Shown in pieces: positions 1 to 64,000 of a DNA stretch of 64,000 nt. Numbering within the stretch: the first letter of the stretch is position 1; each line of letters starts with the position of its first letter. The notes beneath the pieces are model-generated. The model saw only the letters and a list, made by a program, of their open reading frames with translations. It searched no databases and was not told where the DNA came from. The position numbers and the translations under genes are program-made. The stretch comes from Christiangramia forsetii KT0803 (lineage in GTDB: Bacteria; Bacteroidota; Bacteroidia; Flavobacteriales; Flavobacteriaceae): positions 1,426,001-1,490,000 of the forward strand of contig NC_008571.1 of NCBI RefSeq assembly GCF_000060345.1, written 5' to 3'.

Positions 1-24
1 TAAGGACCGCGATTACAATATCAA

Positions 25-2433
25 TTATGAAATTTCATTTCTCATCATATCCAATTGTTCTAACAGAAAATTATCGGAAGTTTGAATAAATGTCTGTTTT
101 TCAATTATGGTTGCACCAAATTTTCGTTTTTCAAAGGAGGCGCTGAAACCTAAATCTATATTCTGAAAGTTTAAGTTCTTAGCCCTTTTTATGGTCTGAT
201 GTAATAATTGACGATAGACCTGATACTCCCTGGCATAGTCATAATCCATTCCGATTAAATTGGGGACGTATATACCTTCTTTATTTTTGTAACAGAACAT
301 TACACCGGCTATCTGCTTTTCCTTCTTAAGCTTTAATTCGATGAACTCCCAGCTTGAATCGGATGCCATATTTTGAAATACTTTCTTCGGATAGGTAAAG
401 GTGTTTAATCCGAAATTTTTTGATTTCACATTTTTATAGAGTTCATGATAGATGTCAACTTTTTCAGGAGTAGGGGAATTTAAAATTGATATATGGAACT
501 TATCCTCAAACGGCAGCACCTCTTTTCTGAAATGTTTTCGAGACCTGGAGCTTAATGTTTCAATAAATTCTTCTTCATTGTTCCAATCCAAATTATTAAT
601 TACACAGGAATCTGGCATGGATACGGGAATATAACCCTCCTTTTGGAACAGTTCTGCTAAGGCTGTAGATTTTGAAAAATCACGCAGTACGGACATTCCG
701 GTTCCCAGTTTTTCTCCCAGTGTCTCGATCCTTAATAAGAGTTCTTTGATAGCTTCCTCAGATTGTGAATGCTTGTGGTCTACATACAAATGACTGCCTT
801 CGGTAAAGAGACATCCCATAGACAGTACTTTAGTGGTCATCGCATAGGGATTGGATTTCCTATCTTGCTCTATGGCTTTAGATACCGATTCAGGGGCAAG
901 CATATCATTCTTCCATAAGCCACTTGTTAAAAATGTAGCTAAAACTGGATCATCCTTCTGATCTTTAATTATGAAATAATGGAACTTCCAGTTATGCTCT
1001 TTCTGTTCATTATTGGAAAAACATTTTTCCAGAAATTGAAGACCATTTTTATTAAGCATATTTTGACTTCCAAGAAGTTTATTCCATAAATCTGTATCTA
1101 TGTTCTCAATACTTTCGGCATAAGTCACTGATATATTTGAATCTGATTTTTCTTTTATTGTAGTAGGCTTCACGTTTATATTAAAAGCTTTGCCAACCCT
1201 TTCCAAAGTGTTATTCGTTGCTTTCAATGCTTTTTCATAATGAAACTCCATGGCATCCACCAGGGCTTTTATATCTTCTAATTCATTGTGGCAGGAAATT
1301 GTAATTCTTACTCCAGTATTTTTCACAGGAACCGCTGGAAATAATCCCAGATTTACAAAGAATCCATCATCCAGCATTCGTTTTACAAAATTATAGCCGG
1401 TGGCGGGTAAGCCCGTACCAATATAAAAAACCGGGGAGTCGTTCTTTGAAATTAAGGGTAGGTTGGTTTTTGCAAGAAGATCATTAAAATAATTTATCCG
1501 GAGCTGTAGTGCCTTTTGTAGTGAATAAATCTCCGAAGAAAGATGAATGTCTGCCGAAGCACTTGCCGCAGCAACAGCGCTGGGTTCAAGTTGGGCAGAG
1601 AAGGTGAGGGGGCCACCAAAATTTTTAATTTTTCTAAAGAGTTTTCGATCTGGACAGACCAGTACCGCTCCTGAGGCTCCAAAGGTTTTGCTTAAAGTGC
1701 CAAATAGTAAAATATTTTCCGGTAGTCCTTTTAGGACTTCCATTACATAGCCACTACCGTTATGACCCTTCCAGCTCATTCCATGCACATCATCAAAATA
1801 CAAGTGCAGCTGAGGATATTTTTCACAAAGGGAGATAAGATCTTCTATGGGGGCATAATCACCATACATGGAATAAACCCCATCTGCCATATACCATATT
1901 TTTTTAACCTTCCCGGATAATCTCTTTATTCGGTCTTCCAGCATGTCCATGGAATTATGGCGAATTAGGCTTACAGGTATACCTCTAATTTTAAGGAATT
2001 GGGCCGCGTTTTGAACACTCCAGTGCACCTGGTGATCTAAGATTACCGCATCCTCATCCCTTACCGCAGTTGGTATAACCGCGATATGACCTAGCGTACT
2101 GTTCTTGGTTATAAGAATTGGATTGTTGTAGATGGCTTCTATTTTTTCTTCTAACCTCGCATACAATGGATGAGAGATATAAGTCTTTGAAAGTGGAAAC
2201 TGAGTACCATATTTTTGAATGGCATCTATAGCAGCCTTTTTAAGGCGCTGATCCTGTTCAAGACCCAGGTAGCCAGTCGTTCCAAAATGAAAGGATTCTA
2301 TTCCATTAACTTTTATTTTGCGTCCATTTAAGCCCGGACCTTCAGCATGCAAGTGTAAGACTCCTGCATTTGTTGCATTGGTGATTACTTCATCTACGGT
2401 ATCAAGAAAATTGTTGTGTTTTATTTTAGCCAT
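25..2433 (-). CDS. PLP-dependent acyltransferase fused to a GNAT/FemAB-like domain
   Basis: An 802-residue two-part protein. Residues about 40-410 look like the alpha-oxoamine synthase family (8-amino-7-oxononanoate synthase or glycine C-acetyltransferase). The FDDVHG motif gives the PLP aspartate D214 and stacking-type H217, and GTLSKTFGASG gives the Schiff-base lysine K249. Family members condense an acyl-CoA with an amino acid. Residues about 430-802 resemble a GNAT/FemAB-like acyltransferase fold, recognised from general pattern only. Normal family members are about 400 residues long, so the C-terminal half is a genuine fusion. The substrate is unknown. The gene stands alone and diverges from the STAS-like gene at 2608. 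The first domain is secure and the second is tentative. Confidence 0.8.
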   Translation of the reverse strand: MAKIKHNNFLDTVDEVITNATNAGVLHLHAEGPGLNGRKIKVNGIESFHFGTTGYLGLEQDQRLKKAAIDAIQKYGTQFPLSKTYISHPLYARLEEKIEAIYNNPILITKNSTLGHIAVIPTAVRDEDAVILDHQVHWSVQNAAQFLKIRGIPVSLIRHNSMDMLEDRIKRLSGKVKKIWYMADGVYSMYGDYAPIEDLISLCEKYPQLHLYFDDVHGMSWKGHNGSGYVMEVLKGLPENILLFGTLSKTFGASGAVLVCPDRKLFRKIKNFGGPLTFSAQLEPSAVAAASASADIHLSSEIYSLQKALQLRINYFNDLLAKTNLPLISKNDSPVFYIGTGLPATGYNFVKRMLDDGFFVNLGLFPAVPVKNTGVRITISCHNELEDIKALVDAMEFHYEKALKATNNTLERVGKAFNINVKPTTIKEKSDSNISVTYAESIENIDTDLWNKLLGSQNMLNKNGLQFLEKCFSNNEQKEHNWKFHYFIIKDQKDDPVLATFLTSGLWKNDMLAPESVSKAIEQDRKSNPYAMTTKVLSMGCLFTEGSHLYVDHKHSQSEEAIKELLLRIETLGEKLGTGMSVLRDFSKSTALAELFQKEGYIPVSMPDSCVINNLDWNNEEEFIETLSSRSRKHFRKEVLPFEDKFHISILNSPTPEKVDIYHELYKNVKSKNFGLNTFTYPKKVFQNMASDSSWEFIELKLKKEKQIAGVMFCYKNKEGIYVPNLIGMDYDYAREYQVYRQLLHQTIKRAKNLNFQNIDLGFSASFEKRKFGATIIEKQTFIQTSDNFLLEQLDMMRNEIS

Positions 2434-2607
2434 AACTATAGATTTGAAAATTCTGATATTAAACTATGACAAAAATTTATTATAAATCTAACCGTTATTG
2501 GTAAAAGTCTTTTCAGAACAGTCATACGTCTTTTCATCCAAATGCCGGTAAATACTATGGAAATAACTTTAACGAATAGTATATGAAACCTTTTGAGGTG
2601 TTCTGAT

Positions 2608-3030
2608 ATGCTTTTAAATAATTTTATTGTATATATTAGTGATATCCAAAACTTTAGCGGAATGGTGGTGGATGGTACTTATGCGAAAATGTGGATCTCC
2701 GAGGGGATTTTGTTCTTTGTCTATAAAGAGATTTATGAGATCAATAGGAGTATGGCCAGAGAAATTGTCAGTCAACGTTTGCAGCTCCAAAATGAAAATT
2801 CATATCCGATATTTTGTGATTTAAGAGCAATTACCAATGCACAAAAGCAAGCCAGAGATTATCTGGCGATCGAAGGCGCATATATGACAACAGCCCTCGC
2901 TTTGCTGGTAGAAGATGAGCATGCCATGGCCATTACTCAATTATATATAAAAACAAGTAGCCCGGCTTATCCTACCCGGGTATTTATTGATAAGAGGAAG
3001 GCACTTTTGTTCTTGCAAGAATATAAATAG
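2608..3030 (+). CDS. Small STAS/SpoIIAA-like protein of unknown function
   Basis: A protein of about 140 residues with the alternating strand/helix pattern of the small STAS-like proteins common in Flavobacteriia. I recognise no enzyme motif. I chose the ATG at 2608 because GAGGTG at 2595-2600 sits 7 bases upstream; an upstream TTG at 2593 would cover that site. It is followed 19 bases later by the AraC-type gene in the same direction, so the two are probably co-transcribed and may be functionally linked. The assignment to the STAS-like group is by overall character only. Confidence 0.6.
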   Translation: MLLNNFIVYISDIQNFSGMVVDGTYAKMWISEGILFFVYKEIYEINRSMAREIVSQRLQLQNENSYPIFCDLRAITNAQKQARDYLAIEGAYMTTALALLVEDEHAMAITQLYIKTSSPAYPTRVFIDKRKALLFLQEYK

Positions 3031-3049
3031 TAACATTGATTTAAGAGTT

Positions 3050-3973
3050 ATGAAGAAAGAAATTAGCAACGAGGAAAAAATGAGATTTAATTCTCTGTAT
3101 CAACAAATCATCGAAATTGCCTGCGGAAATTTTATGTTTCGCCAGGAACCATCCGGTCGCAGGGATCCAATTGATACAATTGCTGTTCTATTGAATATGA
3201 TGTCAGAGGAAATCTATAATTTTTGTTTCGAAGCACAGAAACAGGAAGAGCAACCGGAAATTCAATTCTACATATTTTTAGACAAAAATTTTCATATTAC
3301 CTCATATTCTTCAGATACTTCTGAAATTTTAAAATGGAAACAGGACAAATTTGACTGCCCGGTTTCTGAAATTGTTTCAAAAAATTCGATTAAAACTTTG
3401 TTGGAAGAACTTGATTCAGACAGAGAAAGAGTTTATCAGCATTTTATACCTATTGACTTTAAAACAGAAAATAACAGCTTTTATAGATCTCCCTGCACTA
3501 TCCAAAGGATGGTGGGGGTAGACTCGACCTGCGCTTATGCAATTACAGCTTTTCGTTTTTCAAATGGAAATGAATCGGAGAAGAAAATAACTCATATAGA
3601 TGAATCTTTAAACCCAGAAAAAAAGGAAAGTGCAGCGACAAAAATTCTTTTAAAAAAAGTACGCCTGTATGTCCTCAGAAATCTTCATACAGATCTACCA
3701 TCCCTTAGAGAATTAGGCCTTATTCATCGCACCAATAAAACGAAACTCAAAGAAGGGTTTAAAAAAATCTATGGGACTACCATTCACCGGTTCCATATGA
3801 AAAAAAGACTCGAAAAAGGAGCTCTTTTAATTCGCAATACAGAACTACCCATTTCGATAATTACCCAAAAATGTGGTTTTAAAGATCACTCTCATTTCTC
3901 TAAGAATTTTCGTGTTCAATTCGGAAAGTCCCCTTCTCAGTATCGAAGGGAAAATCATAGGTCAATTTCATAA
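3050..3973 (+). CDS. AraC-family transcriptional regulator
   Basis: About 307 residues from the ATG at 3050. The longer open frame starting at 2987 would overlap the preceding gene, so I reject that start. The last 100 residues carry an AraC-type double helix-turn-helix, including the typical second-helix stretch ISIITQKCGFKDHSHFSKNF and the end motif FGKSPSQYRR. The N-terminal 200 residues have no recognised sensory domain; a PAS-like segment is possible around residues 70-170 (FYIFLDKNFHITSYSSDTS). Likely a DNA-binding regulator, possibly working with the small STAS-like protein encoded just upstream. Target genes are unknown. Confidence 0.85.
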   Translation: MKKEISNEEKMRFNSLYQQIIEIACGNFMFRQEPSGRRDPIDTIAVLLNMMSEEIYNFCFEAQKQEEQPEIQFYIFLDKNFHITSYSSDTSEILKWKQDKFDCPVSEIVSKNSIKTLLEELDSDRERVYQHFIPIDFKTENNSFYRSPCTIQRMVGVDSTCAYAITAFRFSNGNESEKKITHIDESLNPEKKESAATKILLKKVRLYVLRNLHTDLPSLRELGLIHRTNKTKLKEGFKKIYGTTIHRFHMKKRLEKGALLIRNTELPISIITQKCGFKDHSHFSKNFRVQFGKSPSQYRRENHRSIS

Positions 3974-4204
3974 TAGAATAGTTTTACGGCTTTAGCAACC
4001 ATTTTATTTGAAGGTATTTGATGAACTTTACTATTGTAAAATGGCAGAGTTGTAGAACTTGAAATACCAAGGTTTTTTTACTGCTTTTACTTTTAAGTTA
4101 GACACTGGAACCCCTTTAAAAGAAATTAAAAAATCTTTTTGCGCAGAAAGTAGGAGAAGCCGAAAATCCTATAAAGAGTAGGTATTAATTTTAAATTTTA
4201 TATT

Positions 4205-4495
4205 ATGAAAAAGTTATTTTTAATTCCGATTATGGCACTTCTGGTTGTATTAGGCATGTCCTTTACAAACTTGGGAAGCGAAATTGAAGAGCAACCTGAA
4301 ATAGTTGCTAATGATTACGTATATGATAATGGTAATTGGCGAGCCATTCCGGAACAGCAATGTACCGGTGGTACTGAGACCTGTAAGGTTCAATTTGGGC
4401 AGGACGGTCCTGTATATGATTTATATGACGAAATGAGCCTGAACTCTCTGAAAGAAAGTAGTGTTGATGGAGAGCCAATTATAATTCAACTTTAA
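4205..4495 (+). CDS. Small secreted protein, DUF6520-like
   Basis: A 96-residue protein with a clear Sec signal peptide (MKK, then a hydrophobic stretch to about residue 22) and a short acidic mature part. The mature part has two cysteines spaced C-x6-C (QQCTGGTETCK), suited to a disulfide after export. It resembles the small exported DUF6520-type proteins of Flavobacteriia, whose role is not established. An 11-bp-stem terminator follows at 4517, so it is probably a single-gene unit. It lies convergent to the M16 peptidase/SusCD operon. Whether it is a substrate or partner of that operon is unknown. Confidence 0.7.
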   Translation: MKKLFLIPIMALLVVLGMSFTNLGSEIEEQPEIVANDYVYDNGNWRAIPEQQCTGGTETCKVQFGQDGPVYDLYDEMSLNSLKESSVDGEPIIIQL

Positions 4496-4516
4496 TAGTT
4501 GTTTAAATTGTATGAG

Positions 4517-4551
4517 AGCACATTGGTGATTTTTTACCAATGTGCTTTTTT
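4517..4551 (+). terminator. Rho-independent terminator after the small secreted protein gene
   Basis: AGCACATTGGT (4517-4527) pairs perfectly with ACCAATGTGCT (4536-4546) around an 8-base loop and runs into TTTTTT. The converging peptidase gene ends at 4572, so it could act in both directions. Confidence 0.9.
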
Positions 4552-4571
4552 AAATAAAATCATAAGTAACA

Positions 4572-7394
4572 CTAATAAATCTTTTCCTCAGGAAGAACCA
4601 AAAATGTTTGTTGATTCGTTACACTGAGGTAATTTCTAATAGCCTCATTAACCTCCTCCAAGGATATGAAATTTTGTAAAAGAGAAGGATACTGCAATAT
4701 CCAGTCTTCCGGATCTTCTTTGTTTTTAATCGATTCTTTCAGGTACTCAGGCCAAAAATTGAAATATCCAAAACTATTGATTACCTGTTGATGCTTATTT
4801 ATTTGTAATTTTATTTTGGTATCTAACCATTCTTGGTCTACTCCGGTTTCCCGTAATTTTAAAAATTCATCCTCCGCATATCCAAGCATATTTTGTTCGT
4901 ACCCCAATTCGCTATCAAAATCTATTAGAAACGTATATATCCCATTCTTCTTGTCTATCCAGAATCCGCTTGCTCCGGGAGAATAAGAACCTATTCTCAA
5001 TCTTTTAAAAACCCTCTCATTAAGAGCGTGCTTAATAACTTCCAAAATAGCTTGTGTTTTAATATCTACCGGAACCTTTATTGGATAATAAATTTCTGCC
5101 AAAGCCTGATCCAGGTTTTTTAATCTAATCGTATCATTCCTCTTTCTTATACTGAACTTTTTAGAAACCTGCTGTGGATTATCTTCATTTCCGGAAACTG
5201 GTAATGTCTCAAGATACTTACTTATTTGCTTAAGCAAAGTTTCAGAATTAAAGTCTCCCGTTAGGATGAAAGAATAATTCTTAAAATCGGAAAAGTGATT
5301 TATATATTCACGAAGTATAAGATCTCTGCTTAAAGTATCTAAAATTTCTTGTTCATTGAAGGGGTAATTAGGGTGCCAAATTTTTTCAATTTCACTTCGA
5401 AAAAAATCTGAACTTCCTCTAACTGCATTTTTAGATTTTTCTTTCCTTTTCCAGAAAGAAAAAGCAGCCGTATCCTTATCAGGTTCCTGTATTTTTAAAA
5501 ACAATAATTTAAAAAAATCATCTAAATTCTCTTTTTGAAATTTTCCTTCTATAAGAAAATCATTGTCTTCAGTCCGAAATTGAAGTTTCATATTACGTTT
5601 TTGTAAATAATGATCCACCTGAAACTTATTAAATTCTGCGGTCCCGGCGTAAGAGGCATAGGAATGAGCCACTATTTTCGGTATTACATCATTTTTCTTT
5701 TTACCTGTGTTTAGTGGTTGAAAACCCAAAACTTCAATTTGGTTTTTAAATTCATCTGATCTTGGTTTGGTTGGTTTTAGCCAAACATCAATACCATTGT
5801 TTAGCTTTACCCGGGTTACCCCAATTAGATTTGTTGATGGTTTATTTGTAGTACTATTCACATATTTAAGGTCAATACTATCTGCCAGATCCATTTTTAA
5901 TATTGGGGGATTGAAAGAGATTGGCTTATCGGAAATGCTTCGGATTATATCAATTATCTTCTTCCTACCCGTTAAATATCCTTTTGGCATATTTATAAAA
6001 ACAAAGTCTTTGTCTTTGAGGAGATTGGCCTTCTGGTTAGCAAAATGCTGTACCTCATTTACTTTTATATTGGTTAAAATATTTTGAAGTTTTGCTTGTC
6101 TAGTAGGAGAAGGTGCCGCCGATCCTCTAATAAAATTATCAAGGTAAGCCTCAGCCAAGCCAAAGTTCTTTTCGTACGTCTGAATAAATTCTGATTCTAA
6201 GACGCTCCTGGCATCCTTTATTTCCTGTTCTGTTATCTTTGAAAATAATGATTTAAATGCAGTTAGGGCAGAACTTATCTTTTTATCTATTTCCTCAGGA
6301 TTCTCATTTAAATTCACCTGTAGGGAAGATACCAATATTTGATTATAATAAGAGTTAGAAACCGTATGTGTATTCGTATAATTTGAGAATGGAGGATAAT
6401 ACTGGGTTTGAATATTCTGTGACCGCTTTAGCGTTATATGATTGACAATTTTTTGCAAAAACGATTGGTGAAAATCCCTTTCTGATATTTTGTTGTAGTC
6501 ATGATTTTTCTCTTTAGTAAACATAATTAGCCTGCTCCCGTCATCAATACTGTCCTGAAATGAATCATATTGGTTTTCACCTTCCAGCTGAATATGAAAT
6601 CTTTTTAGAATATTCTCATAATTCTTGTCTCCATCCAGTTTCTTTATTCCAGAGAAATTTTTCTCAACCAGAGCCTGAATACTGTCTGGATCAATATCTC
6701 CAACGATAATCGCGGCTTGCATATCTGGCCGATACCAATCTTTATAGAACTCTTTTAATAAGTCCATATTAAAACGGGTAATATTCTTTGCTATTCTTTC
6801 TTCAGAATACATAGGAAGATTAGCATTCTGCAACATGATTTTTCTATATCTTTTATTCAACCAATCCCTATACGGATCTTTGCTTCTCATTTCACCTAGA
6901 ACCGCACCGCGTTGTATTCCAACCTGGTGCGAGTCAAACTTTAATTGGCTGCTCCAGGATTTTAGGGCATCCATTCCCAATCCTAATTTTTCCTTATTAG
7001 CATCGGGAATTATTATCTGATATTTCGTTACAATTTGTCCTGTTTGGCCTCGAGAATTCATGCCGACACTTTCTATCATAGCTTCGAAATCTTTTGGATT
7101 CCTGTTGAATAAAACCACATGTTCAAGCAGATGGGCGTAACCTTCCTGAGATCGTTTCTCGAAAAAAGATCCTGCCTTTACGGCAAGCTTCATATAAACC
7201 TCTTTATCTTGATGCTGGCTTTTCTTTATATAATAAGTGAAGCCATTTTTCAGTTTTCCATACCTAACGGTAGTGTCTAATGGAATAGGATTATCAGATA
7301 AATCATGCAAAAATGTTTGGGCGTCAACATTATAAATATTGAATGAAAGTAATCCGAAGATTAGCAGATATTTAAATTTATTAATATCCATCAT
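4572..7394 (-). CDS. Exported M16-family zinc metallopeptidase
   Basis: A 940-residue two-lobed peptidase of the pitrilysin/insulinase family. A signal peptide ends near DAQ at residue 26. The inverted zinc motif HLLEH gives ligands H88 and H92 with catalytic E91. E168, in RGAVLGEMRS, is at the right distance (about 80 residues) for the third ligand. The length fits a full N- plus C-lobe enzyme that cuts peptides. Its start overlaps the end of susD by 14 bases, so it is the last gene of the SusC-SusD-peptidase operon. The context suggests degradation of imported peptides in the periplasm (inference). Two adjacent ATG codons make the exact start uncertain by one residue. Confidence 0.9.
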   Translation of the reverse strand: MMDINKFKYLLIFGLLSFNIYNVDAQTFLHDLSDNPIPLDTTVRYGKLKNGFTYYIKKSQHQDKEVYMKLAVKAGSFFEKRSQEGYAHLLEHVVLFNRNPKDFEAMIESVGMNSRGQTGQIVTKYQIIIPDANKEKLGLGMDALKSWSSQLKFDSHQVGIQRGAVLGEMRSKDPYRDWLNKRYRKIMLQNANLPMYSEERIAKNITRFNMDLLKEFYKDWYRPDMQAAIIVGDIDPDSIQALVEKNFSGIKKLDGDKNYENILKRFHIQLEGENQYDSFQDSIDDGSRLIMFTKEKNHDYNKISERDFHQSFLQKIVNHITLKRSQNIQTQYYPPFSNYTNTHTVSNSYYNQILVSSLQVNLNENPEEIDKKISSALTAFKSLFSKITEQEIKDARSVLESEFIQTYEKNFGLAEAYLDNFIRGSAAPSPTRQAKLQNILTNIKVNEVQHFANQKANLLKDKDFVFINMPKGYLTGRKKIIDIIRSISDKPISFNPPILKMDLADSIDLKYVNSTTNKPSTNLIGVTRVKLNNGIDVWLKPTKPRSDEFKNQIEVLGFQPLNTGKKKNDVIPKIVAHSYASYAGTAEFNKFQVDHYLQKRNMKLQFRTEDNDFLIEGKFQKENLDDFFKLLFLKIQEPDKDTAAFSFWKRKEKSKNAVRGSSDFFRSEIEKIWHPNYPFNEQEILDTLSRDLILREYINHFSDFKNYSFILTGDFNSETLLKQISKYLETLPVSGNEDNPQQVSKKFSIRKRNDTIRLKNLDQALAEIYYPIKVPVDIKTQAILEVIKHALNERVFKRLRIGSYSPGASGFWIDKKNGIYTFLIDFDSELGYEQNMLGYAEDEFLKLRETGVDQEWLDTKIKLQINKHQQVINSFGYFNFWPEYLKESIKNKEDPEDWILQYPSLLQNFISLEEVNEAIRNYLSVTNQQTFLVLPEEKIY

Positions 7395-8784
7395 TCTGAG
7401 TTAAATTTGGGTTTTTAATAAGCTCCTGTGATGGGATTGGATAAAAAATATCAGTAGGCTCCCAGTTCTGGCTGGTTCCAAAAATGTTTTGGATTCTTTC
7501 GCTTCTTTTAAGGTCTAGCCATCGGTGGCCCCATTCTGTAAATAGTTCTTTCCTTCTTTGCAAGAATATTTCGTTAAGTAACCCCTCCTCAGTGATACTG
7601 GGTTGTAGCATTTGAAAATCTTCCAAGTTAGCTCGCGAACGAATTATATTTAAATCATTTAAGGCTTCTGATAGATTTCCCTGTTTGGTTCTCGCTTCAG
7701 CTCTTATTAAATATTGTTCTGCTAAGCGTAAAACCATCGAATACTCAACAATTGGAAATTCGGAACTTGCTGTTATTTTATATTTATGAGCGAAATAGGC
7801 GTTCTTTGATTGATTAAAACCAATCCAGTCTTCAAGGCGTTTATCTCCTTGCTGAAAAGTTTGTACGAAATCATCCCTGAGTTGGATACTGGCAAAAAAT
7901 GAAAAGAAAGGATCAATAACGAATATACTTCCATCATTGGTATTAGTTGCAATACCTCCGCCCCCTATGGGAGAGATCTGCCATATTGCTTCGTCGCTAT
8001 TAGCCAGGAAAACTGTATTAAGACTATCCAGTATTTTATAGGTGGAAGATTCATTGATGACCTCAGTACTAAACCTTTCTGCCGTTTGCCAGTCTTCCAG
8101 ATATAAATAAACCCTTGCCAAAAGTGCTTTAGCCGCAGATTTATTGACAGTCGTTCGTTCACCAGTACGATATGAAGATTGTAAAATTTCAGCAGATAAT
8201 TCAAGATCTTCAATTACCTGTTGGTATACGGTTTCAATATTTGATTTTTCGGTAAGTGCATTTTCCTCATAGTCGGTAGTGAGAATTAGAGGCACTGATC
8301 CAAATAGGTTTACTAGGTTGAAATAGGTAAAAGCTCTTACAAAACGTGCTTCTCCTTCTAGTTGTAAAAGTAATTCTCCATCTATATTTTCTGCGCTTTC
8401 CAGTCCTTCTAGAAATGAATTGGTCATATAGATCATATTATATGCGCTTGTCCATAACTCCAGATTGTAGGAATTCTCAGGATTGATTTGGTGTTCTTCG
8501 AATTCCATCCGTTCCAAATTGGAAGTATTTATGTTCCTAATATTATCAGAGGATAAGCCTGACAGTACTGTGATACTGTTTCGCGAGCCATTGGAAAAAG
8601 AGGATTGATACAGCTCATTATAAATACCCGTCATTGCGCTTATTATCGTTTGCTCACTATTGAAAACCTGACTTCGGACAAGTTTATCCGTCGGCTCATC
8701 TATAGATACCAGCTCTTCACAGGAAATATTAAATCCTATAGCCAGAGCCAAGATTATTTTTGTAATTATTTTATAAGATTTCAT
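7381..8784 (-). CDS. SusD/RagB-family nutrient-binding outer-membrane lipoprotein
   Basis: A 467-residue lipoprotein with signal peptide and lipobox cysteine at C22 (GFNISC). It has the SusD pattern: an N-terminal TPR-rich half (for example TYFNLVNLFGSVPLIL and AKALLARVYLYLEDW) and a C-terminal RagB half with LAEQYLIRAEARTKQGN and a WLDLKR segment. SusD proteins cap a SusC channel and bind substrate at the cell surface. SusC lies directly upstream (10-base gap) and the M16 peptidase overlaps downstream, so a peptide substrate is more plausible than a glycan. No carbohydrate-active enzyme lies next to it. Confidence 0.93.
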   Translation of the reverse strand: MKSYKIITKIILALAIGFNISCEELVSIDEPTDKLVRSQVFNSEQTIISAMTGIYNELYQSSFSNGSRNSITVLSGLSSDNIRNINTSNLERMEFEEHQINPENSYNLELWTSAYNMIYMTNSFLEGLESAENIDGELLLQLEGEARFVRAFTYFNLVNLFGSVPLILTTDYEENALTEKSNIETVYQQVIEDLELSAEILQSSYRTGERTTVNKSAAKALLARVYLYLEDWQTAERFSTEVINESSTYKILDSLNTVFLANSDEAIWQISPIGGGGIATNTNDGSIFVIDPFFSFFASIQLRDDFVQTFQQGDKRLEDWIGFNQSKNAYFAHKYKITASSEFPIVEYSMVLRLAEQYLIRAEARTKQGNLSEALNDLNIIRSRANLEDFQMLQPSITEEGLLNEIFLQRRKELFTEWGHRWLDLKRSERIQNIFGTSQNWEPTDIFYPIPSQELIKNPNLTQNDGY

Positions 8785-8794
8785 TTTATTGATT

Positions 8795-11779
8795 TTAAAA
8801 ATTTAACTGTAATCCTCCTGAGATTGTCCTAAGATTATTTATAGAAGCACCTCCAAACGGAGACTCCGGGTCTAAACCTTCATAAGAGGTTAGGGTAAAA
8901 AGATTCTGACCATTTAGAAAAAGTTGGAACTGTTCTAATTTCAGTTTACTAGCCAAATTTTTCAGATTATAAGAAGCTGAGATTGTTTTTAGACGTATAA
9001 ATGAAGCATCCTGATTAAAAACAGAACTATTAATAGCATTGCTATAAGCCAGGCTACCTTCGTTAGATTGAGTGGGCCTTTGGTAATTACTGTTATTCAA
9101 ATAAGATGTAAGAATATTTCTAGGTCTTCCTGCGTTTAAGAAGGATAGCCTTCCAGGTTGTTTTACAAATTCCAGTAAAAATTGTAGGTTTAAACCTTTA
9201 TAAGTAAAATCATTTCTAAGTCCTCCATAGAATGTTCTATTACGGTCTTCGAGAAGCGTTTTGTCTTCTATATTTAATCTTCCATCTTCATTTACGTCCT
9301 GAAATGTATATAAACCACTTTCAGGATCAAGCCCTGTATAATTATAATTAAAAGTGATATTTAAAGGGTAGCCCACTTTATAAACATTGGCGTAGGAAGA
9401 CTGATCTATATCAGGATAACGAATCAACTCATTTTTAGGAATACTAAGGTTGAAGGAAGTATTCCAACTAAAACTATCTGAATTGATGTTGTAGGAAGTC
9501 AACTCTATTTCAAAGCCTCTATTTTCAACTGTGGCCGGGAGATTTGCCTGAACAACTCCGAATCCTGTAGTGACAGGAAGGGGATAGCCAACAAGCTGAT
9601 TGGAAGAACGATTGCGATACCAACTCAATCCAAGATTTAAACGATCATCCAAAAAACCTAGTTCAAGTCCTGCTTCCAGCTTTTTATTTACTTCCCAGGA
9701 ATAATCCGGATTAGCCAGAGAGGTTGGGTATAAACCTCCGGGCCCACGGGTAGCTTCATAGGCATCTAAATATCCGTAATCTCCAATTTGATCATTCCCG
9801 GTAGTACCGTAGCTCCCTCTTAATTTTCCAAAAGATAAAAAGGGGAGGAAACCCTGTACAAAGCTTTCTTCAGAAAATATCCACGCTGTCCCTATAGCTC
9901 CAAAATTTGCGAAACGATTATTGGGACCAAAGCGACTTGAGCCATCTCTTCTACCGGTAAGATTGAGATAATACTTAGCATCCCAGTTTAAACCAAGTCT
10001 GGAAAATAAAGCAGCATAACGGTATTCGGTATTTGAAGTCTGTGCGTTAACGATACTCTCGGCAGCAGCGAGATTACCTATTAGAGCTTCTGAAGCATAA
10101 CCAATACCCTCCAGACTCTGTCTGGTGAAGTTTTCTGTCTGTAGTGTCCCACCAAGTATAAAATTGGTTTCAAGTTTTCCCAGATTTGTGGTGTAATTAA
10201 GTTGAGGCTCAATAATCCAGGAGTTTCTCTGTGTGGCAAGGTCGGCAGATCTGTTTATTGTATTTTCTGCAGGGTTATAGGATCTTGAAGGTAACTTTCG
10301 AGATTCGTCAGTGAGATAGTTGGTAAAACCCAAACTGGTTTTAAGATGAAGACCCTTTAAAACTTCATAGGAAAGATTAATATTGGCTATCAAACTTTTG
10401 GTTTGGATATCACTGAAATTGAAATATCCTTCTAAAGGATTGTCAATACCTGCATTACTCCAGTCTTCCCAATTCAATGAACCATCAGGATTAAATATAG
10501 TGGGCGCGTTTGGGGGTAGTAGATAAACAGATGGTCCCAGGCTTATGTTACCTGCAAGTTCATTTTTATCCAGACCATAGTTTATGGAAGCTCCTAATTT
10601 AAACTTTCTATTATCTGAATAATGATTCAAACTAAAATTACCGGTAATTTTGTGATAATTGTAATCAGTAGGATAAACAGTACCCTGCTTAAAATAGGAA
10701 CCGCCCATTCTAAAAGAAGTAAGGTCACTTCCGCCCGTAAAATAAAGATTGGCACTGGTGGTTTTTGCCTGCCCGCCGAATAGGAAGTCCTGCCAGTCAG
10801 TATTTCTCTCTTGATCCCATAAAATTAGGTCATAGGCATTATTTTCAGTAGGCTCTGCCTCATCGTTCTGGAATGCCTGTCTCCTTACTTCTAAATATTC
10901 AGCGGTATTTAAAAGATCAAGTCTGCGGGGAACAGTTGAAACTCCGGTATAAAACCTTGCCTCTAAGTTTGTACCCGTTTTTTTACCTGTTTTAGTAGTA
11001 ATAAGTACTACACCATTTGCACCCCTGGAACCATAAATTGCCGTAGCGTCAGCATCTTTTAATACTTCAATGCTTTTGATATTGTTAGGATTCAGATTAT
11101 TTAAAGGATCTATCCCGGCAGAACCTACCAATGAATTGCTTTCTGTTGGTACTGAACTAATAGGTACACCGTCTATAATATATAAAGGAAAATTTCCTTC
11201 ATCTCGCAAGCTATTCCTGCCTCTTATCCTTATACTTGAGGCAGTACCAGGATTTATACCCCCGGAAGTAATTTCGACTCCGGCCATCCTACCCTGTAAA
11301 GCCTGAAGAGGACTTACTACAGGTTGATTCTCTATTTCCTCAGCCGTAACCCTTGAGATATTACCTGTACGTTCTCGGCGTTTTACGGTATAGTACCCGG
11401 CATTGATAAGAACTTCATTCAAAGAGGCGATATCTTCTTTTAAAACAACATTTATGCTAGATTGATTACCCACGGCAATCTCACGAGATTTAAAACCTAT
11501 AAATGAAAATATAAGTGTATCCTCAGGGTTTGCCTTTATCGCATAAGTTCCTTCTGATGTGGTAACCTCACCAAAACGTTTATTTTTAATAAAAACGGTT
11601 ACTCCTTCTAATGGCTCGCCTTCAGGTCCAGACACCTTTCCAGTAATTTCCTGTTGATAAAAGTAAGTAGGAGAGGAGGGTGTTGCAGCCTTAGCCTCAC
11701 CCATCGCCAAAAGCACCAATAGGGCGATGGCTAGTAGAAACATGATAATAAGCATGCTCCTCTTGTAAAAATTTTTCAT
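8795..11779 (-). CDS. SusC/RagA-family TonB-linked outer-membrane transporter
   Basis: A 994-residue TonB-dependent channel. It has a signal segment to about residue 31, a carboxypeptidase-regulatory-like domain (about 43-125, with VSGPEGEPLEGVTVFIKN), then a plug with the SusC signature RIRGRNSLRDEGNFPLYIID and GVVLITTKTGKK, followed by a beta-barrel ending GGLQLNF. There is no extra N-terminal signalling domain, so it is not an obvious anti-sigma partner. It is the first gene of the operon with susD and the M16 peptidase. About 1.1 kb of untranslated or unassigned DNA lies upstream, including a hairpin at 11825-11859. Confidence 0.93.
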   Translation of the reverse strand: MKNFYKRSMLIIMFLLAIALLVLLAMGEAKAATPSSPTYFYQQEITGKVSGPEGEPLEGVTVFIKNKRFGEVTTSEGTYAIKANPEDTLIFSFIGFKSREIAVGNQSSINVVLKEDIASLNEVLINAGYYTVKRRERTGNISRVTAEEIENQPVVSPLQALQGRMAGVEITSGGINPGTASSIRIRGRNSLRDEGNFPLYIIDGVPISSVPTESNSLVGSAGIDPLNNLNPNNIKSIEVLKDADATAIYGSRGANGVVLITTKTGKKTGTNLEARFYTGVSTVPRRLDLLNTAEYLEVRRQAFQNDEAEPTENNAYDLILWDQERNTDWQDFLFGGQAKTTSANLYFTGGSDLTSFRMGGSYFKQGTVYPTDYNYHKITGNFSLNHYSDNRKFKLGASINYGLDKNELAGNISLGPSVYLLPPNAPTIFNPDGSLNWEDWSNAGIDNPLEGYFNFSDIQTKSLIANINLSYEVLKGLHLKTSLGFTNYLTDESRKLPSRSYNPAENTINRSADLATQRNSWIIEPQLNYTTNLGKLETNFILGGTLQTENFTRQSLEGIGYASEALIGNLAAAESIVNAQTSNTEYRYAALFSRLGLNWDAKYYLNLTGRRDGSSRFGPNNRFANFGAIGTAWIFSEESFVQGFLPFLSFGKLRGSYGTTGNDQIGDYGYLDAYEATRGPGGLYPTSLANPDYSWEVNKKLEAGLELGFLDDRLNLGLSWYRNRSSNQLVGYPLPVTTGFGVVQANLPATVENRGFEIELTSYNINSDSFSWNTSFNLSIPKNELIRYPDIDQSSYANVYKVGYPLNITFNYNYTGLDPESGLYTFQDVNEDGRLNIEDKTLLEDRNRTFYGGLRNDFTYKGLNLQFLLEFVKQPGRLSFLNAGRPRNILTSYLNNSNYQRPTQSNEGSLAYSNAINSSVFNQDASFIRLKTISASYNLKNLASKLKLEQFQLFLNGQNLFTLTSYEGLDPESPFGGASINNLRTISGGLQLNF

Positions 11780-12885
11780 AATTTTACATTAGTTAAATGA
11801 AACATTTGTTTTATTAAAGCTTAGGCCTTCCCCTCCAGACGCCAATCTTAAGGGAAGGCTTCCTTGCTTTTACCCGTCAAAACGAGTGTTCACTTTTCTT
11901 TTTTCCATATGCAATTTTTTAATTGGCTAAACAAACTATTAAATTGGAGCAAAAAAGGCATCCTTTCCCTAAATATGAAGTTCCCAGCCCCCTTCTCCCT
12001 AAGGTATGAGGAGGCTCCCAGCCCAACTTGCCGTTTAGTAATAGGGATACCGCGGCAACCCACGGGATTGTTTAAGAGATTTTTCCTGCTCCCGCAAGCT
12101 AGGAATTAGTGAATACAGCTGCGATATTGCAACCGTTGACCGCTTTGGCCTGAAATAAATTATAGTGTGGGTTAGTTTATTAAGTATCAAAAACCGGCCC
12201 TGCTAATCTAAGAACGCAAATTTTGATTTGCACGAATAAGGAAAACCTATTACATTTATAGCATTGCGAATAACCGTATAATGTAGTGTCTTAACCCTTC
12301 TAGCAATGCCTGTTTATTTTGCACAGGTAGCGGACCGGTATAACCAGGCAAAGGGCATGGCTTTTTGCTGCCGGTTAAGCCCTCATTATTCTGGGGCGCA
12401 TTTGATGTTTTTTGATATAGGTTGTAAAGATCGGGGTTGGAACTTAAGACTATGGTACGAGGCAAAACCTTTTGCCGGTATACTACCGTAGAAGTGCTCT
12501 AATTGGTCTGTTCTTATCGTTTTCATAGTTTTCGAAATTATGTAAACGATGTGTACTCAAGAAGCTTAAAAAGGACGTTTATTGGTAGAAAAACCAATAA
12601 AGCGAGCCTCAATGCTTTGAACGTGGTACCGTCAAGAACCTCCAAGCTGAAACTTGGTTCCCCAAAGACTTACATGAGACACGCCATATTGGTTTATATC
12701 ACGAAGATACAAAATCCAATAGATAGCGAGCTCACGGTCTACTCATAGGGAAAATTGACGGTTTTCGTTTATGAGTGACATCGTATTAAGAGAGAGTTGA
12801 AAACTCTTTCTGTTAATTGTCGCTTATATAACTGAAACAAAGATAATAACAAAAATTAAACGCTCCAAATAATCGGAGCATATTT
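11780..12885. other. Unassigned 1.1-kb intergenic stretch with several hairpins
   Basis: No convincing protein is seen here; the short open frames on both strands have no recognisable homology or start signals. The stretch holds several dyads: GCCTTCCC (11825-11832) with GGGAAGGC (11852-11859) in the susC leader; GCATTGC (12261-12267) with GCAATGC (12303-12309); TTTATTGGT (12578-12586) with ACCAATAAA (12593-12601); and GAACC-t-CCAAG (12636-12646) facing CTTGGTTC (12653-12660). This clustering between about 12.25 and 12.75 kb could be a structured RNA or the decayed end of a mobile element. I cannot decide which. Confidence 0.35.
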
Positions 12886-13239
12886 ATGCAAAATTTTTCA
12901 GTTAAAATATCCAGACTTGACTACGAGATAATAAATCGGGTTCGAAAATTACGTGAGAAAAAGGGTATTTCTCAACGTGAGTTAAGTGAACTTATGAATT
13001 TAAGTAAAAGCTTTGTGGGAAAAGTTGAGGCTTTAGGACAACCCGACAAATACAGTATAAGACATTTAGCTTTAATTGCAAAAGCCTTAAAACTGAAATC
13101 TTTATACCAACTTTTGCCAAAGTTCATTCCAAAAGAAGATATTATTGAGATAAAATATCAAAAAATCCCAAAGAAAAATAAGGATGGGAATGAAAGTAAG
13201 CAATTAGAAGAAAGAATAATAAAAATACACTCTATCTGA
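12886..13239 (+). CDS. XRE-family helix-turn-helix regulator
   Basis: A 117-residue DNA-binding protein with a Cro/C1-type helix-turn-helix at about residues 15-70 (VRKLREKKGISQRELSELMN and LSKSFVGKVE), followed by a short lysine-rich tail. Such proteins are typical of accessory islands, phage-like elements and restriction or toxin loci. No obvious partner lies next to it; the neighbour downstream is the convergent two-helix membrane protein. Role unknown. Confidence 0.85.
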   Translation: MQNFSVKISRLDYEIINRVRKLREKKGISQRELSELMNLSKSFVGKVEALGQPDKYSIRHLALIAKALKLKSLYQLLPKFIPKEDIIEIKYQKIPKKNKDGNESKQLEERIIKIHSI

Positions 13240-13665
13240 TAATCCATTCTTTTTCAAGACCTAGGGAAATAGGTGTTTCTTTTGCCTTTGTATTCTGATT
13301 CAATTGGAAAATCTGATTTAGCTCAATTTTCCAAGCTCTTCAGGTTATACTATTATATTTTCTGTTCCTTTAACGTTTTTCTGTAACTTCCTTTGATTTT
13401 AATATTTTTTAAAACTGCGTTTATCCGGAATATTTACCTTTAAAAGGTAAATCACTAAGAATATAACGGGTTACATACAATGCCTCAAAAAAAAAGACTA
13501 TAGAATCCAATCTATAGTCAAGTTAATATATCATTTTAAATCTTCCTAAATACTATCCTACGTTAATAGGTGAATTGATATTCCTTTTCATAATTTTAAT
13601 ATTTAATAGTTGATATATAGGTTGCAAATAACGTGCTATTTATATTTAAATATAATAAAATTCAA
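13240..13665. other. Intergenic stretch between convergent genes
   Basis: AT-rich DNA between the XRE regulator and the convergent membrane protein gene. The only structure I see is the minus-strand terminator at 13487-13519. No coding potential is recognised. Confidence 0.6.
13487..13519 (-). terminator. Terminator of the two-helix membrane protein gene
   Basis: GACTATAGA (13496-13504) pairs with TCTATAGTC (13511-13519). On the minus strand the 9-bp stem is followed by a run of nine T (13487-13495), about 150 bases after the stop codon of the gene at 13666. Confidence 0.75.
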
Positions 13666-14637
13666 TTATAATTTTCTAAATAAAATCATAAACCCTTGAT
13701 TTTTAAAAATTAAGCCGTTATAGTTCGCCTTCAATACATTATGCGAGTTTGTGGATTTTAAATTATGAGTCCATTTACCTAATACACCAAAATCGACCCA
13801 ATCAATATGCAAATTTTTAGGATAGGTAATTCGTACATTAAACATTTTATATAACCAAGATGCAGAGTGAGAACTAAATGGATTGCTATCTAGATTATAA
13901 ATTGTGGTGTCTTTTCTAGTAATTTTAATTTCATCATTTGACGTTGGAATATGATATTTAAAATCAATCGATAAAGCTTTCTCAGTTCTAGTTGTCTTCA
14001 AAAATCCCTTTTCTTTAACGTCTTCTAGAACTTCATCATTAATTTTAATTTCTTCCAAATTATATTGGGTTCTACCATTATCATTTGGAGGAAGAGGAAT
14101 AATTGAACTGAAATAATATTTAAATCCATCAGGATCATCAACAACAATATCGGTGTCTAATTCAATTTCTGCTTTTATATAATCTGGATACTCATCGATA
14201 AATTCATACGTAGCATCCATATCAAATCTTTTATAGAAATACTCTTGATCAAAAGGCAAATAATACTTTTTTATAGTATTAAAAACTTTCTTGTTGATAG
14301 TATGAAATTTTTGTTTACATAATGCCTCCGAAACTCTAATCCAAATATCATCTAAATCATTTCTATTCTCTAAATGTTCAGATGAATAAATAACACTCCT
14401 TAGTTCATCCTTAAATATGTTAGTAAATTGATGAGATTTAGCAATTGCCATAAAGACACCACTAGAAAGAATTGTAGTTCCGGCAACTTTAAAAAATTCT
14501 CTCCATCCACCATTTTCACCAGTTTCGAATATAAGATTGGTAAAGGCAAACATTAAGAAAAAACCACCTACAATTAAGGCAACATACAATATATTATTAT
14601 AGATTCCTTCAAATAATTTTTGTAAAAATTTTTTCAA
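13666..14637 (-). CDS. Two-transmembrane-helix protein with large soluble domain, unknown function
   Basis: A 323-residue protein that I do not recognise. Two hydrophobic helices lie near the N-terminus (about 16-36 and 48-66). They are followed by a helical segment (FKDELRSVIYSSEHLENRND) and then a beta-rich soluble domain of about 200 residues with many alternating polar/hydrophobic strands. Membrane anchor plus soluble sensor or effector is the arrangement of several anti-phage effectors, but no catalytic or nucleotide-binding motif is visible, so function stays open. It is very AT-rich and flanked by an XRE gene and an insertion sequence, consistent with acquired DNA. Confidence 0.6.
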   Translation of the reverse strand: MKKFLQKLFEGIYNNILYVALIVGGFFLMFAFTNLIFETGENGGWREFFKVAGTTILSSGVFMAIAKSHQFTNIFKDELRSVIYSSEHLENRNDLDDIWIRVSEALCKQKFHTINKKVFNTIKKYYLPFDQEYFYKRFDMDATYEFIDEYPDYIKAEIELDTDIVVDDPDGFKYYFSSIIPLPPNDNGRTQYNLEEIKINDEVLEDVKEKGFLKTTRTEKALSIDFKYHIPTSNDEIKITRKDTTIYNLDSNPFSSHSASWLYKMFNVRITYPKNLHIDWVDFGVLGKWTHNLKSTNSHNVLKANYNGLIFKNQGFMILFRKL

Positions 14638-14872
14638 ATTATTTATTTTACTTGTTAACGTTAGTTGAAAGTGGCAAATATAGAGTAATGTTAATGAAAA
14701 CTAAAAATATAATTTAGATATTCGGCACTATATGTAACAGCGGTTCATAACAAATTACGGGTATTGCAGAAAAAGTGTAAATTTAGAAATCAAAAAAGAT
14801 AAGAATTAATCCGACAAATCCACGTTCCTACTCCCGCAACTTGTCATAACCGCAAACCGTTGTAGATAATTT
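14638..14872. other. Intergenic DNA left of the insertion sequence
   Basis: Upstream region of the two-helix membrane protein. It contains ACAGCGGTT near 14734 and AACCGTTGTAG near 14855, a pair of opposite-facing short repeats of the kind often seen at gene boundaries in flavobacterial accessory DNA. It does not contain the missing 5' part of the gene remnant found right of the IS. Confidence 0.4.
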
Positions 14873-14912
14873 TGACTCGTCCTGAATAAAGGCTACATAA
14901 TTCTAAACAGTT

Positions 14913-15284
14913 ATGTATAAAAATGACAGAGTAACAAGACGGTACAGCGAACCATTCAAATTAAAAATTTTATCAGAACTTAGTACTGGAAAATATTCTA
15001 AGTATGAATTAGGTAAACTCTACGGGATTGCCTGTTCCACCATTAATGAATGGATCAGGAAGTATGAGCGTAAAGACCTTATGAACACAAGGGTTATGAT
15101 AGAAACAAAAGATGAAATAACACGGATCAAAGCACTCCAAAAAGAAATTGAGCAGCTTAAAAAATTGCTCCTTAAAAAGGATATGGATCAACTGGTCGAT
15201 GATGCATACTTGGAAGTAGCTGCCCAAAAACTAGGCTATAAAAGTGTCTTGGAACTTAAAAAAAAACTAAATATCAAGCCTTAA
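14913..15284 (+). CDS. IS3-family transposase OrfA
   Basis: A 123-residue protein with an N-terminal helix-turn-helix (KYSKYELGKLYGIACSTINE) that binds the element ends, then a leucine-zipper-like helix (LQKEIEQLKKLLLKKD) used for multimerisation. It ends just past a run of nine A (15258-15266). At that run a -1 ribosomal frameshift would join it to OrfB, the usual way this family makes the full transposase. Confidence 0.9.
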   Translation: MYKNDRVTRRYSEPFKLKILSELSTGKYSKYELGKLYGIACSTINEWIRKYERKDLMNTRVMIETKDEITRIKALQKEIEQLKKLLLKKDMDQLVDDAYLEVAAQKLGYKSVLELKKKLNIKP

Positions 15285-16135
15285 TCATAGCAAAGAAAAA
15301 AGCTAAGGGATTTGCTTCGTTAACCAAGATCTGTGATTGTTTTGATCTAAAGCGAGATGCTTACTATAAGTACAAAGACAGAGCTGATAAACGAAAAGAG
15401 ATCGAACAACGTATAGTTGCTATCGTTAGGAAAAGACGCAAATCCCTTCCGCGAGAAGGTGTACGCAAACTTATGAAATCCTTAAGCCAGGACTTTGAAA
15501 ATCAGCAAGTAAAAGTGGGTCGAGATACATTGTTTAATGTACTTAGAGAACATAAAATGTTGACATTGAGAAAGAAGTACAGTGCAAGGACAACCAATTC
15601 GTATCACAGGTTTTATAAGTACAATAACATTATAAAAGATTTAAAAGTGACTAGGCCTAATCAAGTATGGGTATCGGATATAACGTATATCAGAACTGTA
15701 AAAGGGTTTTGTTATCTAGCACTCATTACAGATATGCATTCAAGAAAAATTGTAGGTTATGACCTTAGTGATAGCTTGGAACTTAAAGGATGTGTGAGAG
15801 CCCTTAACAAGGCGATTTATCAAGCCAAAAACATCAAGGGGCTCATACACCATTCAGACAGAGGAATACAGTATTGCAGCAATGTGTATACGCAAATCCT
15901 TAAAAGAAAAAAGATAGGCATTAGTATGACTGAAGAAAACCATTGCTACGAAAACGCTATGGCTGAACGTGTAAACGGGATCCTAAAAGATGAATTCTAT
16001 CTCGATCAGGTCTTCACAAACAAGGAACATGCGAAAAGAGCAGCAAAAAATGCCATTAAATTATATAATGAAATAAGATTACATTTATCTTTAGACTATC
16101 AAACACCTAATATGGTATATAAATTAACAGCGTAA
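15260..16135 (+). CDS. IS3-family transposase OrfB (DDE catalytic part)
   Basis: The open frame runs from the A-run at 15258 in the -1 frame relative to OrfA, giving about 290 residues. An internal ATG at 15473 would yield only the last 220. It carries the rve integrase core with its acidic triad: D in WVSDITYIRT, D in HHSDRGIQYCS and E in YENAMAERVNGILK. It is most likely produced as an OrfA-OrfB fusion by slippage on the A-run, because no good independent start exists at the beginning of the frame. Confidence 0.88.
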   Translation, partial: KKTKYQALIIAKKKAKGFASLTKICDCFDLKRDAYYKYKDRADKRKEIEQRIVAIVRKRRKSLPREGVRKLMKSLSQDFENQQVKVGRDTLFNVLREHKMLTLRKKYSARTTNSYHRFYKYNNIIKDLKVTRPNQVWVSDITYIRTVKGFCYLALITDMHSRKIVGYDLSDSLELKGCVRALNKAIYQAKNIKGLIHHSDRGIQYCSNVYTQILKRKKIGISMTEENHCYENAMAERVNGILKDEFYLDQVFTNKEHAKRAAKNAIKLYNEIRLHLSLDYQTPNMVYKLTA

Positions 16136-16174
16136 AATCAATTTTAACCTGTAGCCATATTTCAGGACAAGACA

Positions 16175-16366
16175 CAACCGTTACATTTTGAAATAAGTGA
16201 GCTTTACTATGATGAAAGTGATTCTTTCAAGGTGAAATATCGTTATAAACCTGTATCAACATTTTCAGGATCTGATTACGTAGAATTAATTTCTTCATAT
16301 GGCTCGGATGGAGCACGTCCAAATGATTATAAAATTTTAACCAAGCTGACGATAGAAGTAGATTAA
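16175..16366 (+). pseudogene. 3' remnant of a gene cut by the insertion sequence
   Basis: Directly after the IS right end, an open frame of about 62 codons runs from 16178 to a TAA at 16364 with no start codon. It translates as a plausible C-terminal fragment beginning PLHFEISELYYDESDSFKV and ending with KLTIEVD, with a beta-strand pattern. The 5' part is absent on the other side of the IS. The original gene is not recognised. This is a direct observation from translating the flank; function cannot be given. Confidence 0.65.
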
Positions 16367-16635
16367 TCTTAAAAACAGCTCACAACAAAGATTCATCGTA
16401 AATAGACGGCAGCGTTAGAAATAAATTAATTAAATTGACCTGAGTTCAATAACTTAACGCAACAAATCATAACTTTAGATTTGCTGTATGGAACTAAAAA
16501 AACATCAGCGATTCATAAAACAGTATATTTTTAAATATTTCCGTATGGATTTTTAAAACTCTGATTTTTTATTTTATCAGATGTCTTTCGGCGACGTCTA
16601 AGATTCGTAAAGTATTCCAATCCTACAATGATTAT

Positions 16636-16983
16636 TTATGATGAACTTTTCGCAACATCTTCTACACGCTTTGCGGTATCAGCTTTATTTAGACTTAACC
16701 TTACAATACTATCTATTAAGGCCGTAAGATCGTGAGACACATTGGCTTCTAAAGCGAGTAAATCACCTTTATTTACAGTATAAACTTCCCCGTTAACACC
16801 AAAATCAATGCTGCCTTCAAATATTTCCACCACTATGGGAAACGGCGTATGGTGCTTTTTCATGACCTGACCTTTTTTAAAGACAATCCTTATTTCTTTA
16901 CCGGTGTGGGTATCCAGTAATACGTTGATAACAGGATGTTTTTCATTATATTCAAGATTGTTTGTTAAAGATGCTGTTTTCAT
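16636..16983 (-). CDS. Small cupin-domain protein
   Basis: A 115-residue single-domain cupin. The first cupin motif lies around KKGQVMKKHHTPFPIVVEIF (histidine pair plus glutamate as possible metal ligands) and the second around NKGDLLALEANVSHDLTA. Substrate and metal are unknown. It is the last gene of a same-strand series with aconitase, a DUF488 protein, another cupin and tryptophan dioxygenase, from which it is separated by 62 bases. Confidence 0.75.
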   Translation of the reverse strand: MKTASLTNNLEYNEKHPVINVLLDTHTGKEIRIVFKKGQVMKKHHTPFPIVVEIFEGSIDFGVNGEVYTVNKGDLLALEANVSHDLTALIDSIVRLSLNKADTAKRVEDVAKSSS

Positions 16984-17045
16984 AAATCTGGTTTTTCTTA
17001 TTTAAATTATTTCTGTGAATTCTTCCCTGCTTTTAGAAAACAGGT

Positions 17046-19835
17046 TTAATTTTCTTTACCTAAAAACTGGCGTAAAACGTATTGTAAAATCCCACCGTTT
17101 TGATAGTACTCTATTTCGATGTTAGAATCTAATCTGGCAATAGCCAAAAATTCAATTTTTTGACCTTCTTTATTTTCAACGGTTACCTGCAATTCTTTTC
17201 GCGGTTCTAATCCTTCTGAAATGCCTAAAATCGTGAAGCTCTCTTCCCCGGAAACACCTAAGTTTTTTGCATTTTTGCCATCCTTATACTGAAGTGGAAG
17301 CACACCCATTCCCACAAGGTTACTGCGGTGGATGCGTTCATAACTTTCGGCCAAAACACATTTTATGCCTAATAGAAAGGTTCCTTTTGCGGCCCAATCG
17401 CGCGAGGAACCACTGCCATATTCTTTTCCAGCCATTACAATTAGCGGGGTTTTGTTTTCTTTATATTTTTCGGCGGCGTCGAAAACTGTCATTTCTTCAC
17501 CTGAAGGAAAATAGCGGGTATAGCCACCTTCTTTTTCAGCCAGTTGGTTTTTGATTCGCACATTGGCAAAGGTGCCACGTACCATAACTTCATCATTTCC
17601 ACGACGAGAGCCGTAAGAGTTAAAAGCTTTTTCCTCGACGCCGTTTTCTAACAAATATTTTCCCGCTGCCGAACTTTTACTGAAAGCTCCTGCAGGGGAA
17701 ATATGGTCGGTGGTAATGCTGTCGCCCAGTACCAACAATGCCTTGGCCTTTTTAATATCCTGAAGAGCTTCCGGTTTTTCTGAAATATTTCTGAAAATCG
17801 GAATTTCTTTGATATAAGTGGAATTTTTATCCCACTTGTACACCTTATCTTCTGGCACCTGAAGGCTTCTCCATATTTCATTTCCGGCGAATATCTCCCC
17901 ATAATTTTTTTCAAAATCACCGGGGGAAAGCACGTTCCTTAAAATTTCATTAATCTCATCGTTGGTGGGCCAGATGTCTTTAAGATAAACGGCTTGCTGA
18001 TTTTTATCGTAACTGATAGGATCTTTCAGCATATCGATATCTACCCTTCCGGCGATGGCGTAGGCCACAACCAGCATAGGTGACATTAAAAAATTCATTT
18101 TTACCTGTGGGTGTACGCGGGCTTCAAAATTACGGTTCCCTGAAAGCACCGAGGCCACAACTAAGTCATACTCATCTACAGCATTTGATATTTGCGGTGG
18201 CAAGGGCCCGGAATTGCCTATACAGGAAGTACAGCCATAACCCACCAAATGAAATTGAAGTGCTTCCAGATCCTTCATTAAATCGGCTTTTTCCAGGTAA
18301 TCGGTAACCACTTTAGAACCCGGTGCCAGGGAAGTTTTTACCCAGGGCTTAACGTCGATTCCCAATTCCCGGGCTTTTCGGGCTACCAAACCGGCACCTA
18401 CCATCACAAACGGATTCGAGGTGTTGGTACAGGAAGTGATTGCTGCGATAACTACCGAACCGTCCGAAAGCATGAATTTATCCTGTCCGCGGGTAATCCA
18501 AACAGTTTTAAGAGCATTTTTATCAGCTTCTACTTTGGTATCGGGCCTTGCAGAAGGAGGTTGAGGAACAGGTTGATTTCCACCTTCAGATTTCCACCTA
18601 CCAATAGAATCTTCCAGTTCCCTATTTTTAGGATGGACATATTTCCTTCCAAAAGAAGTGTGGAGTAGATCAATAAATTTATTTTTGAAATCCTTCAGAA
18701 GAATTTTGTCCTGGGGCCGCTTAGGGCCGGCAACGGTTGGTTCAATAGTAGAAACATCGAGTTCTACCACTGTCGAATATTCGATCTCTTCTTCATTTTC
18801 ACGCCATAGCATATTGATTTTGCAATACTCTTCAACTAATTTCACCTGTTCTTCCTTTCGATTCGTCTGGCGCATGTAATCCAGGGTTTTATTACCAATA
18901 GGAAAGTAGGTAATGGTGCAGCCAAACTCGGGGGACATATTTCCAATGGTAGCTCGATCGGGAACGGAAAGATGATCCAGTCCTGGACCAAAAACTTCCA
19001 CAAATTTGCCCACAACCCCGTGTTTTCGAAGTAAATTGGCAATATTCAGAACCAAATCGGGAGAGGTAGAGCCCAAAGGTAATTTCCCGGTGAGTTTAAG
19101 GCCTACCACTTCGGGCATTATAAAATAAATGGGTTGACCTAAAATAGCGGCTTCAGCTTCAATTCCGCCAACTCCCCAGCCAACAACTCCAATACCATTT
19201 ACCATCGGGGTATGGCTATCTGTGCCTACCAACGTATCCGGAAAAACTTTTCCATCCCTTTTTACCACTCCCTGCGCAAGATGTTCGAGGTTTACCTGAT
19301 GGCAAATTCCCATTCCCGGAGGCACTACACTGAAATTATCAAAATTTTGCTGCGCCCATTTTAGAAACTGGTATCGCTCCTGGTTGCGTTTGTATTCTTC
19401 TTCCATATTCCGTTTATAGGAATAATTTGTCCCGAAATAATCTACTTGCACCGAGTGATCTACTATCAAATCCACGGGGATGAGAGGGTTAATACGATCT
19501 GCATTTTTACCTTTTCTTGCAACTTCTGCTCTTAAGGCGGCAAGGTCAACCACTGCAGGTACCCCGGTAAAATCCTGCATAAGCACACGTGCAGGTTTAA
19601 AAGGAATATCCTGTTCTGATGCTTGCGGCTTCCAGTTCAGGAGGATTTCTATATGTTCTTTGGTTACCGAGAAACCATCGAAGTTACGCAGGGCATTTTC
19701 TAATAATATGCGAATTGAGAAGGGAAGTGACTTTATTTTATGTCCTTGCTTCTCCAATTCTTGAAGGCTGAAATAAGTTATATTTCCCCCTTTTAATTTA
19801 AATGATTTCCGGGTTTGGAATGGATCGTTGGACAT
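17046..19835 (-). CDS. acnA: Aconitate hydratase A
   Basis: A 929-residue monomeric aconitase of the AcnA/IRP1 type, which interconverts citrate and isocitrate in the TCA cycle. It has the 4Fe-4S cysteines in ITSCTNTSNP and GCTSCIGNSG, the substrate-binding motifs DSHTPMVNG and GDSITTDHISPAG, and the swivel-domain motif GKEYGSGSSRDWAAKG. Length is normal for AcnA. Its Fe-S cluster is sensitive to oxidants and NO, which fits the neighbouring stress genes, although aconitase is housekeeping. The start ATG is the first in frame and matches the family N-terminus. Confidence 0.97.
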   Translation of the reverse strand: MSNDPFQTRKSFKLKGGNITYFSLQELEKQGHKIKSLPFSIRILLENALRNFDGFSVTKEHIEILLNWKPQASEQDIPFKPARVLMQDFTGVPAVVDLAALRAEVARKGKNADRINPLIPVDLIVDHSVQVDYFGTNYSYKRNMEEEYKRNQERYQFLKWAQQNFDNFSVVPPGMGICHQVNLEHLAQGVVKRDGKVFPDTLVGTDSHTPMVNGIGVVGWGVGGIEAEAAILGQPIYFIMPEVVGLKLTGKLPLGSTSPDLVLNIANLLRKHGVVGKFVEVFGPGLDHLSVPDRATIGNMSPEFGCTITYFPIGNKTLDYMRQTNRKEEQVKLVEEYCKINMLWRENEEEIEYSTVVELDVSTIEPTVAGPKRPQDKILLKDFKNKFIDLLHTSFGRKYVHPKNRELEDSIGRWKSEGGNQPVPQPPSARPDTKVEADKNALKTVWITRGQDKFMLSDGSVVIAAITSCTNTSNPFVMVGAGLVARKARELGIDVKPWVKTSLAPGSKVVTDYLEKADLMKDLEALQFHLVGYGCTSCIGNSGPLPPQISNAVDEYDLVVASVLSGNRNFEARVHPQVKMNFLMSPMLVVAYAIAGRVDIDMLKDPISYDKNQQAVYLKDIWPTNDEINEILRNVLSPGDFEKNYGEIFAGNEIWRSLQVPEDKVYKWDKNSTYIKEIPIFRNISEKPEALQDIKKAKALLVLGDSITTDHISPAGAFSKSSAAGKYLLENGVEEKAFNSYGSRRGNDEVMVRGTFANVRIKNQLAEKEGGYTRYFPSGEEMTVFDAAEKYKENKTPLIVMAGKEYGSGSSRDWAAKGTFLLGIKCVLAESYERIHRSNLVGMGVLPLQYKDGKNAKNLGVSGEESFTILGISEGLEPRKELQVTVENKEGQKIEFLAIARLDSNIEIEYYQNGGILQYVLRQFLGKEN

Positions 19836-19895
19836 AGTTGTTAATTTTTAGGTTGCTATCAGAAGCTGTTCTCTATTTTTTACATTATGACGATT

Positions 19896-20255
19896 TTATA
19901 AGGCGTTCAATACCTCTTTTAAAACCACCGCCTGGTTGTGTTCTTTATCTTTGGCCCCGTATAAAAGACATACCCGTTTATCTTGCGCCATTTCTTTAAT
20001 GCGCTCCAAATCTTCTTGTTTGTTTTTTAGCTCTTTTTTATAGCGCTTTGTAAATTCATCAAATTTGTCCGGGTCGTGATCAAACCATTTTCGAAGTTCA
20101 TCTGAAGGTGCCAGATCTTTATTCCATTCATCTAATTGCGCATCTTCCTTTGACACAGCTCGCGGCCAGATTCTATCAACGAGTAACCTATAACCATCGT
20201 TGTTCGCTACATCGTCATAAACCCGCTTTGTCTTGATTTTTAATTTCTGGCTCAT
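19896..20255 (-). CDS. DUF488 family protein (YeaO-like)
   Basis: A 119-residue protein with the DUF488 pattern: KTKRVYD at the start, DRIWPRAVSKEDAQLDEWNK, APSDELRKWFDHDPDKFDEF, and CLLYGAKDKEHNQAVVL near the end. The biochemical role of the family is not established. It lies 60 bases upstream of acnA and 71 bases downstream of the cupin gene, all on the same strand. Confidence 0.85.
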   Translation of the reverse strand: MSQKLKIKTKRVYDDVANNDGYRLLVDRIWPRAVSKEDAQLDEWNKDLAPSDELRKWFDHDPDKFDEFTKRYKKELKNKQEDLERIKEMAQDKRVCLLYGAKDKEHNQAVVLKEVLNAL

Positions 20256-20326
20256 GATTCGGTTTTTAAATTTGTAAGATTTTCAGGAATGGATACATCA
20301 ATTTTTCAGAATATTTTGTGCATTAT

Positions 20327-20623
20327 TTATTGCTTAAAATTTATTTCAGAATCTGTTGCCATAATAGCAATGGCTTTAAAATCCTGTATAATCTCCAGGC
20401 TGTGTTCCACTCCGGCCGGGATAATAAATACAGCCCCCTGCTTTAGCCTATGGTCTACATTTGGCATTTTTAACAGGGCCTCGCCCTCCTGAACAACAAT
20501 TACAGCTTCTTTTGTGGTATGGTGCGGTGGCATGCTCCATCCCGTTAAAGCAGTAACCTGTAATGTTTTTAAAGAACTTCCTTTATCCAGGGGCGTTAAT
20601 TCGGGTTTTTGTATTGGTTCCAT
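20327..20623 (-). CDS. Cupin-2 domain protein
   Basis: A 98-residue single cupin. Metal-ligand type residues occur in WSMPPHHTTKEAVIVVQEGE and in FIIPAGVEHSLEI, giving the usual H-H-E and H pattern. The predicted role is binding of a small ligand or a dioxygenase-type activity; the sequence does not identify the substrate. It follows the tryptophan 2,3-dioxygenase gene by two bases, so the two are co-transcribed. Confidence 0.8.
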   Translation of the reverse strand: MEPIQKPELTPLDKGSSLKTLQVTALTGWSMPPHHTTKEAVIVVQEGEALLKMPNVDHRLKQGAVFIIPAGVEHSLEIIQDFKAIAIMATDSEINFKQ

Positions 20624-20625
20624 AT

Positions 20626-21534
20626 TTATATCTTTATTTTATCTTCCACTAACGAATCTTCTTTTGTCCATAAGGAAGGGAAGAATTTTCGCTGCTGAAA
20701 TTTAGGGTGCAGATATTTTTTCCACTCTGAACCTCCGGTGGCCGCTTTATTTTCCCCTTTTTTGTCAAGATAATGTTGCGCGGTATTAAGGTGAACAAGG
20801 GGCCATTCTATGTTGTAAAGTTTATCGAACTCCAATAACTTTTTTTGTAATGCTTCGGAAGGCTTTTTAAGCATCAGAAATTGTTCTTCCAGGCTTTGAC
20901 CTTTTACTTTCTTGGCTAGTGTAATTAAGCTGTCGAGATATTTTTCTTCAAACTGAAGCATAGTCAGGGTTTTGTCACCTGTTTTTTTGTTGATACCAGC
21001 TTTCTTCCAATAAATATTTTCAAAATAATCTTCTGTGGAAGGGGAGCCAGGCAACTGTTTTTTTTCTTCCTGTTTTACCAGGTTTTCCAGTTTGGTACAA
21101 TAAATTTCAATATATCTAAATTGCACACTTTGGAACCCGCTTGCGGGCGCCAAGGCAGTTCTAAAGCGGTTATAATCCTCATAATCCATCCCATCTTTCA
21201 TAATATCAAAGGAGTTGATGAGCATGCTTACATAGCGGTTCATCCTGTTAATTTTATCCAGCCATATTTCTTCGGAAAAACTATCGGTTTCAACCAGTTG
21301 TTTGATTTCGTGAAGCAGCATTTTTAACAGAAGCTCGGTCATTTGATGGTACATAATAAAGATTTCTTCATCTTTAAAATTGGTACGGGGCCTTTGCAGG
21401 GATAAAAGTGTTTCCACCCCAATATAATCCCAATAATTGATAGGTTTGGAATGCAATAGCCCTTCTAAATAGCTTTCAGGATTCTCGCCTAATTCGCTAT
21501 ATTTTTGTGCTATTTTCTGATTTATACGCGACAT
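20626..21534 (-). CDS. kynA: Tryptophan 2,3-dioxygenase
   Basis: A 302-residue haem dioxygenase that opens the indole ring of tryptophan to N-formylkynurenine, the first step of the kynurenine route. Signatures: FIMYHQMTELLLKMLLHE near the N-terminus, RTALAPASGFQSVQFRYIE in the middle, haem-ligand-type histidine in VHLNTAQHYL, and ATGGSEWKKYL near the end. Slightly divergent from proteobacterial enzymes but all core motifs are present. Other kynurenine genes are not in the window. Confidence 0.85.
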   Translation of the reverse strand: MSRINQKIAQKYSELGENPESYLEGLLHSKPINYWDYIGVETLLSLQRPRTNFKDEEIFIMYHQMTELLLKMLLHEIKQLVETDSFSEEIWLDKINRMNRYVSMLINSFDIMKDGMDYEDYNRFRTALAPASGFQSVQFRYIEIYCTKLENLVKQEEKKQLPGSPSTEDYFENIYWKKAGINKKTGDKTLTMLQFEEKYLDSLITLAKKVKGQSLEEQFLMLKKPSEALQKKLLEFDKLYNIEWPLVHLNTAQHYLDKKGENKAATGGSEWKKYLHPKFQQRKFFPSLWTKEDSLVEDKIKI

Positions 21535-21599
21535 ATTTAAATTTTAAAAAGTTTGTTTTCGAGGAAAGAGAAATCTTGACTATCGTAGTTTTATAAGAA

Positions 21600-21989
21600 T
21601 TATATCAAAGGTTTCGAATTGGTTTGTTGATAATGGGCAATTTTAAGCTGGAACATTTCGGCCATTTTGGTTGCCCGCCAACGGGCTTCATTCGCCTTTT
21701 CGCCATCAAATAGTTCATCCAGCGTTTTGTAGAACAAAATCAGCCACCGGTCAAAATGTTTTTTGCTAACCGGAAGGTTGGCATGGGGCATAAATGGCGC
21801 TCCGTAATAGGTATGTTCCTCCAAAAGAACCGTTTGCCAAAAAGCGTACATTTTCTCTAAATGTTTTGGCCAATTGTTTTGGATCACCTTATTAAAAATT
21901 CCTGCCAAGAGTTCATCCTGTTGTATTTTAGCATAGAAGGTGTCTACCAGTTGCTTAATATCGTCAATATTTGAAATATCTTTTTGCAT
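21600..21989 (-). CDS. Truncated haemoglobin, group III type
   Basis: A 129-residue 2-on-2 globin. The proximal haem histidine is in LPVSKKHFDRWL, and YAFWQTVLLEEHTYYG and MPHANLPV are typical of the group III (TrHb3) pattern. Such globins bind O2 or NO and are linked to microaerobic or nitrosative conditions. It lies downstream of the divergent haem-copper operon (53-base gap), which supports a role in NO handling (inference). A second globin of the same general type is at 47169. Confidence 0.88.
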   Translation of the reverse strand: MQKDISNIDDIKQLVDTFYAKIQQDELLAGIFNKVIQNNWPKHLEKMYAFWQTVLLEEHTYYGAPFMPHANLPVSKKHFDRWLILFYKTLDELFDGEKANEARWRATKMAEMFQLKIAHYQQTNSKPLI

Positions 21990-22042
21990 CGATTTAAATT
22001 ATGTTCCTCATATAGAGGTGTTTCTTTTTTAAGTCTGCATAG

Positions 22043-22465
22043 CTAAAAAAATGATTTATAGAGCTCCGGGCTCCAATACATGATTATATAGAATAGTCCG
22101 AAAGCCAGAAATATAATTAGCAGTGCCCACACCCAGGCAGGAATTGCTTTTGGTGTTTCAGAGCCCCTAATCACAAAAAAATCATTGGTCTCACTCCCAT
22201 AGGCATTGATAGTAATAGGGATTTGAGTATCTATTATTTCATTTTCATTTAAACCAACAACCGAAATTGCCGGGCCATTTCGCACAACAAATGGAATTTC
22301 CCTAATCCCTTCAACTCCATTGGAGGATTTTGCCACAATTTTTAACTTGTGCTTTCCATCGGGTATTTTAGTACTATCAAATATAAATTTTACTGGTGGC
22401 GCAAAAGCGGCAAATGGCTTTGGGTCATCATCCAGAAATACTTTTATGATCCTATGGTCTTCCAT
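22043..22465 (-). CDS. C-terminally anchored membrane protein of the haem-copper operon
   Basis: A 140-residue protein with a beta-rich N-terminal region of about 100 residues, Ig-like in strand pattern (DGKHKLKIVAKSSNGVEGIR), and one transmembrane helix at about 107-131 (IPAWVWALLIIFLAFGLFYI). No cofactor motif is present. It lies two bases after the 89-residue protein and in the same unit as the cytochrome and the haem-copper subunit, so it is probably an accessory or assembly subunit of that enzyme (inference). Confidence 0.65.
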   Translation of the reverse strand: MEDHRIIKVFLDDDPKPFAAFAPPVKFIFDSTKIPDGKHKLKIVAKSSNGVEGIREIPFVVRNGPAISVVGLNENEIIDTQIPITINAYGSETNDFFVIRGSETPKAIPAWVWALLIIFLAFGLFYIIMYWSPELYKSFF

Positions 22466-22467
22466 TT

Positions 22468-22737
22468 TTAAAATCCTTCATTTTTTACAATATTTTTGAT
22501 ATGTCCCGGGTTGTTCTCTTTTGGTTTTATGAGATATTTGACGCTTAGAAACAAGGTTATTCCAACAATGATAATTGCAGACCAAATAATTATGTAATCC
22601 AATGTTCCGGATGGGCCAAAACCATGGGTAATATTTTCAAAACCTTTAGGCTGATTTTTTTTACATAGCTCACATGCAATGACATAATCAGAATTCAATA
22701 AAAACACTGCTGATAATAGAATAGTGATCTTTTTCAT
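22468..22737 (-). CDS. Small exported membrane protein with CxxC motif
   Basis: An 89-residue protein with an N-terminal signal segment ending near VIAC, a C-x2-C pair (ACELCKKNQP) placed just outside the membrane, and one transmembrane helix at about 45-67. The cysteines could bind copper or haem, or shuttle thiols during metal-centre assembly; this is inference from position. It is only three bases downstream of the cytochrome gene, so it belongs to the same operon. Confidence 0.65.
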   Translation of the reverse strand: MKKITILLSAVFLLNSDYVIACELCKKNQPKGFENITHGFGPSGTLDYIIIWSAIIIVGITLFLSVKYLIKPKENNPGHIKNIVKNEGF

Positions 22738-22740
22738 TTA

Positions 22741-23745
22741 TTATTGGTTTAATTCATTGTTGATGTAATCCCTTATTTGCTTCACATCTTCTTCTGTAAC
22801 AGCAGGGGCATCATTTCCCCAGCTACTCCGTTCGTGGGTCGCAACAGCGGCAACTTCGGCATTGGAAAGCTGATCGGCAAATGGGGGCATCACTCCAAAT
22901 TCACTTCTTGCATCATATCCCTGAAGTATGATTTTAATAAGCATCTCTGGATTTTCATCGTTCACAAATCCGCTTCCAGCTAGTGGAGGAAAAGCTCCAG
23001 GAATACCTTTCCCATTTGCCTGGTGGCAGGCAACACAATTAGTATTATAAATTCTTGAGCCATTAAGACCAGTCTTATTATTCATATTTCCCGTTTGTAT
23101 TTCTTTTAAAGCCGGGATAAATTCTGGAATACTTCCATCTTGTAACTCTGTTTGTTTTAAAGATTTTAAATAAGCTACCAGGTCTAAAGCTTCCTGCGAT
23201 GCAATGATTTTTTTACCAGGTTTATTGAAAAATTCTTCAGGAATAGAGAGTTCCACATCTTTTTCGGTTACTGCAGAACTATCTACTTCTTTGAACAGCC
23301 AGGAATAGGATGGCATGATGGATTCTGAAACTACCAAACGCGGATTATACAGATGCATCAAATGCCAATCTTCACTGGGTTGACGAGCGCCAATAGTTGT
23401 TAAATCTGGGCCTGTGCGTTCACTTCCCAAAACTGATGGGGATTGTCTCCATACATCCAGGCGCTGTTTACTGTAATAATAATCTGATGGGAGGGAAGGC
23501 CTGTCACCCCACATATTATCCATTTCGATACCACGAACCTGTTGTGTATGGCAGGCAACACAGTTTTCAGAAACATAAACATGCAATCCTTTTTCTTCCT
23601 GACTTGTCAATGGTTCTTGCGATGGTATTGGGATCGTGGCCTGCATCTGATACGCAGGAACGATTGCCACAAGAATGCTTAAAGCCACAAATATGAGAAG
23701 GGCTGCAAGCACCAGGTTTTTATGTTCTTTATGAAAATTGAGCAT
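22741..23745 (-). CDS. Membrane-anchored dihaem cytochrome c, CcoO-like plus extra c domain
   Basis: A 334-residue protein: N-terminal anchor helix (about 10-30); a first c-type haem site C62-x2-C65-H66 in ENCVACHTQQVRG, which with the region to about 200 (RTGPDLTTIGAR, WHLMHLYNPR, IMPSYSWLF) is clearly CcoO-like; then a second cytochrome c domain with a CVACHQANGKG site near residue 236. This is FixO fused to a FixP-like c domain. It sits 14 bases after the divergent haem-copper subunit and must be its electron-donor subunit. Confidence 0.88.
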   Translation of the reverse strand: MLNFHKEHKNLVLAALLIFVALSILVAIVPAYQMQATIPIPSQEPLTSQEEKGLHVYVSENCVACHTQQVRGIEMDNMWGDRPSLPSDYYYSKQRLDVWRQSPSVLGSERTGPDLTTIGARQPSEDWHLMHLYNPRLVVSESIMPSYSWLFKEVDSSAVTEKDVELSIPEEFFNKPGKKIIASQEALDLVAYLKSLKQTELQDGSIPEFIPALKEIQTGNMNNKTGLNGSRIYNTNCVACHQANGKGIPGAFPPLAGSGFVNDENPEMLIKIILQGYDARSEFGVMPPFADQLSNAEVAAVATHERSSWGNDAPAVTEEDVKQIRDYINNELNQ

Positions 23746-23759
23746 TATTAAAAATTATA

Positions 23760-25568
23760 TTAAACAGTAATCTCTTCTACAGGTTTTGTGGCTTCGGATA
23801 TCAGAACCTTTTTCCGGTTTTTAACGATGTAATAGAAATTATACGCAAAAATGAGATGGGATGTAAACATCAGGGAACCTCCAATAGCCCGCCACACCCA
23901 ATAGGGTTTCATTAATATTACAGACTCAATAAAAGCATTTCCTTCAATCCAACTTAATCCCTTATAGGTACCACCTACCATCAAGGAAACCATATAGGCA
24001 AAAAGGCCTATGAATGCCATCCAAAAATGGGCTCCCACCAATACCTGCGGTGGTTCTTTCCCTGTTAATTTTGGTAGTATGGCATAGATTGCGGCCCATA
24101 AAAAAAATGCTATTATCCCATACATCGTCATATGGGAGTGGGCCACATTGAAATCTGTGAAATGCCAAACGTAATTGGTAAAGCGAAATGCCTGAAAGCT
24201 TCCCTGGGTAGAGCCTACAAAATAAAATAGGGTCCCAACCAGAAAAAAAGGCAACACATAACTTTTTGAGATATGGCTCCAGCTCCCCTTCATCGTCATT
24301 AAAAAATTAGTGGTACCCGCCACTACAGGGATAAACATACCGGCACTAAATACAATGGCAGTTGTTTGGAGCCACCAGGGTAGGGGACTAAATACAAAAT
24401 GGTGGGTTCCTATCATCGTGTAAAAAAGCATCTGGGTCCAAAAAGCCAGCACTCCCAGTGAATACGAATAAATAGGTTTGTTTAATGCAGAGGGTAAGTA
24501 ATAATACACCAGGCCTAAGGTGAAGGTCATAAACCACATCCCCACGCCCTGGTGCATATAATACCCTTGAATTACGGTTTCTCCCAAACCATCCTGATAA
24601 AAAGGCAAATAGCCTATAACTGCCAGAACAATAGTCCAGATTAAAGAAGCAAGAATGAACCAGTTGGAGATGTATATTTCTGAAATTTTTCTGTTGGCAA
24701 CTGTTTTGTAAAAATTAAAAAAAGTGATCACCAGGGCGATCGCGAAGAGCAGCATTACCGGCCATATATATTCACGATATTCACCGCCGCCATTATTAAT
24801 CCCGGCCATCAAAAAAATACTACCTAGTATTACAGAAGAATTAATAAATACCCAGGCCCGCCATGCCCATTTATAACTGTGGATTATAGTATTGGATGTC
24901 CGGGCAATTACAAAATAGCCCAAACCAATCATAGCCAGGGAAGACCAACCCCAAAATACCATGTTAGTATGTACGGGGCGTAATCTTCCAAAAGAAAGCC
25001 AGGACTGGTTGTCCATCTCGGGCCAGATAAATTTCATTCCCAAATATTGTCCTATTAAGGTTCCCAATACCAACCAAACAATGGCTGCACCGATGTAGTA
25101 AATCACAATCTTCTTAAGGGGTTCCGGAGTTTCCAGACTAAGAGAAGTTTTCTTTTTTTCATCAAAATAGGCATTATTAGGATCGTTCGTTATTTTTTGG
25201 ATCAATCCCTTTTTATCGAATACTTCATTTTCTCCGCTTAGCTCATTTCCCTTTAATTTATAGTGAAGTGCTGCTTTTCTCTTCTCAAGAATAGTATCAA
25301 TTTCATCACTCTCCATTGCAACAAGCTCATCATCAAAAGCTAACCGGGTTTTAGCCATTTGTTTCTTTTTCAAGGAATCCACATAGGAATTGATTCGGCT
25401 TAAGAAAATAATGATGGCAACCACCAGAACAATGGTTATAAGTACTATAGTGCCTAAAATCCCCGGACTGGTTATCCAGCTTTCTGTAGAAACATTCTTA
25501 ACTTGAGCATAGATTGTATCCGGTTGTACCAGCGTAAAAATTAAAGTTAGAAGATGAAATATTTTCAT
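23760..25568 (-). CDS. Divergent cbb3-like haem-copper oxidoreductase subunit I
   Basis: A 602-residue haem-copper subunit. Residues 1-150 are an unusual extension with two membrane segments and a charged stretch; the catalytic core follows. Conserved positions relative to the true CcoN in this window (56729) are H200 (SFGRLRPVHTN), H339 (YYMHQGVG), Y383 six residues before the H389-H390 pair, and H477/H479 (VAHSHMTMYG). Differences: YGHN becomes YMHQ, the FEGP glutamate (E322 there) becomes Q455, and HVHVGALAWNG becomes HSHMTMYG, closer to NO-reductase style. Context is Rrf2, RIC, hemerythrin and globin. It may reduce NO, O2 or both; the reaction cannot be fixed from sequence. Confidence 0.8.
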   Translation of the reverse strand: MKIFHLLTLIFTLVQPDTIYAQVKNVSTESWITSPGILGTIVLITIVLVVAIIIFLSRINSYVDSLKKKQMAKTRLAFDDELVAMESDEIDTILEKRKAALHYKLKGNELSGENEVFDKKGLIQKITNDPNNAYFDEKKKTSLSLETPEPLKKIVIYYIGAAIVWLVLGTLIGQYLGMKFIWPEMDNQSWLSFGRLRPVHTNMVFWGWSSLAMIGLGYFVIARTSNTIIHSYKWAWRAWVFINSSVILGSIFLMAGINNGGGEYREYIWPVMLLFAIALVITFFNFYKTVANRKISEIYISNWFILASLIWTIVLAVIGYLPFYQDGLGETVIQGYYMHQGVGMWFMTFTLGLVYYYLPSALNKPIYSYSLGVLAFWTQMLFYTMIGTHHFVFSPLPWWLQTTAIVFSAGMFIPVVAGTTNFLMTMKGSWSHISKSYVLPFFLVGTLFYFVGSTQGSFQAFRFTNYVWHFTDFNVAHSHMTMYGIIAFFLWAAIYAILPKLTGKEPPQVLVGAHFWMAFIGLFAYMVSLMVGGTYKGLSWIEGNAFIESVILMKPYWVWRAIGGSLMFTSHLIFAYNFYYIVKNRKKVLISEATKPVEEITV

Positions 25569-25612
25569 AAAATAGATATTAAGACCTTTTTATCATATTT
25601 AAACATAAATTT

Positions 25613-26047
25613 TTATCTTTTTAAGTAGGTGAGGCTAGTTTCCAATCCAGCCGTTAATTCATAAAGACTTGTGTTTTGTAACATTTCTCTAAGTTCATCC
25701 CTAATACCAACAAATTTATCATGCAGGAGACATGGTTTACTGGCATTACATTCATTGAATCCTAAAGCACATCCAGTATAGACTGAATCACCATCTATTG
25801 CATAAACAATAGCAGCCAGCTTAATCACGTCAATCTTTTCTTTAGGTATATAAAATCCACCATAGGGCCCTTTAACCGATACCAAAATATCATTCTTGGC
25901 CAATTGGTGCAATATTTTAGCGGTAAAAGCTATGGGGGAATCAATTTCACCTGCAATCTCCTTAAGGCTCACACGTTGTCCTTCCAACGATTGTAAGGCT
26001 ATATATGTACTGGCCTTAATACCATATTCACAAGCTTTTGAAAACAT
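25613..26047 (-). CDS. Rrf2-family regulator, first copy
   Basis: A 144-residue Rrf2 protein with N-terminal winged helix (MFSKACEYGIKASTYIALQS) and three cysteines C93-x6-C100-x5-C106 that could hold an Fe-S cluster, as in NsrR/IscR-type sensors. It is the first gene of the unit that continues with the divergent haem-copper enzyme. A GGAYAA-type dyad at 26096-26109 lies 49 bases upstream, overlapping the -33 region of a TACCTTTG promoter element (26071-26078). Likely autoregulated and responsive to NO or Fe-S status (inference). Confidence 0.9.
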   Translation of the reverse strand: MFSKACEYGIKASTYIALQSLEGQRVSLKEIAGEIDSPIAFTAKILHQLAKNDILVSVKGPYGGFYIPKEKIDVIKLAAIVYAIDGDSVYTGCALGFNECNASKPCLLHDKFVGIRDELREMLQNTSLYELTAGLETSLTYLKR

Positions 26048-26070
26048 TCTTATAAGATTAGAAATTACTT

Positions 26071-26109
26071 CAAAGGTATATTATTTTCTTATTTCGGACA
26101 AAATTATCA
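26071..26109 (-). promoter_or_regulatory. Promoter with Rrf2-type dyad upstream of the first rrf2 gene
   Basis: The dyad GGACAAAATTATCA (26096-26109) has its centre at 26102.5. On the minus strand a TACCTTTG element occupies 26078-26071, 30 bp from the dyad centre. The dyad overlaps the expected -33 region, as for a repressor site. Related dyads occur at 28384, 29369 and 39426. Confidence 0.6.
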
Positions 26110-26173
26110 TAAATAAGATATTCATAAATTTTTTGCTCCTTTTCAGAAATAAGAATATGAGGATAAAGCTAAT

Positions 26174-27385
26174 TCAAACTTTACTTTTTGGGTAATAATT
26201 TCTTATTAGTAAAATACCTACCGCTAAAGGGACCAATGCACTTATAAATACTAAAAGTAAAGGCTGTTCAGCAAATCTAGGCCATCTCAGCCAAAGGCTC
26301 ATTCCCTTGTAAAAGATTAGAATTTCAGAAAAGATAAACCCGATATGATATAAGGTCAATATTAGCCAATTAAGTTTTATCAGTTTAAAATGTTCCAAAA
26401 AAGCCAAAAGACTCAAGCTTACTACCCCCAAAAATGTCCAATGTAGATAGCCAATCACAAAATCCTGATAAAGAAAAGCAAGGTTGGCAAAATAGGGGAG
26501 TGCACTAATCAGTTGAAACCCGATTTTAACTATTAATAATATTCCGCATAGCTTTGAGAGATATTGAACAATTGGAGAAAATATCATTTTAAGATCTGGC
26601 CATATTTTTTGGATTATTCTGAAAAAATATAAAAATGCCACCAATTGTAAAATAGCTCCTGTACCTGCCAAAATATAATAAATTACCGGTGGCTTAATCC
26701 AAAGCACCGAAAGAAAGAAGCTGAGAATGACTCCCAGATTCAGTAGTAGAAAAAACATTTTAAACTTTTTTCGGTCTATGGTTAGACCAGATTTTTCAAC
26801 TATAAAAAATAATATTCCAATTAAAGCCATGATAAACCAGGCATTATACTGAAAATGCAGATAAAAATAAATAGCGATCTTATACCAAACCGTAGCCTTT
26901 CCCAGTGTAGCCATAATACCACCAACTGCCCAGGGGCCAATACTCGAAAAGATCATATACCATAACGAAGCTTTGATACACCTCCAGGAGAGCATTTTCT
27001 TACGTTTTTCAGGAATATTCTTAAAGAAGAACCAGGTCAGAAAATAGGAAGCAATTAAAAAAAGCGTGGAAAAGATTATGGAAAACAGAGCGTACCCCTG
27101 TACAGGAAAACTAAGCAGCATTCCCATAATACAGATATTTGTAAACCAAATGATACGTTTGTAAAGTGCGCTTTTTTTTACTTCAAAAAAATGTAAGCAG
27201 TAAATAAGAGTGATCAAAGCGATATAAACCCAGCCCAGTAAAGCAACATGGGAATGTGCATGAACCACGAACTTATAAGTTGCAGGAACTGGGAAAATAT
27301 AAAATAGTCTTAAAAAAACGCCCATCGTGCCCACCAGAAGAAAATAAGCAAGCCCCAAGTTGGAATGTTTTTTAATTAACTGCAA
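26174..27385 (-). CDS. Polytopic membrane protein with haem-copper-like histidine motifs
   Basis: A 403-residue protein with about 11-12 predicted transmembrane helices. I do not recognise the family with certainty. Histidines cluster in VVHAHSHVALLGW (H42, H44, H46) and in YLHFQYNAWF (near residue 180). Both resemble motifs of the haem-copper subunit encoded nearby (VAHSHMTMYG and YYMHQGVGMWF) but occur in the opposite order. NnrS-like proteins are another possible comparison. It lies downstream of ric, separated by a palindromic mini-element, within the nitrosative-stress block. Probably a haem or copper membrane protein; role unknown. Confidence 0.5.
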   Translation of the reverse strand: MQLIKKHSNLGLAYFLLVGTMGVFLRLFYIFPVPATYKFVVHAHSHVALLGWVYIALITLIYCLHFFEVKKSALYKRIIWFTNICIMGMLLSFPVQGYALFSIIFSTLFLIASYFLTWFFFKNIPEKRKKMLSWRCIKASLWYMIFSSIGPWAVGGIMATLGKATVWYKIAIYFYLHFQYNAWFIMALIGILFFIVEKSGLTIDRKKFKMFFLLLNLGVILSFFLSVLWIKPPVIYYILAGTGAILQLVAFLYFFRIIQKIWPDLKMIFSPIVQYLSKLCGILLIVKIGFQLISALPYFANLAFLYQDFVIGYLHWTFLGVVSLSLLAFLEHFKLIKLNWLILTLYHIGFIFSEILIFYKGMSLWLRWPRFAEQPLLLVFISALVPLAVGILLIRNYYPKSKV

Positions 27386-27419
27386 TTAGCGGAATTTTTA
27401 ATGCTACCCAAATGTAAAA

Positions 27420-27549
27420 AGAAGCTGTCTTAAAATTACGATACGCTATCATTCTGAATTTATTGAAGAATAGAGCTACGTAACTCGAATATTTCAAAAT
27501 CATGAAAACAACTTCACTTTAATGAAAATAAACTTTTAAGACAGCTTCT
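27420..27549. repeat. MITE-like 130-bp element with 16-bp perfect inverted ends
   Basis: AGAAGCTGTCTTAAAA (27420-27435) and its exact reverse complement TTTTAAGACAGCTTCT (27534-27549) bracket about 100 bp of non-coding DNA. The element lies between ric and the polytopic membrane protein gene. It has no coding capacity. It could be a non-autonomous transposon end pair or a long terminator-like hairpin. Confidence 0.6.
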
Positions 27550-27569
27550 ACATTTTTTATAAATGAATT

Positions 27570-28301
27570 TTAAACTTGCCCGTTGAGTTCCTTCTCCAAT
27601 TCAGCCGACTTTGGAAACAGAATGTTATTCTCTAAATGAATATGGCGGTGCAGGTCATTTTCAAATTCCTGAAGAAGGGCAAAAGTAACCCGGTAAGTAT
27701 TACAGGCATCCTGAGGTGGTGTGTAGTTATTGCTCAGCTTTTCAATAAGTCTGAAACGTTCACCTTCGGTTTCATGTTCCATCATCATCATTTGAATAGG
27801 ATTTTCTACTGTCCCAAAATGAGGTTTCTCCAATTTAATTCCGGTTTGTTTGGCCTGCACCATTTTACGAACGGCTGGGAAAAGAATAATTTCTTCCTTT
27901 TTCATATGGGATGCAAGTTCACCGGCAGATTTATTAAAATGCTCGGTAATTTCAAATAATTCTGGATGCCGTTCGCCATGTACCCGGCATAATTTCTCAA
28001 GATAGGGTTTTAAAACAGAGATCTTTTCTTCCACATAGCGATGGTGTGTTTTTTCAATATAATCGGCAAGCAGGTCTAAAGGCCAGGATTTAAAATCGAT
28101 AGTACCTTCCTGTTCGGCTTGCTGCACGGCATTAATTTCATCAATAACCAACTGAGCATCTATTTTACTTTTTTCTGCGGCATCCTGAATGCTTCGGTTT
28201 CCCTGACAACAAAAATCGATTTTGTGATTCTTAAATATTTGTGCGGTGCGGTAGTCTTCTGCAACTATTTGTCCTATTGGCTTTTCTATTAAATTTTCCA
28301 T
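27570..28301 (-). CDS. ric: RIC-type di-iron protein (repair of iron-sulfur clusters)
   Basis: A 243-residue member of the YtfE/ScdA/DnrN family that restores Fe-S clusters after nitrosative or oxidative damage. The N-terminal ScdA domain has the hallmark C31-C32 in DFCCQGNRS. A hemerythrin-like domain follows, with histidines in THHRYVEEK, HGERHPE, LASHMKKEE, MMMEHETEG and DLHRHIHLENN. Length is normal. The promoter carries a TGA-N6-TCA dyad (28362-28379) and an Rrf2-type dyad (28384-28397), pointing to joint control. Confidence 0.93.
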   Translation of the reverse strand: MENLIEKPIGQIVAEDYRTAQIFKNHKIDFCCQGNRSIQDAAEKSKIDAQLVIDEINAVQQAEQEGTIDFKSWPLDLLADYIEKTHHRYVEEKISVLKPYLEKLCRVHGERHPELFEITEHFNKSAGELASHMKKEEIILFPAVRKMVQAKQTGIKLEKPHFGTVENPIQMMMMEHETEGERFRLIEKLSNNYTPPQDACNTYRVTFALLQEFENDLHRHIHLENNILFPKSAELEKELNGQV

Positions 28302-28333
28302 AATACAGGTTTCTGATTTTTAATGATTTTCTT

Positions 28334-28379
28334 CAAATTTCACCTTATTTAGGAATCTATAATATGATTCTCATCATAA
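28334..28379 (-). promoter_or_regulatory. CRP/FNR-type activator site of ric
   Basis: ATATGATTCTCATCATAA (28362-28379) matches the shared ATATGA-N6-TCATAT dyad at all but the last base. On the minus strand TTTG occupies 28337-28334, exactly 35 bp from the dyad centre; the bases before it are GAAA, so the TA of the consensus is missing. The start codon is 60 bp away. Confidence 0.75.
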
Positions 28380-28383
28380 AAAA

Positions 28384-28397
28384 GGATAATTTTATCC
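28384..28397 (-). promoter_or_regulatory. Rrf2-type dyad in the ric promoter
   Basis: GGATAATTTTATCC is a perfect palindrome with 6-bp arms and a 2-bp centre. Its centre (28390.5) lies 20 bp upstream of the centre of the CRP/FNR-type dyad, the same arrangement as in the nosZ-operon promoter. Confidence 0.65.
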
Positions 28398-28422
28398 GAA
28401 ATAAATTTAAATTTTTTTTTAG

Positions 28423-28893
28423 CTAAATTTTTTCCCAGAAAGGATCCTGATATTCTTCTTTTGAATTGATCTCCAGATGTATTTGTTCAATTTTCTGAAA
28501 CTCTTCTGTAGTAGCCAATTTCTGAATTTCATTAAATAAAACACGCTCTTCAAACCGAATATGTGCCTGTAGTTCTTCCTCCAGTAGACTAAGTGATTTT
28601 TCAGGATTTTTGGTATCATTGAACAATCTTTTAATACGACGGTGCTCTTTTAAAGCTCGTTTTATCAATTCATGCTCTTTTTCCAGAATACTAAAAATAT
28701 ACTTTTCTTCTAGTTTGAAATGGGGGGCAATTTCATGTTCAAAAAACCAATCAGCATAGTTTTTCAATCGTTCCACAGAAACATTTTCAGAAAATCCTTT
28801 TCGAAGTTTCCATGAGAATAACAATCCAAAATGATGCTGGCGGCTAAGTGGCTTTAGTGCTTCGTGGCGTTTGATTGGCTTATTATTTTCCAT
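28423..28893 (-). CDS. Hemerythrin-like domain protein
   Basis: A 156-residue helical protein with the hemerythrin-type ligand set: H18 region (LSRQHHFGLLFSWKL), EHEIAPHFKLEEKYIF, ALKEHRRIKRLF and LQAHIRFEERVLFNEI. It probably binds a di-iron centre and senses or buffers O2 or NO. It lies nine bases downstream of the second rrf2 gene and upstream of ric, so regulator, hemerythrin and RIC form one functional group. Confidence 0.85.
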   Translation of the reverse strand: MENNKPIKRHEALKPLSRQHHFGLLFSWKLRKGFSENVSVERLKNYADWFFEHEIAPHFKLEEKYIFSILEKEHELIKRALKEHRRIKRLFNDTKNPEKSLSLLEEELQAHIRFEERVLFNEIQKLATTEEFQKIEQIHLEINSKEEYQDPFWEKI

Positions 28894-28902
28894 AAATTCT
28901 AT

Positions 28903-29331
28903 TTAAAGCTTTAAAAATGTTTTATTAGATTCTAGTTTTCCTGCCAGGCTCATAATTTCTGTATGTTCCAGCATTTTTTTTAAATCTCCGCGAATGGCTA
29001 TAAACTGGTCGTGAAGAGGGCAGGGCAAGGATTCTGAACATTCCTGCAAACCGAGTCCGCAGCCATTATAGATGAGGTCTCCATCTATCGCCTGAACAAT
29101 CGCTATAAGTTTTGTTTTGCTGGAAGGGTCAATAAAAAAACCACCAGATGGCCCTTTTCTGGATGCTACAATCTCATTTTTAGACAATTTCTGCATGATC
29201 TTGGCAGTGAATGCTTCGGGAGAATTCACAGCCCGTGCAATTTCTCCAAGATTAGACCTCATTCCGTTTTGTGACTGATGGGCGATATATAAAGTTGCGC
29301 GAATTCCATATTCGCAGGCTTTTGAGAACAT
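28903..29331 (-). CDS. Rrf2-family regulator, second copy
   Basis: A 142-residue paralogue of the regulator at 25613, with the same N-terminus (MFSKACEYGIRATLYIAHQS) and the same cysteine spacing C-x6-C-x5-C (GCGLGLQECSESLPC). It is expected to hold an Fe-S cluster and repress nitrosative-stress genes as NsrR does (family knowledge; the ligand is inferred). It is the first gene of a unit with the hemerythrin gene. Its promoter carries the same GGAYAA-type dyad as the other copy. Confidence 0.9.
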   Translation of the reverse strand: MFSKACEYGIRATLYIAHQSQNGMRSNLGEIARAVNSPEAFTAKIMQKLSKNEIVASRKGPSGGFFIDPSSKTKLIAIVQAIDGDLIYNGCGLGLQECSESLPCPLHDQFIAIRGDLKKMLEHTEIMSLAGKLESNKTFLKL

Positions 29332-29342
29332 TTCCTTTTTTA

Positions 29343-29382
29343 TAAAGATAAGATTCTATCAGAATTAAGGACATTTTTATCC
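29343..29382 (-). promoter_or_regulatory. Promoter with Rrf2-type dyad upstream of the second rrf2 gene
   Basis: The dyad GGACATTTTTATCC (29369-29382) is centred 31 bp from the TTTA of a TATCTTTA element (29350-29343, minus strand), nearly the same geometry as at the first rrf2 gene. The dyad begins 38 bp from the start codon. Confidence 0.6.
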
Positions 29383-29410
29383 TTAAATAAAACTCAAAGT
29401 TTATCTTTTT

Positions 29411-30022
29411 CTAGATACTTGCTGTACGTTTTTCATAAAGTGCCAGCTCCTGTAGTTCTGTTAGTATAGCCTTCCCTTTATCCTGATTATACCAAAGCTG
29501 TAAATTGGTTTTTACGATATCGTCTATTTTCCCATGTTCTTCAAGATAATCCTGAACCAGTTTCGTGGCGGCTGAAGAGCGTGGACCCCAAACATTCAAG
29601 ATTTCCTTTTCTTTATTTAAAATAATAAGTTTGGGAATAGAACGGGAGCCTTTGGTCAAAAATGCGTCCATCAGGTTTGGATTTTCGTCTCGCAAAACTA
29701 TTTTCAGCGCGATTTTTTCTGAAATTTGGGCAATCTTATTGAAAAATGGCAAACTTTGAGCTGCATCTCCACACCAGGGCTCGGTAATGACCAGCCAGGT
29801 CTGGTTTTCACGGATATTTTTAAAACATTGCTTTTCTTTTTCTGAAAGCTTAATCGTTTTGTCAAGACGTTTACTTCTGCTAAAATTTAGTTTAGTATAA
29901 TTGATCTTTTCGTCAGTTTCTTCACCGGTAGTTCGTCCTTTTTCTACCAGCTGTTTAAATAAAAGCTGATATTGAGAATATTCCATTGCATTTTTCAGGC
30001 TATTTTCTATAATCTCTTTCAT
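29411..30022 (-). CDS. Cytoplasmic thioredoxin-like protein
   Basis: A 203-residue thioredoxin-fold protein with no signal peptide. The active-site region reads TEPWCGDAAQSLPFF, so only the first cysteine of the usual CxxC is present. SRSIPKLIILNKEKEIL matches the cis-proline segment. It is thus a one-cysteine thioredoxin-like protein, probably not a classical dithiol reductase. It lies 35 bases downstream of the TIM-barrel-like gene and may share its promoter. Confidence 0.75.
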   Translation of the reverse strand: MKEIIENSLKNAMEYSQYQLLFKQLVEKGRTTGEETDEKINYTKLNFSRSKRLDKTIKLSEKEKQCFKNIRENQTWLVITEPWCGDAAQSLPFFNKIAQISEKIALKIVLRDENPNLMDAFLTKGSRSIPKLIILNKEKEILNVWGPRSSAATKLVQDYLEEHGKIDDIVKTNLQLWYNQDKGKAILTELQELALYEKRTASI

Positions 30023-30057
30023 AAAGTATCAATCTTTAAAAATTCTATATTATTACC

Positions 30058-31872
30058 TTAGGTTAGTTGCAAAGAACAGCGTTGGATTTGTTCCTGCATT
30101 CTGTGTATTTCAACTTCTGCCAGTTTCAGGGTTTTTCTAAAATTGTTTTCATTAGAAACCACTTTTTCTTTCACCAAGCTATGATAATACGCGATTCCGT
30201 TCTTTAAATTTTTTAAAAAATTGTTCCATTCCCGTATTTTTCTTTTATCGGGTGTTGTCACTTCTTCCAGTTGTTCTTTAAAAAAGTCGAGATATAGCTG
30301 AAGTTCTTTCATAAAAAAATGTGGCCTATCTTTCGTTGCTAAGAGCGTAGTTCGCCCGTATATGTGGTCGGTCATTTCTTTCAGACTTACTTTTTTATTA
30401 AAATTAACGATGTTTGGACCGGGACAAATGGTCACCGCATGCTGTTTTTTAAGAAATGGAGCCTGATATTTTAAGGAAGCCGAATTGCTTAAACCCACAC
30501 AAAGACATTCTTTGCTCAATACTTCATCCATTTGGCGATTATATTCAGCTTCAGAAAGATTTAAATCAGATAGCTGAGCTATTTTCTTTTTCTGATATTT
30601 CCGCGAAGCCGTGCAGATAGGAGTTTTGGTAAATTCGGTATTCGAAACCAGGAACTTTTCAGTACAGGGACTTCCAGGAACTTTATTCTCTATTCGTTTT
30701 AAACGTTCAATTTCGCCTGTAGTTTCTTTCAGATAATTGAAACCTACTCCCAAAGGTGAAGATTTACTCCGTATCACATCTTTTTCGCCAGAAGCCAGCA
30801 GTATCTCCATCGTCTGGTCATCTACCGTAGTTGCCTCCGGGCACAGTAGGAATGGAGTGCCCCAGCCGGTGCCGTCCATTCCATAATGTTCACGCAGTAA
30901 GGCATCTTCTTCAAAAGTGCCAATCCCGCCCTGAACGGTAATTCTTATGGGGTGCGGACTCAAAAATCCCGGTTTGTCTTTTTGTTCGAGCGCTGCGGAG
31001 TACAAACTGAACAGACTTTCGCTCAGCTCTTCTCTGTTTTCATTAAATTCCTTCAAAATAGGTCCCAATAACAATCCCTGGGTGGCAAAAACATGTCCGC
31101 CGCAATTAAGACCAGATTCTATCCTGAATTCACTTACCCAGATTCCTTTTTTGGCCAGGTATTTTCCCTGGATGAGCGCTGAACGGTAGTCGCTCACCTT
31201 TATGATGACTCTTTTTTTAAATTCTCCCCAGCCTGAAGCATCAAATTCGCTGAAATTTTCCAGGTAATTATATAGCCTTGGGTTCATTCCGGCAGAAAAG
31301 ATAATGGCCGAATTATCCAGCTCACTTTCAGCATATGCCTTTAAAGAAATTAGCGCATCAGAGCCGTTCTCAATAGGTAATCCCTCGCTGTCTGTATTAT
31401 CTTTATCAACTTTGGTCATCACATTTACCTCAATGGCGCCGGGAACAATATTTTTCTTTAAACTGGATAGAAGTTGTTCCTGTTCCTGTTCATCTTCCGA
31501 AGAAAGAAGATTCAGATATTTTTCTTTTAAAATGCTGTCATCTGGCAACATTTCAAAATATTTAGAAAGCTCAGATCCTGCTTCTATCGCAGAATTCTTC
31601 AATTTTTCAATCTTAGAACTAACGATACGCTGAACCAAATTCAAATAATCGCTTATTCGCCTGGCTCTATAATCGGGTTCTTTAGTGGTAATTGGAATAT
31701 ATTCCTCGTTGTTTTCACGGTAATAATGCTTGCGCATCGTCTCTATCAGGTTGTCTTCAATAATAGACATGGTAGAACTAATCCCGTAGCAGGCTACTTT
31801 AATTGGCGAATCTATAGAAAACGCCAGTCCCATAACTGGAATATGAAAACTGTGTGGTGAAAGTGTTTGCAT
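30058..31872 (-). CDS. TIM-barrel-like protein (possible nitronate monooxygenase relative), linked to the nos cluster
   Basis: A 604-residue protein without signal peptide. The start (HIPVMGLAFSIDSPIKVACY), a GLNCGGHVFATQG segment (about 254-266) and VQGGIGTFEEDALLREHYG followed by GWGTPFLL (about 313-343) are placed like the FMN-binding motifs of nitronate monooxygenases or FabK. About 250 extra residues are unassigned, and several cysteines lie in the second half (SPCTEKF, TPICTAS, KECLCVG, ICPGPNI). The promoter has one of the best TGA-N6-TCA dyads. The likely role is a redox enzyme of the anaerobic regulon; the substrate is unknown and the family placement tentative. Confidence 0.5.
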   Translation of the reverse strand: MQTLSPHSFHIPVMGLAFSIDSPIKVACYGISSTMSIIEDNLIETMRKHYYRENNEEYIPITTKEPDYRARRISDYLNLVQRIVSSKIEKLKNSAIEAGSELSKYFEMLPDDSILKEKYLNLLSSEDEQEQEQLLSSLKKNIVPGAIEVNVMTKVDKDNTDSEGLPIENGSDALISLKAYAESELDNSAIIFSAGMNPRLYNYLENFSEFDASGWGEFKKRVIIKVSDYRSALIQGKYLAKKGIWVSEFRIESGLNCGGHVFATQGLLLGPILKEFNENREELSESLFSLYSAALEQKDKPGFLSPHPIRITVQGGIGTFEEDALLREHYGMDGTGWGTPFLLCPEATTVDDQTMEILLASGEKDVIRSKSSPLGVGFNYLKETTGEIERLKRIENKVPGSPCTEKFLVSNTEFTKTPICTASRKYQKKKIAQLSDLNLSEAEYNRQMDEVLSKECLCVGLSNSASLKYQAPFLKKQHAVTICPGPNIVNFNKKVSLKEMTDHIYGRTTLLATKDRPHFFMKELQLYLDFFKEQLEEVTTPDKRKIREWNNFLKNLKNGIAYYHSLVKEKVVSNENNFRKTLKLAEVEIHRMQEQIQRCSLQLT

Positions 31873-31889
31873 TTTAATTTTTTGAAACT

Positions 31890-31935
31890 CAAAGATGGGA
31901 CTCCTGGAATTTTTTAAATATGACAGAAATCATAT
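31890..31935 (-). promoter_or_regulatory. CRP/FNR-type activator site of the TIM-barrel-like gene
   Basis: ATATGACAGAAATCATAT (31918-31935) has perfect 6-bp arms. On the minus strand CATCTTTG occupies 31897-31890, with TTTG exactly 35 bp from the dyad centre. The start codon is 45 bp away. Confidence 0.8.
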
Positions 31936-31995
31936 AATTTGATATTAAAAAATTTTAAATGCTTTTGCTTTGAGCATATAAGGTGGATGTTTTTA

Positions 31996-32041
31996 CCTCA
32001 CCCTCGGGGAGGTCGGAACTGTTTTTCAGTTCCGGGTGAGG
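31996..32041. repeat. REP-like palindrome between nosY and the TIM-barrel-like gene
   Basis: The nested dyad CCTCACCC (31996-32003) with GGGTGAGG (32034-32041) encloses CGGAACTG (32014-32021) with CAGTTCCG (32027-32034). Being downstream of nosY, it may also act as a transcript-end hairpin for the nos operon. Confidence 0.6.
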
Positions 32042-32072
32042 GGAAACAAAAAATTTTAAGATTTTTTGTATT

Positions 32073-32858
32073 TTAAAAATCTTTACGCTTTGCCATTCTA
32101 TAAATAATTCCGGTAGGGATCAACACCCAAAGTGCCAGCATGATTACTGAAATGATCAAACCGAAATTGGTGCCAAAGAATTGCTGAAATACCGCACCGG
32201 TATATCCCAATAATGCTGAAATATCTAATTTTAGGAGAATAAGTACTCGCGAAAGGTCTACAGGATTCAGCATGGTGGCGGCTAGGGAAAACTTATCCAG
32301 CGGATAATCTTCAAAATAGACCAGGGACATAAGGAAAAGTCCGTCATAGATCACTGCCATAAATAACCACAATAGAATGGCGTACCCAAAACCTTTGATC
32401 TTATTTTCATTGGCTAGCGCGATCACAAAAGCCAGCGCAGTAAAGATGAGTGTTAAGAATGCACCAGTAACCAGTAATAATGAAAAATCCCAAATGGCAT
32501 TGCTATTAAATATTCCGTAGAAGACAAATGGCAATCCTAAACCAATCACTAGGCTCATGGCCAGGGAACAAGCAACTCCAAAATACTGTCCTAAAAAAAT
32601 AGAACTTCTTTTTACGGGCTGAGCCAGGAGTAGTTCGGTAAATTCCCGCGAATTATAATAATACATCACCCCGAAAATAGTCCCGATTAGCGGCACTAAT
32701 ACAATGATCACATTCATTAAAGTGATGACCGCCTTGGAAAGGTCGTTGTTTAGAAATAAAAGCACGATCCCGAGTAATAAATAAAAAAGGAAATAGACGT
32801 AGCTCCAACGGCTTCGCATCAGGTCGAAAAAACTGTATTTTAATATTTTAAGCATCAC
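32073..32858 (-). CDS. nosY: Nos ABC transporter permease NosY
   Basis: A 261-residue membrane protein with six predicted helices and the NosY-type segment YYNSREFTELLLAQPVKRSS after the second helix. With NosF and NosD it forms the ABC system that supports maturation of the CuZ centre of N2O reductase; what it transports is debated (copper or sulfur). The start overlaps nosF by 11 bases. It is the last gene of the nos operon. Confidence 0.93.
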   Translation of the reverse strand: MMLKILKYSFFDLMRSRWSYVYFLFYLLLGIVLLFLNNDLSKAVITLMNVIIVLVPLIGTIFGVMYYYNSREFTELLLAQPVKRSSIFLGQYFGVACSLAMSLVIGLGLPFVFYGIFNSNAIWDFSLLLVTGAFLTLIFTALAFVIALANENKIKGFGYAILLWLFMAVIYDGLFLMSLVYFEDYPLDKFSLAATMLNPVDLSRVLILLKLDISALLGYTGAVFQQFFGTNFGLIISVIMLALWVLIPTGIIYRMAKRKDF

Positions 32859-33558
32859 TTGTAGTTAAAATGGAGGCAATAGCATGTTCAAAGTCCGGCT
32901 GTTCGGTTTTAGCTTTTAGCTTAGTAATATTCCCTTTAAAATAGATTTTCCCTTCCAGAAGAAACACGATCTCATCGGCAATTTCTTCAACAAAACTCAT
33001 AATATGGGAGGTTATTAAAATGGTCTTTCCTTTTGCTTTTTCGACTTTTATAAGTTCTTTTAAACGAAGATGTGAGATAGGATCCAAACCGGTGGTTGGC
33101 TCATCCAGGATAATAAGCGGTGAATTGAACATGAATGTGAGTACCAGATTTACTTTCTGCTTGGTCCCTCCTGAAAGATTGCTCAATTTCTTATCCAAAA
33201 AAGACTGTAACCTGAAAAGTTCTATTAGATGATCATCTTCGGCTGTTTTTCCGGTACGCAAATCCTTGATCATACTTATAAGTTCCTTGACTTTTAAGTT
33301 ACCTGGGAAATTGGCAATTTGTGGAAGGTAATTGATCTCATTTCTATATTTCCACTGGTTTCTCACCATCTTCTCACCAATTTTTATATTTCCAGAGTCT
33401 GGGATCACCATGCCCAAAATACTTTTGATAAGCGTGGTTTTTCCCGAACCATTAGGCCCTAAAACGGCAAATATGCCACCCTGTTCTATTTCCAGGTCGA
33501 TGCCTTTGAGCACCTGGTTGGTACCAAACTTTTTATGTAAATATTCAATTTGAATCAT
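32848..33558 (-). CDS. nosF: Nos ABC transporter ATPase NosF
   Basis: A 236-residue ABC ATPase with Walker A (GPNGSGKTT), signature LSGGTKQKV, Walker B with catalytic glutamate (LIILDEPTTGLD) and a switch histidine (ILITSH). It couples ATP hydrolysis to the NosDFY complex. It overlaps nosD at its start by 14 bases and nosY at its end by 11 bases, so the three are translationally coupled. Confidence 0.95.
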   Translation of the reverse strand: MIQIEYLHKKFGTNQVLKGIDLEIEQGGIFAVLGPNGSGKTTLIKSILGMVIPDSGNIKIGEKMVRNQWKYRNEINYLPQIANFPGNLKVKELISMIKDLRTGKTAEDDHLIELFRLQSFLDKKLSNLSGGTKQKVNLVLTFMFNSPLIILDEPTTGLDPISHLRLKELIKVEKAKGKTILITSHIMSFVEEIADEIVFLLEGKIYFKGNITKLKAKTEQPDFEHAIASILTTSDA

Positions 33559-34795
33559 GACGTACAGGTTTTAGCAATGGATGTTCATCAATAAGATTAT
33601 CGGGTGTGAAAATGGGCGAGACTTTTTCAGAAAAATCGATGATATCGATAAACAAGCTGCGCAAGAGAATGATGGTCTCCGGAGTACGGTTTACGATATA
33701 CGAAAATAGTTTCACCGGCCGGTAGGGTACATCGCCAATCCCATTTCGGTCTAAATCGTAACCGGTGTAATTGCTCCAGTAATTCCGGTCAAAATTATTT
33801 TCGTTAAGCCGGCTGTTATAGGATACATCAAATGAATTATATAGGAAATTGTTGCTTTCAAAAATATTGTTGTAACAAGCGCCACGTACTTTTACTGCCC
33901 AGCCATTATTCTTAAAATCATTGTGGATATAGTTCACTCGGTTGGAACCTTCAATATTAATGCCCACTGTATTTTCTTCAAAGTTGTTATTGAGAATTTC
34001 AGAATCGTTTATTTCTTTCAATAGCAAACCAAAAGAGGCAGTACCCCAATTCTTTCTAAAAGTATTGCCTTTCATGGTAATAAATTTGGAAAACATCACC
34101 GCCACTCCGGCGCCATTGTTCTCGAAAAGATTATTTACGTAGGTATCGTGGTTTGAAAACATGAAATGCAGGCCATAGCGAAGATTGTTAGAACTAATAT
34201 TATCACTAATCGTGATCTCATCGGAAAATTCCAGGTAAATACCGTCCCGAACGCCCTGCACCTTATTTCCGGCAACTTCCACATTCTGGCAATACCAAAG
34301 TTGAATACCGTTTCCGGAACTGAATTCTTCCTTTGCATCTCCAATGATGGTATTATTAAATATTTTGCCATTTTTAGCTTTTTCAAGGTATAATCCGAAG
34401 AAAAGCTGCTCAAGTTTTAAATTCCGAAGCAGGAAGTTTTCACTTTTCACTACGCGTACCGCAGCATAATCTGTGGTATAACTGGTGCCTACATTTACAA
34501 TCTTAAGTCCGTCTATAGTGACATTATCTGCCTGAATGGTAATGATCTCCCCATTGTTTTCACCATCTATCATTGCGTTCTCTTCTCCAATAATAGTGAG
34601 CGGTTTGGTTATGCCAATGTTATATTCTTTGTAGATCCCTTTTTTTACAAAAATAGTATCGAAATCCCGGGCATTTTCTACTGCTTCTGTAAGGGTTTTA
34701 ATTTCACAGGAAGCGCAAACCTCTATGTTTTGCGCAGCAAGTGTGTAAGCTGAAAACTTCAGAAAAATGAGTGATATGTAAAAAAACTTCTTCAT
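33545..34795 (-). CDS. nosD: Periplasmic copper-centre assembly protein NosD
   Basis: About 416 residues, with a signal peptide ending near LAAQN and a right-handed parallel beta-helix with repeated N-rich turns (for example IFNNTIIGD, VAGNKVQGVRDGIYLEF, YVNNLFENNGAG). NosD is the periplasmic part of the NosDFY complex. I chose the ATG at 34795, which begins MKKFFYIS like a normal signal peptide; the longer frame from 34822 adds nine residues that spoil it. A weak TGA-N6-ACA dyad lies upstream at 34832. Confidence 0.93.
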   Translation of the reverse strand: MKKFFYISLIFLKFSAYTLAAQNIEVCASCEIKTLTEAVENARDFDTIFVKKGIYKEYNIGITKPLTIIGEENAMIDGENNGEIITIQADNVTIDGLKIVNVGTSYTTDYAAVRVVKSENFLLRNLKLEQLFFGLYLEKAKNGKIFNNTIIGDAKEEFSSGNGIQLWYCQNVEVAGNKVQGVRDGIYLEFSDEITISDNISSNNLRYGLHFMFSNHDTYVNNLFENNGAGVAVMFSKFITMKGNTFRKNWGTASFGLLLKEINDSEILNNNFEENTVGINIEGSNRVNYIHNDFKNNGWAVKVRGACYNNIFESNNFLYNSFDVSYNSRLNENNFDRNYWSNYTGYDLDRNGIGDVPYRPVKLFSYIVNRTPETIILLRSLFIDIIDFSEKVSPIFTPDNLIDEHPLLKPVRHDSN

Positions 34796-35060
34796 TATAT
34801 AGACTAAATTACATGGAGACATATTTCAAACCTATGACGAAAGACAGGTTTTCGTTCATTTGGATCCAATCATCTTATATTGATTGAATTTTTATAAAAC
34901 CTGGGAGGTTTCGGGAATAATAAGATTAACGAATACTTAAACACTCAATACAGAAAGATTAAGAGTTTAATTTGATAATCTCATTTTAAAGCTCAAAGCA
35001 ATCTACAAATTCCAAAAAGCCAGCAGAGAGATTAATTGAATTCGTTTGTAATAGCACTAG

Positions 35061-35492
35061 TTATTTACTAATCTCTTTAGTAATATTAGCCCAGTTATAA
35101 AGTTGGCCATCATAGTTGCTTTCAGCTTTTTTCGCATCTTCTTCGGAAGCAAAGCCGGAAAGATTGGCACCCATAGGACTTGATATTTCCGGACTAATTA
35201 AATAGTATGCTGTTTTAGCGTCTATTAAAGTGCCGGGATTTTTAAAGTCATTTATAAGATATAATTGGTATTCTTTCTCTTTGATATCTTCGGAATAATG
35301 GATCATACACTCTATAGCATCGAAATTATAAGCTTTCCCATTTTTATTCACTAACTGACTCGCATATTGCTGATCTACAATAGTCATGTTGCAATATTCA
35401 CAGGCTTCATTCCCGTAATTTATTGCTTGCGGACTTATTTCGCAGGCACTAAAAATCAGGGTGATAATTAGCAAGAAGAATAGCTTTTTCAT
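35061..35492 (-). CDS. nosL: Copper-binding lipoprotein NosL
   Basis: About 143 residues. Signal peptide with lipobox FSAC (C17), then the NosL copper-site motif C31-E-Y-C34-N-M36, followed by VNKNGKAYNFDAIECMIHY. NosL binds Cu(I) and delivers copper for the nitrous oxide reductase centres. I chose the ATG at 35492 because it overlaps the upstream stop codon as ATGA and starts a proper signal peptide. About 265 bases separate it from nosD. Confidence 0.93.
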   Translation of the reverse strand: MKKLFFLLIITLIFSACEISPQAINYGNEACEYCNMTIVDQQYASQLVNKNGKAYNFDAIECMIHYSEDIKEKEYQLYLINDFKNPGTLIDAKTAYYLISPEISSPMGANLSGFASEEDAKKAESNYDGQLYNWANITKEISK

Positions 35493-36112
35493 GATAGTTT
35501 GTGTTTTTTGTTCCACTCAAACTTTCCAACAAAAAATGCAATTAACGTAAGTAGCATTCCCGCGAAAAGGAGGTAGCCGCCCAAAGCTGGAAAAGAATCC
35601 ACATCAAAATTCAGCATTTTCTGGTGTCCGAATAGCGGCGGTTTATAACTCATGGGAGAACCATCTGGATTGGTCATTTTCATGATCGCGTGAGGATCTA
35701 AATTGGTCCCGTAATCGGTAAGCCAGGCATTAAAATCGTACATACCTAGTACCCCGAGAATCGACATTAAGATAAGCCAGCCTAAAAACCACCAGTAATT
35801 TATTTTTCCGAAAGAACCCAAAATTCCTAGTATAACTCCCAGTGCCGCCATGCTCCCAATCACCAAGGGAAAAATATTAAACTCCCACATTTCTTCGGGT
35901 TTTGGAATTTTCTGCATTCCAATATAATGATTAACCCCATCTATATTCTGAATATCGAATTCCTGTACACCCTGAATACCCGAAATATAAATGTCCATTC
36001 CTAAAGGATCGGGATATTGTGGTGCCCCTAACATAATATTCCATAAAGGAAATTTGAAAAGGCCCAATAACAGTAAAGAACCAATGATCATTATGATACC
36101 TGCTTTTTTCAT
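35489..36112 (-). CDS. Membrane protein of the nos cluster, unknown function
   Basis: A 207-residue protein with four predicted membrane helices (about 5-24, 82-102, 107-127, 175-195) and two external loops rich in proline and aromatic residues (PQYPDPLGMDIYISGIQGVQ and MSYKPPLFGHQKMLNFD). No metal-binding cysteine motif. It overlaps nosL by four bases (ATGA) and lies 144 bases after nosZ, so it belongs to the maturation genes. It may play the part of NosB-type membrane proteins in clade II clusters, but I cannot show homology. Confidence 0.65.
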   Translation of the reverse strand: MKKAGIIMIIGSLLLLGLFKFPLWNIMLGAPQYPDPLGMDIYISGIQGVQEFDIQNIDGVNHYIGMQKIPKPEEMWEFNIFPLVIGSMAALGVILGILGSFGKINYWWFLGWLILMSILGVLGMYDFNAWLTDYGTNLDPHAIMKMTNPDGSPMSYKPPLFGHQKMLNFDVDSFPALGGYLLFAGMLLTLIAFFVGKFEWNKKHKLS

Positions 36113-36169
36113 GTTTTAAGTTTTGAACCTTATCGGTGAACTGTCTATAATTATATTTAATGTTTTTAA

Positions 36170-36203
36170 AAAGACAGGGGCAATCACGAAAGCCCCTGTC
36201 TTT
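36170..36203 (-). terminator. Strong stem-loop after nosZ
   Basis: AAAGACAGGGGC (36170-36181) pairs perfectly with GCCCCTGTCTTT (36192-36203). On the minus strand it is followed by a short T-rich tract. It can end or reduce transcription between nosZ and the downstream maturation genes. Confidence 0.8.
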
Positions 36204-36207
36204 GGAA

Positions 36208-36239
36208 CCAACTGAATATTTCGGGGATAATTCAGTTGG
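36208..36239 (-). other. Second stem-loop directly after the nosZ stop codon
   Basis: CCAACTGAAT (36208-36217) pairs with ATTCAGTTGG (36230-36239). It lies between the nosZ stop and the terminator-like hairpin and may protect the nosZ mRNA end. Confidence 0.65.
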
Positions 36240-36256
36240 ATTTCAACTAATTAAAC

Positions 36257-38221
36257 TTAATCTTCTCCAAGGGACCAGCTAAGCTCTATATCGGAGTTTT
36301 TTGGAGACACCCTTATGTAACCCTGCATCTCCTGGTGTAAAGCTGAACAGAAATCTGTACAGTAGAATGGCCATACCCCGACTTTTTTAGGTTCCCAGGT
36401 AAGTGTTTTGGTTTGCCCGGGCATAATTAGTAACTCGGCGTTATTCGCGCCAATCATAGCGAAACCGTGCGGTACATCAAAATCCTGCTCGTGGTTAGTA
36501 ATATGGAAATACACTTTATCCCCCACTTTTATTCCTTCAATATTATCTGGTGTAAAGTGACTGCGAATCATGGTCATGTAAATATGCACCTCATTACCTT
36601 TACGCTCAACGCGAGCATCTGCAGGAGAAAGGGCAGCATATTCGTGCTTGTTTTCGGCCAGTTTATAGATCTTTTGAGAATTATCTTTAATTAATTCTGC
36701 AGGAATCCCGGCAGCATAGTGAGGCTCACCATGGGTAGGAAAATCTAACAGCAATTCCATTTTTTCTCCTGAAATATCAAATAACTGAGCAGAATGTTCC
36801 AGTTCTGGACCTGTTGGCAGGTAACGATCTTTGGTAATCTTGTTCATAGATACGGCATATTTTCCGAATGGTTCCCTAGAGTTTCCACCCGGAATCATTA
36901 CGTGACCTACCGAGTAATAATTTGGTTTGCGGTCTATTACCTCACGGGTTTCCAGATTCCATTTTACGAGTTCTGAAGAAATAAAGAAGGTGGTATATCC
37001 ATTACCCTTACCATCAAATTCCGTATGAAGTGGTCCTAAACCGGCTTGTTTCACGGTTCCTGCTAATACATCTTCAAAATTAAGAATGGGAATACCGTAC
37101 GCATCGCTATCAAATTTTTCATTTTCTATGGCATCTATCATTTTAGTAAAGGAATGCACTGTCAAATCTGCAGAAAGTTTACCATTTCCAATAATATATT
37201 CGCCCGATGGATCTACATCAACACCGTGTGGGGACTTTGGAGTAGGCAATAGGAAAACAGCTCCAGGAACTTCCAATGGATCTACAACTAACACTTCCTT
37301 TTTCATGGTAGAAGTGGCGGTATGAGTATGATCATCATACACATTATGAGCATAATTAGCCGGCATGGTTTTACCGCCTCCATTGTTCACATATTCTTCA
37401 ATTTTTTTCCAGTTTACCGCAGCGATAAAATCTTTATCATTTTGAGAAGCATTAACTTCTAAAAGTGTATTTGCTTCTTCGGTATTATAAGTGGTAAAGA
37501 AGAACCAACCATGTGATTTTCCACGACCAGGGTGAGAAAGATCATAATCGAATCCCGGCATAATTAACTGAAATTTGATATTCATCCGGCCGGTTTCTGG
37601 CGCAACGCTTATAAAAGAGAGAGAACCTTTAAAATTTCCCTTATATTCATTGATGGGCATATCCCTTTGAGGAATTGGTACAGAGAACCGGGTTCCTGCA
37701 ACTACATATTCGGTATTTTCGGTTACGAAAGATGAACTGTGGTTTCCCGCCGAGTTTGGTACTTCAATAATTTCGGTAGTTTCAAATGTCTTTAAATCGA
37801 TTTTAGCAATTCGAGGCGTATTATTTCCATTTATAAAAATCCATCTACCGTCCAGTTTTCCATTAGTTTGTGAAATATCGGGGTGGTGGGAATCATCCCA
37901 GGGTATAAATCCGTGAGAAGTATTTAGCATCGGTTTTGTTTCTTCAGAATAACCATATCCGCTGGTAGGAAATTGTGAGAAAACCGGGATCTCTTTAAAC
38001 ATTCTTCCCGAAGGTAGGCCGTATACTGTAAGGTTTCCACTATATCCACCCGAAATAAATGCGTAGAAATCATCATGCTCTCCGGGAGCCACATACACCT
38101 TTTCTGCCGCGTTTGATGCCAATGCACCACGATCTCCTTCTTTGTTTTGCTCGCTGTTATTACAACTAAATATACCAGTTGCCAGCAGGAGTGATGCGAT
38201 TATTTTTATAGATTTTTTCAT
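36257..38221 (-). CDS. nosZ: Nitrous oxide reductase, clade II type
   Basis: A 654-residue enzyme that reduces N2O to N2. The N-terminus is a lipoprotein-type Sec signal with a cysteine at C20 (GIFSCNNS) instead of a Tat twin-arginine signal, the mark of clade II (atypical) NosZ. CuZ-type histidines are seen in WDDSHHPDIS, YAHNVYDDHTH, SPHGVDVDP, GPLHTEFDG, VGHVMIPGG and GEPHYA. The CuA domain at the C-terminus has C621-x3-C625-x3-H629-x2-M632 plus H in DVPHGFAM. Upstream genes encode FAS1 and cytochrome c lipoproteins, probably its electron supply. Confidence 0.97.
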   Translation of the reverse strand: MKKSIKIIASLLLATGIFSCNNSEQNKEGDRGALASNAAEKVYVAPGEHDDFYAFISGGYSGNLTVYGLPSGRMFKEIPVFSQFPTSGYGYSEETKPMLNTSHGFIPWDDSHHPDISQTNGKLDGRWIFINGNNTPRIAKIDLKTFETTEIIEVPNSAGNHSSSFVTENTEYVVAGTRFSVPIPQRDMPINEYKGNFKGSLSFISVAPETGRMNIKFQLIMPGFDYDLSHPGRGKSHGWFFFTTYNTEEANTLLEVNASQNDKDFIAAVNWKKIEEYVNNGGGKTMPANYAHNVYDDHTHTATSTMKKEVLVVDPLEVPGAVFLLPTPKSPHGVDVDPSGEYIIGNGKLSADLTVHSFTKMIDAIENEKFDSDAYGIPILNFEDVLAGTVKQAGLGPLHTEFDGKGNGYTTFFISSELVKWNLETREVIDRKPNYYSVGHVMIPGGNSREPFGKYAVSMNKITKDRYLPTGPELEHSAQLFDISGEKMELLLDFPTHGEPHYAAGIPAELIKDNSQKIYKLAENKHEYAALSPADARVERKGNEVHIYMTMIRSHFTPDNIEGIKVGDKVYFHITNHEQDFDVPHGFAMIGANNAELLIMPGQTKTLTWEPKKVGVWPFYCTDFCSALHQEMQGYIRVSPKNSDIELSWSLGED

Positions 38222-38233
38222 GATTAATAAAGT

Positions 38234-38821
38234 TTAATTAGTTTGATTTTCAGGAAGAATTACTTGATCTACTACATGAACAATTCCGTTACCAGCTGGA
38301 ATGCTTGCAATAATTTTTGCACCACCAACATACACATCATCACCTTTTACTTCTACCGTTATACTTTCATCACTTGCCTGTCCCAGCTTTTTAAACTTTT
38401 TCAGAAATTCTTTATCATAATTTCCGGGGGTTACGTGATGCTTCAGTATAAATGCCAGTTTTTCTTTATTTTCAGGTTTTAGCAATTCTTCCACGGTTCC
38501 ATCGGGAAGTTTTTCAAAAGCTGCATTGGTAGGTGCAAAAACCATCAACGGACCTGCGTTTACTAGAACATTTTCCAGTTCAGCTGCTTGCACTGCTGCC
38601 ACTAGAGTAGTATGATTTTCACTATTTATAGCAATGTCTAGAACGGTAGGTTCAGATTCATCATCTTTAATAAATGCCTGGCCCTGTCTTTCTGAAGAAT
38701 TTATAGTAGACTCTTCAGAATTTGAAAGGTCGGTCTCGATATTGGCCTTCTGATTTTCTCCGCAGCCGGAAATAATTAGTCCGGCGAAAAGGAGAAATAA
38801 AGTTTGAAGTATAGCTTTCAT
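38234..38821 (-). CDS. FAS1 (fasciclin) domain lipoprotein
   Basis: A 195-residue lipoprotein (lipobox IISGC, C20) with one fasciclin domain: SENHTTLVAAVQAAEL, FAPTNAAFEKLPDGTVEELL, LKHHVTPGNY and GNGIVHVVDQVILP. FAS1 domains usually mediate binding or adhesion. It lies 12 bases before nosZ and after the cytochrome c lipoprotein in one operon, so it may hold the electron-transfer partners together at the membrane (inference). Confidence 0.88.
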   Translation of the reverse strand: MKAILQTLFLLFAGLIISGCGENQKANIETDLSNSEESTINSSERQGQAFIKDDESEPTVLDIAINSENHTTLVAAVQAAELENVLVNAGPLMVFAPTNAAFEKLPDGTVEELLKPENKEKLAFILKHHVTPGNYDKEFLKKFKKLGQASDESITVEVKGDDVYVGGAKIIASIPAGNGIVHVVDQVILPENQTN

Positions 38822-38852
38822 ATCTATTGGTTTTGGTTGAGCTATGAATTGA

Positions 38853-39353
38853 TTATTTCAAGGTCCTGAAATATTCCAGGATCTGACGGGCTTCCTCCTC
38901 GGTTAATCCCTGATTAGCCATAGGACTACCATTATGATCTATGAGTAGTTGCTTAGCAATAGGATCTTTAATTACCATTTCATTTGGATTGAGTATCATG
39001 TTCATCACCCATTCCGGAGATCTTCTTTCTAAAACACCAATTGGTGCAGGACCAATAAATTTCTTGGTAGGTTTGTGACAGGCAAGACATTTGGAATCAA
39101 AAATTACTTTTCCCTTAGCCGCCATAGCCTGATCTATTTCATCTGGTAATTCAAGATTTTTTACAGGCCCAATTCCTTTGTTATCCATATCTATCATGTT
39201 AACTTCAGAAGAGGCCGGTTTTGCTTTTTGGACTTCTTTTTTCTCGTAATTTCCTAGCTGGATTTCTTCTTTGTCTTTTTTATCCTCTTTCCCACCACAA
39301 CTTATAAGTAGTGCGAATCCAAATAAAAAGAGGCTTTTTATTACATTTTTCAT
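38853..39353 (-). CDS. Monohaem cytochrome c lipoprotein, first gene of the nosZ operon
   Basis: A 166-residue lipoprotein (C19 in LLISCGG) with a low-complexity lysine/glutamate linker and one class I cytochrome c domain: C89-L-A-C92-H93 and a methionine-ligand candidate in GSPMANQGLTEEEA. Probably delivers electrons to NosZ, replacing the NosR or quinol-linked routes of other clades (inference). Its promoter holds both dyads of this region (39405 and 39426). Confidence 0.88.
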   Translation of the reverse strand: MKNVIKSLFLFGFALLISCGGKEDKKDKEEIQLGNYEKKEVQKAKPASSEVNMIDMDNKGIGPVKNLELPDEIDQAMAAKGKVIFDSKCLACHKPTKKFIGPAPIGVLERRSPEWVMNMILNPNEMVIKDPIAKQLLIDHNGSPMANQGLTEEEARQILEYFRTLK

Positions 39354-39376
39354 ATTGATAGAGATTAATTATAAGT

Positions 39377-39422
39377 CAAAATTAGAGGTAAAGCACCTCA
39401 AAAAATATGACCAAAATCATAT
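39377..39422 (-). promoter_or_regulatory. CRP/FNR-type activator site of the cytochrome c-nosZ operon
   Basis: ATATGACCAAAATCATAT (39405-39422) has perfect 6-bp arms. On the minus strand a full TAATTTTG element occupies 39384-39377, with TTTG 35 bp from the dyad centre. The start codon is 51 bp away. Confidence 0.85.
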
Positions 39423-39425
39423 TAA

Positions 39426-39439
39426 GGATAAAATTGTCT
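39426..39439 (-). promoter_or_regulatory. Rrf2-type dyad in the nosZ-operon promoter
   Basis: GGATAAAATTGTCT resembles the boxes at the two rrf2 genes and ric, with two mismatches in the right arm. Its centre lies 19 bp upstream of the CRP/FNR-type dyad centre, almost the same composite layout as in the ric promoter. Confidence 0.55.
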
Positions 39440-39486
39440 TTTTTTAATATGTTTCTCTTTTTGATTTATTCTTTGAAAATGGAATT

Positions 39487-39532
39487 TGATGATGAGCATC
39501 ATGTTTTAGGCCTATGCTAACCATTAATTTTG
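39487..39532 (+). promoter_or_regulatory. CRP/FNR-type activator site of hemN
   Basis: TGATGATGAGCATCATGT (39487-39504) contains ATGA-N6-TCAT. A full TAATTTTG element occupies 39525-39532, with TTTG exactly 35 bp from the dyad centre. The start codon is 47 bp downstream of the dyad. Confidence 0.8.
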
Positions 39533-39551
39533 GCCTTTAATATCTAATAAA

Positions 39552-40916
39552 ATGGAAGGGAATTTAATTTCTAAATACAATGTAGCAGGACCGCGCTATA
39601 CCAGTTATCCAACAGTACCTTATTGGGATGAAACCAGTTTTAACGATAAGGAGTGGAAGAGGAGCCTGCAGAAAAGTTTCCAGGAAAGCAATCATTCTGA
39701 AGGTATTAGTATTTATATACACTTACCATTTTGCGAAAGTTTATGCACTTTTTGCGGTTGCAATAAGCGGATCACCAAAAATCATTCGGTAGAAGTTCCC
39801 TATCTGGAATCTGTTTTAAAAGAATGGGGAATGTATTGCAATCTTTTTGATGAAATACCAATTATAAAAGAGCTTCATCTTGGCGGAGGAACGCCCACTT
39901 TTTTTTCCGCAGAAAATCTGAAATTATTGCTAAGCGGTATTTTTAAGAAATCCCTTAAAGCGGAAGATGCCGAATTGAGTTTTGAAGGCCATCCCAATAA
40001 TACCAGTTTTGAACATCTAAGCCTTTTTTCCTCTTTTGGTTTTACCCGGGTAAGCTATGGTGTACAGGATTACAATGAGCAGGTTCAGAAAGCGATACAC
40101 CGAGTCCAGCCTTTTGAGAATGTAAAAAGAGTTACTGAAGAAGCGCGTACCAATGGTTTCACTTCGGTTGGACATGACATTATATTCGGTTTACCGTTTC
40201 AAACCAAAGAGCATATTATACATACTATTGAGCGTACCAAAGAATTAATGCCAGATCGAATCGCATTTTACAGTTACGCCCATGTACCCTGGATTAAAGG
40301 AAATGGTCAAAGAGGTTTTAAAGATGAAGATCTTCCCAGCGCCGATGGCAAACGGGAACAATATGAAACAGGAAAAAAAATGCTACTGGAGGCCGGTTAT
40401 GTAGAAATTGGAATGGATCATTTTGCGTTACCTTCAGACAGCCTTTTTGAAGCCTTAGAAAATAAAAGAATTCATAGGAATTTTATGGGTTATACTGCTT
40501 CTAAAACAAAAACTATGATTGGGTTGGGAGTTTCAGCCATTAGTGATAGCTGGTATGGTTTTGCCCAAAATGTGAAAAATGTTGAAGAATATCAAAACCT
40601 GGTAGAAAATAATATTTTACCAATTTATCGAGGTCATATTTTGAATGAGGAAGATCTTATCATTAGGAAACACATTCTTAACCTGATGTGCAAATTGCAA
40701 ACTTCGTGGTATACCGGCAATCAATTTTTTAAGGCATTACCACAAACACTTTTCAGTTTAAAGGAAATGCAAAAGGACGGACTCCTTGAAATTGACACCA
40801 ATTTCCTGAAAGTAACCGAAAAAGGGAGACCCTTTGTTCGCAATGTATGTATGGCCTTTGATATGCGCCTACAAAGACAAAAACCAGAAAACCAATTATT
40901 TTCCATGACCATTTAA
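39552..40916 (+). CDS. hemN: Oxygen-independent coproporphyrinogen III dehydrogenase
   Basis: A 454-residue radical-SAM enzyme that makes protoporphyrinogen IX precursors without O2. The 4Fe-4S/SAM motif is C61-x3-C65-x2-C68 followed by GCNK, as in true HemN rather than HemW. HLGGGTPTFF, SFGFTRVSYGVQDYNEQVQ and GLPFQTKEHI are further family motifs. Length is standard. The promoter dyad places it with cco and nos genes, which need haem under low O2. Confidence 0.95.
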   Translation: MEGNLISKYNVAGPRYTSYPTVPYWDETSFNDKEWKRSLQKSFQESNHSEGISIYIHLPFCESLCTFCGCNKRITKNHSVEVPYLESVLKEWGMYCNLFDEIPIIKELHLGGGTPTFFSAENLKLLLSGIFKKSLKAEDAELSFEGHPNNTSFEHLSLFSSFGFTRVSYGVQDYNEQVQKAIHRVQPFENVKRVTEEARTNGFTSVGHDIIFGLPFQTKEHIIHTIERTKELMPDRIAFYSYAHVPWIKGNGQRGFKDEDLPSADGKREQYETGKKMLLEAGYVEIGMDHFALPSDSLFEALENKRIHRNFMGYTASKTKTMIGLGVSAISDSWYGFAQNVKNVEEYQNLVENNILPIYRGHILNEEDLIIRKHILNLMCKLQTSWYTGNQFFKALPQTLFSLKEMQKDGLLEIDTNFLKVTEKGRPFVRNVCMAFDMRLQRQKPENQLFSMTI

Positions 40917-40960
40917 TTTAGATAAAAATAAATAAATTGAGGTTTTAAATAAAAACTACA

Positions 40961-41599
40961 ATGCAACTAAACCACTATATAGACCATACTTTATTAGCAG
41001 CCCACGCAACTACTTTAGAAATTAAAAAGCTTTGTAGAGAAGCCATAGAACATAAATTTTATGCAGTTTGTGTTAATAGTAGTCGTGTGAAAAATGCAAA
41101 AGAAATTCTGGAAGGTTCTAAAGTTCAACTTGCGGTGACCATTGGTTTTCCTCTGGGCGCATCTTCTACAGCATCTAAAACTAAGGAAGCTGAAACCGCT
41201 ATTGCTCATGGTGCAGATGAAATTGATATGGTTATGAATATTGGTTTTTTAAAAGATGGAAAATCAGATCTTGTACAAGCTGAAATTGAAAAAATAAAAA
41301 TGGCCATTGGCGATAAGATTTTGAAAGTGATCATAGAGACCTGTTACCTTTCTGAAGACGAAATTAGGTTTGCCAGCAACCTGGTAATGCGAGCCGGCGC
41401 AGATTTTGTAAAAACCTCGACTGGTTTTGGAAGCAGGGGTGCCAGCCTTAAGGATGTAAAGATCATGAAAGAAATGGTTGGAGATCAGGTAAAAATCAAA
41501 GCCTCCGGTGGAATTCGGGATGCTGAAACCGCCAGAAAATATATTAAGCTGGGAGTAGCTAGAATAGGAACCTCTTCGGGAATAAAGATCGTTTCATAA
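40961..41599 (+). CDS. deoC: Deoxyribose-phosphate aldolase
   Basis: A 212-residue class I aldolase that cleaves 2-deoxyribose 5-phosphate to acetaldehyde and glyceraldehyde 3-phosphate. Schiff-base lysine K151 (ADFVKTSTGF), proton-relay lysine K180 (IKASGGIR) and D89 (DEIDMVMNIG) are all present. It lies 44 bases after hemN and 10 bases before deoD, so it forms a nucleoside-salvage pair with deoD. Confidence 0.96.
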   Translation: MQLNHYIDHTLLAAHATTLEIKKLCREAIEHKFYAVCVNSSRVKNAKEILEGSKVQLAVTIGFPLGASSTASKTKEAETAIAHGADEIDMVMNIGFLKDGKSDLVQAEIEKIKMAIGDKILKVIIETCYLSEDEIRFASNLVMRAGADFVKTSTGFGSRGASLKDVKIMKEMVGDQVKIKASGGIRDAETARKYIKLGVARIGTSSGIKIVS

Positions 41600-41609
41600 C
41601 TAATAAACA

Positions 41610-42308
41610 ATGAGCATACATATTGAAGCTAAAAAAGGAGAGATAGCAGAAACCGTTTTGCTTCCCGGAGATCCGTTACGTGCTAAATGGATCGCGGAAA
41701 CCTTTCTTAAAGATAGCATTTGTTATAATAATATTCGCGGAATGCTTGGTTTTACAGGTAATTACCAAGGCAGGAAGGTTTCTGTACAGGGAACGGGGAT
41801 GGGCATCCCATCTACCTTGATCTATTGTAACGAACTCATAAAAGAATATGACGTTAAAAACTTAATTAGAGTAGGCAGTGCCGGGGCATTTCAACGAGAC
41901 CTGAATTTAATGGATATTGTTATTGCCATGTCTGCTTCAACTAATTCGTCTATGAATAGCCAGACTTTTAATGGCGGCGACTATGCCCCAACGGCAAATT
42001 TTGATCTTTTGATGCAGGCAGTAAATTATGCCGAAAAAGAACATATACATTTTAAAGCCGGAAATGTGCTTTCTTCAGATATTTTTTATGACGATGATCC
42101 CGATTATTATAAAAAATGGGCTTCCTACGGAGTTCTTTGTGCTGAAATGGAAACGGCAGGAATATATACGCTGGCCGCAAAATTTGGAGTAAAAGCCCTG
42201 TCTATTCTTACCATTTCAGATTCACTGGTAAATGGAGAAGAAGTTTCTTCTGAAGTAAGGGAAAACAAACTGAGCCAGATGGTAAAAATCGCACTGAATA
42301 TTTTCTAA
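41610..42308 (+). CDS. deoD: Purine-nucleoside phosphorylase, DeoD type
   Basis: A 232-residue hexameric-type phosphorylase that splits purine (deoxy)nucleosides with phosphate. Signatures: [37 protein letters not shown], and [17 protein letters not shown] with the ribose-binding glutamates. The catalytic aspartate lies in [12 protein letters not shown]. Its product feeds DeoC after conversion by a phosphopentomutase not in this window. Confidence 0.96.
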
Positions 42309-42405
42309 ACTTAGTGGTAAGTTCTCGCTGAAGATATTTGTCATCTTTGATTCTATTTCAAATTATCAATAGCTTTAAATTCGGTTTATTACTTACCAAA
42401 CGAAT

Positions 42406-42437
42406 AAAAATCCTGAGATTAAATCATCAGGATTTTT
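42406..42437. terminator. Bidirectional terminator between deoD and the first universal stress gene
   Basis: AAAAATCCTGA (42406-42416) pairs with TCAGGATTTTT (42427-42437). A-run before and T-run after make it usable by both converging genes. Confidence 0.85.
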
Positions 42438-42473
42438 ACATAAATTTTACTTACTGCTAAAAAAATTAGCAGT

Positions 42474-43307
42474 TTAAATCTTAAAAGTAATTACCGGAAT
42501 ATTGGCATGATTTGCAACATCTTCTCCTACGCTGCCATAAAAGAAATGGCTTAAACCTTGTCGACCATGTGTGGGAATAGCGATGGCATCAATTTTCAAT
42601 TCATTGCAGTAATTAAAGATTCCTTTTTCTGCGGTGTAATCATCATAGAATATAATTTCATCTTTAATCTCCTTATTATCCACTCCCACATCGATTAAAA
42701 AATTATGGGCTTTTAGATTCATTTCACTGGAACTCATAAATTTTTCAGGGATATTAATGAACAGTATTTTGGGTTCCACGTTAAAAACTTTAAAGAATTT
42801 TCTTACCCTTATAAATGAATTTAGAGTGTCAGGTTCAAAATCGGTTACAAAAACTGCATTTTCAATATTAAAGTTAGAAGTTCTTTCTTTTATAACCAGT
42901 ACTGGAATATCTGAAGTACGTACTACTTTTTCAGTATTAGAACCAATAAAAACTTCCTTCATGCCGGTTGATCCTTGGGAACCCATTACAATTAGATCGG
43001 CTTTATATTCTGATGCTAACTCATTAACTTCAGCAAAGACCTTATTGGTGGTGACCACTTCTTGAATATCTAATCCATTTAGATAGTCTTTATCCAGCAA
43101 TTTCTGAAAACCCTTCCTGGTAAGTTTCATATAATAGATGGCATTAAATACCTCTTGTTTTTCATCTTTGGTAAGAAAAGATTCCGAGAGGCCCATCATA
43201 TGGAGCACAATAATTTCAGCATTTTGTTTTTTTGCAATACTGGCAGCAACTTCCAGAGCATATTCTGAATATTCTGAAAAATCTACGGGTACGAGTATAG
43301 TTTTCAT
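42474..43307 (-). CDS. Universal stress protein, tandem Usp domains
   Basis: A 277-residue protein of two Usp domains. Domain 1 (1-145) has the nucleotide-binding pattern VMGSQGSTGMKEVFIGSNTE; domain 2 ends GRQGLSHFFYGSVGEDVANH with the same pattern. Usp proteins act in stress and growth-arrest survival. A TGA-N6-TCA dyad at 43355 drives it, so it is expected to be induced under low O2, like several Usp genes under FNR-type control elsewhere. Confidence 0.93.
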   Translation of the reverse strand: MKTILVPVDFSEYSEYALEVAASIAKKQNAEIIVLHMMGLSESFLTKDEKQEVFNAIYYMKLTRKGFQKLLDKDYLNGLDIQEVVTTNKVFAEVNELASEYKADLIVMGSQGSTGMKEVFIGSNTEKVVRTSDIPVLVIKERTSNFNIENAVFVTDFEPDTLNSFIRVRKFFKVFNVEPKILFINIPEKFMSSSEMNLKAHNFLIDVGVDNKEIKDEIIFYDDYTAEKGIFNYCNELKIDAIAIPTHGRQGLSHFFYGSVGEDVANHANIPVITFKI

Positions 43308-43326
43308 GGTTTGAAAATTTTATAAT

Positions 43327-43372
43327 CAAATCTAATTAATTCTTCTAGTGGAAAATATGACACACGTCAACA
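43327..43372 (-). promoter_or_regulatory. CRP/FNR-type activator site of the first universal stress gene
   Basis: ATATGACACACGTCAACA (43355-43372) keeps the full left arm and TCA on the right. On the minus strand TAGATTTG occupies 43334-43327, with TTTG 35 bp from the dyad centre. The start codon is 48 bp away. Confidence 0.75.
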
Positions 43373-43451
43373 TTTTGAAGAAATTATTTCAATTTTTAGC
43401 GAATTATTAGGAGTAAATGGGGTTGAAATTCAGTAAATTATATATAAAAAA

Positions 43452-43676
43452 ATGAGAGTTACTGGTATGTTTTTTCTGATCATTACCACCTTGATTTTGG
43501 TGCTTCTAAGCATTTTATCTATGCTGGATTTCTCATTTAGTGTCCTTTTTTATCTTATGTGTTTTGGTCAGCTCTTTCTTTTATTTACAGTCTATAAGGT
43601 ACTTACCGATAAATACTCTACTAAAAAAACCTTTGATGATCTTTACGAGGATTACTCACCAACTTTAAAAGACTAA
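43452..43676 (+). CDS. Small two-helix membrane protein
   Basis: A 74-residue protein with two hydrophobic helices (about 6-24 and 28-48) and a short acidic, tyrosine-containing tail (FDDLYEDYSPTLKD). No family recognised. It lies 67 bases before the histidine kinase gene in the same direction, so it may be co-transcribed with the sensor pair and could interact with it, but nothing in the sequence proves this. Confidence 0.55.
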   Translation: MRVTGMFFLIITTLILVLLSILSMLDFSFSVLFYLMCFGQLFLLFTVYKVLTDKYSTKKTFDDLYEDYSPTLKD

Positions 43677-43743
43677 TCTTATCATACCTCTGTTATTTTT
43701 AAAAAAAGATTTTACCTTTAAGGTTCATTAAAAAGAACTTAAT

Positions 43744-45006
43744 TTGCAGGATACTTTTCTTGATAATAAAAACCTATTTAACCTTCTTTTTGAGGCAGCT
43801 TCTGAAGGTATTATCGTGGTCAATTCTAAACAAATCGTCGTCGTAGCTAATACCGCGGCAGAAGAAATGTTTGGATACAAAAAGGGGCAGATTATTAACC
43901 AACATCTGGACATCCTAATTCCTAAGAAATATCATCACCGGCACCATAATCATTTTAATAAATTCCTTGATAATAGTGAAAAGCGTCAGATGGGGCATGG
44001 CAGGGATCTGTATGGAGCAAAAAAAGACGGTACATTATTTCCTGTAGAAGCCGGTCTAAATCCATTTAAGATGAACGGCGAAGATTATGTAATGTCGCTT
44101 GTGATAGATATTAGCGTTAGAAAAGAGACACAAAGGCAAATAAAGGAACTAAACAGTGAACTTGAAGAAAAGATAAAAATAAGAACCCTGGAATTACGCG
44201 AAAGTGTAGATGATTTAAAGGACTTAAATCTGGATCTCGAAGAGGAAATAAATCGGCGAAAAGAAGCTGAAAAAAAGATCAAGGATGCGCTTCAAAAAGA
44301 GAAAGAACTGAGTGATCTAAAAACAAAATTCCTTTCTCTGGTATCTCATGAATTTAAAACCCCATTAAGCGGAATTCTTACTTCGGCAACCCTGGCAGAA
44401 AAATATATAAAGGAAGAACAGCAGGAGAAAAGGGAAAAGCACTTATTAACGATTAGAAATAAGGTGCATTATCTAAATAATATCCTTAATGATTTTCTAT
44501 CAATAGAGCGATTGGATAGTGGCCGGGGACAATATAAATTTTCAAAATTCGGTTTAAAGCGACTGATTAACGAGGTGATATATAATGCGAATATTACCTT
44601 AAAAGACGGGCAGGAAATCAATTATCCCAAAGACATAGAAGATGTAGAGCTCTATATGGACGAAAAGATATTAGAATTGATCCTTTCTAACCTGCTGGGC
44701 AATGCCATAAAATATTCTCCGGAGAACACGCTCATTAAATTTATGGTAGAATTTGAAAGAGAGTCAATTATTTTTAAAATTGAAGATCAGGGACGGGGAA
44801 TTCCGGAGAAAGATCAGAAGCATATTTTTGAAAGGTATTTTAGAGCTGAGAATGCGTTGCTGGATCAAGGAACCGGTATTGGGTTGAATATTGCCAAAAC
44901 ACATCTTGAGAATCTGGGAGGTACCATTGAATTTAAGAGTGTAGAAAACAAAGGAACCACATTTAAGGTGAAGATTCCTATGAATAATTCATATACAGAA
45001 AACTAA
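43744..45006 (+). CDS. PAS-domain sensor histidine kinase, FixL-like
   Basis: A 420-residue soluble kinase that starts with TTG. The PAS domain (about 10-125) contains IPKKYHHRHHNHFNKFL and EKRQMGHGRDLYGAKKDG. Aligned by eye to FixL, H67 falls on the proximal haem histidine and R87 on the distal arginine. A coiled coil follows (130-190), then HisKA with H202 (SLVSHEFKTPLSG) and the ATPase domain (LLGNAIKYSPENT, DQGRGIP, GTGIGLNIA). No membrane helix. Similar PAS domains without haem are common, so O2 sensing is an inference supported by the partner gene and regulon. Confidence 0.85.
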   Translation: MQDTFLDNKNLFNLLFEAASEGIIVVNSKQIVVVANTAAEEMFGYKKGQIINQHLDILIPKKYHHRHHNHFNKFLDNSEKRQMGHGRDLYGAKKDGTLFPVEAGLNPFKMNGEDYVMSLVIDISVRKETQRQIKELNSELEEKIKIRTLELRESVDDLKDLNLDLEEEINRRKEAEKKIKDALQKEKELSDLKTKFLSLVSHEFKTPLSGILTSATLAEKYIKEEQQEKREKHLLTIRNKVHYLNNILNDFLSIERLDSGRGQYKFSKFGLKRLINEVIYNANITLKDGQEINYPKDIEDVELYMDEKILELILSNLLGNAIKYSPENTLIKFMVEFERESIIFKIEDQGRGIPEKDQKHIFERYFRAENALLDQGTGIGLNIAKTHLENLGGTIEFKSVENKGTTFKVKIPMNNSYTEN

Positions 45007-45021
45007 GTTTAGAGAAACAAT

Positions 45022-46065
45022 ATGAAAAAATTATTGCTAATTGAAGATGATGTGACTGTAAGAGAGAATACGGCAGAACTTCTCGAACTCTCTAATTATG
45101 ATGTAATTACAGCGAGTAACGGGATGCTAGGTATCGAAAAAGCGGAACAAAACCTTCCCGATATTATCGTGTGTGATATCATGATGCCGGAAATTGACGG
45201 ATATGGAGTGCTGGAGGCACTGGGCAAAAATCCTAATACGCTCAATATTCCATTTATTTTCCTTTCAGCAAAGACAGAGCATAAAGATATTAGAAAAGGA
45301 ATGGATCTTGGGGCTGATGATTACTTGACCAAACCTTTTGAAGAAGAAGAGTTAGTAAGTGCTATTGAAAGTAGGCTGGCCAAAGTGGCAATTCTCAATG
45401 CCAATAGAAATGGAAATCCTGTTGCAAGAAATGATGAAAAACTTAAAACGCTGGACGATTTAAGAACAATTTTTCAACAACAGGATTTACAGTTTATTAA
45501 AAAAGGAGAAAGCGTTTACGAAAAAGATAAGCATGCCAATTTCTTTTACCTGCTGAAAAGGGGCGTAGTTAAGGTTCATCGTATAGACAACCAGGGAAAA
45601 GAACTGATCACTGAACTTTATAAGGAAGATGATTTTTTTGGGAATCACGCAGATGATCCTCAATCATCTTATGAAGACTATGCAACGGCTATGGAAGACA
45701 CGCAGTTGTACGCTCTTTCCAGAGAAGAGTTTCATAAAATACTTTCTGAAAATCCAAAAATTTCCATGCAGCTTGTGGAGGTACTAAGTAATAACCTTTC
45801 TGAATTGAAGCAGCAATTAATGGATATGGCTTACGGATCTGTTAGAAAGAAAACAGCCAAAACCATTATGATGTTTGCAGAAAGAATTAAAAAACATCCA
45901 CTAAAAAGTATTCGCATATCCAGGGCAGATCTTGCCGGAGTAGCCGGTATGGCACCAGAAAGCTTGATTAGAACGCTTTCAGAATTCAAAAAAGAAGGGC
46001 TTATAGAGATCGAAGGACGTAACATCAAATTGCTTAATTCTGAAGCTTTAAAAATGGTCAAATAA
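45022..46065 (+). CDS. Response regulator: receiver domain fused to CRP/FNR module
   Basis: A 347-residue protein. The receiver (1-125) has phospho-acceptor D52 (VCDIMMPEIDG) and the KPF lysine motif. A cyclic-nucleotide-binding-type beta-roll (about 150-260) and a CRP/FNR helix-turn-helix (about 285-340) follow. In the recognition helix (GMAPESLIRTLSEF) the E and R that contact TGA half-sites in CRP and FNR are kept. The CRP part has no cysteines, so no FNR-type Fe-S cluster: the signal should come by phosphorylation from the kinase 15 bases upstream. Best local candidate to bind the ten TGA-N6-TCA dyads. Confidence 0.9.
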   Translation: MKKLLLIEDDVTVRENTAELLELSNYDVITASNGMLGIEKAEQNLPDIIVCDIMMPEIDGYGVLEALGKNPNTLNIPFIFLSAKTEHKDIRKGMDLGADDYLTKPFEEEELVSAIESRLAKVAILNANRNGNPVARNDEKLKTLDDLRTIFQQQDLQFIKKGESVYEKDKHANFFYLLKRGVVKVHRIDNQGKELITELYKEDDFFGNHADDPQSSYEDYATAMEDTQLYALSREEFHKILSENPKISMQLVEVLSNNLSELKQQLMDMAYGSVRKKTAKTIMMFAERIKKHPLKSIRISRADLAGVAGMAPESLIRTLSEFKKEGLIEIEGRNIKLLNSEALKMVK

Positions 46066-46090
46066 GAAGGTCTTTTATTTAATGAATAAT

Positions 46091-46136
46091 AACTGATTTT
46101 CATCATTTTTTTGGTTGAGGACTTCACTTAATTTCG
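46091..46136 (+). promoter_or_regulatory. CRP/FNR-type activator site of the second universal stress gene
   Basis: AACTGATTTTCATCATTT (46091-46108) keeps TGA-N6-TCAT. A TAATTTCG element at 46129-46136 is centred 35 bp from the dyad centre. The start codon is 48 bp downstream of the dyad. Confidence 0.7.
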
Positions 46137-46155
46137 CTGTATTAAGTGATAATCC

Positions 46156-46923
46156 ATGAATGTTTTAATTCTTACCGATTTTTCAGATACCTCCGATAAT
46201 GCGGGTAGATACGCCGTAGATTTTCTCCAGAAGACTGCAGCAAATTTCTATTTACTGAATATCCATAATTTCAATTTTGATAGATCTGCTCATAAACTTT
46301 TGGATAAAGAGTTAGTTGGTACTTTACATAACCTGGAATTGGGAGTGAAAATTCTGGAATATTATACGAAGAACAAGCAACATAAATTTAATACCATACT
46401 TTCTTCTGAAAATCTTATCAGTGCAGTTAGAAAGGCAATGCTGGAAAAGAAAATCGACCTTATTTTTATAGGAGCCGTGAGCCAGGAAGAACATGCCCAT
46501 CCCATTCTGGGAGATCATGCCTATGATGTGGTACGCAAGATCAAGTGCAATATTATAGCAGTTCCTGCAGGATGTAACTTTGAAAATCCCAGAAAAGCAG
46601 TTTTTCCGGTAGACCGTACTATTTTGTCTACTCTTGAACAACAAAAGATTTTTGATAATCTTGCCTATCTGAATACTTCAGAATTTACCTTGTTAGAAAT
46701 AAAAGATGTAGATAAGGAATATTCAGAAAATACTAAAGATAGCATTCCTTTTAAAGCACCTGTTTTTTTTACCAGGAACCTGTTTAAGAATATTCAGAAA
46801 GAATTTGATATCATTTTTATTTTCGGGAAGAATCTAAATATATGCGACAGGCTCTTGCATACCGAGTATGGATTTACAGCAAATATGGATATTGAAATTC
46901 CCATATTTGTGTACCATGGATAA
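46156..46923 (+). CDS. Universal stress family protein, divergent
   Basis: A 255-residue Usp-fold protein. The first half begins MNVLILTDFSDTSDNAGRYA like other Usp proteins, but the nucleotide-binding segment reads GAVSQEEHAHPILGDHAYDVV and lacks the usual glycine pattern, so ATP binding is doubtful. The second half is a weaker repeat. It lies just after the receiver-CRP gene with its own dyad-bearing promoter. Confidence 0.8.
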   Translation: MNVLILTDFSDTSDNAGRYAVDFLQKTAANFYLLNIHNFNFDRSAHKLLDKELVGTLHNLELGVKILEYYTKNKQHKFNTILSSENLISAVRKAMLEKKIDLIFIGAVSQEEHAHPILGDHAYDVVRKIKCNIIAVPAGCNFENPRKAVFPVDRTILSTLEQQKIFDNLAYLNTSEFTLLEIKDVDKEYSENTKDSIPFKAPVFFTRNLFKNIQKEFDIIFIFGKNLNICDRLLHTEYGFTANMDIEIPIFVYHG

Positions 46924-47075
46924 CTTTTTCTCGTAATATTAAATAGTTTATTCTGAACTGATAGTTTTAGCATTACAATTAATAACGTCACCCTGAATCG
47001 TTTTCAGAGTCTTTTTATTAGGCTAAGTATTTTTCGGCAGTAAATAAAATTTAAGTAATATATAACGTAAAATAG

Positions 47076-47096
47076 ATGCTGAAAGAACTTCAGCAT
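47076..47096. repeat. Short REP-like hairpin
   Basis: ATGCTGAA (47076-47083) pairs with TTCAGCAT (47089-47096) across a 5-base loop, between the converging Usp and globin genes. Similar small palindromes are scattered through flavobacterial intergenic DNA. Confidence 0.5.
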
Positions 47097-47168
47097 GATG
47101 TATTTTCTAAGTAGTAATTTTTAAAAACTTTCTCTATTCTATGTTACGAAGATGGATGGTAGCAGTAA

Positions 47169-47561
47169 TTATAATTTAGCCTGGCGTCCCTGGTAGATTC
47201 TTAGGAAAAGATGTGTAGACATTTTGCGGGCATTATTCTTCAATCGCTGAGCCATTTCTCCTTCAAATAGCTCGTCTATAGTTTGAAACCAAAGGTTGAG
47301 CCAGATCCCAAAATGATATTCTGTGATACTATTGTTATGTTCCATGTCTACTTTTACGTGTGCCATGGCAGGATTTCCTCGGAAACTGCCAGTAAAGAAC
47401 AGGTTACTTTCCCAAAAATCGGTAAGCTTTTCCAAATGCTCATCCCAATCTTCAATAGTATTGTTGAAAAAGTAACCTATTTCTTCATTCTTTCTAACCT
47501 TGCTGTAAAAAGTTACAACCAGTTTATTAATATCGGCACGTTCTTTTAAATCTTCTTTCAT
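47169..47561 (-). CDS. Truncated haemoglobin, group III type, second copy
   Basis: A 130-residue globin with the same general pattern as the one at 21600: LEKLTDFWESNLFFTGSFRG, proximal histidine in ITEYHFGIWL, and FQTIDELFEGEMAQRLKNNA. It probably binds NO or O2. It lies three bases after the 93-residue membrane protein, and the pair is led by a TGA-N6-TCA dyad at 47900, so this copy belongs to the low-O2 regulon while the other does not show such a site. Confidence 0.88.
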   Translation of the reverse strand: MKEDLKERADINKLVVTFYSKVRKNEEIGYFFNNTIEDWDEHLEKLTDFWESNLFFTGSFRGNPAMAHVKVDMEHNNSITEYHFGIWLNLWFQTIDELFEGEMAQRLKNNARKMSTHLFLRIYQGRQAKL

Positions 47562-47564
47562 AGA

Positions 47565-47846
47565 CTAGAGTATATTGATAAGAATAAAAGTAGTGCTTAC
47601 CAAAAGACTTATAATTAAAGAATTGAATACAAATTTAGATTTTAGCTGCGCAAGCACAGATGCATTAAACCACATACAAACTACAACGATAAGTCCAAGT
47701 TGAATCATGTCTACTAATCCATGTCCATTCATTAGTACAAGCATGGCTGCGATAGACCCCAAACAGCTGGAAACTATGATACCTGTAGTTGCTCCGGCAT
47801 AAAAATCTCTAGTGAATTCTGAAAGTTGTTTTTGATAAAAAGTCAT
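47565..47846 (-). CDS. Small membrane protein paired with the globin gene
   Basis: A 93-residue protein with three hydrophobic segments (about 16-36, 41-60, 70-92) and no recognised motif. It is the first gene after a strong dyad-bearing promoter and overlaps no other frame with homology. Close pairing with the truncated haemoglobin suggests a membrane partner in O2 or NO response (inference). Family unknown. Confidence 0.6.
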   Translation of the reverse strand: MTFYQKQLSEFTRDFYAGATTGIIVSSCLGSIAAMLVLMNGHGLVDMIQLGLIVVVCMWFNASVLAQLKSKFVFNSLIISLLVSTTFILINIL

Positions 47847-47871
47847 GATTTCTAATTTTTTATTTCTACTG

Positions 47872-47917
47872 TAAAATTATACAAGGTGGTAGTTTTAAAA
47901 TATGACGGGAGTCAGGA
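47872..47917 (-). promoter_or_regulatory. CRP/FNR-type activator site of the membrane protein/globin pair
   Basis: ATATGACGGGAGTCAGGA (47900-47917) keeps the left arm and TCA. On the minus strand TAATTTTA occupies 47879-47872, 35 bp from the dyad centre. The start codon is 54 bp away. Confidence 0.75.
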
Positions 47918-47990
47918 AATGGGAAATATCCTAAAATATGGAAATTCAACTTATGGAATGAAGTAATAGATGTAACTGCAAGCACAACGC

Positions 47991-48034
47991 AATGAAGCGA
48001 AGCAATTTCTATGACGAAATCACCTCGCTTCATT
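47991..48034. repeat. Palindrome downstream of the CoA-transferase gene
   Basis: AATGAAGCGA (47991-48000) and TCGCTTCATT (48025-48034) are perfect inverted copies. It may be a transcript-end hairpin for the gene ending at 48061 or a REP-like repeat. Confidence 0.5.
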
Positions 48035-48060
48035 TCACTTGCTAAAAGAATTAGCTAAAA

Positions 48061-49338
48061 TTATGCGTTCAATCTCTCGAATGCCTGTTTTGAAAGTTCT
48101 TCCCTGTGATCTGGATGTGAAATAGAAATAAGTGCTTTGGCACGTTGTTTCAGATTTTTACCGAATAAGTCTACCACTCCGTATTCCGTAGCAATATAAT
48201 GCACGTGTGCGCGCGTTGTAGTTACTCCGGCTCCTTCCTTCAGGTACGGAACAATTTTAGAAACTCCATTTTTTGTAACGGAAGGCATGGCGATAATAGC
48301 TTTTCCTCCTTCAGAAAGTGCCGCACCTCTTATAAAATCCATTTGTCCACCAACCCCGGAATATTGAATTTTACCAATGGTATCTGCACAAACCTGTCCG
48401 GTAAGATCTATTTCAATAGCCGAGTTAATGGCAGTTACCTTGGGATTTCTTCGAATAATGGCTGTATCGTTGGTATAAGCAGCTTCCTTAAAATGTACTA
48501 AGGGATTATCATCTACAAAATCATAAAGCTTTGGAGAACCTACGGCAAAGCAGGTAACCAGCTTTCCGGTTTTGACCTGTTTTTCCTCTCCGGTAATCAC
48601 TCCTTTTTCGATCAATGGCAGGATTCCGTCTGAAAACATTTCCGTATGAATTCCCAAACGTTTATGATTCGTGAGATTATTCAGTACTACATTCGGGATT
48701 CCACCAATGCCCATTTGTAAAGTAGCTCCATCTTCAACAAGTTCGGCTACATGTTTTCCTATCTGTTTTTCGATTTCGGTAGGTTCAGATAAATGGGCAG
48801 AATGAATTGGCTGATCTATTTCTATTGCGGCGTCTATCTGGCTAATATGGATAATTCCATCACCATGGGTTCTGGGAACGTTTGGATTAATTTGCGCAAT
48901 TACTTTTTTCGCGTTCTGTATGGCCGGTAGCGTAATGTCTACTGAAACGCCTAAAGAACAATATCCGTGCTTGTCTGGCGGAGAGACCTGAATAAAGGCA
49001 AAATCCAGAGGTAAAATATTTCTTCGGAAGAGTAAATGTATATCACTTAAGAAAATAGGAATATAGGCACCATAATCTGAATTCACGGCTTTTCTCACAT
49101 TTCCGCCTACAAAACAGCTGTTCGTTTTGAAGGAATCTTGATAAGGAGGTTCAGTATAGAGCGCTTTCCCTTCAGTATGAATTTGTATGATCTCTACATT
49201 TTTTAGATCGCTATATCTTTGGCACAAAGCATCTACTAATACATTTGGGGTCATAGCGGCTCCCTGTACAAACACACGCTGATTAGATTTTATTTCCTTT
49301 ACTGCGTCCTGAACACTGACGATATTTAGACTTTTCAT
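48061..49338 (-). CDS. Acetyl-CoA hydrolase/transferase family protein
   Basis: A 425-residue family I CoA-transferase. It has the catalytic-glutamate region INSAIEIDLTGQVCADTIG, the oxyanion and CoA-binding loops QMGIGGIPNVVLNNL and GVGGQMDFIRGAALSEGGKA, and the N-terminal GAAMTPNVLVDAL. Members include acetate- and 4-hydroxybutyrate-CoA transferases; the substrate cannot be told apart here. It may serve acetate metabolism under low-O2 growth. No regulatory dyad is visible in the 46 bases before it. Confidence 0.9.
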   Translation of the reverse strand: MKSLNIVSVQDAVKEIKSNQRVFVQGAAMTPNVLVDALCQRYSDLKNVEIIQIHTEGKALYTEPPYQDSFKTNSCFVGGNVRKAVNSDYGAYIPIFLSDIHLLFRRNILPLDFAFIQVSPPDKHGYCSLGVSVDITLPAIQNAKKVIAQINPNVPRTHGDGIIHISQIDAAIEIDQPIHSAHLSEPTEIEKQIGKHVAELVEDGATLQMGIGGIPNVVLNNLTNHKRLGIHTEMFSDGILPLIEKGVITGEEKQVKTGKLVTCFAVGSPKLYDFVDDNPLVHFKEAAYTNDTAIIRRNPKVTAINSAIEIDLTGQVCADTIGKIQYSGVGGQMDFIRGAALSEGGKAIIAMPSVTKNGVSKIVPYLKEGAGVTTTRAHVHYIATEYGVVDLFGKNLKQRAKALISISHPDHREELSKQAFERLNA

Positions 49339-49384
49339 GGTGATTTTAGCTTTTTTATAATTTAATAGATTTGCGGCACTTATA

Positions 49385-49951
49385 TCAATTTTTCACTACT
49401 AGATTGAATTGTACTTCTATCATTTCATCAACTTCTATAAGACCTAAGGCTTTTTTTGGGGGCTCTAATTGAAAGTCTGTGATATTTATTTTTAAAGTTC
49501 CCTGGAACCTGTTCTTATCAAGATGGACAGGTAGTTCATAATGTCTTTTATGTCCTGCAATTTCCAGGCTTATCATCGCTTTTGCATACTCTTCGGAAAT
49601 TAATTCAGCATTATTCAAGAAAATTACGATCTCAGGAAATTCTTCTGAAACTAACAGATCCTGAAAATCTGAATTCATTCGTTTATTTCCGCAGTCGAAA
49701 GCGTCAATTTCCAGATGAAGTTCAAAATCTTTGAAATATAACGTGTTATCTTTTTCTGAAATTTGAACAGTTCGTTCACCGCTGATTTTGTTAATATCAA
49801 ATTCACAGTTGAATTTGTTAACGTTTGTGCTACCAGCGATTACTAATTCACTGCTTTTTAGAATTTTGATAATTTCATTTTTAAAATCTTGCTGAGCAGT
49901 AAGAAGCACTGAAAAAAGCAAAAATCCTGCACAAATTAAAAAACGTTTCAT
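49385..49951 (-). CDS. YceI-like exported protein, divergent
   Basis: A 188-residue protein with a signal peptide (to LLTAQQ) and a YceI-like lipocalin barrel pattern: ELVIAGSTNVNKFNCEFD at the start, MISLEIAGHKRHYELPVHL and LKINITDFQLEPPKKALGLI near the end. YceI proteins bind polyisoprenoid-type lipids. It is the last gene of the YceI-porin-YceI cluster. Confidence 0.75.
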   Translation of the reverse strand: MKRFLICAGFLLFSVLLTAQQDFKNEIIKILKSSELVIAGSTNVNKFNCEFDINKISGERTVQISEKDNTLYFKDFELHLEIDAFDCGNKRMNSDFQDLLVSEEFPEIVIFLNNAELISEEYAKAMISLEIAGHKRHYELPVHLDKNRFQGTLKINITDFQLEPPKKALGLIEVDEMIEVQFNLVVKN

Positions 49952-50045
49952 GATTAAGAAATTTGAGATTATAAGAAAGAATTTTGAGCAGAGCTACTTA
50001 AAATGGGTGATCAAGCAACTCCACTCAAAAATCAGCATTCAAAAT

Positions 50046-51344
50046 TTAGAAACTTATCACGGCTTCAAACACAATTCCATCAGCATCACCATCGTTATGA
50101 ACATCGGTAAGCGGATAATCAGAATAACTCTGATTCATATATTCAATCTTTGCCAGGATATTTTTGGTCATAAACCAGCCAGCGCCAATATTAAATCTAT
50201 CCACACTTACCTCTTCACCAGTGGCCAGCTCTCCATCTACGTAGTTATAACGTCCTCCTACATATAGTTTTTCATCTGTTCCAAACCTGTAGATAAGTTC
50301 CCCTGCGTACTGGTTCCAATCCCTTGTATCACTTTCTGCTGCTGCTTTCCCAGAAGCTCTTTCGTAGATTCCGAAGAATTCAAGTCCGCCATATTTCACG
50401 AAAGGGTTTACCATAATAGAAGTTAATTCGTTTCTAAGATTCGGGTTTACCCTTGCAGATCTAAAACCATCACCTCCGCCGTCTATATCAGTAAATAAAT
50501 TGTAATAACGGGATCCTGCACGGTCACCACTATATAAATAAGCGCTGGCAGTCTGGTTAGTATGATACACAGAACCTGTTAATCTGAATCTTAGATCCTC
50601 ATTTAGATAATCATCGTATCCAACTTTTGCGAGTAGGGAAGGGCTGGTGTTTTTAGGATTGGTAACAGACTGATTCAATTTACCATTCGTTGCACCTACC
50701 ATAGCCAGGAATCCTTTATTGAAATAATAAACTTCAGCTCCAACTTCTGTGGTAAAACTGTCCATTAAATAGTTACCGACAAATGGATTATAGAGAGCCA
50801 TTGCGTTATCAGATCTTCTAAAGTGGGCATCACCATAGTTATTCTCCATGTGGCCTATTTTGATTCTCATATGTTTCATAAGATCTTCAGCAAAACCTTC
50901 ACTAATAAAGTCTAATTTGTCTATTTGAAGATAACCTCCTTTTACGTAAGTTTCGGTATGGTGTTGAGAAGATAAATATGTTCTAAGGTGTAACTGAACA
51001 CCATCATATAACATCACCTGGAAATCTAAATTCGCGGTAGCAAGATTAAAATTACCGCCAATGTCCTGTAAAACTGGAGTTGATTCATTTCCTGAATTTT
51101 CATGGTCTATATCCTGAAACTGCAGCGCGAATGCACCACCAACTCTTACATTTATACCACCAAAATTGGTAAGGCTGTCTTTTTCAGGTTCAAATTCATT
51201 AATTCCAGTTTGATCAGGATTTCTAAAGTTATCAAAGTCACGATCAAATAAGGATCTTTTGAAAAAGCTATCTTCCTGGGCTTGCATCTGGAGGCCAAAA
51301 ACGGCTACGAGCAGCAATACGAAATATTTGATTGAATTTTTCAT
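50046..51344 (-). CDS. Outer-membrane porin-like beta-barrel protein
   Basis: A 432-residue protein with signal peptide (to about residue 22, MQAQ), alternating amphipathic strands throughout, and a terminal phenylalanine (FEAVISF) typical of outer-membrane barrels. VRVGGAFALQFQDID and RIKIGHMENNYGDAHFRRSD resemble phosphate-selective or general anion porins, but the solute is not identified. It lies between two YceI-like genes, 24 bases after the first. Confidence 0.75.
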   Translation of the reverse strand: MKNSIKYFVLLLVAVFGLQMQAQEDSFFKRSLFDRDFDNFRNPDQTGINEFEPEKDSLTNFGGINVRVGGAFALQFQDIDHENSGNESTPVLQDIGGNFNLATANLDFQVMLYDGVQLHLRTYLSSQHHTETYVKGGYLQIDKLDFISEGFAEDLMKHMRIKIGHMENNYGDAHFRRSDNAMALYNPFVGNYLMDSFTTEVGAEVYYFNKGFLAMVGATNGKLNQSVTNPKNTSPSLLAKVGYDDYLNEDLRFRLTGSVYHTNQTASAYLYSGDRAGSRYYNLFTDIDGGGDGFRSARVNPNLRNELTSIMVNPFVKYGGLEFFGIYERASGKAAAESDTRDWNQYAGELIYRFGTDEKLYVGGRYNYVDGELATGEEVSVDRFNIGAGWFMTKNILAKIEYMNQSYSDYPLTDVHNDGDADGIVFEAVISF

Positions 51345-51368
51345 GGTTTCTAAATTTTATGGTTGCTT

Positions 51369-51947
51369 CTATTTATTAAATTGAGTTTCGAATTTTACGG
51401 TTACTTTTTCACCCGTCTTTATAGTTCCGAACATTGCTGTAGGGGCTTCTATTCCATATTCTGTCATGTTGAATTGATAATCGCCTGTAAGAATAATATG
51501 ATTGGATTCTGATTTTAGGTTAAAATTGAGTTTGATATCCTTCTTTGTCCCTGCTATTTCCAGACTTCCAATAGTTGTCACTTTATAAGCCTTTGTAGAA
51601 ACTTCTTCGATACTTTCAACTTTTTTGAGTTTATAAGTGATCTCTTTATATTTATCTGTATTTAAAGCTTTATAAGTGTTTTTATCCATTCCACTTTTTC
51701 CACTCACTAAACTTTCGACTATCACGGTAAATTCTAATTTATCTATCTCATCTAACTTACCTTCATCAAATTCAGCAGTTAGGTTACCACTGGTATTTTT
51801 AGCTTCGATTGTCCAGTCGTGAATATTAGAAGTACCATCTATAAGGAGACTGGAAGCTTCGTTGTTCAGTTTGTAGGATTGAGCATTTACTCCAAAGCTT
51901 AGAAGTAGAACTGCTATAAACATCCCGAGAGTTTTGTAAGGTTTCAT
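51369..51947 (-). CDS. YceI family exported protein
   Basis: About 192 residues from the ATG at 51947, which starts a proper signal peptide (MKPYKTLGMFIAVLLLSFG). The longer frame from 51974 adds nine residues and would overlap the promoter element. YceI barrel signatures: SLLIDGTSNIHDWTIEAKN, FTVIVESLVSGKSGMDKNTY, GSLEIAGTKKDIKLNFNL, FNMTEYGIEAPTAMFGTIK. It is the first gene of a three-gene unit and is preceded by a TGA-N6-TCA dyad. Confidence 0.88.
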   Translation of the reverse strand: MKPYKTLGMFIAVLLLSFGVNAQSYKLNNEASSLLIDGTSNIHDWTIEAKNTSGNLTAEFDEGKLDEIDKLEFTVIVESLVSGKSGMDKNTYKALNTDKYKEITYKLKKVESIEEVSTKAYKVTTIGSLEIAGTKKDIKLNFNLKSESNHIILTGDYQFNMTEYGIEAPTAMFGTIKTGEKVTVKFETQFNK

Positions 51948-52298
51948 ATCGATTACATTTTTAAATCGGTACAAAGATGCAGTAGGAATGGGAGGTAAAT
52001 TATGATGAAAATCAGGTTTTGGAATATTTGAATATATTGTTAAGTGCCGAAAACGTTATGTTTAGAAAAAAAGCATTCCCTGACGCTCGTCATATTTTTA
52101 CGGCATTTATTTTTCAAAATTTGTATCTAATATTTTTTGCTGTTTTAAAGATTGAGCATGATATACTATTTGTTGCAGCTCTTTTTCAAAACTGCATATT
52201 TTGGATACTATAGATGATAAAGAATCATAGCTTGAAATATTTATGTTTTTGACTTTATTGATTCAATATCCAGTAGATCTTACTAAAAATTTATTCTT
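51948..52298. other. Intergenic region between divergent YceI and universal stress genes
   Basis: It contains the YceI activator site (51972-52017). Further right, ATGATAAAGAATCAT (52214-52228) is a perfect dyad, but with a 7-bp rather than 6-bp TGA-TCA spacing. A short open frame here (52019-52213) has no support. No other structure seen. Confidence 0.5.
51972..52017 (-). promoter_or_regulatory. CRP/FNR-type activator site of the YceI operon
   Basis: TTATGATGAAAATCAGGT (52000-52017) keeps TATGA-N6-TCA. On the minus strand CATCTTTG occupies 51979-51972, with TTTG 35 bp from the dyad centre. The start codon chosen is 53 bp away. Confidence 0.7.
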
Positions 52299-53153
52299 AT
52301 GAAAAATATTCTTGTTTGTACCGATTTTTCGAAAGATGCCTATTGCGCACTTCACTATGTTACCAACTTGTTTCAAAATAAATCCTGTAAATTTTCTATT
52401 CTTCATTCTTATCATGAGGATTTTGAAATATATCCTTATCCTGCAGTGCAAGAAGGTGGGTACATTGACAAATTGAATGCAAAACAAAATTCCCTCTTGA
52501 AAGGAGAGGAACTCTTGCATACAATTAAACGGGATAATAATTCCCTGGCACATACCTATGAATTTATAAATACAGATTTAAGTCTAACAAACGCTATTTT
52601 AAATAGAACTTCTGAAAAGTCTGTAGATCTTGTAGTCCTGGGGAACCATGGTTTAGATGGGATAAAGCAATATCTATTTGGAAGTAATAGCTTAAATGTA
52701 TTAAAAGAGGTGCATAGTGTTCCAGTTTTAATGGTGCCGCAACAAGTTGATTTTAAATCACCAAAGAAAATTGCATTCGCAACAGACTATAAGGCAAAGT
52801 TCCATAAACCGGAATTTGAAATATTAAAAACCTGTGTGAAGAATTTTGGTGCTGAGGTACATTTTATATGTGTTGGTAAGGAAGAGGAAATGACCAAACA
52901 ACAGTGGGAAAATTTTAACCTGCTTAAATCCTTTTTTCAGGAAGAGGATCGTAACTTTAAATGGCTTCAGATTGAAGAGGAAAATTCTAAGGCAATTGCG
53001 ATGCATGTTAAAGAAGAAAAAATGGATCTCCTTGTTATGATAAAATATAAGCATGAAAGTTTTAAATTTTTCAGGGAACCAGTGATCATGCAACTAGATC
53101 GTCATTTGCGTTTTCCTTTTCTTATCATCCCGTCTATAGACATAAAACCATAA
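52299..53153 (+). CDS. Universal stress protein, tandem Usp domains
   Basis: A 284-residue protein. Domain 1 opens MKNILVCTDFSKDAYCALHY and has the nucleotide-binding segment LGNHGLDGIKQYLFGSNSL. Domain 2 is degenerate and ends EPVIMQLDRHLRFPFLIIP without the glycine motif. It is followed five bases later by a lipoprotein gene. No good TGA-N6-TCA site is seen upstream, unlike the two Usp genes near the regulator. Confidence 0.88.
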   Translation: MKNILVCTDFSKDAYCALHYVTNLFQNKSCKFSILHSYHEDFEIYPYPAVQEGGYIDKLNAKQNSLLKGEELLHTIKRDNNSLAHTYEFINTDLSLTNAILNRTSEKSVDLVVLGNHGLDGIKQYLFGSNSLNVLKEVHSVPVLMVPQQVDFKSPKKIAFATDYKAKFHKPEFEILKTCVKNFGAEVHFICVGKEEEMTKQQWENFNLLKSFFQEEDRNFKWLQIEEENSKAIAMHVKEEKMDLLVMIKYKHESFKFFREPVIMQLDRHLRFPFLIIPSIDIKP

Positions 53154-53157
53154 AATA

Positions 53158-53766
53158 ATGAGATTTAGCTTTTACTTAGCCTTACTAGGATTATGTTTTC
53201 TCTTTTTTTCCTGTTCTGGAGTAAAAGTGACTAACCAGCAAAAAATCAATACTGGTTTTAAACCACAAAAAATTTTGGTGGTAGGGGCCAGCCTCGATAA
53301 TGAAATACGAAAATATTTCGAAGAGAAACTAAGCGAGGCACTTGAAGAAAAAGGATTTTCAGCGCTTAGCAGTTACAGGTTCTTTGATAAAGAGTTTGTC
53401 ATGGGGCAGCGCACAGATAAAAAGGAAAAAGAGTTTATGCAATGGATGCAGACACATGGCTTTGATGCAGTTATATTATCTGAAATTACTGGATCTTCTA
53501 CTAAATTAACCTGGTTGCGATCTATGGAAATAATGAGCGATAATATTGCGGGGATTAATGATCCTAATTCAGATAATAAATTGTTTGAAGGAGATACTTC
53601 GCCTCCCGATATAGTTATTTATAATATAAGAACATCCCTTTACTGTATTTGTCCCAATAAGGATGATAAATTAATCTGGCAAATGGATGCGGAAATGAGA
53701 AAGCCTAAGAAAATAACTAAGGGGATTAATAAGTATATAGAAAAGCAGCTATCAAACTTTGAATAG
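53158..53766 (+). CDS. Lipoprotein of unknown function
   Basis: A 202-residue lipoprotein with lipobox LFFSC (C19), then KILVVGASLDNEIRKYFEEK and a GFDAVILSEITG segment. These suggest an alpha/beta periplasmic domain like those of small lipoproteins with a TolB-N- or LptE-like fold, but I do not recognise the family. It is probably co-transcribed with the Usp gene just upstream. Confidence 0.65.
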   Translation: MRFSFYLALLGLCFLFFSCSGVKVTNQQKINTGFKPQKILVVGASLDNEIRKYFEEKLSEALEEKGFSALSSYRFFDKEFVMGQRTDKKEKEFMQWMQTHGFDAVILSEITGSSTKLTWLRSMEIMSDNIAGINDPNSDNKLFEGDTSPPDIVIYNIRTSLYCICPNKDDKLIWQMDAEMRKPKKITKGINKYIEKQLSNFE

Positions 53767-53980
53767 CATTAAATCCTAATAATGTATTTCGGAAAAGATT
53801 TCAATCAAATTAGACTTGGTAACGATGCACATTTATTTTTAGGTATTTTATATAGATAGGTTATATTCTTTCCGTTTTTTCTCAAATTATTATATTTCAT
53901 AATACTCTAGATCATTATAATAAAAAAAATGATGGTCGTTAGAAAAATTGTATATGATCCAGATATTGTAATAAAGTATT

Positions 53981-54026
53981 CTCTGACCACGGTCATATTT
54001 TCAAAGCATCCATTTTATCAGTTTTG
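53981..54026 (+). promoter_or_regulatory. CRP/FNR-type activator site of ccoI
   Basis: CTCTGACCACGGTCATAT (53981-53998) has a perfect TGACC/GGTCA core. A CAGTTTTG element at 54019-54026 has TTTG 35 bp from the dyad centre. The start codon is 52 bp downstream of the dyad. Confidence 0.8.
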
Positions 54027-54050
54027 TAGCTTTAAATTCTATTTCAAAAT

Positions 54051-56468
54051 ATGGAATCATGCTTTCATTGCGGGGACGATTGTCTGGAGGAAATTATTGC
54101 CTTTGATGATAAGTCCTTTTGTTGTTCAGGTTGTAAGACTGTTTTTGAAATTTTAAATACCAACGATCTTTCTTATTATTATGAGTTGGAAAAGGCACCT
54201 GGTATTTCCCCGAAAATAAGGGAAGGAAAGTATGATTATTTGGAAAACTCTGAGATCATTGAAAGACTACTTGAGTTTGATCATGATAATACCCAAATAG
54301 TTTCCTTTAGCATTCCTTCTATACACTGTAGTTCCTGTATCTGGATTCTTGAAAATCTGAATAAACTGCATAAAGGAATTAAAAGCTCCCAGGTAGATTT
54401 TCCTAAAAAAACGATTAGATTAAGCTTTTCTTCGGAAGAAATGAGCCTGAAGAATCTGGTGCTTTTACTGGTTCGTATAGGTTATGAGCCAAATATTTCC
54501 CTGGATAATTATGACGCGAATGAATCAAGTGTAGATAGAAGTTTGATCTATAAACTTGGAGTGGCAGGCTTCGCTTTTGGAAATATTATGTTTCTTTCAT
54601 TTCCTGAATATTTTGAGATCAATGAATTCTGGCTGGAACAGTTCAAACATCTATTTCGATGGTTGATGTTTATTTTTTCGTTACCGGTAGTATTTTACTC
54701 AGGGAGAGATTATTTTATCTCGGCTTTTAAAGGATTAAGATCTGGTATTCTAAATATTGATGTACCAATAGCCCTGGGGATAAGTGTGCTTTTTATTAGA
54801 AGTACTGTAGAGATACCTCTGGACCTGGGAACAGGATTCTTTGACAGTCTTAGCGGACTTGTATTTTTCCTTTTGCTTGGTAAATTTTTTCAGCAAAAAA
54901 CCTATTCTTTTCTCTCTTTTGAAAGAGATTATAAATCATACTTCCCCATCGCCATTACCCGTGTTATTTCTAAAGAGGGTAAGCAGCTAGAAGAACAAAT
55001 CCAGGTATATAAGATTGAAAAAGGGGACAGGATCATTATTCGAAATGAAGAGCTTATCCCAATGGACGCTATTCTTATAAAAGGCGATGCTAAAATTGAC
55101 TATAGTTTTGTGACAGGTGAAGCAGAGCCGGTTTCTAAAATTAGCGGAGATAAACTTTACGCTGGCGGGAGACAGCAGGGAGGGATCATAGAACTGGAAG
55201 CACTGAGACCTGTAAAGCAAAGTTACCTTACAGAGCTTTGGAGTGATGAGGTGTTTAGTAAAGACAAAAATTCTGTTTTTCAGAATTTAACCAACCAGAT
55301 TAGTAAGCGGTTTACCTATGCTGTTTTGTGCATAGCAATACTTTCTACAACATTTTGGATGTTCTATGACCCGTCAAAAGCATGGAATGTATTTACGGCA
55401 GTGCTCATCATCGCTTGTCCCTGTGCTATTGCCCTGGCTGCGCCTTTTACCCTTGGAAACATGTTAAGGATCTTCGGAAAGAATCATTTATACCTGAAAG
55501 ATGCCAATATTATTGAAAAAACCGCTGAAATAGATACCGTGGTTTTTGATAAGACCGGAACTATTACTACGAATGATCGAAGCCGTATTGAATATGAAGG
55601 CTTAGAGCTAACCAGTGAAGAAAAGCAATTGCTTGGAGGAAGTCTTCGAGCTTCTAATCACCCTTTAAGTCGGTCATTATATAATATTCTGGATAAGCAT
55701 AATATTTCAACACCAGAGAGTTTTACTGAGCATACCGGGCAGGGACTGGAAACTACTTATAAGAATCTTCATCTCAAAGTTGGATCTCCAGCATTTGTGG
55801 ATCAAGCGGCAAGACATTTTACGGAACTTCAGCAGAAAAAGAAAGTTGAGAGAACTTCAGTTTATATCAGCACTAATAATCAATACAAAGGCTGTTTTAC
55901 TTTTCATAATTCTTACAGGAATGGACTTTCAGATATATTTAAAGAACTTTCAGTAAACCGAAAAATTATAATTCTTTCAGGAGATAATGATGGGGAGCGC
56001 GCAAGATTACAGGAAATAGTACCGCAGGGAACTAACATGTTTTTCAATCAAAAACCTGGAGATAAACTCCAGTATATAAAAGACCTTCAGTCACAAGGCC
56101 GAAAGGTAATGATGGTAGGAGATGGATTAAACGATGCAGGTGCATTAGCTCAGAGTGATGTGGGAATCGTAATATCTGAAGATATCAATGTTTTTTCACC
56201 CGCTTGTGATGGAATTTTAGATGCGAAGCGATTTAAGGATTTGGGTAGCTTCTTTGATCTATCTGGCAAGGCTATCAAAGTGATACAGCTAAGTTTTTTA
56301 TTGTCTCTCTTTTATAATTTAATAGGACTTGGTTTTGCGGTTACCGGAAATCTTATGCCTGTGGTTGCAGCGATACTAATGCCTTTGAGTTCTATTAGTA
56401 TTGTGGTATTCACTACATTGGTAACACAAATAATCACAAAAGATCTAAAAATTAAGAGAAGAACCTAA
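54051..56468 (+). CDS. ccoI: Copper-exporting P-type ATPase for cbb3 oxidase assembly
   Basis: An 805-residue P1B-type ATPase. The N-terminus has a cysteine-rich metal-binding segment (CFHCGDDCLEE, FCCSGCKTVFE) and a heavy-metal-associated domain with IHCSSCIW. CPC in the membrane (ACPCAIALAAPF), phosphorylation site DKTGTITT and hinge GDGLNDAGALAQSD follow. FixI/CcoI exports Cu(I) to the periplasm for the CuB site. It leads the cco gene set, with its own activator site. Confidence 0.95.
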   Translation: MESCFHCGDDCLEEIIAFDDKSFCCSGCKTVFEILNTNDLSYYYELEKAPGISPKIREGKYDYLENSEIIERLLEFDHDNTQIVSFSIPSIHCSSCIWILENLNKLHKGIKSSQVDFPKKTIRLSFSSEEMSLKNLVLLLVRIGYEPNISLDNYDANESSVDRSLIYKLGVAGFAFGNIMFLSFPEYFEINEFWLEQFKHLFRWLMFIFSLPVVFYSGRDYFISAFKGLRSGILNIDVPIALGISVLFIRSTVEIPLDLGTGFFDSLSGLVFFLLLGKFFQQKTYSFLSFERDYKSYFPIAITRVISKEGKQLEEQIQVYKIEKGDRIIIRNEELIPMDAILIKGDAKIDYSFVTGEAEPVSKISGDKLYAGGRQQGGIIELEALRPVKQSYLTELWSDEVFSKDKNSVFQNLTNQISKRFTYAVLCIAILSTTFWMFYDPSKAWNVFTAVLIIACPCAIALAAPFTLGNMLRIFGKNHLYLKDANIIEKTAEIDTVVFDKTGTITTNDRSRIEYEGLELTSEEKQLLGGSLRASNHPLSRSLYNILDKHNISTPESFTEHTGQGLETTYKNLHLKVGSPAFVDQAARHFTELQQKKKVERTSVYISTNNQYKGCFTFHNSYRNGLSDIFKELSVNRKIIILSGDNDGERARLQEIVPQGTNMFFNQKPGDKLQYIKDLQSQGRKVMMVGDGLNDAGALAQSDVGIVISEDINVFSPACDGILDAKRFKDLGSFFDLSGKAIKVIQLSFLLSLFYNLIGLGFAVTGNLMPVVAAILMPLSSISIVVFTTLVTQIITKDLKIKRRT

Positions 56469-56514
56469 ACCTGACAATGGTCATTTTTTAAGCTACACCC
56501 TCATAATACTTTTA
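56469..56514 (+). promoter_or_regulatory. CRP/FNR-type activator site of ccoS-ccoNO-ccoQ-ccoP
   Basis: ACCTGACAATGGTCATTT (56469-56486) keeps TGA-N6-TCAT. A TACTTTTA element at 56507-56514 is centred 35 bp from the dyad centre. The start codon is 46 bp downstream of the dyad. Confidence 0.75.
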
Positions 56515-56531
56515 CACCATATTTAAAAATA

Positions 56532-56726
56532 ATGAGCATTATCTACATGTTACTGGCTATTAGTGTGGTTGTAGCCATCATATTTTTTGTCGCATTTATA
56601 ATTTCTGTAAAAAAAGGGCAGTATGATGATGTATACACGCCATCTGTGAGAATGTTGTTTGATGATGAACTGGTAAAACCCGATTCGAAAGAAAATCAAC
56701 CCGTTAAAAAAGTGAAATCAAATTAA
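56532..56726 (+). CDS. ccoS: cbb3 oxidase maturation protein CcoS
   Basis: A 64-residue protein with one N-terminal membrane helix (MSIIYMLLAISVVVAIIFFV) and the CcoS-type tail YDDVYTPSVRMLFDDE. CcoS/FixS is needed to insert cofactors into cbb3 oxidase. It is located two bases before ccoNO. Confidence 0.9.
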   Translation: MSIIYMLLAISVVVAIIFFVAFIISVKKGQYDDVYTPSVRMLFDDELVKPDSKENQPVKKVKSN

Positions 56727-56728
56727 TT

Positions 56729-58924
56729 ATGGAACTACAGCAGTTTTATTACGATAATAAGATCGTAAAGAAATTTATTATTGCCACCATGTTTTGGGGC
56801 ATTATAGGTATGAGCGTTGGATTATTGCTCGCTTTAATGTTTATATTCCCAAATATTACAGAGGGTATTTCCTGGCTTAGCTTTGGTAGGCTTAGACCAT
56901 TACATACCAATGCAGTGATCTTCGCATTTGTAGGAAATGCGATCTTTGCCGGAGTGTATTATTCCACTCAGCGCCTTTTAAAGGCAAGAATGTGGAGTGA
57001 TGCGCTTAGTAATATCAATTTCTGGGGCTGGCAACTTATCATTGTGGGAGCGGCAATTACCCTTCCCATGGGTTTTACATCCTCTAAAGAATATGCAGAA
57101 CTTGAATGGCCTTTTGATATAGCTATCACTATTATATGGGTTGCTTTTGGTGCCAATTTAATTGGCACCATGATCAAGAGGAGACAGCGTCACCTGTATG
57201 TAGCTATCTGGTTCTACTTGGCAACTTTTGTAACCGTAGCGGTACTTCATATTTTTAATAATATTGAAATTCCGGTATCAGCTTTTAAAAGTTATTCTTT
57301 TTATTCTGGAGTGCAGGATGCATTGGTGCAATGGTGGTACGGGCATAATGCTGTGGCTTTTTTCCTAACTACACCCTTCCTGGGATTGATGTATTATTTT
57401 GTACCTAAAGCGGCGAACCGCCCTGTTTATTCTTACCGACTTTCTATTATCCACTTCTGGTCCTTGATATTTATTTATATCTGGGCGGGACCTCACCATT
57501 TACTATACACGTCCTTACCAGATTGGGCACAAAACCTAGGTGTTGCTTTCTCTATCATGTTATTGTTCCCATCATGGGGAGGAATGATCAATGGACTGTT
57601 AACGCTACGTGGAGCATGGGATAAGGTAAGAACAGATCCTGTTCTTAAATTCATGGTAGTGGCTATCACGGGATACGGAATGGCAACTTTTGAAGGCCCA
57701 ATGCTTTCTCTTAAAAATGTAAATGCTATAGCGCACTTTAGTGACTGGATCATCGCACACGTGCATGTTGGCGCATTGGCCTGGAACGGATTTTTAACCT
57801 TTGGTATGATCTACTGGATGGTGCCGAGATTATTCAAAACTAATTTATGGTCTATAAAACTGGCTAATACGCACTTCTGGATTGGTACACTAGGTATAAT
57901 TATCTATACGCTGCCTATGTATGTTGCGGGATTTGTGCAGGCTTCCATGTGGAAGCAATTCAATCCAGACGGAACGCTTACTTACGGAAACTTCCTGGAA
58001 ACTGTCACCCAGATCATTCCGATGTACTGGATGAGAGCTATAGGTGGTAGTTTATATATTCTTGGAGCTTTTGTAATGCTCTATAATATTGTAAGAACTG
58101 TTCGCCAGGGTAGTGGCGTAGAAGATGAGCTAGCTGAAGCCGCTGCATTACAACCCGTAACAAAGAAAAGAACTACAGGTGAAGCGTATCACAGTTGGTT
58201 GGAAAGAAGGCCGGTTAAACTGACCATTTTCGCTACCATCGCCATCTTAATTGGAGGTATTGTACAAATTGTTCCTTCATTAATGGTAGATGATTATGTG
58301 CCAGTGATCTCCAGTGTGAAACCATATACACCTTTAGAACTGGAGGGCAGGGATCTTTATATACGGGAAGGTTGTGTTTCCTGTCACTCACAAATGGTAA
58401 GACCTTTTAGAAGTGAAGTAGAGCGTTACGGAGAATATTCTAAAGCAGGTGAATATAGGTATGATTTCCCATTCTTATGGGGAAGTAAAAGAACCGGACC
58501 CGATCTGCATAGAGTGGGACAGAAATATTCCGATAACTGGCATTTAAATCATATGTACGATCCGCAAAGTACTTCTTCGGGATCTATAATGCCATCTTAT
58601 ACTTGGCTTATTCAGGATGCCCTTGACAAATCTGATACTGAAGATAAAATGCGGGTAATGCAGACGCTAGGTGTTCCTTATACCGATGAGGAGATCGAAA
58701 AAGCACAGAGATGGATGACAGAGCAAGGAACTCAAATTGAACAGAATCTTTATTCAGATCCAGATTTTGCAACCAGTTATGAGGCAGATAAAAAGTATGC
58801 TCAGGAAAACGGGCAGGAATTTACCGAAATGCGTGATCGGGAAATCGTAGCTCTTATAGCATATCTGCAAAGGCTGGGAACAGATATTAAAGCGGAAGAT
58901 TTAAAACAAGCATCCACCAATTAA
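56729..58924 (+). CDS. ccoN: cbb3 cytochrome c oxidase, fused subunits I and II (CcoNO)
   Basis: A 731-residue fusion. CcoN part (1 to about 480): low-spin haem H59 (SFGRLRPLHTN), CuB ligands H206 (WWYGHNAVAFF) and H256-H257 (WAGPHHLLYTSL), cross-link tyrosine Y250, E322 (TFEGPML) and H344/H346 (AHVHVGALAWNG). CcoO part (about 510-731): haem c site in REGCVSCHSQMVRPF and KRTGPDLHRVGQKYSDNWHL. It reduces O2 to water with high affinity at the cytoplasmic membrane. The fusion is typical of Bacteroidota. It serves as an internal reference for the divergent enzyme at 23760. Confidence 0.97.
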   Translation: MELQQFYYDNKIVKKFIIATMFWGIIGMSVGLLLALMFIFPNITEGISWLSFGRLRPLHTNAVIFAFVGNAIFAGVYYSTQRLLKARMWSDALSNINFWGWQLIIVGAAITLPMGFTSSKEYAELEWPFDIAITIIWVAFGANLIGTMIKRRQRHLYVAIWFYLATFVTVAVLHIFNNIEIPVSAFKSYSFYSGVQDALVQWWYGHNAVAFFLTTPFLGLMYYFVPKAANRPVYSYRLSIIHFWSLIFIYIWAGPHHLLYTSLPDWAQNLGVAFSIMLLFPSWGGMINGLLTLRGAWDKVRTDPVLKFMVVAITGYGMATFEGPMLSLKNVNAIAHFSDWIIAHVHVGALAWNGFLTFGMIYWMVPRLFKTNLWSIKLANTHFWIGTLGIIIYTLPMYVAGFVQASMWKQFNPDGTLTYGNFLETVTQIIPMYWMRAIGGSLYILGAFVMLYNIVRTVRQGSGVEDELAEAAALQPVTKKRTTGEAYHSWLERRPVKLTIFATIAILIGGIVQIVPSLMVDDYVPVISSVKPYTPLELEGRDLYIREGCVSCHSQMVRPFRSEVERYGEYSKAGEYRYDFPFLWGSKRTGPDLHRVGQKYSDNWHLNHMYDPQSTSSGSIMPSYTWLIQDALDKSDTEDKMRVMQTLGVPYTDEEIEKAQRWMTEQGTQIEQNLYSDPDFATSYEADKKYAQENGQEFTEMRDREIVALIAYLQRLGTDIKAEDLKQASTN

Positions 58925-58935
58925 ACTATAAGATC

Positions 58936-59148
58936 ATGTTGAAATTCGTAAAAGGACCATTAGAAAGTATCGATGGGGTATCCATATTTCCAATTATCTC
59001 CCTATTAATATTCTTCATTTTTTTCACTGCGCTTTTCTGGTGGGTATTTACAGCTAAGAAGGATTATATAAAAAAGGTCAGCGATATACCGCTGGACTTA
59101 GAAGATGAAAACTCATTGGAAATCAATCAAAAACAAAACAGATCATGA
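58936..59148 (+). CDS. ccoQ: cbb3 oxidase small subunit CcoQ
   Basis: A 70-residue protein with one membrane helix (about 16-40, ending FTALFWWVFTAKKDY), the FWWVF pattern of CcoQ, and a polar tail. It stabilises the interaction of CcoP with the core. It overlaps ccoP by four bases. Confidence 0.88.
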   Translation: MLKFVKGPLESIDGVSIFPIISLLIFFIFFTALFWWVFTAKKDYIKKVSDIPLDLEDENSLEINQKQNRS

Positions 59149-60107
59149 AAACTTTATTTTCAGTATTAAGAATCATCGGTCTGCTTGCCCTGGCGATCAT
59201 TCTGGCAGAAATAACTACAGAAACGGGAGATCAATCCATATTTGAAATTTATCCAATGTTCTGGTTAATCCTGGGAGTAATCCTGGTAATTGCTATTGCG
59301 ATAGAGGTATCTGTAGCAGCTTTGGATAGGACTTTATTTATGTCTTTAAAACCAGACGATCGAGCAGCTTATGAACATTCATTAGCGGTGAAAAAGCAGA
59401 AACGCTTTGCCTGGTTTAAGGAAACCTACGATAAGCTACTGGATAAAAAACCCGTTGAAAATGAAGAGGAAATTATACTGGACCATAATTATGATGGCAT
59501 TCAGGAATTGGATAACAACCTTCCACCATGGTGGCTCTATGGATTCTATGCGAGTATCATTTTTGCCGGAATCTATATGGCGAGATATCATATTTTCGAC
59601 GGAGTTACTCAAAAAGAAGAGTATTTAGCGGAGGTTGCCGAAGCTAAAGCGGCGGTGGAGGAATATAAAAAGAACGCTAAAGGTTTGATAGATGCCAATA
59701 CCGTAGAATTGCTAACAGGTACTGAAGATATCAACTCAGGAAAAGCGATTTTCAGTGGGAATTGTGCTGCCTGTCATAAAATAGACGGGGGAGGTGGAAT
59801 TGGACCCAATCTTACCGATTCTTACTGGATTCTGGGTGGAGGGATCAAGAATGTTTTTAATACAATTTCTGAAGGTGGTCGTGCCGGTAAAGGTATGGTT
59901 TCCTGGAAGACAGATCTTAAACCCGAAGAAATGGCTCAGGTTGCCAGTTATGTTTTAAGTCTGCATGGTACAACACCAGCCGAAGCTAAAGATCCTGAAG
60001 GAGAAATTTGGATAGACCCAGATGCCAGGGTAGATGAGGTTGAAGTGGAAATGAAGGATTCAACTTCCGTAGAAATAGAAATGGGTTACGACGAAACAGA
60101 AGAATAA
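59145..60107 (+). CDS. ccoP: cbb3 oxidase cytochrome c subunit CcoP, monohaem form
   Basis: A 320-residue subunit with two N-terminal helices (about 5-22 and 36-58), the CcoP signature helix LPPWWLYGFYASIIFAGIY near 126-144, and one c-type haem site C207-A-A-C210-H211 followed by GGGGIGPNLTDSYWI. Typical CcoP has two haems; this one has a single site, as in many Bacteroidota. The acidic tail after residue 285 is unusual in charge (EVEVEMKDSTSVEIEMG). Confidence 0.93.
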   Translation: MKTLFSVLRIIGLLALAIILAEITTETGDQSIFEIYPMFWLILGVILVIAIAIEVSVAALDRTLFMSLKPDDRAAYEHSLAVKKQKRFAWFKETYDKLLDKKPVENEEEIILDHNYDGIQELDNNLPPWWLYGFYASIIFAGIYMARYHIFDGVTQKEEYLAEVAEAKAAVEEYKKNAKGLIDANTVELLTGTEDINSGKAIFSGNCAACHKIDGGGGIGPNLTDSYWILGGGIKNVFNTISEGGRAGKGMVSWKTDLKPEEMAQVASYVLSLHGTTPAEAKDPEGEIWIDPDARVDEVEVEMKDSTSVEIEMGYDETEE

Positions 60108-60112
60108 GGATT

Positions 60113-61534
60113 TTGGATAAAGAAGAGCACGAAAGATTTAGGGATAGTTTAGGAACAATGACCTCTGAGGGGAAACGATCCTGGGTATATCCTAAAAAGC
60201 CAGATGGGAGATTATACAAATACCGCAAATGGGTAAGTTATATTTTGCTGGTAATACTTATTGCGGCTCCTTTTATAAAAATCAACGGGAACCAGTTTCT
60301 CATGTTCAATGTGCTGGAACGTAGGTTCAATATTTTTGGAGAAATTTTCTGGCCCCAGGACTTTTACCTCTTTGTTTTGATGATGCTAATAGGCGTAGTG
60401 TTCATTTTATTGTTCACTGTAGCCTTTGGAAGAATATTTTGCGGATGGATTTGTCCGCAGACTATTTTTATGGAAATGGTTTTCCGAAGAATTGAATACT
60501 GGATAGAAGGGGACAGGGGAAAACAGATTCGGTTAGACAAGCAGAAGTGGAATGCTGAGAAGATAAGGAAAAAGGGAATAAAATGGTTTATATTTTTTGT
60601 GATCTCTTTTCTAATTGCAAATGTATTCCTGGCTTATCTTATAGGAAGTGATCGCTTACTTTTATATGTGCTGGAAGGACCGTTGGCCCATATTAGTACC
60701 CTAATCTCACTGCTTATTTTTACCGGTGTATTTTATTTTGTCTTTGCTTGGTTTCGGGAACAGGTATGCATTATCGCCTGCCCGTATGGTCGTTTACAGG
60801 GTGTTTTGCTAGATAATAAATCTATCGTTGTTGCCTACGATCACAAAAGAGGAGAAAAAGAGAAAGGAAGGGCGAAATTCAAAAAGTCTGAAGATAGAGA
60901 AGCAAGCGGAAAAGGAGACTGTATAGACTGTTTTCAATGTGTACAGGTGTGTCCTACCGGTATAGATATCAGGAATGGAACACAGCTAGAATGTGTGAAT
61001 TGTACCGCTTGTATTGATGCCTGTAACCATATGATGGATGCAGTAGATCTTCCGCAAGGTTTAATACGATACGCCAGTGAGGAGAATATTGAAAAAAATA
61101 AGAAATTTAAGTTCACTCCGCGTATCAAAGGTTATGCAGCGGTATTATTTATACTGGTTTCGATTTTAACCGGAGTGCTTTTTTTAAGAAGTGATGTAGA
61201 AGCTAATATTCTAAGACTTCCGGGGCAGCTTTACGAGCATAAGGAAGATAATATCATTAGTAATGTGTATACCTATAAGCTCATTAATAAAACTTCCAAA
61301 GATTATGAGAATGTTCAGTTTAAACTGATTTCACATGACGGAAGTATTAATACCGTGAAGGGAAGTTCAATTCTTGTTCCTGCCAATGGTTTAGCTGAAG
61401 GCACACTATTTATTGAAATAAACAGGGCGGTGCTGGAACAGGAAAAGGATAAAATTCGAATCGCAGTTTATAACGGCGATCAACTTATAGAAACTATAGC
61501 AACCACCTTTTTGGGTCCAAGGAGCTATAATTAG
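60113..61534 (+). CDS. ccoG: cbb3 oxidase assembly ferredoxin-like protein CcoG
   Basis: A 473-residue membrane iron-sulfur protein with N-terminal helices, the motifs FGRIFCGWICPQTIFME and IIACPYGRLQGVL, two 4Fe-4S motifs (CIDCFQCVQVCP and CVNCTACIDAC), a further helix and a periplasmic Ig-like domain from about 360. CcoG/FixG reduces Cu(II) for cbb3 assembly. The start is either the TTG at 60113, which keeps the conserved FRDSLGT segment, or the ATG at 60158; I prefer the TTG. Confidence 0.94.
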   Translation: MDKEEHERFRDSLGTMTSEGKRSWVYPKKPDGRLYKYRKWVSYILLVILIAAPFIKINGNQFLMFNVLERRFNIFGEIFWPQDFYLFVLMMLIGVVFILLFTVAFGRIFCGWICPQTIFMEMVFRRIEYWIEGDRGKQIRLDKQKWNAEKIRKKGIKWFIFFVISFLIANVFLAYLIGSDRLLLYVLEGPLAHISTLISLLIFTGVFYFVFAWFREQVCIIACPYGRLQGVLLDNKSIVVAYDHKRGEKEKGRAKFKKSEDREASGKGDCIDCFQCVQVCPTGIDIRNGTQLECVNCTACIDACNHMMDAVDLPQGLIRYASEENIEKNKKFKFTPRIKGYAAVLFILVSILTGVLFLRSDVEANILRLPGQLYEHKEDNIISNVYTYKLINKTSKDYENVQFKLISHDGSINTVKGSSILVPANGLAEGTLFIEINRAVLEQEKDKIRIAVYNGDQLIETIATTFLGPRSYN

Positions 61535-61733
61535 AAGTGGTTGTTTAGAAGTAAGATATGAGTATTTAGAAGTGAGAAGGTTTTATGCCTAAGGACAGAT
61601 TGTTTACAGACTAAATTTTGAAAGATCGTGCATTAGTGGCAGTTTAATAATTATTTAATGTCAGTCTGAGCGCAGTGGAAGACACTGCTAAGACAGGCTT
61701 CAAGTTAGATTAACAAGTGTAAAGTAATAAATT
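61535..61733. other. Gap within the cco gene set
   Basis: About 200 bases without a gene. It includes GTCTGAGCGCAGTGGAAGAC and a nearby AAGACAGGCTTC, a short repeat type common in flavobacterial intergenic DNA. No TGA-N6-TCA dyad is seen. It may carry a weak internal promoter for fixH. Confidence 0.4.
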
Positions 61734-62183
61734 ATGAAGATTAATTGGGGAACAGGAATCGTAATAGGAATGGTGCTATTTATTAGCTTCATCATGTATT
61801 TTGTGATAACCATGCTGAGCAGTTCAGAATTTGATCATGATTTGGTGGTGGAAGATTACTATAAAGCCGAGTTACACTACCAGCAGGAAATTGATGCTGA
61901 AGAAAATGCACTAGCATTAAAAGAACATATTCAACTTGAAAGAAATGGATCTGAACTAAAGCTGAAATTTCCTGAGCACATGAATATTAGTGAAATTGAA
62001 GGAAGCGTTAATTTCTACAGAACATCTAACAAAGAACTGGATTTTAGTATTCCTTTTAAAAAGATGGAAGAGCTGGGTTTTATAGTACCAGAAACGCAAT
62101 TGATAAAAGGCCGATGGAATATAAAAATTAGCTGGCTGCAAAATGATAAGGAATTTTTATTCAAAAAAGAAATTTTATACTAA
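61734..62183 (+). CDS. fixH: FixH/CcoH family protein
   Basis: A 149-residue protein with one N-terminal helix (about 5-27), then DLVVEDYYKAELHYQQEIDA, the hallmark of FixH, and a beta-rich periplasmic domain. FixH takes part in cbb3 oxidase assembly with FixG, FixI and FixS. Its stop codon abuts the start of the next gene. Confidence 0.9.
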   Translation: MKINWGTGIVIGMVLFISFIMYFVITMLSSSEFDHDLVVEDYYKAELHYQQEIDAEENALALKEHIQLERNGSELKLKFPEHMNISEIEGSVNFYRTSNKELDFSIPFKKMEELGFIVPETQLIKGRWNIKISWLQNDKEFLFKKEILY

Positions 62184-62906
62184 ATGCTAATTTCAGCGCT
62201 CATATTCGGATTATTGGGAAGTTTCCACTGTATTGGAATGTGCGGGCCCATAGCATTTTTGCTACCTCTGGATAGGAATAATAACTTTAATAAATTGGTG
62301 CAGATCTTTTTGTATCATTCCGGTAGGATATTTTCTTATGCGATTATTGGATTGGCTTTTGGATTGGTAGGAAAGAGCCTTTCGCTTTTTGGTTTACAAC
62401 AACAATTGTCTATCATCATTGGTGTAATAATGTTGTTATTGGTATTGATTCCGAAGCGAAAACTGGGAAAATTGAATCCTCAAAATGCAGGTTTTAAATT
62501 TGTAAAAAAACTTAAAAATCATCTAGGACAAGAGCTTAGAAAGAAACGGCCTGATACATTTTTTACCGTTGGATTTTTAAACGGTTTTCTTCCGTGCGGA
62601 TTGGTCTATATGGCTGTTTTGGGCGCAATTGCTGGAGGGAATGCGTTAGAAGGCAGTCTTTATATGGTGCTTTTTGGTTTGGGCACGGTTCCATTAATGA
62701 CAAGTGCGATTTGGCTTAGCAATATAATATCTGTAAAAAGCAGAAAATATATACGCAGATTTATACCTGTTTTTGTAGGAATTGTGGCTGTCTTATTCAT
62801 ACTTAGAGGAATGGGGTTGGGAATTCCGTACGTTTCTCCAAAACAAATTACAGAGCAGGCAACAACAAAATATGAATGTCATAGTCTTGTTGACAAGGCT
62901 AATTAA
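62184..62906 (+). CDS. TauE/SafE-family membrane protein of the cco cluster
   Basis: A 240-residue protein with six predicted helices. It has two symmetric cysteine motifs, GSFHCIGMCGPIAFLL near the start and LNGFLPCGLVYMAVLG in the middle, as in the SafE/UreH-like subgroup found next to cco genes. These cysteines are suited to copper or to thiol chemistry. It is often annotated as a sulfite exporter, but here a role in cbb3 maturation is more likely (inference from position directly after fixH). Confidence 0.85.
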   Translation: MLISALIFGLLGSFHCIGMCGPIAFLLPLDRNNNFNKLVQIFLYHSGRIFSYAIIGLAFGLVGKSLSLFGLQQQLSIIIGVIMLLLVLIPKRKLGKLNPQNAGFKFVKKLKNHLGQELRKKRPDTFFTVGFLNGFLPCGLVYMAVLGAIAGGNALEGSLYMVLFGLGTVPLMTSAIWLSNIISVKSRKYIRRFIPVFVGIVAVLFILRGMGLGIPYVSPKQITEQATTKYECHSLVDKAN

Positions 62907-62916
62907 AATAATAATT

Positions 62917-63054
62917 ATGAATTTACAAGTAATTGTTCCTTTGGTAAATTGGGGATTAGGTACCGCTATAATCGCCGTTTTCGGGATTGTTTGTGTGGTA
63001 CTGGTAATTTTAGTCGTTACTATGATAAATAGTGGTAAAGGGAAAAATAAATAG
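62917..63054 (+). CDS. 45-residue single-helix membrane peptide
   Basis: ATG at 62917, ten bases after the previous stop, opens 45 codons: a polar start (MNLQVIVPLVNWGLG), one long hydrophobic helix (about 16-37) and a lysine-rich end (SGKGKNK) that would stay in the cytoplasm. It resembles in size and layout the accessory peptides of terminal oxidases such as CcoM or CydX, but I cannot show homology. A real gene is supported by spacing and composition only. Confidence 0.55.
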   Translation: MNLQVIVPLVNWGLGTAIIAVFGIVCVVLVILVVTMINSGKGKNK

Positions 63055-63292
63055 AAAAATTCCTGCAATTTTCGCAGTGGTTGCTTTTATGTATAGGCAA
63101 TTATTAAAATCGTTATTTAAATAAAGGGAAGTTATTTCTAAAGATTTTTTATAAAAAAATACCGACTTTATAAAAATGTCACAGTAATGTTTTTATTTCA
63201 ATTTTTATTGGAATAAAATGCTATCAAATAAATCTATATATAATAAAGGCTTGAAAAAATCACTATTCTGTACTTATTCTGTACTAGGTATA

Positions 63293-63322
63293 AAAACAAA
63301 AAGCTTCACATTTCTGTGAAGC
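63293..63322 (-). terminator. Terminator downstream of the tRNA gene
   Basis: GCTTCACA (63303-63310) pairs with TGTGAAGC (63315-63322). On the minus strand the stem is followed by TTTTTGTTTTT. Confidence 0.85.
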
Positions 63323-63336
63323 CTTGATTTTACTTG

Positions 63337-63410
63337 TAGCGAGACCGAGATTTGAACTCGGGACCTCCGGGTTATGAATCCGACGCTCTAACCAACTGAG
63401 CTACCTCGCC
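63337..63410 (-). tRNA. tRNA with CAT anticodon (probably tRNA-Met elongator)
   Basis: A 74-nt cloverleaf on the minus strand: acceptor GGCGAGG with TCTCGCT, D-stem GCTC/GAGC, anticodon loop TTCATAA, T-arm CCGAG-TTCAAAT-CTCGG. CCA is not encoded. The anticodon stem TCGGA/CCCGG has an A-C mismatch next to the loop. The G1-U72-type acceptor start excludes an initiator. tRNA-Ile2 (lysidine-modified CAT) cannot be fully excluded without identity-element comparison. Confidence 0.9.
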
Positions 63411-63600
63411 GTAGTAATTCTGCAAAACTGAAATTCTTTTAAATGCCTTATGACAAAAGGCCTCGCAGGATTTCTTTATTGCGGGTGCAAATATAAAAAC
63501 AATTTGTTTTGACACAAACTTTATTTTCTAAAATATTTATTTTGATTTCTTTTTATCTTTCTAATTAATATCTATATTGCCCGAAACTAATTAATCAAGA

Positions 63601-63987
63601 ATGGAAGAAAAGATAAAATACGAAATGGAGTTTCCTATTCAAGCTTCTCCTTCATTACTATACCAATACATTTCAACTCCCTCAGGTTTAAGTGAGTGGT
63701 ATGCCGATAATGTGAATTCCCGTGGGGAGTTTTTTACTTTTATATGGGAAGGTAGTGAGGAAAAAGCAAAACTTGTGAGTAAGAAAAGTGATGAACGAAT
63801 TAAATTTAAATGGACTGATGATGAAGATACTCCTTATTTTTTCGAATTACGTATACAGGTAGATGATATAACCAAGGATGTTTCTCTTATGATTACTGAT
63901 TTTGCTGAAGATGATGAAGTGGATGAAGGTAAAATGCTTTGGGAAAATATGGTTTCAGATTTAAAACAGATTCTGGGATCGGCTTAG
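63601..63987 (+). CDS. START/SRPBCC-like domain protein
   Basis: A 128-residue protein of the START-like fold common in Bacteroidota: EFPIQASPSLLYQYISTPSG followed by LSEWYADNVNS, then alternating strands (FTFIWEGSEEKAKLVSKKSD, RIKFKWTDDEDTPYFFELRI) and a C-terminal helix (MLWENMVSDLKQILG). It probably binds a hydrophobic ligand; the ligand is unknown. Confidence 0.85.
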   Translation: MEEKIKYEMEFPIQASPSLLYQYISTPSGLSEWYADNVNSRGEFFTFIWEGSEEKAKLVSKKSDERIKFKWTDDEDTPYFFELRIQVDDITKDVSLMITDFAEDDEVDEGKMLWENMVSDLKQILGSA

Positions 63988-64000
63988 AAATCTCATTATA

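Follow-up and report, generated by a model that had tools for sequence, protein, structure and literature searches.

A putative low-oxygen regulon in Christiangramia forsetii KT0803 with a fixed promoter layout, probably read by a FixL-like kinase and its receiver-CRP partner

Oxygen control in the Bacteroidota outside the gut is, to our knowledge, poorly described. The nearest described likeness to the locus reported here is found in the Alphaproteobacteria, namely the FixL-FixJ-FixK and hFixL-FxkR-FixK cascades, which combine a FixL-type PAS kinase with an FNR-family output and have cco, hemN and nos among their targets. FixJ consists of a receiver and a LuxR-type DNA-binding output, FixJ or FxkR turns on the transcription of fixK, and FixK has neither a receiver nor Fe-S cysteines, while FNR is characterized by an N-terminal Fe-S cysteine cluster. 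The cAMP-dependent CRP contacts its ligand through a phosphate-binding Arg, the E. coli CRP half-site is TGTGA, and class II activation is recognized by a fixed distance that amounts to -41.5. In the passages of PMC7888657 and PMC4999443 the rhizobial box is TTGAT-N4-ATCAA and the FNR-type FnrN reads the same box, and in those of PMC10765370 His200 of Bradyrhizobium FixL is concerned with haem and Arg220 with O2 contact. As for flavobacterial promoters, passages of the transcription start mapping of Flavobacterium psychrophilum place the sigma-A element TAnnTTTG at -12 to -5, give a median leader of 24 nt and describe strongly raised cbb3 expression under oxygen limitation; an activator dyad is not described in these passages, and the words Fnr, Crp and palindrom are absent from the main text (PMC9723704). 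Among the open-access papers listed, none reports a FixL-type kinase paired with a receiver-CRP protein in Bacteroidota, although an earlier report may exist.

The window, that is, the whole stretch of DNA analysed (64 kb of the C. forsetii KT0803 genome), contains eleven composite sites in which a dyad core is followed at a fixed spacing by a TTTG, TTTA or TTCG tetramer, the common form being TGAY-N4-RTCA-TATTTT-N17-TAnnTTTG. They are given below with the two regulator genes; scores are those of a matrix made from relatives only, and fractions are relatives' loci with a composite at that gene.

28334..28376, minus strand: composite promoter of ric (27570-28301); score 14.6, the weakest of the eleven.
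31890..31932, minus strand: composite promoter of the gene (30058-31872) of a 604-aa protein with no family assigned; score 25.5.
39377..39419, minus strand: composite promoter of a cytochrome c gene (38853-39353), then fasciclin-domain and nosZ genes; score 32.9; 2/2.
39490..39532, plus strand: composite promoter of hemN (39552-40916); score 20.5.
43327..43369, minus strand: composite promoter of a Usp gene (42474-43307); score 21.6; 24/47.
43744..45006, plus strand: PAS-HisKA-HATPase kinase with a FixL-like PAS, the proposed haem O2 sensor.
45022..46065, plus strand: response regulator with receiver, cNMP-type domain and Crp HTH, the proposed activator of the eleven promoters.
46094..46136, plus strand: composite promoter (TTCG variant) of a Usp gene (46156-46923); score 20.4; 34/35.
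47872..47914, minus strand: composite promoter of the gene of a 93-aa protein (47565-47846) and a globin-like gene (47169-47561); score 25.0; 15/18.
51972..52014, minus strand: composite promoter of a YceI-domain gene (51369-51974); score 23.4; 14/14.
52081..52123, plus strand: eleventh composite promoter, of a Usp gene (52299-53153); score 20.8.
53984..54026, plus strand: composite promoter of a CcoI-type P-type ATPase gene (54051-56468); score 27.8; 18/23.
56472..56514, plus strand: composite promoter of the cbb3 oxidase, fused ccoNO (56729-58924), then ccoP, ccoG and ccoH; score 34.7; 22/22.

Ten of these sites had been listed in a preliminary description as promoters sharing a TGA-N6-TCA dyad. 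All ten are real, their 18-bp dyads lie exactly where it placed them, and on both strands the tetramer (TTTG in seven, TTTA in two and TTCG in one) starts 27 bases past the TCA in 10/10, equal to the claimed 35.0 bp between centres; the count, however, was incomplete, the composite at 52081-52123 (+) having been overlooked, as was a T-run immediately 3' of the dyad (TCATATTTT). The core TGAY-N4-RTCA, found in 11/11 composites, is tighter than the earlier dyad, and such cores occur 13 times in the window (26 oriented), those at 446 and 9402 being the two without a composite. To say that the tetramer often lies inside TAnnTTTG was fair wording, since by eye the TA is complete in 5/11 (39377, 39490, 43327, 46094 with TTCG and 56472 with TTTA); the composites without the full TA keep just the A, and that at 47872 reads AAnnTTTA.

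The reading preferred here, to which a probability of about three in four is given, is that of a low-oxygen regulon in the window, with the two-component pair encoded there as its reader. The FixL-like haem-PAS kinase (43744-45006) would be held inactive by O2 and, on falling O2, would phosphorylate its neighbour, the receiver-CRP protein (45022-46065), on the receiver. The phosphorylated dimer of the latter would bind TGAY-N4-RTCA with its centre at -41.5 and act as a class II activator by recruiting RNA polymerase; the primary sigma factor would read TAnnTTTG, and the T-run past the dyad lies where an upstream promoter element would be expected. The genes switched on would be those of the cbb3 oxidase, its P-type ATPase and nitrous oxide reductase, hemN, ric and the Usp and YceI genes. 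Such a switch would correspond to the FixL-FixJ-FixK cascade of rhizobia, but with the FixJ-like receiver and the FixK-like output directly fused, and it resembles an abbreviated form of the oxygen switch of root-nodule bacteria: receiver and CRP output are a single protein in KT0803, so the step of turning on fixK transcription is missing. It differs further in the phylum, in the -7 element, in the tight local regulon and in the box, TGAY-N4-RTCA instead of TTGAT-N4-ATCAA.

The kinase joins a PAS domain to a histidine kinase, and this PAS matches that of FixL without gaps (E 1.1e-18); by a hand count on the alignment its H67 and R87 fall on Bradyrhizobium FixL His200 and Arg220, while FixL Arg206 is Lys in the KT0803 kinase. 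The haem His is kept in 30/30 kinases, the O2-contacting Arg in 29/30, and both proximal His and distal Arg in 29/30. A structure model of the PAS domain alone, built from 13 sequences, has a pLDDT of 84.7, and its best 22 Foldseek matches are haem-PAS sensors. From the conserved residues the kinase would be expected to bind haem and to be inhibited by O2. It is somewhat unlikely that regulator and operators are as proposed while the PAS signal is redox state, NO or another ligand instead of O2 through haem: ric, the globin-like gene and nos are also compatible with nitrosative stress, and LOV photoreceptors match the PAS fold further down the Foldseek list, but the conserved FixL His and Arg, the haem sensors as closest solved structures and the best-conserved targets (cbb3 oxidase, Usp and YceI genes) argue for oxygen.

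The best candidate for the reader of the composites is the receiver-CRP protein together with the adjacent kinase. It carries an N-terminal receiver with the phosphoacceptor Asp and the Lys, a cNMP-type domain and a Crp HTH; the receiver Asp and TKPF, as well as the recognition helix A-x-E-x-x-I-R, are kept in 105/105 receiver-CRP sequences, and a histidine-kinase gene directly adjoins the receiver-CRP gene in 30/30 loci examined. Its output is not of the LuxR type as in FixJ; with FixK it shares the box core and the Glu/Arg helix, and differs by its receiver. Compared with FNR, ANR and FnrN the half-site core is identical and the targets overlap, but a receiver domain stands in place of the N-terminal cysteine cluster, which is absent from the protein. 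At the hand-aligned position of the cAMP-contacting Arg the 105 sequences have mostly Tyr or Glu, so cAMP is unlikely as the ligand, and the promoter differs likewise from those of E. coli CRP (TGAY and TAnnTTTG instead of TGTGA and TATAAT). Seven cNMP-domain proteins are encoded in the genome, and the winged Crp HTH plus Glu...Arg helix occurs only in the receiver-CRP protein.

One regulator for the whole family was considered and rejected: the receiver-CRP protein is missing in 113/199 genomes, which still average 4.2 composites. This led to the search that gave a cysteine-rich FNR-like protein, carried with the same promoters by 70 of the 113 genomes (118/119 of the FNR-like class were left after G036, at 36% identity, had been taken out). 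It has an N-terminal cysteine cluster in 30/30 sequences, with a CxxC and a third Cys aligned with an FNR cysteine, and a CcoNO composite lies within the 20-kb surroundings of its gene in 14/15 loci. Composites average 6.9 per genome with the receiver-CRP protein only, 6.2 with the FNR-like protein only and 10.2 with both, and a reversed control gives 0.5 in receiver-CRP-only genomes; the average of 0.95 (0.33 in the control) in genomes with neither is weakened as proof of dependence and may reflect target loss alone, because 42/43 of them are without a fused CcoNO (E 1e-100) and hence without this cbb3 oxidase.

Could the composites of KT0803, too, have another reader? That they are read by a different CRP/FNR-family protein, while the kinase-regulator pair controls something else, is unlikely. 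The genome does encode two short (~204-aa) CRP-type proteins with a TPESLSR helix, candidate binders by their Glu...Arg helix, and composites persist where the receiver-CRP protein is missing; but these short proteins stop right past the recognition helix, without a wing, and the composites of receiver-CRP-less genomes accompany the FNR-like protein, which is absent from KT0803 at E 1e-40 and is unlike any of the seven cNMP proteins encoded there. In addition, the receiver-CRP gene sits in the middle of the regulon, directly before the composite at 46094..46136, and in relatives it adjoins composite-bearing Usp genes.

Across the Flavobacteriaceae, a reasonable case can be made that, in parallel to the rhizobia, exchangeable oxygen readers (haem kinase plus receiver-CRP protein, or FNR-like protein) serve one promoter code, the sensor having been swapped under a conserved regulon; a lineage would retain either reader or the two together, with operator, -41.5 placement and core targets unchanged. 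The family would then be a natural experiment in such a swap, and the fixed code would allow low-oxygen and N2O-reduction genes to be predicted across a large family. In other families, relatives of the receiver-CRP protein (35-46% identity) occur in 20/28 'same class' genomes; a stricter form of the composite was counted 17 times in these 20, a mean of 0.85, so the sites or the spacing used by the protein must be different there.

The geometry claimed by the preliminary description, that of a class II CRP/FNR activator on the Bacteroidota promoter, fits a two-fold symmetric site of the CRP/FNR type at a single fixed distance from a core promoter element, with the spacing kept family-wide and the sites before the first genes of operons. 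When the F. psychrophilum position of TAnnTTTG (-12 to -5; PMC9723704) is carried over, the dyad centre would fall on the class II position of -41.5, next to where an upstream promoter element would lie, as in E. coli class II CRP promoters. The leaders of 67 promoters have a median of 18 nt, as against 24 nt in F. psychrophilum, and 44/67 measure 10-30 nt, these lengths being rough because the first possible start codon was taken. That the dyad protein is a repressor or dual regulator is very unlikely: the sign of regulation is not readable from sequence alone, but the fixed distance is that of class II activation and cbb3 is strongly raised under oxygen limitation in F. psychrophilum (passages of PMC9723704). 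The reading in which a putative class II activator would serve cco, nos, hemN, ric, the globin-linked genes, Usp and YceI is supported.

The dyad alone is rejected as the signal, because TGA-N6-TCA by itself is just mildly enriched in the window (34 versus 20.5, sd 5.5, in shuffles, with 2/100 shuffles reaching 34); the signal is the composite. With the relatives' matrix, whose fixed letters hold by construction because its training sites were chosen with the same core pattern, the 11 best matches in the window are the 11 composites (34.7 to 14.6; runner-up 12.9), and six Markov-1 simulations of the window have maxima of at most 11.5. A score of at least 20 is reached by 10/11 window sites and by 1/54 candidates outside the window: that one (967792, score 21.0), like 1171774 (14.0), lies within a gene on the opposite strand, 57644 (16.5), whose dyad is imperfect, coincides with the beginning of a gene for an unrelated enzyme, and the remaining 51 score below 15. 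The exact form TGAY-N4-RTCA-N3-WTT-N21-TTTR has 9 matches genome-wide, 8 of them in the window, and its reversed control has 2. The regulon of KT0803 is nearly confined to the region around its putative regulator.

The layout with its fixed spacing recurs across the Flavobacteriaceae. In 80 relatives' loci, which are not independent (the species are related and many belong to a single genus), a TTTR stands at offset 27 in 342/789 intergenic oriented dyads, as against 8-41 at other offsets, and in 7/164 dyads inside genes, so that the composite is commoner upstream of genes than within them. TAnnTTTG at this offset was counted 35 times in 20 receiver-CRP loci (0-3 at other offsets) and 16 times in 15 FNR-like loci (0-1 elsewhere). 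A chance arrangement of common AT-rich words, favoured by the mild enrichment of the dyad itself, is practically negligible, refuted by this single-offset peak, the reversed-pattern and coding controls and the simulations.

As to targets, composites in the 80 loci precede the first genes of operons (CcoNO 22/22, YceIb 14/14, UspB 34/35, CcoI 18/23) and none precedes CcoP, CcoG or CcoH. None was found before the kinase gene (0/78) or the receiver-CRP gene (0/80) in relatives' loci, and therefore autoregulation through the composite site is not seen. The list of served genes in the preliminary description holds for cco, nos, hemN, Usp and YceI and less well for two others: the ric site is the weakest and none of 8 relatives' loci showed a composite at ric, and the 'globin' label is a sub-threshold Pfam match. 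The hemN composite is present in 6/6 Christiangramia-type loci but in 7/34 over all relatives' loci. A composite precedes CcoI in just 5/9 and UspA in 4/8 of the Christiangramia-type loci. A downstream start follows 120/126 of the relatives' composites by a generous rule under which some of the 120 are very short ORFs, and 85 have a homologue in the window. In the phylum scan with the stricter pattern, the family and phylum genome samples being one draw each, 108 composites were found in 19 Flavobacteriaceae genomes, as against 53 in 179 others.

The preliminary description had reported ten promoters in which a dyad stands at an invariant distance from a TTTG-like tetramer. All ten dyads were found at their positions on the strand of the gene served, and the tetramer (TTTG in seven, TTTA in two, TTCG in one) starts 27 bases past the TCA in 10/10. 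This shared layout is confirmed and also extended, that is, the dyad core is TGAY-N4-RTCA in every site of the window, and an eleventh composite (dyad plus -7 element) at 52081 (+) had been overlooked; the window holds 13 such cores, 11 of them with the composite. With a scoring matrix made from 85 promoters of relatives only, which were chosen with the same core pattern and so have its letters fixed by construction, the window's top eleven scores all fall on these sites (twelfth, 12.9), and the maximum in six simulated Markov-1 windows is 11.5.

The column profile of the relatives' promoters is TGAY-N4-RTCA-TATTTT-N17-TAnnTTTG. In F. psychrophilum, published mapping of transcription starts assigns TAnnTTTG to -12 to -5 (available text of PMC9723704). 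The dyad centre would then lie at -41.5, which is the class II spacing, and the leaders of 67 relatives' promoters (CcoNO, the fused cbb3 oxidase gene, excluded) would be 18 nt long at the median. The class II CRP/FNR activator interpretation first proposed is supported. The cbb3 oxidase is strongly induced under oxygen limitation in F. psychrophilum, according to the same text.

In the chromosome of 3,798,465 bp, of which the window is 1426001-1490000, the composite in its exact form (TGAY-N4-RTCA-N3-WTT-N21-TTTR) is found 9 times, 8 of them in the window (reversed control pattern, 2), and with one mismatch allowed 54 times versus 17. From the genome pattern scans 68 distinct sites, 54 outside the window, were scored with the relatives' matrix. 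Ten window sites score at least 20, the eleventh (ric, 28334-28376, -) scores 14.6, and outside only 1/54 reaches 20 (967792, 21.0), inside a gene; therefore the regulon lies almost wholly within a stretch of about 28 kb in which the proposed regulator is encoded too, looser-dyad sites elsewhere being possible.

The proposed regulatory pair is encoded by two genes:
43744-45006 (+), PAS histidine kinase
45022-46065 (+), receiver-CRP, a receiver + cNMP-type + Crp-HTH protein

They lie side by side in 30/30 loci, and the pair regulates the composites with a probability of roughly three in four. The kinase PAS aligns with FixL without gaps (E 1.1e-18), and DosP was also matched; H67, aligned to the FixL proximal His, is kept in 30/30 kinases and the distal Arg in 29/30 (roles of both in FixL, available text of PMC10765370). 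In the predicted PAS model (pLDDT 84.7) H67 is within helix 61-76, and the best 22 matches of its structure search are haem-PAS sensors. Across 105 receiver-CRP sequences three features are invariant: the phosphoacceptor Asp, TKPF and the recognition residues E-x-x-I-R. The position aligned by hand to the cAMP-binding Arg is not Arg. The nearest known design is FixL-FixJ-FixK, where FnrN shares the anaerobox (available texts of PMC7888657 and PMC4999443). Unlike that system, receiver and CRP output are fused here and one transcription step is gone. The regulator would work like FixLJ-FixK, and its domain make-up is that of neither FixJ nor FixK. No earlier description of a FixL-type kinase with a receiver-CRP partner in this phylum was found in the open-access literature searched.

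Among the named loci the nearest relatives, Christiangramia, have receiver-CRP of 84% identity. In 199 family genomes (one per genus) there are 1228 composites versus 117 for the reversed control (two classes summed). TAnnTTTG stands at offset 27 in 35 cases in 20 receiver-CRP loci and 16 in 15 FNR-like loci (about 20 kb each), and none of the other offsets between 14 and 59 has more than 3. Likewise, intergenic oriented dyads of 80 named loci have TTTR at offset 27 in 342/789 (other offsets from 14 to 49, 8 to 41), versus 7/164 of the intragenic dyads, so the composite is not as common inside genes. The stricter composite in 198 phylum-wide genomes (summed) gave 108 in 19 family genomes and 53 in 179 others. 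Because composites are few in other families although receiver-CRP relatives (35-46% identity) are present in 20/28 genomes of other families in the same class, the site code is a feature of Flavobacteriaceae, not of the regulator protein family as a whole; FNR-like relatives also occur further out in the phylum.

Receiver-CRP is missing from 113/199 genomes, which still have a mean of 4.2 composites, and 70 of these encode the cysteine-rich FNR-like protein (about 225 aa). It has six invariant Cys in 30/30 examined (CxxC at 4-7), C106 aligns to a Cys of solved FNR, and its recognition helix is E-x-x-I-R as in receiver-CRP. In its loci the composite stands ahead of CcoNO in 14/15 and of CcoI in 12/15. 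Mean composites per genome are 6.9 with receiver-CRP only (38 genomes), 10.2 with both (48), 6.2 with FNR-like only (70) and 0.95 with neither (43), and fused CcoNO is missing in 42/43 of the last class. The pattern across genomes is one of co-occurrence: oxidase, composite and one or both regulators are found with each other. It does not show composite decay after regulator loss alone. One genome (G048, locus L253) has fused CcoNO and 10 composites with neither regulator found; since it is 82% complete, this is probably a gap. In the relatives L098, L099, L100 and L101 there is a further CRP-type family with cysteines, of about 254 aa and with the helix TEEQVIR.

Genes with a composite upstream / genes seen, in 80 relatives' loci (UspA, UspB, UspC-type, YceIb and 47565-type are labels of gene types)
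CcoNO, 22/22
YceIb, 14/14
UspB, 34/35
CcoI, 18/23
47565-type (93-aa protein, 47565-47846), 15/18
UspC-type, 63/92
UspA, 24/47
globin-type, 8/16
HemN, 7/34; Christiangramia-type loci, 6/6
CytC before nosZ, 2/2
AcCoA hydrolase, 2/17
DeoC, 2/26
ric, 0/8
FNR-like, 0/7
CcoP, 0/26
CcoG, 0/28
CcoH, 0/29
second YceI, 0/15
porin, 0/14
kinase, 0/78
receiver-CRP, 0/80
other ORFs of at least 200 aa, 40/415

By this tally, membership of the cco oxidase, Usp and YceI is general, and that of hemN is preserved at genus level; nos was seen in two loci, and ric is without support outside this genome. The globin label given to 47169-47561 (-) is plausible and not firm, the Bac_globin (Pfam) match at E 0.06 being below the cut-off. 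The composite promoter of 30058-31872 (-) is among the stronger ones (25.5); this candidate low-oxygen gene encodes a 604-aa protein for which neither Pfam nor NCBIfam gave a match at E 0.001. The window also has a second COX1-family gene (22741-25568, -) with a FixO/cytochrome c partner, near which are two Rrf2 genes (25613-26047 and 28903-29331); the window scan gave no composite promoter ahead of these oxidase genes. In the relatives L136, L140, L149 and L150, the receiver-CRP gene has several Usp-family genes in its vicinity, and every one of them is preceded by a composite promoter of its own.
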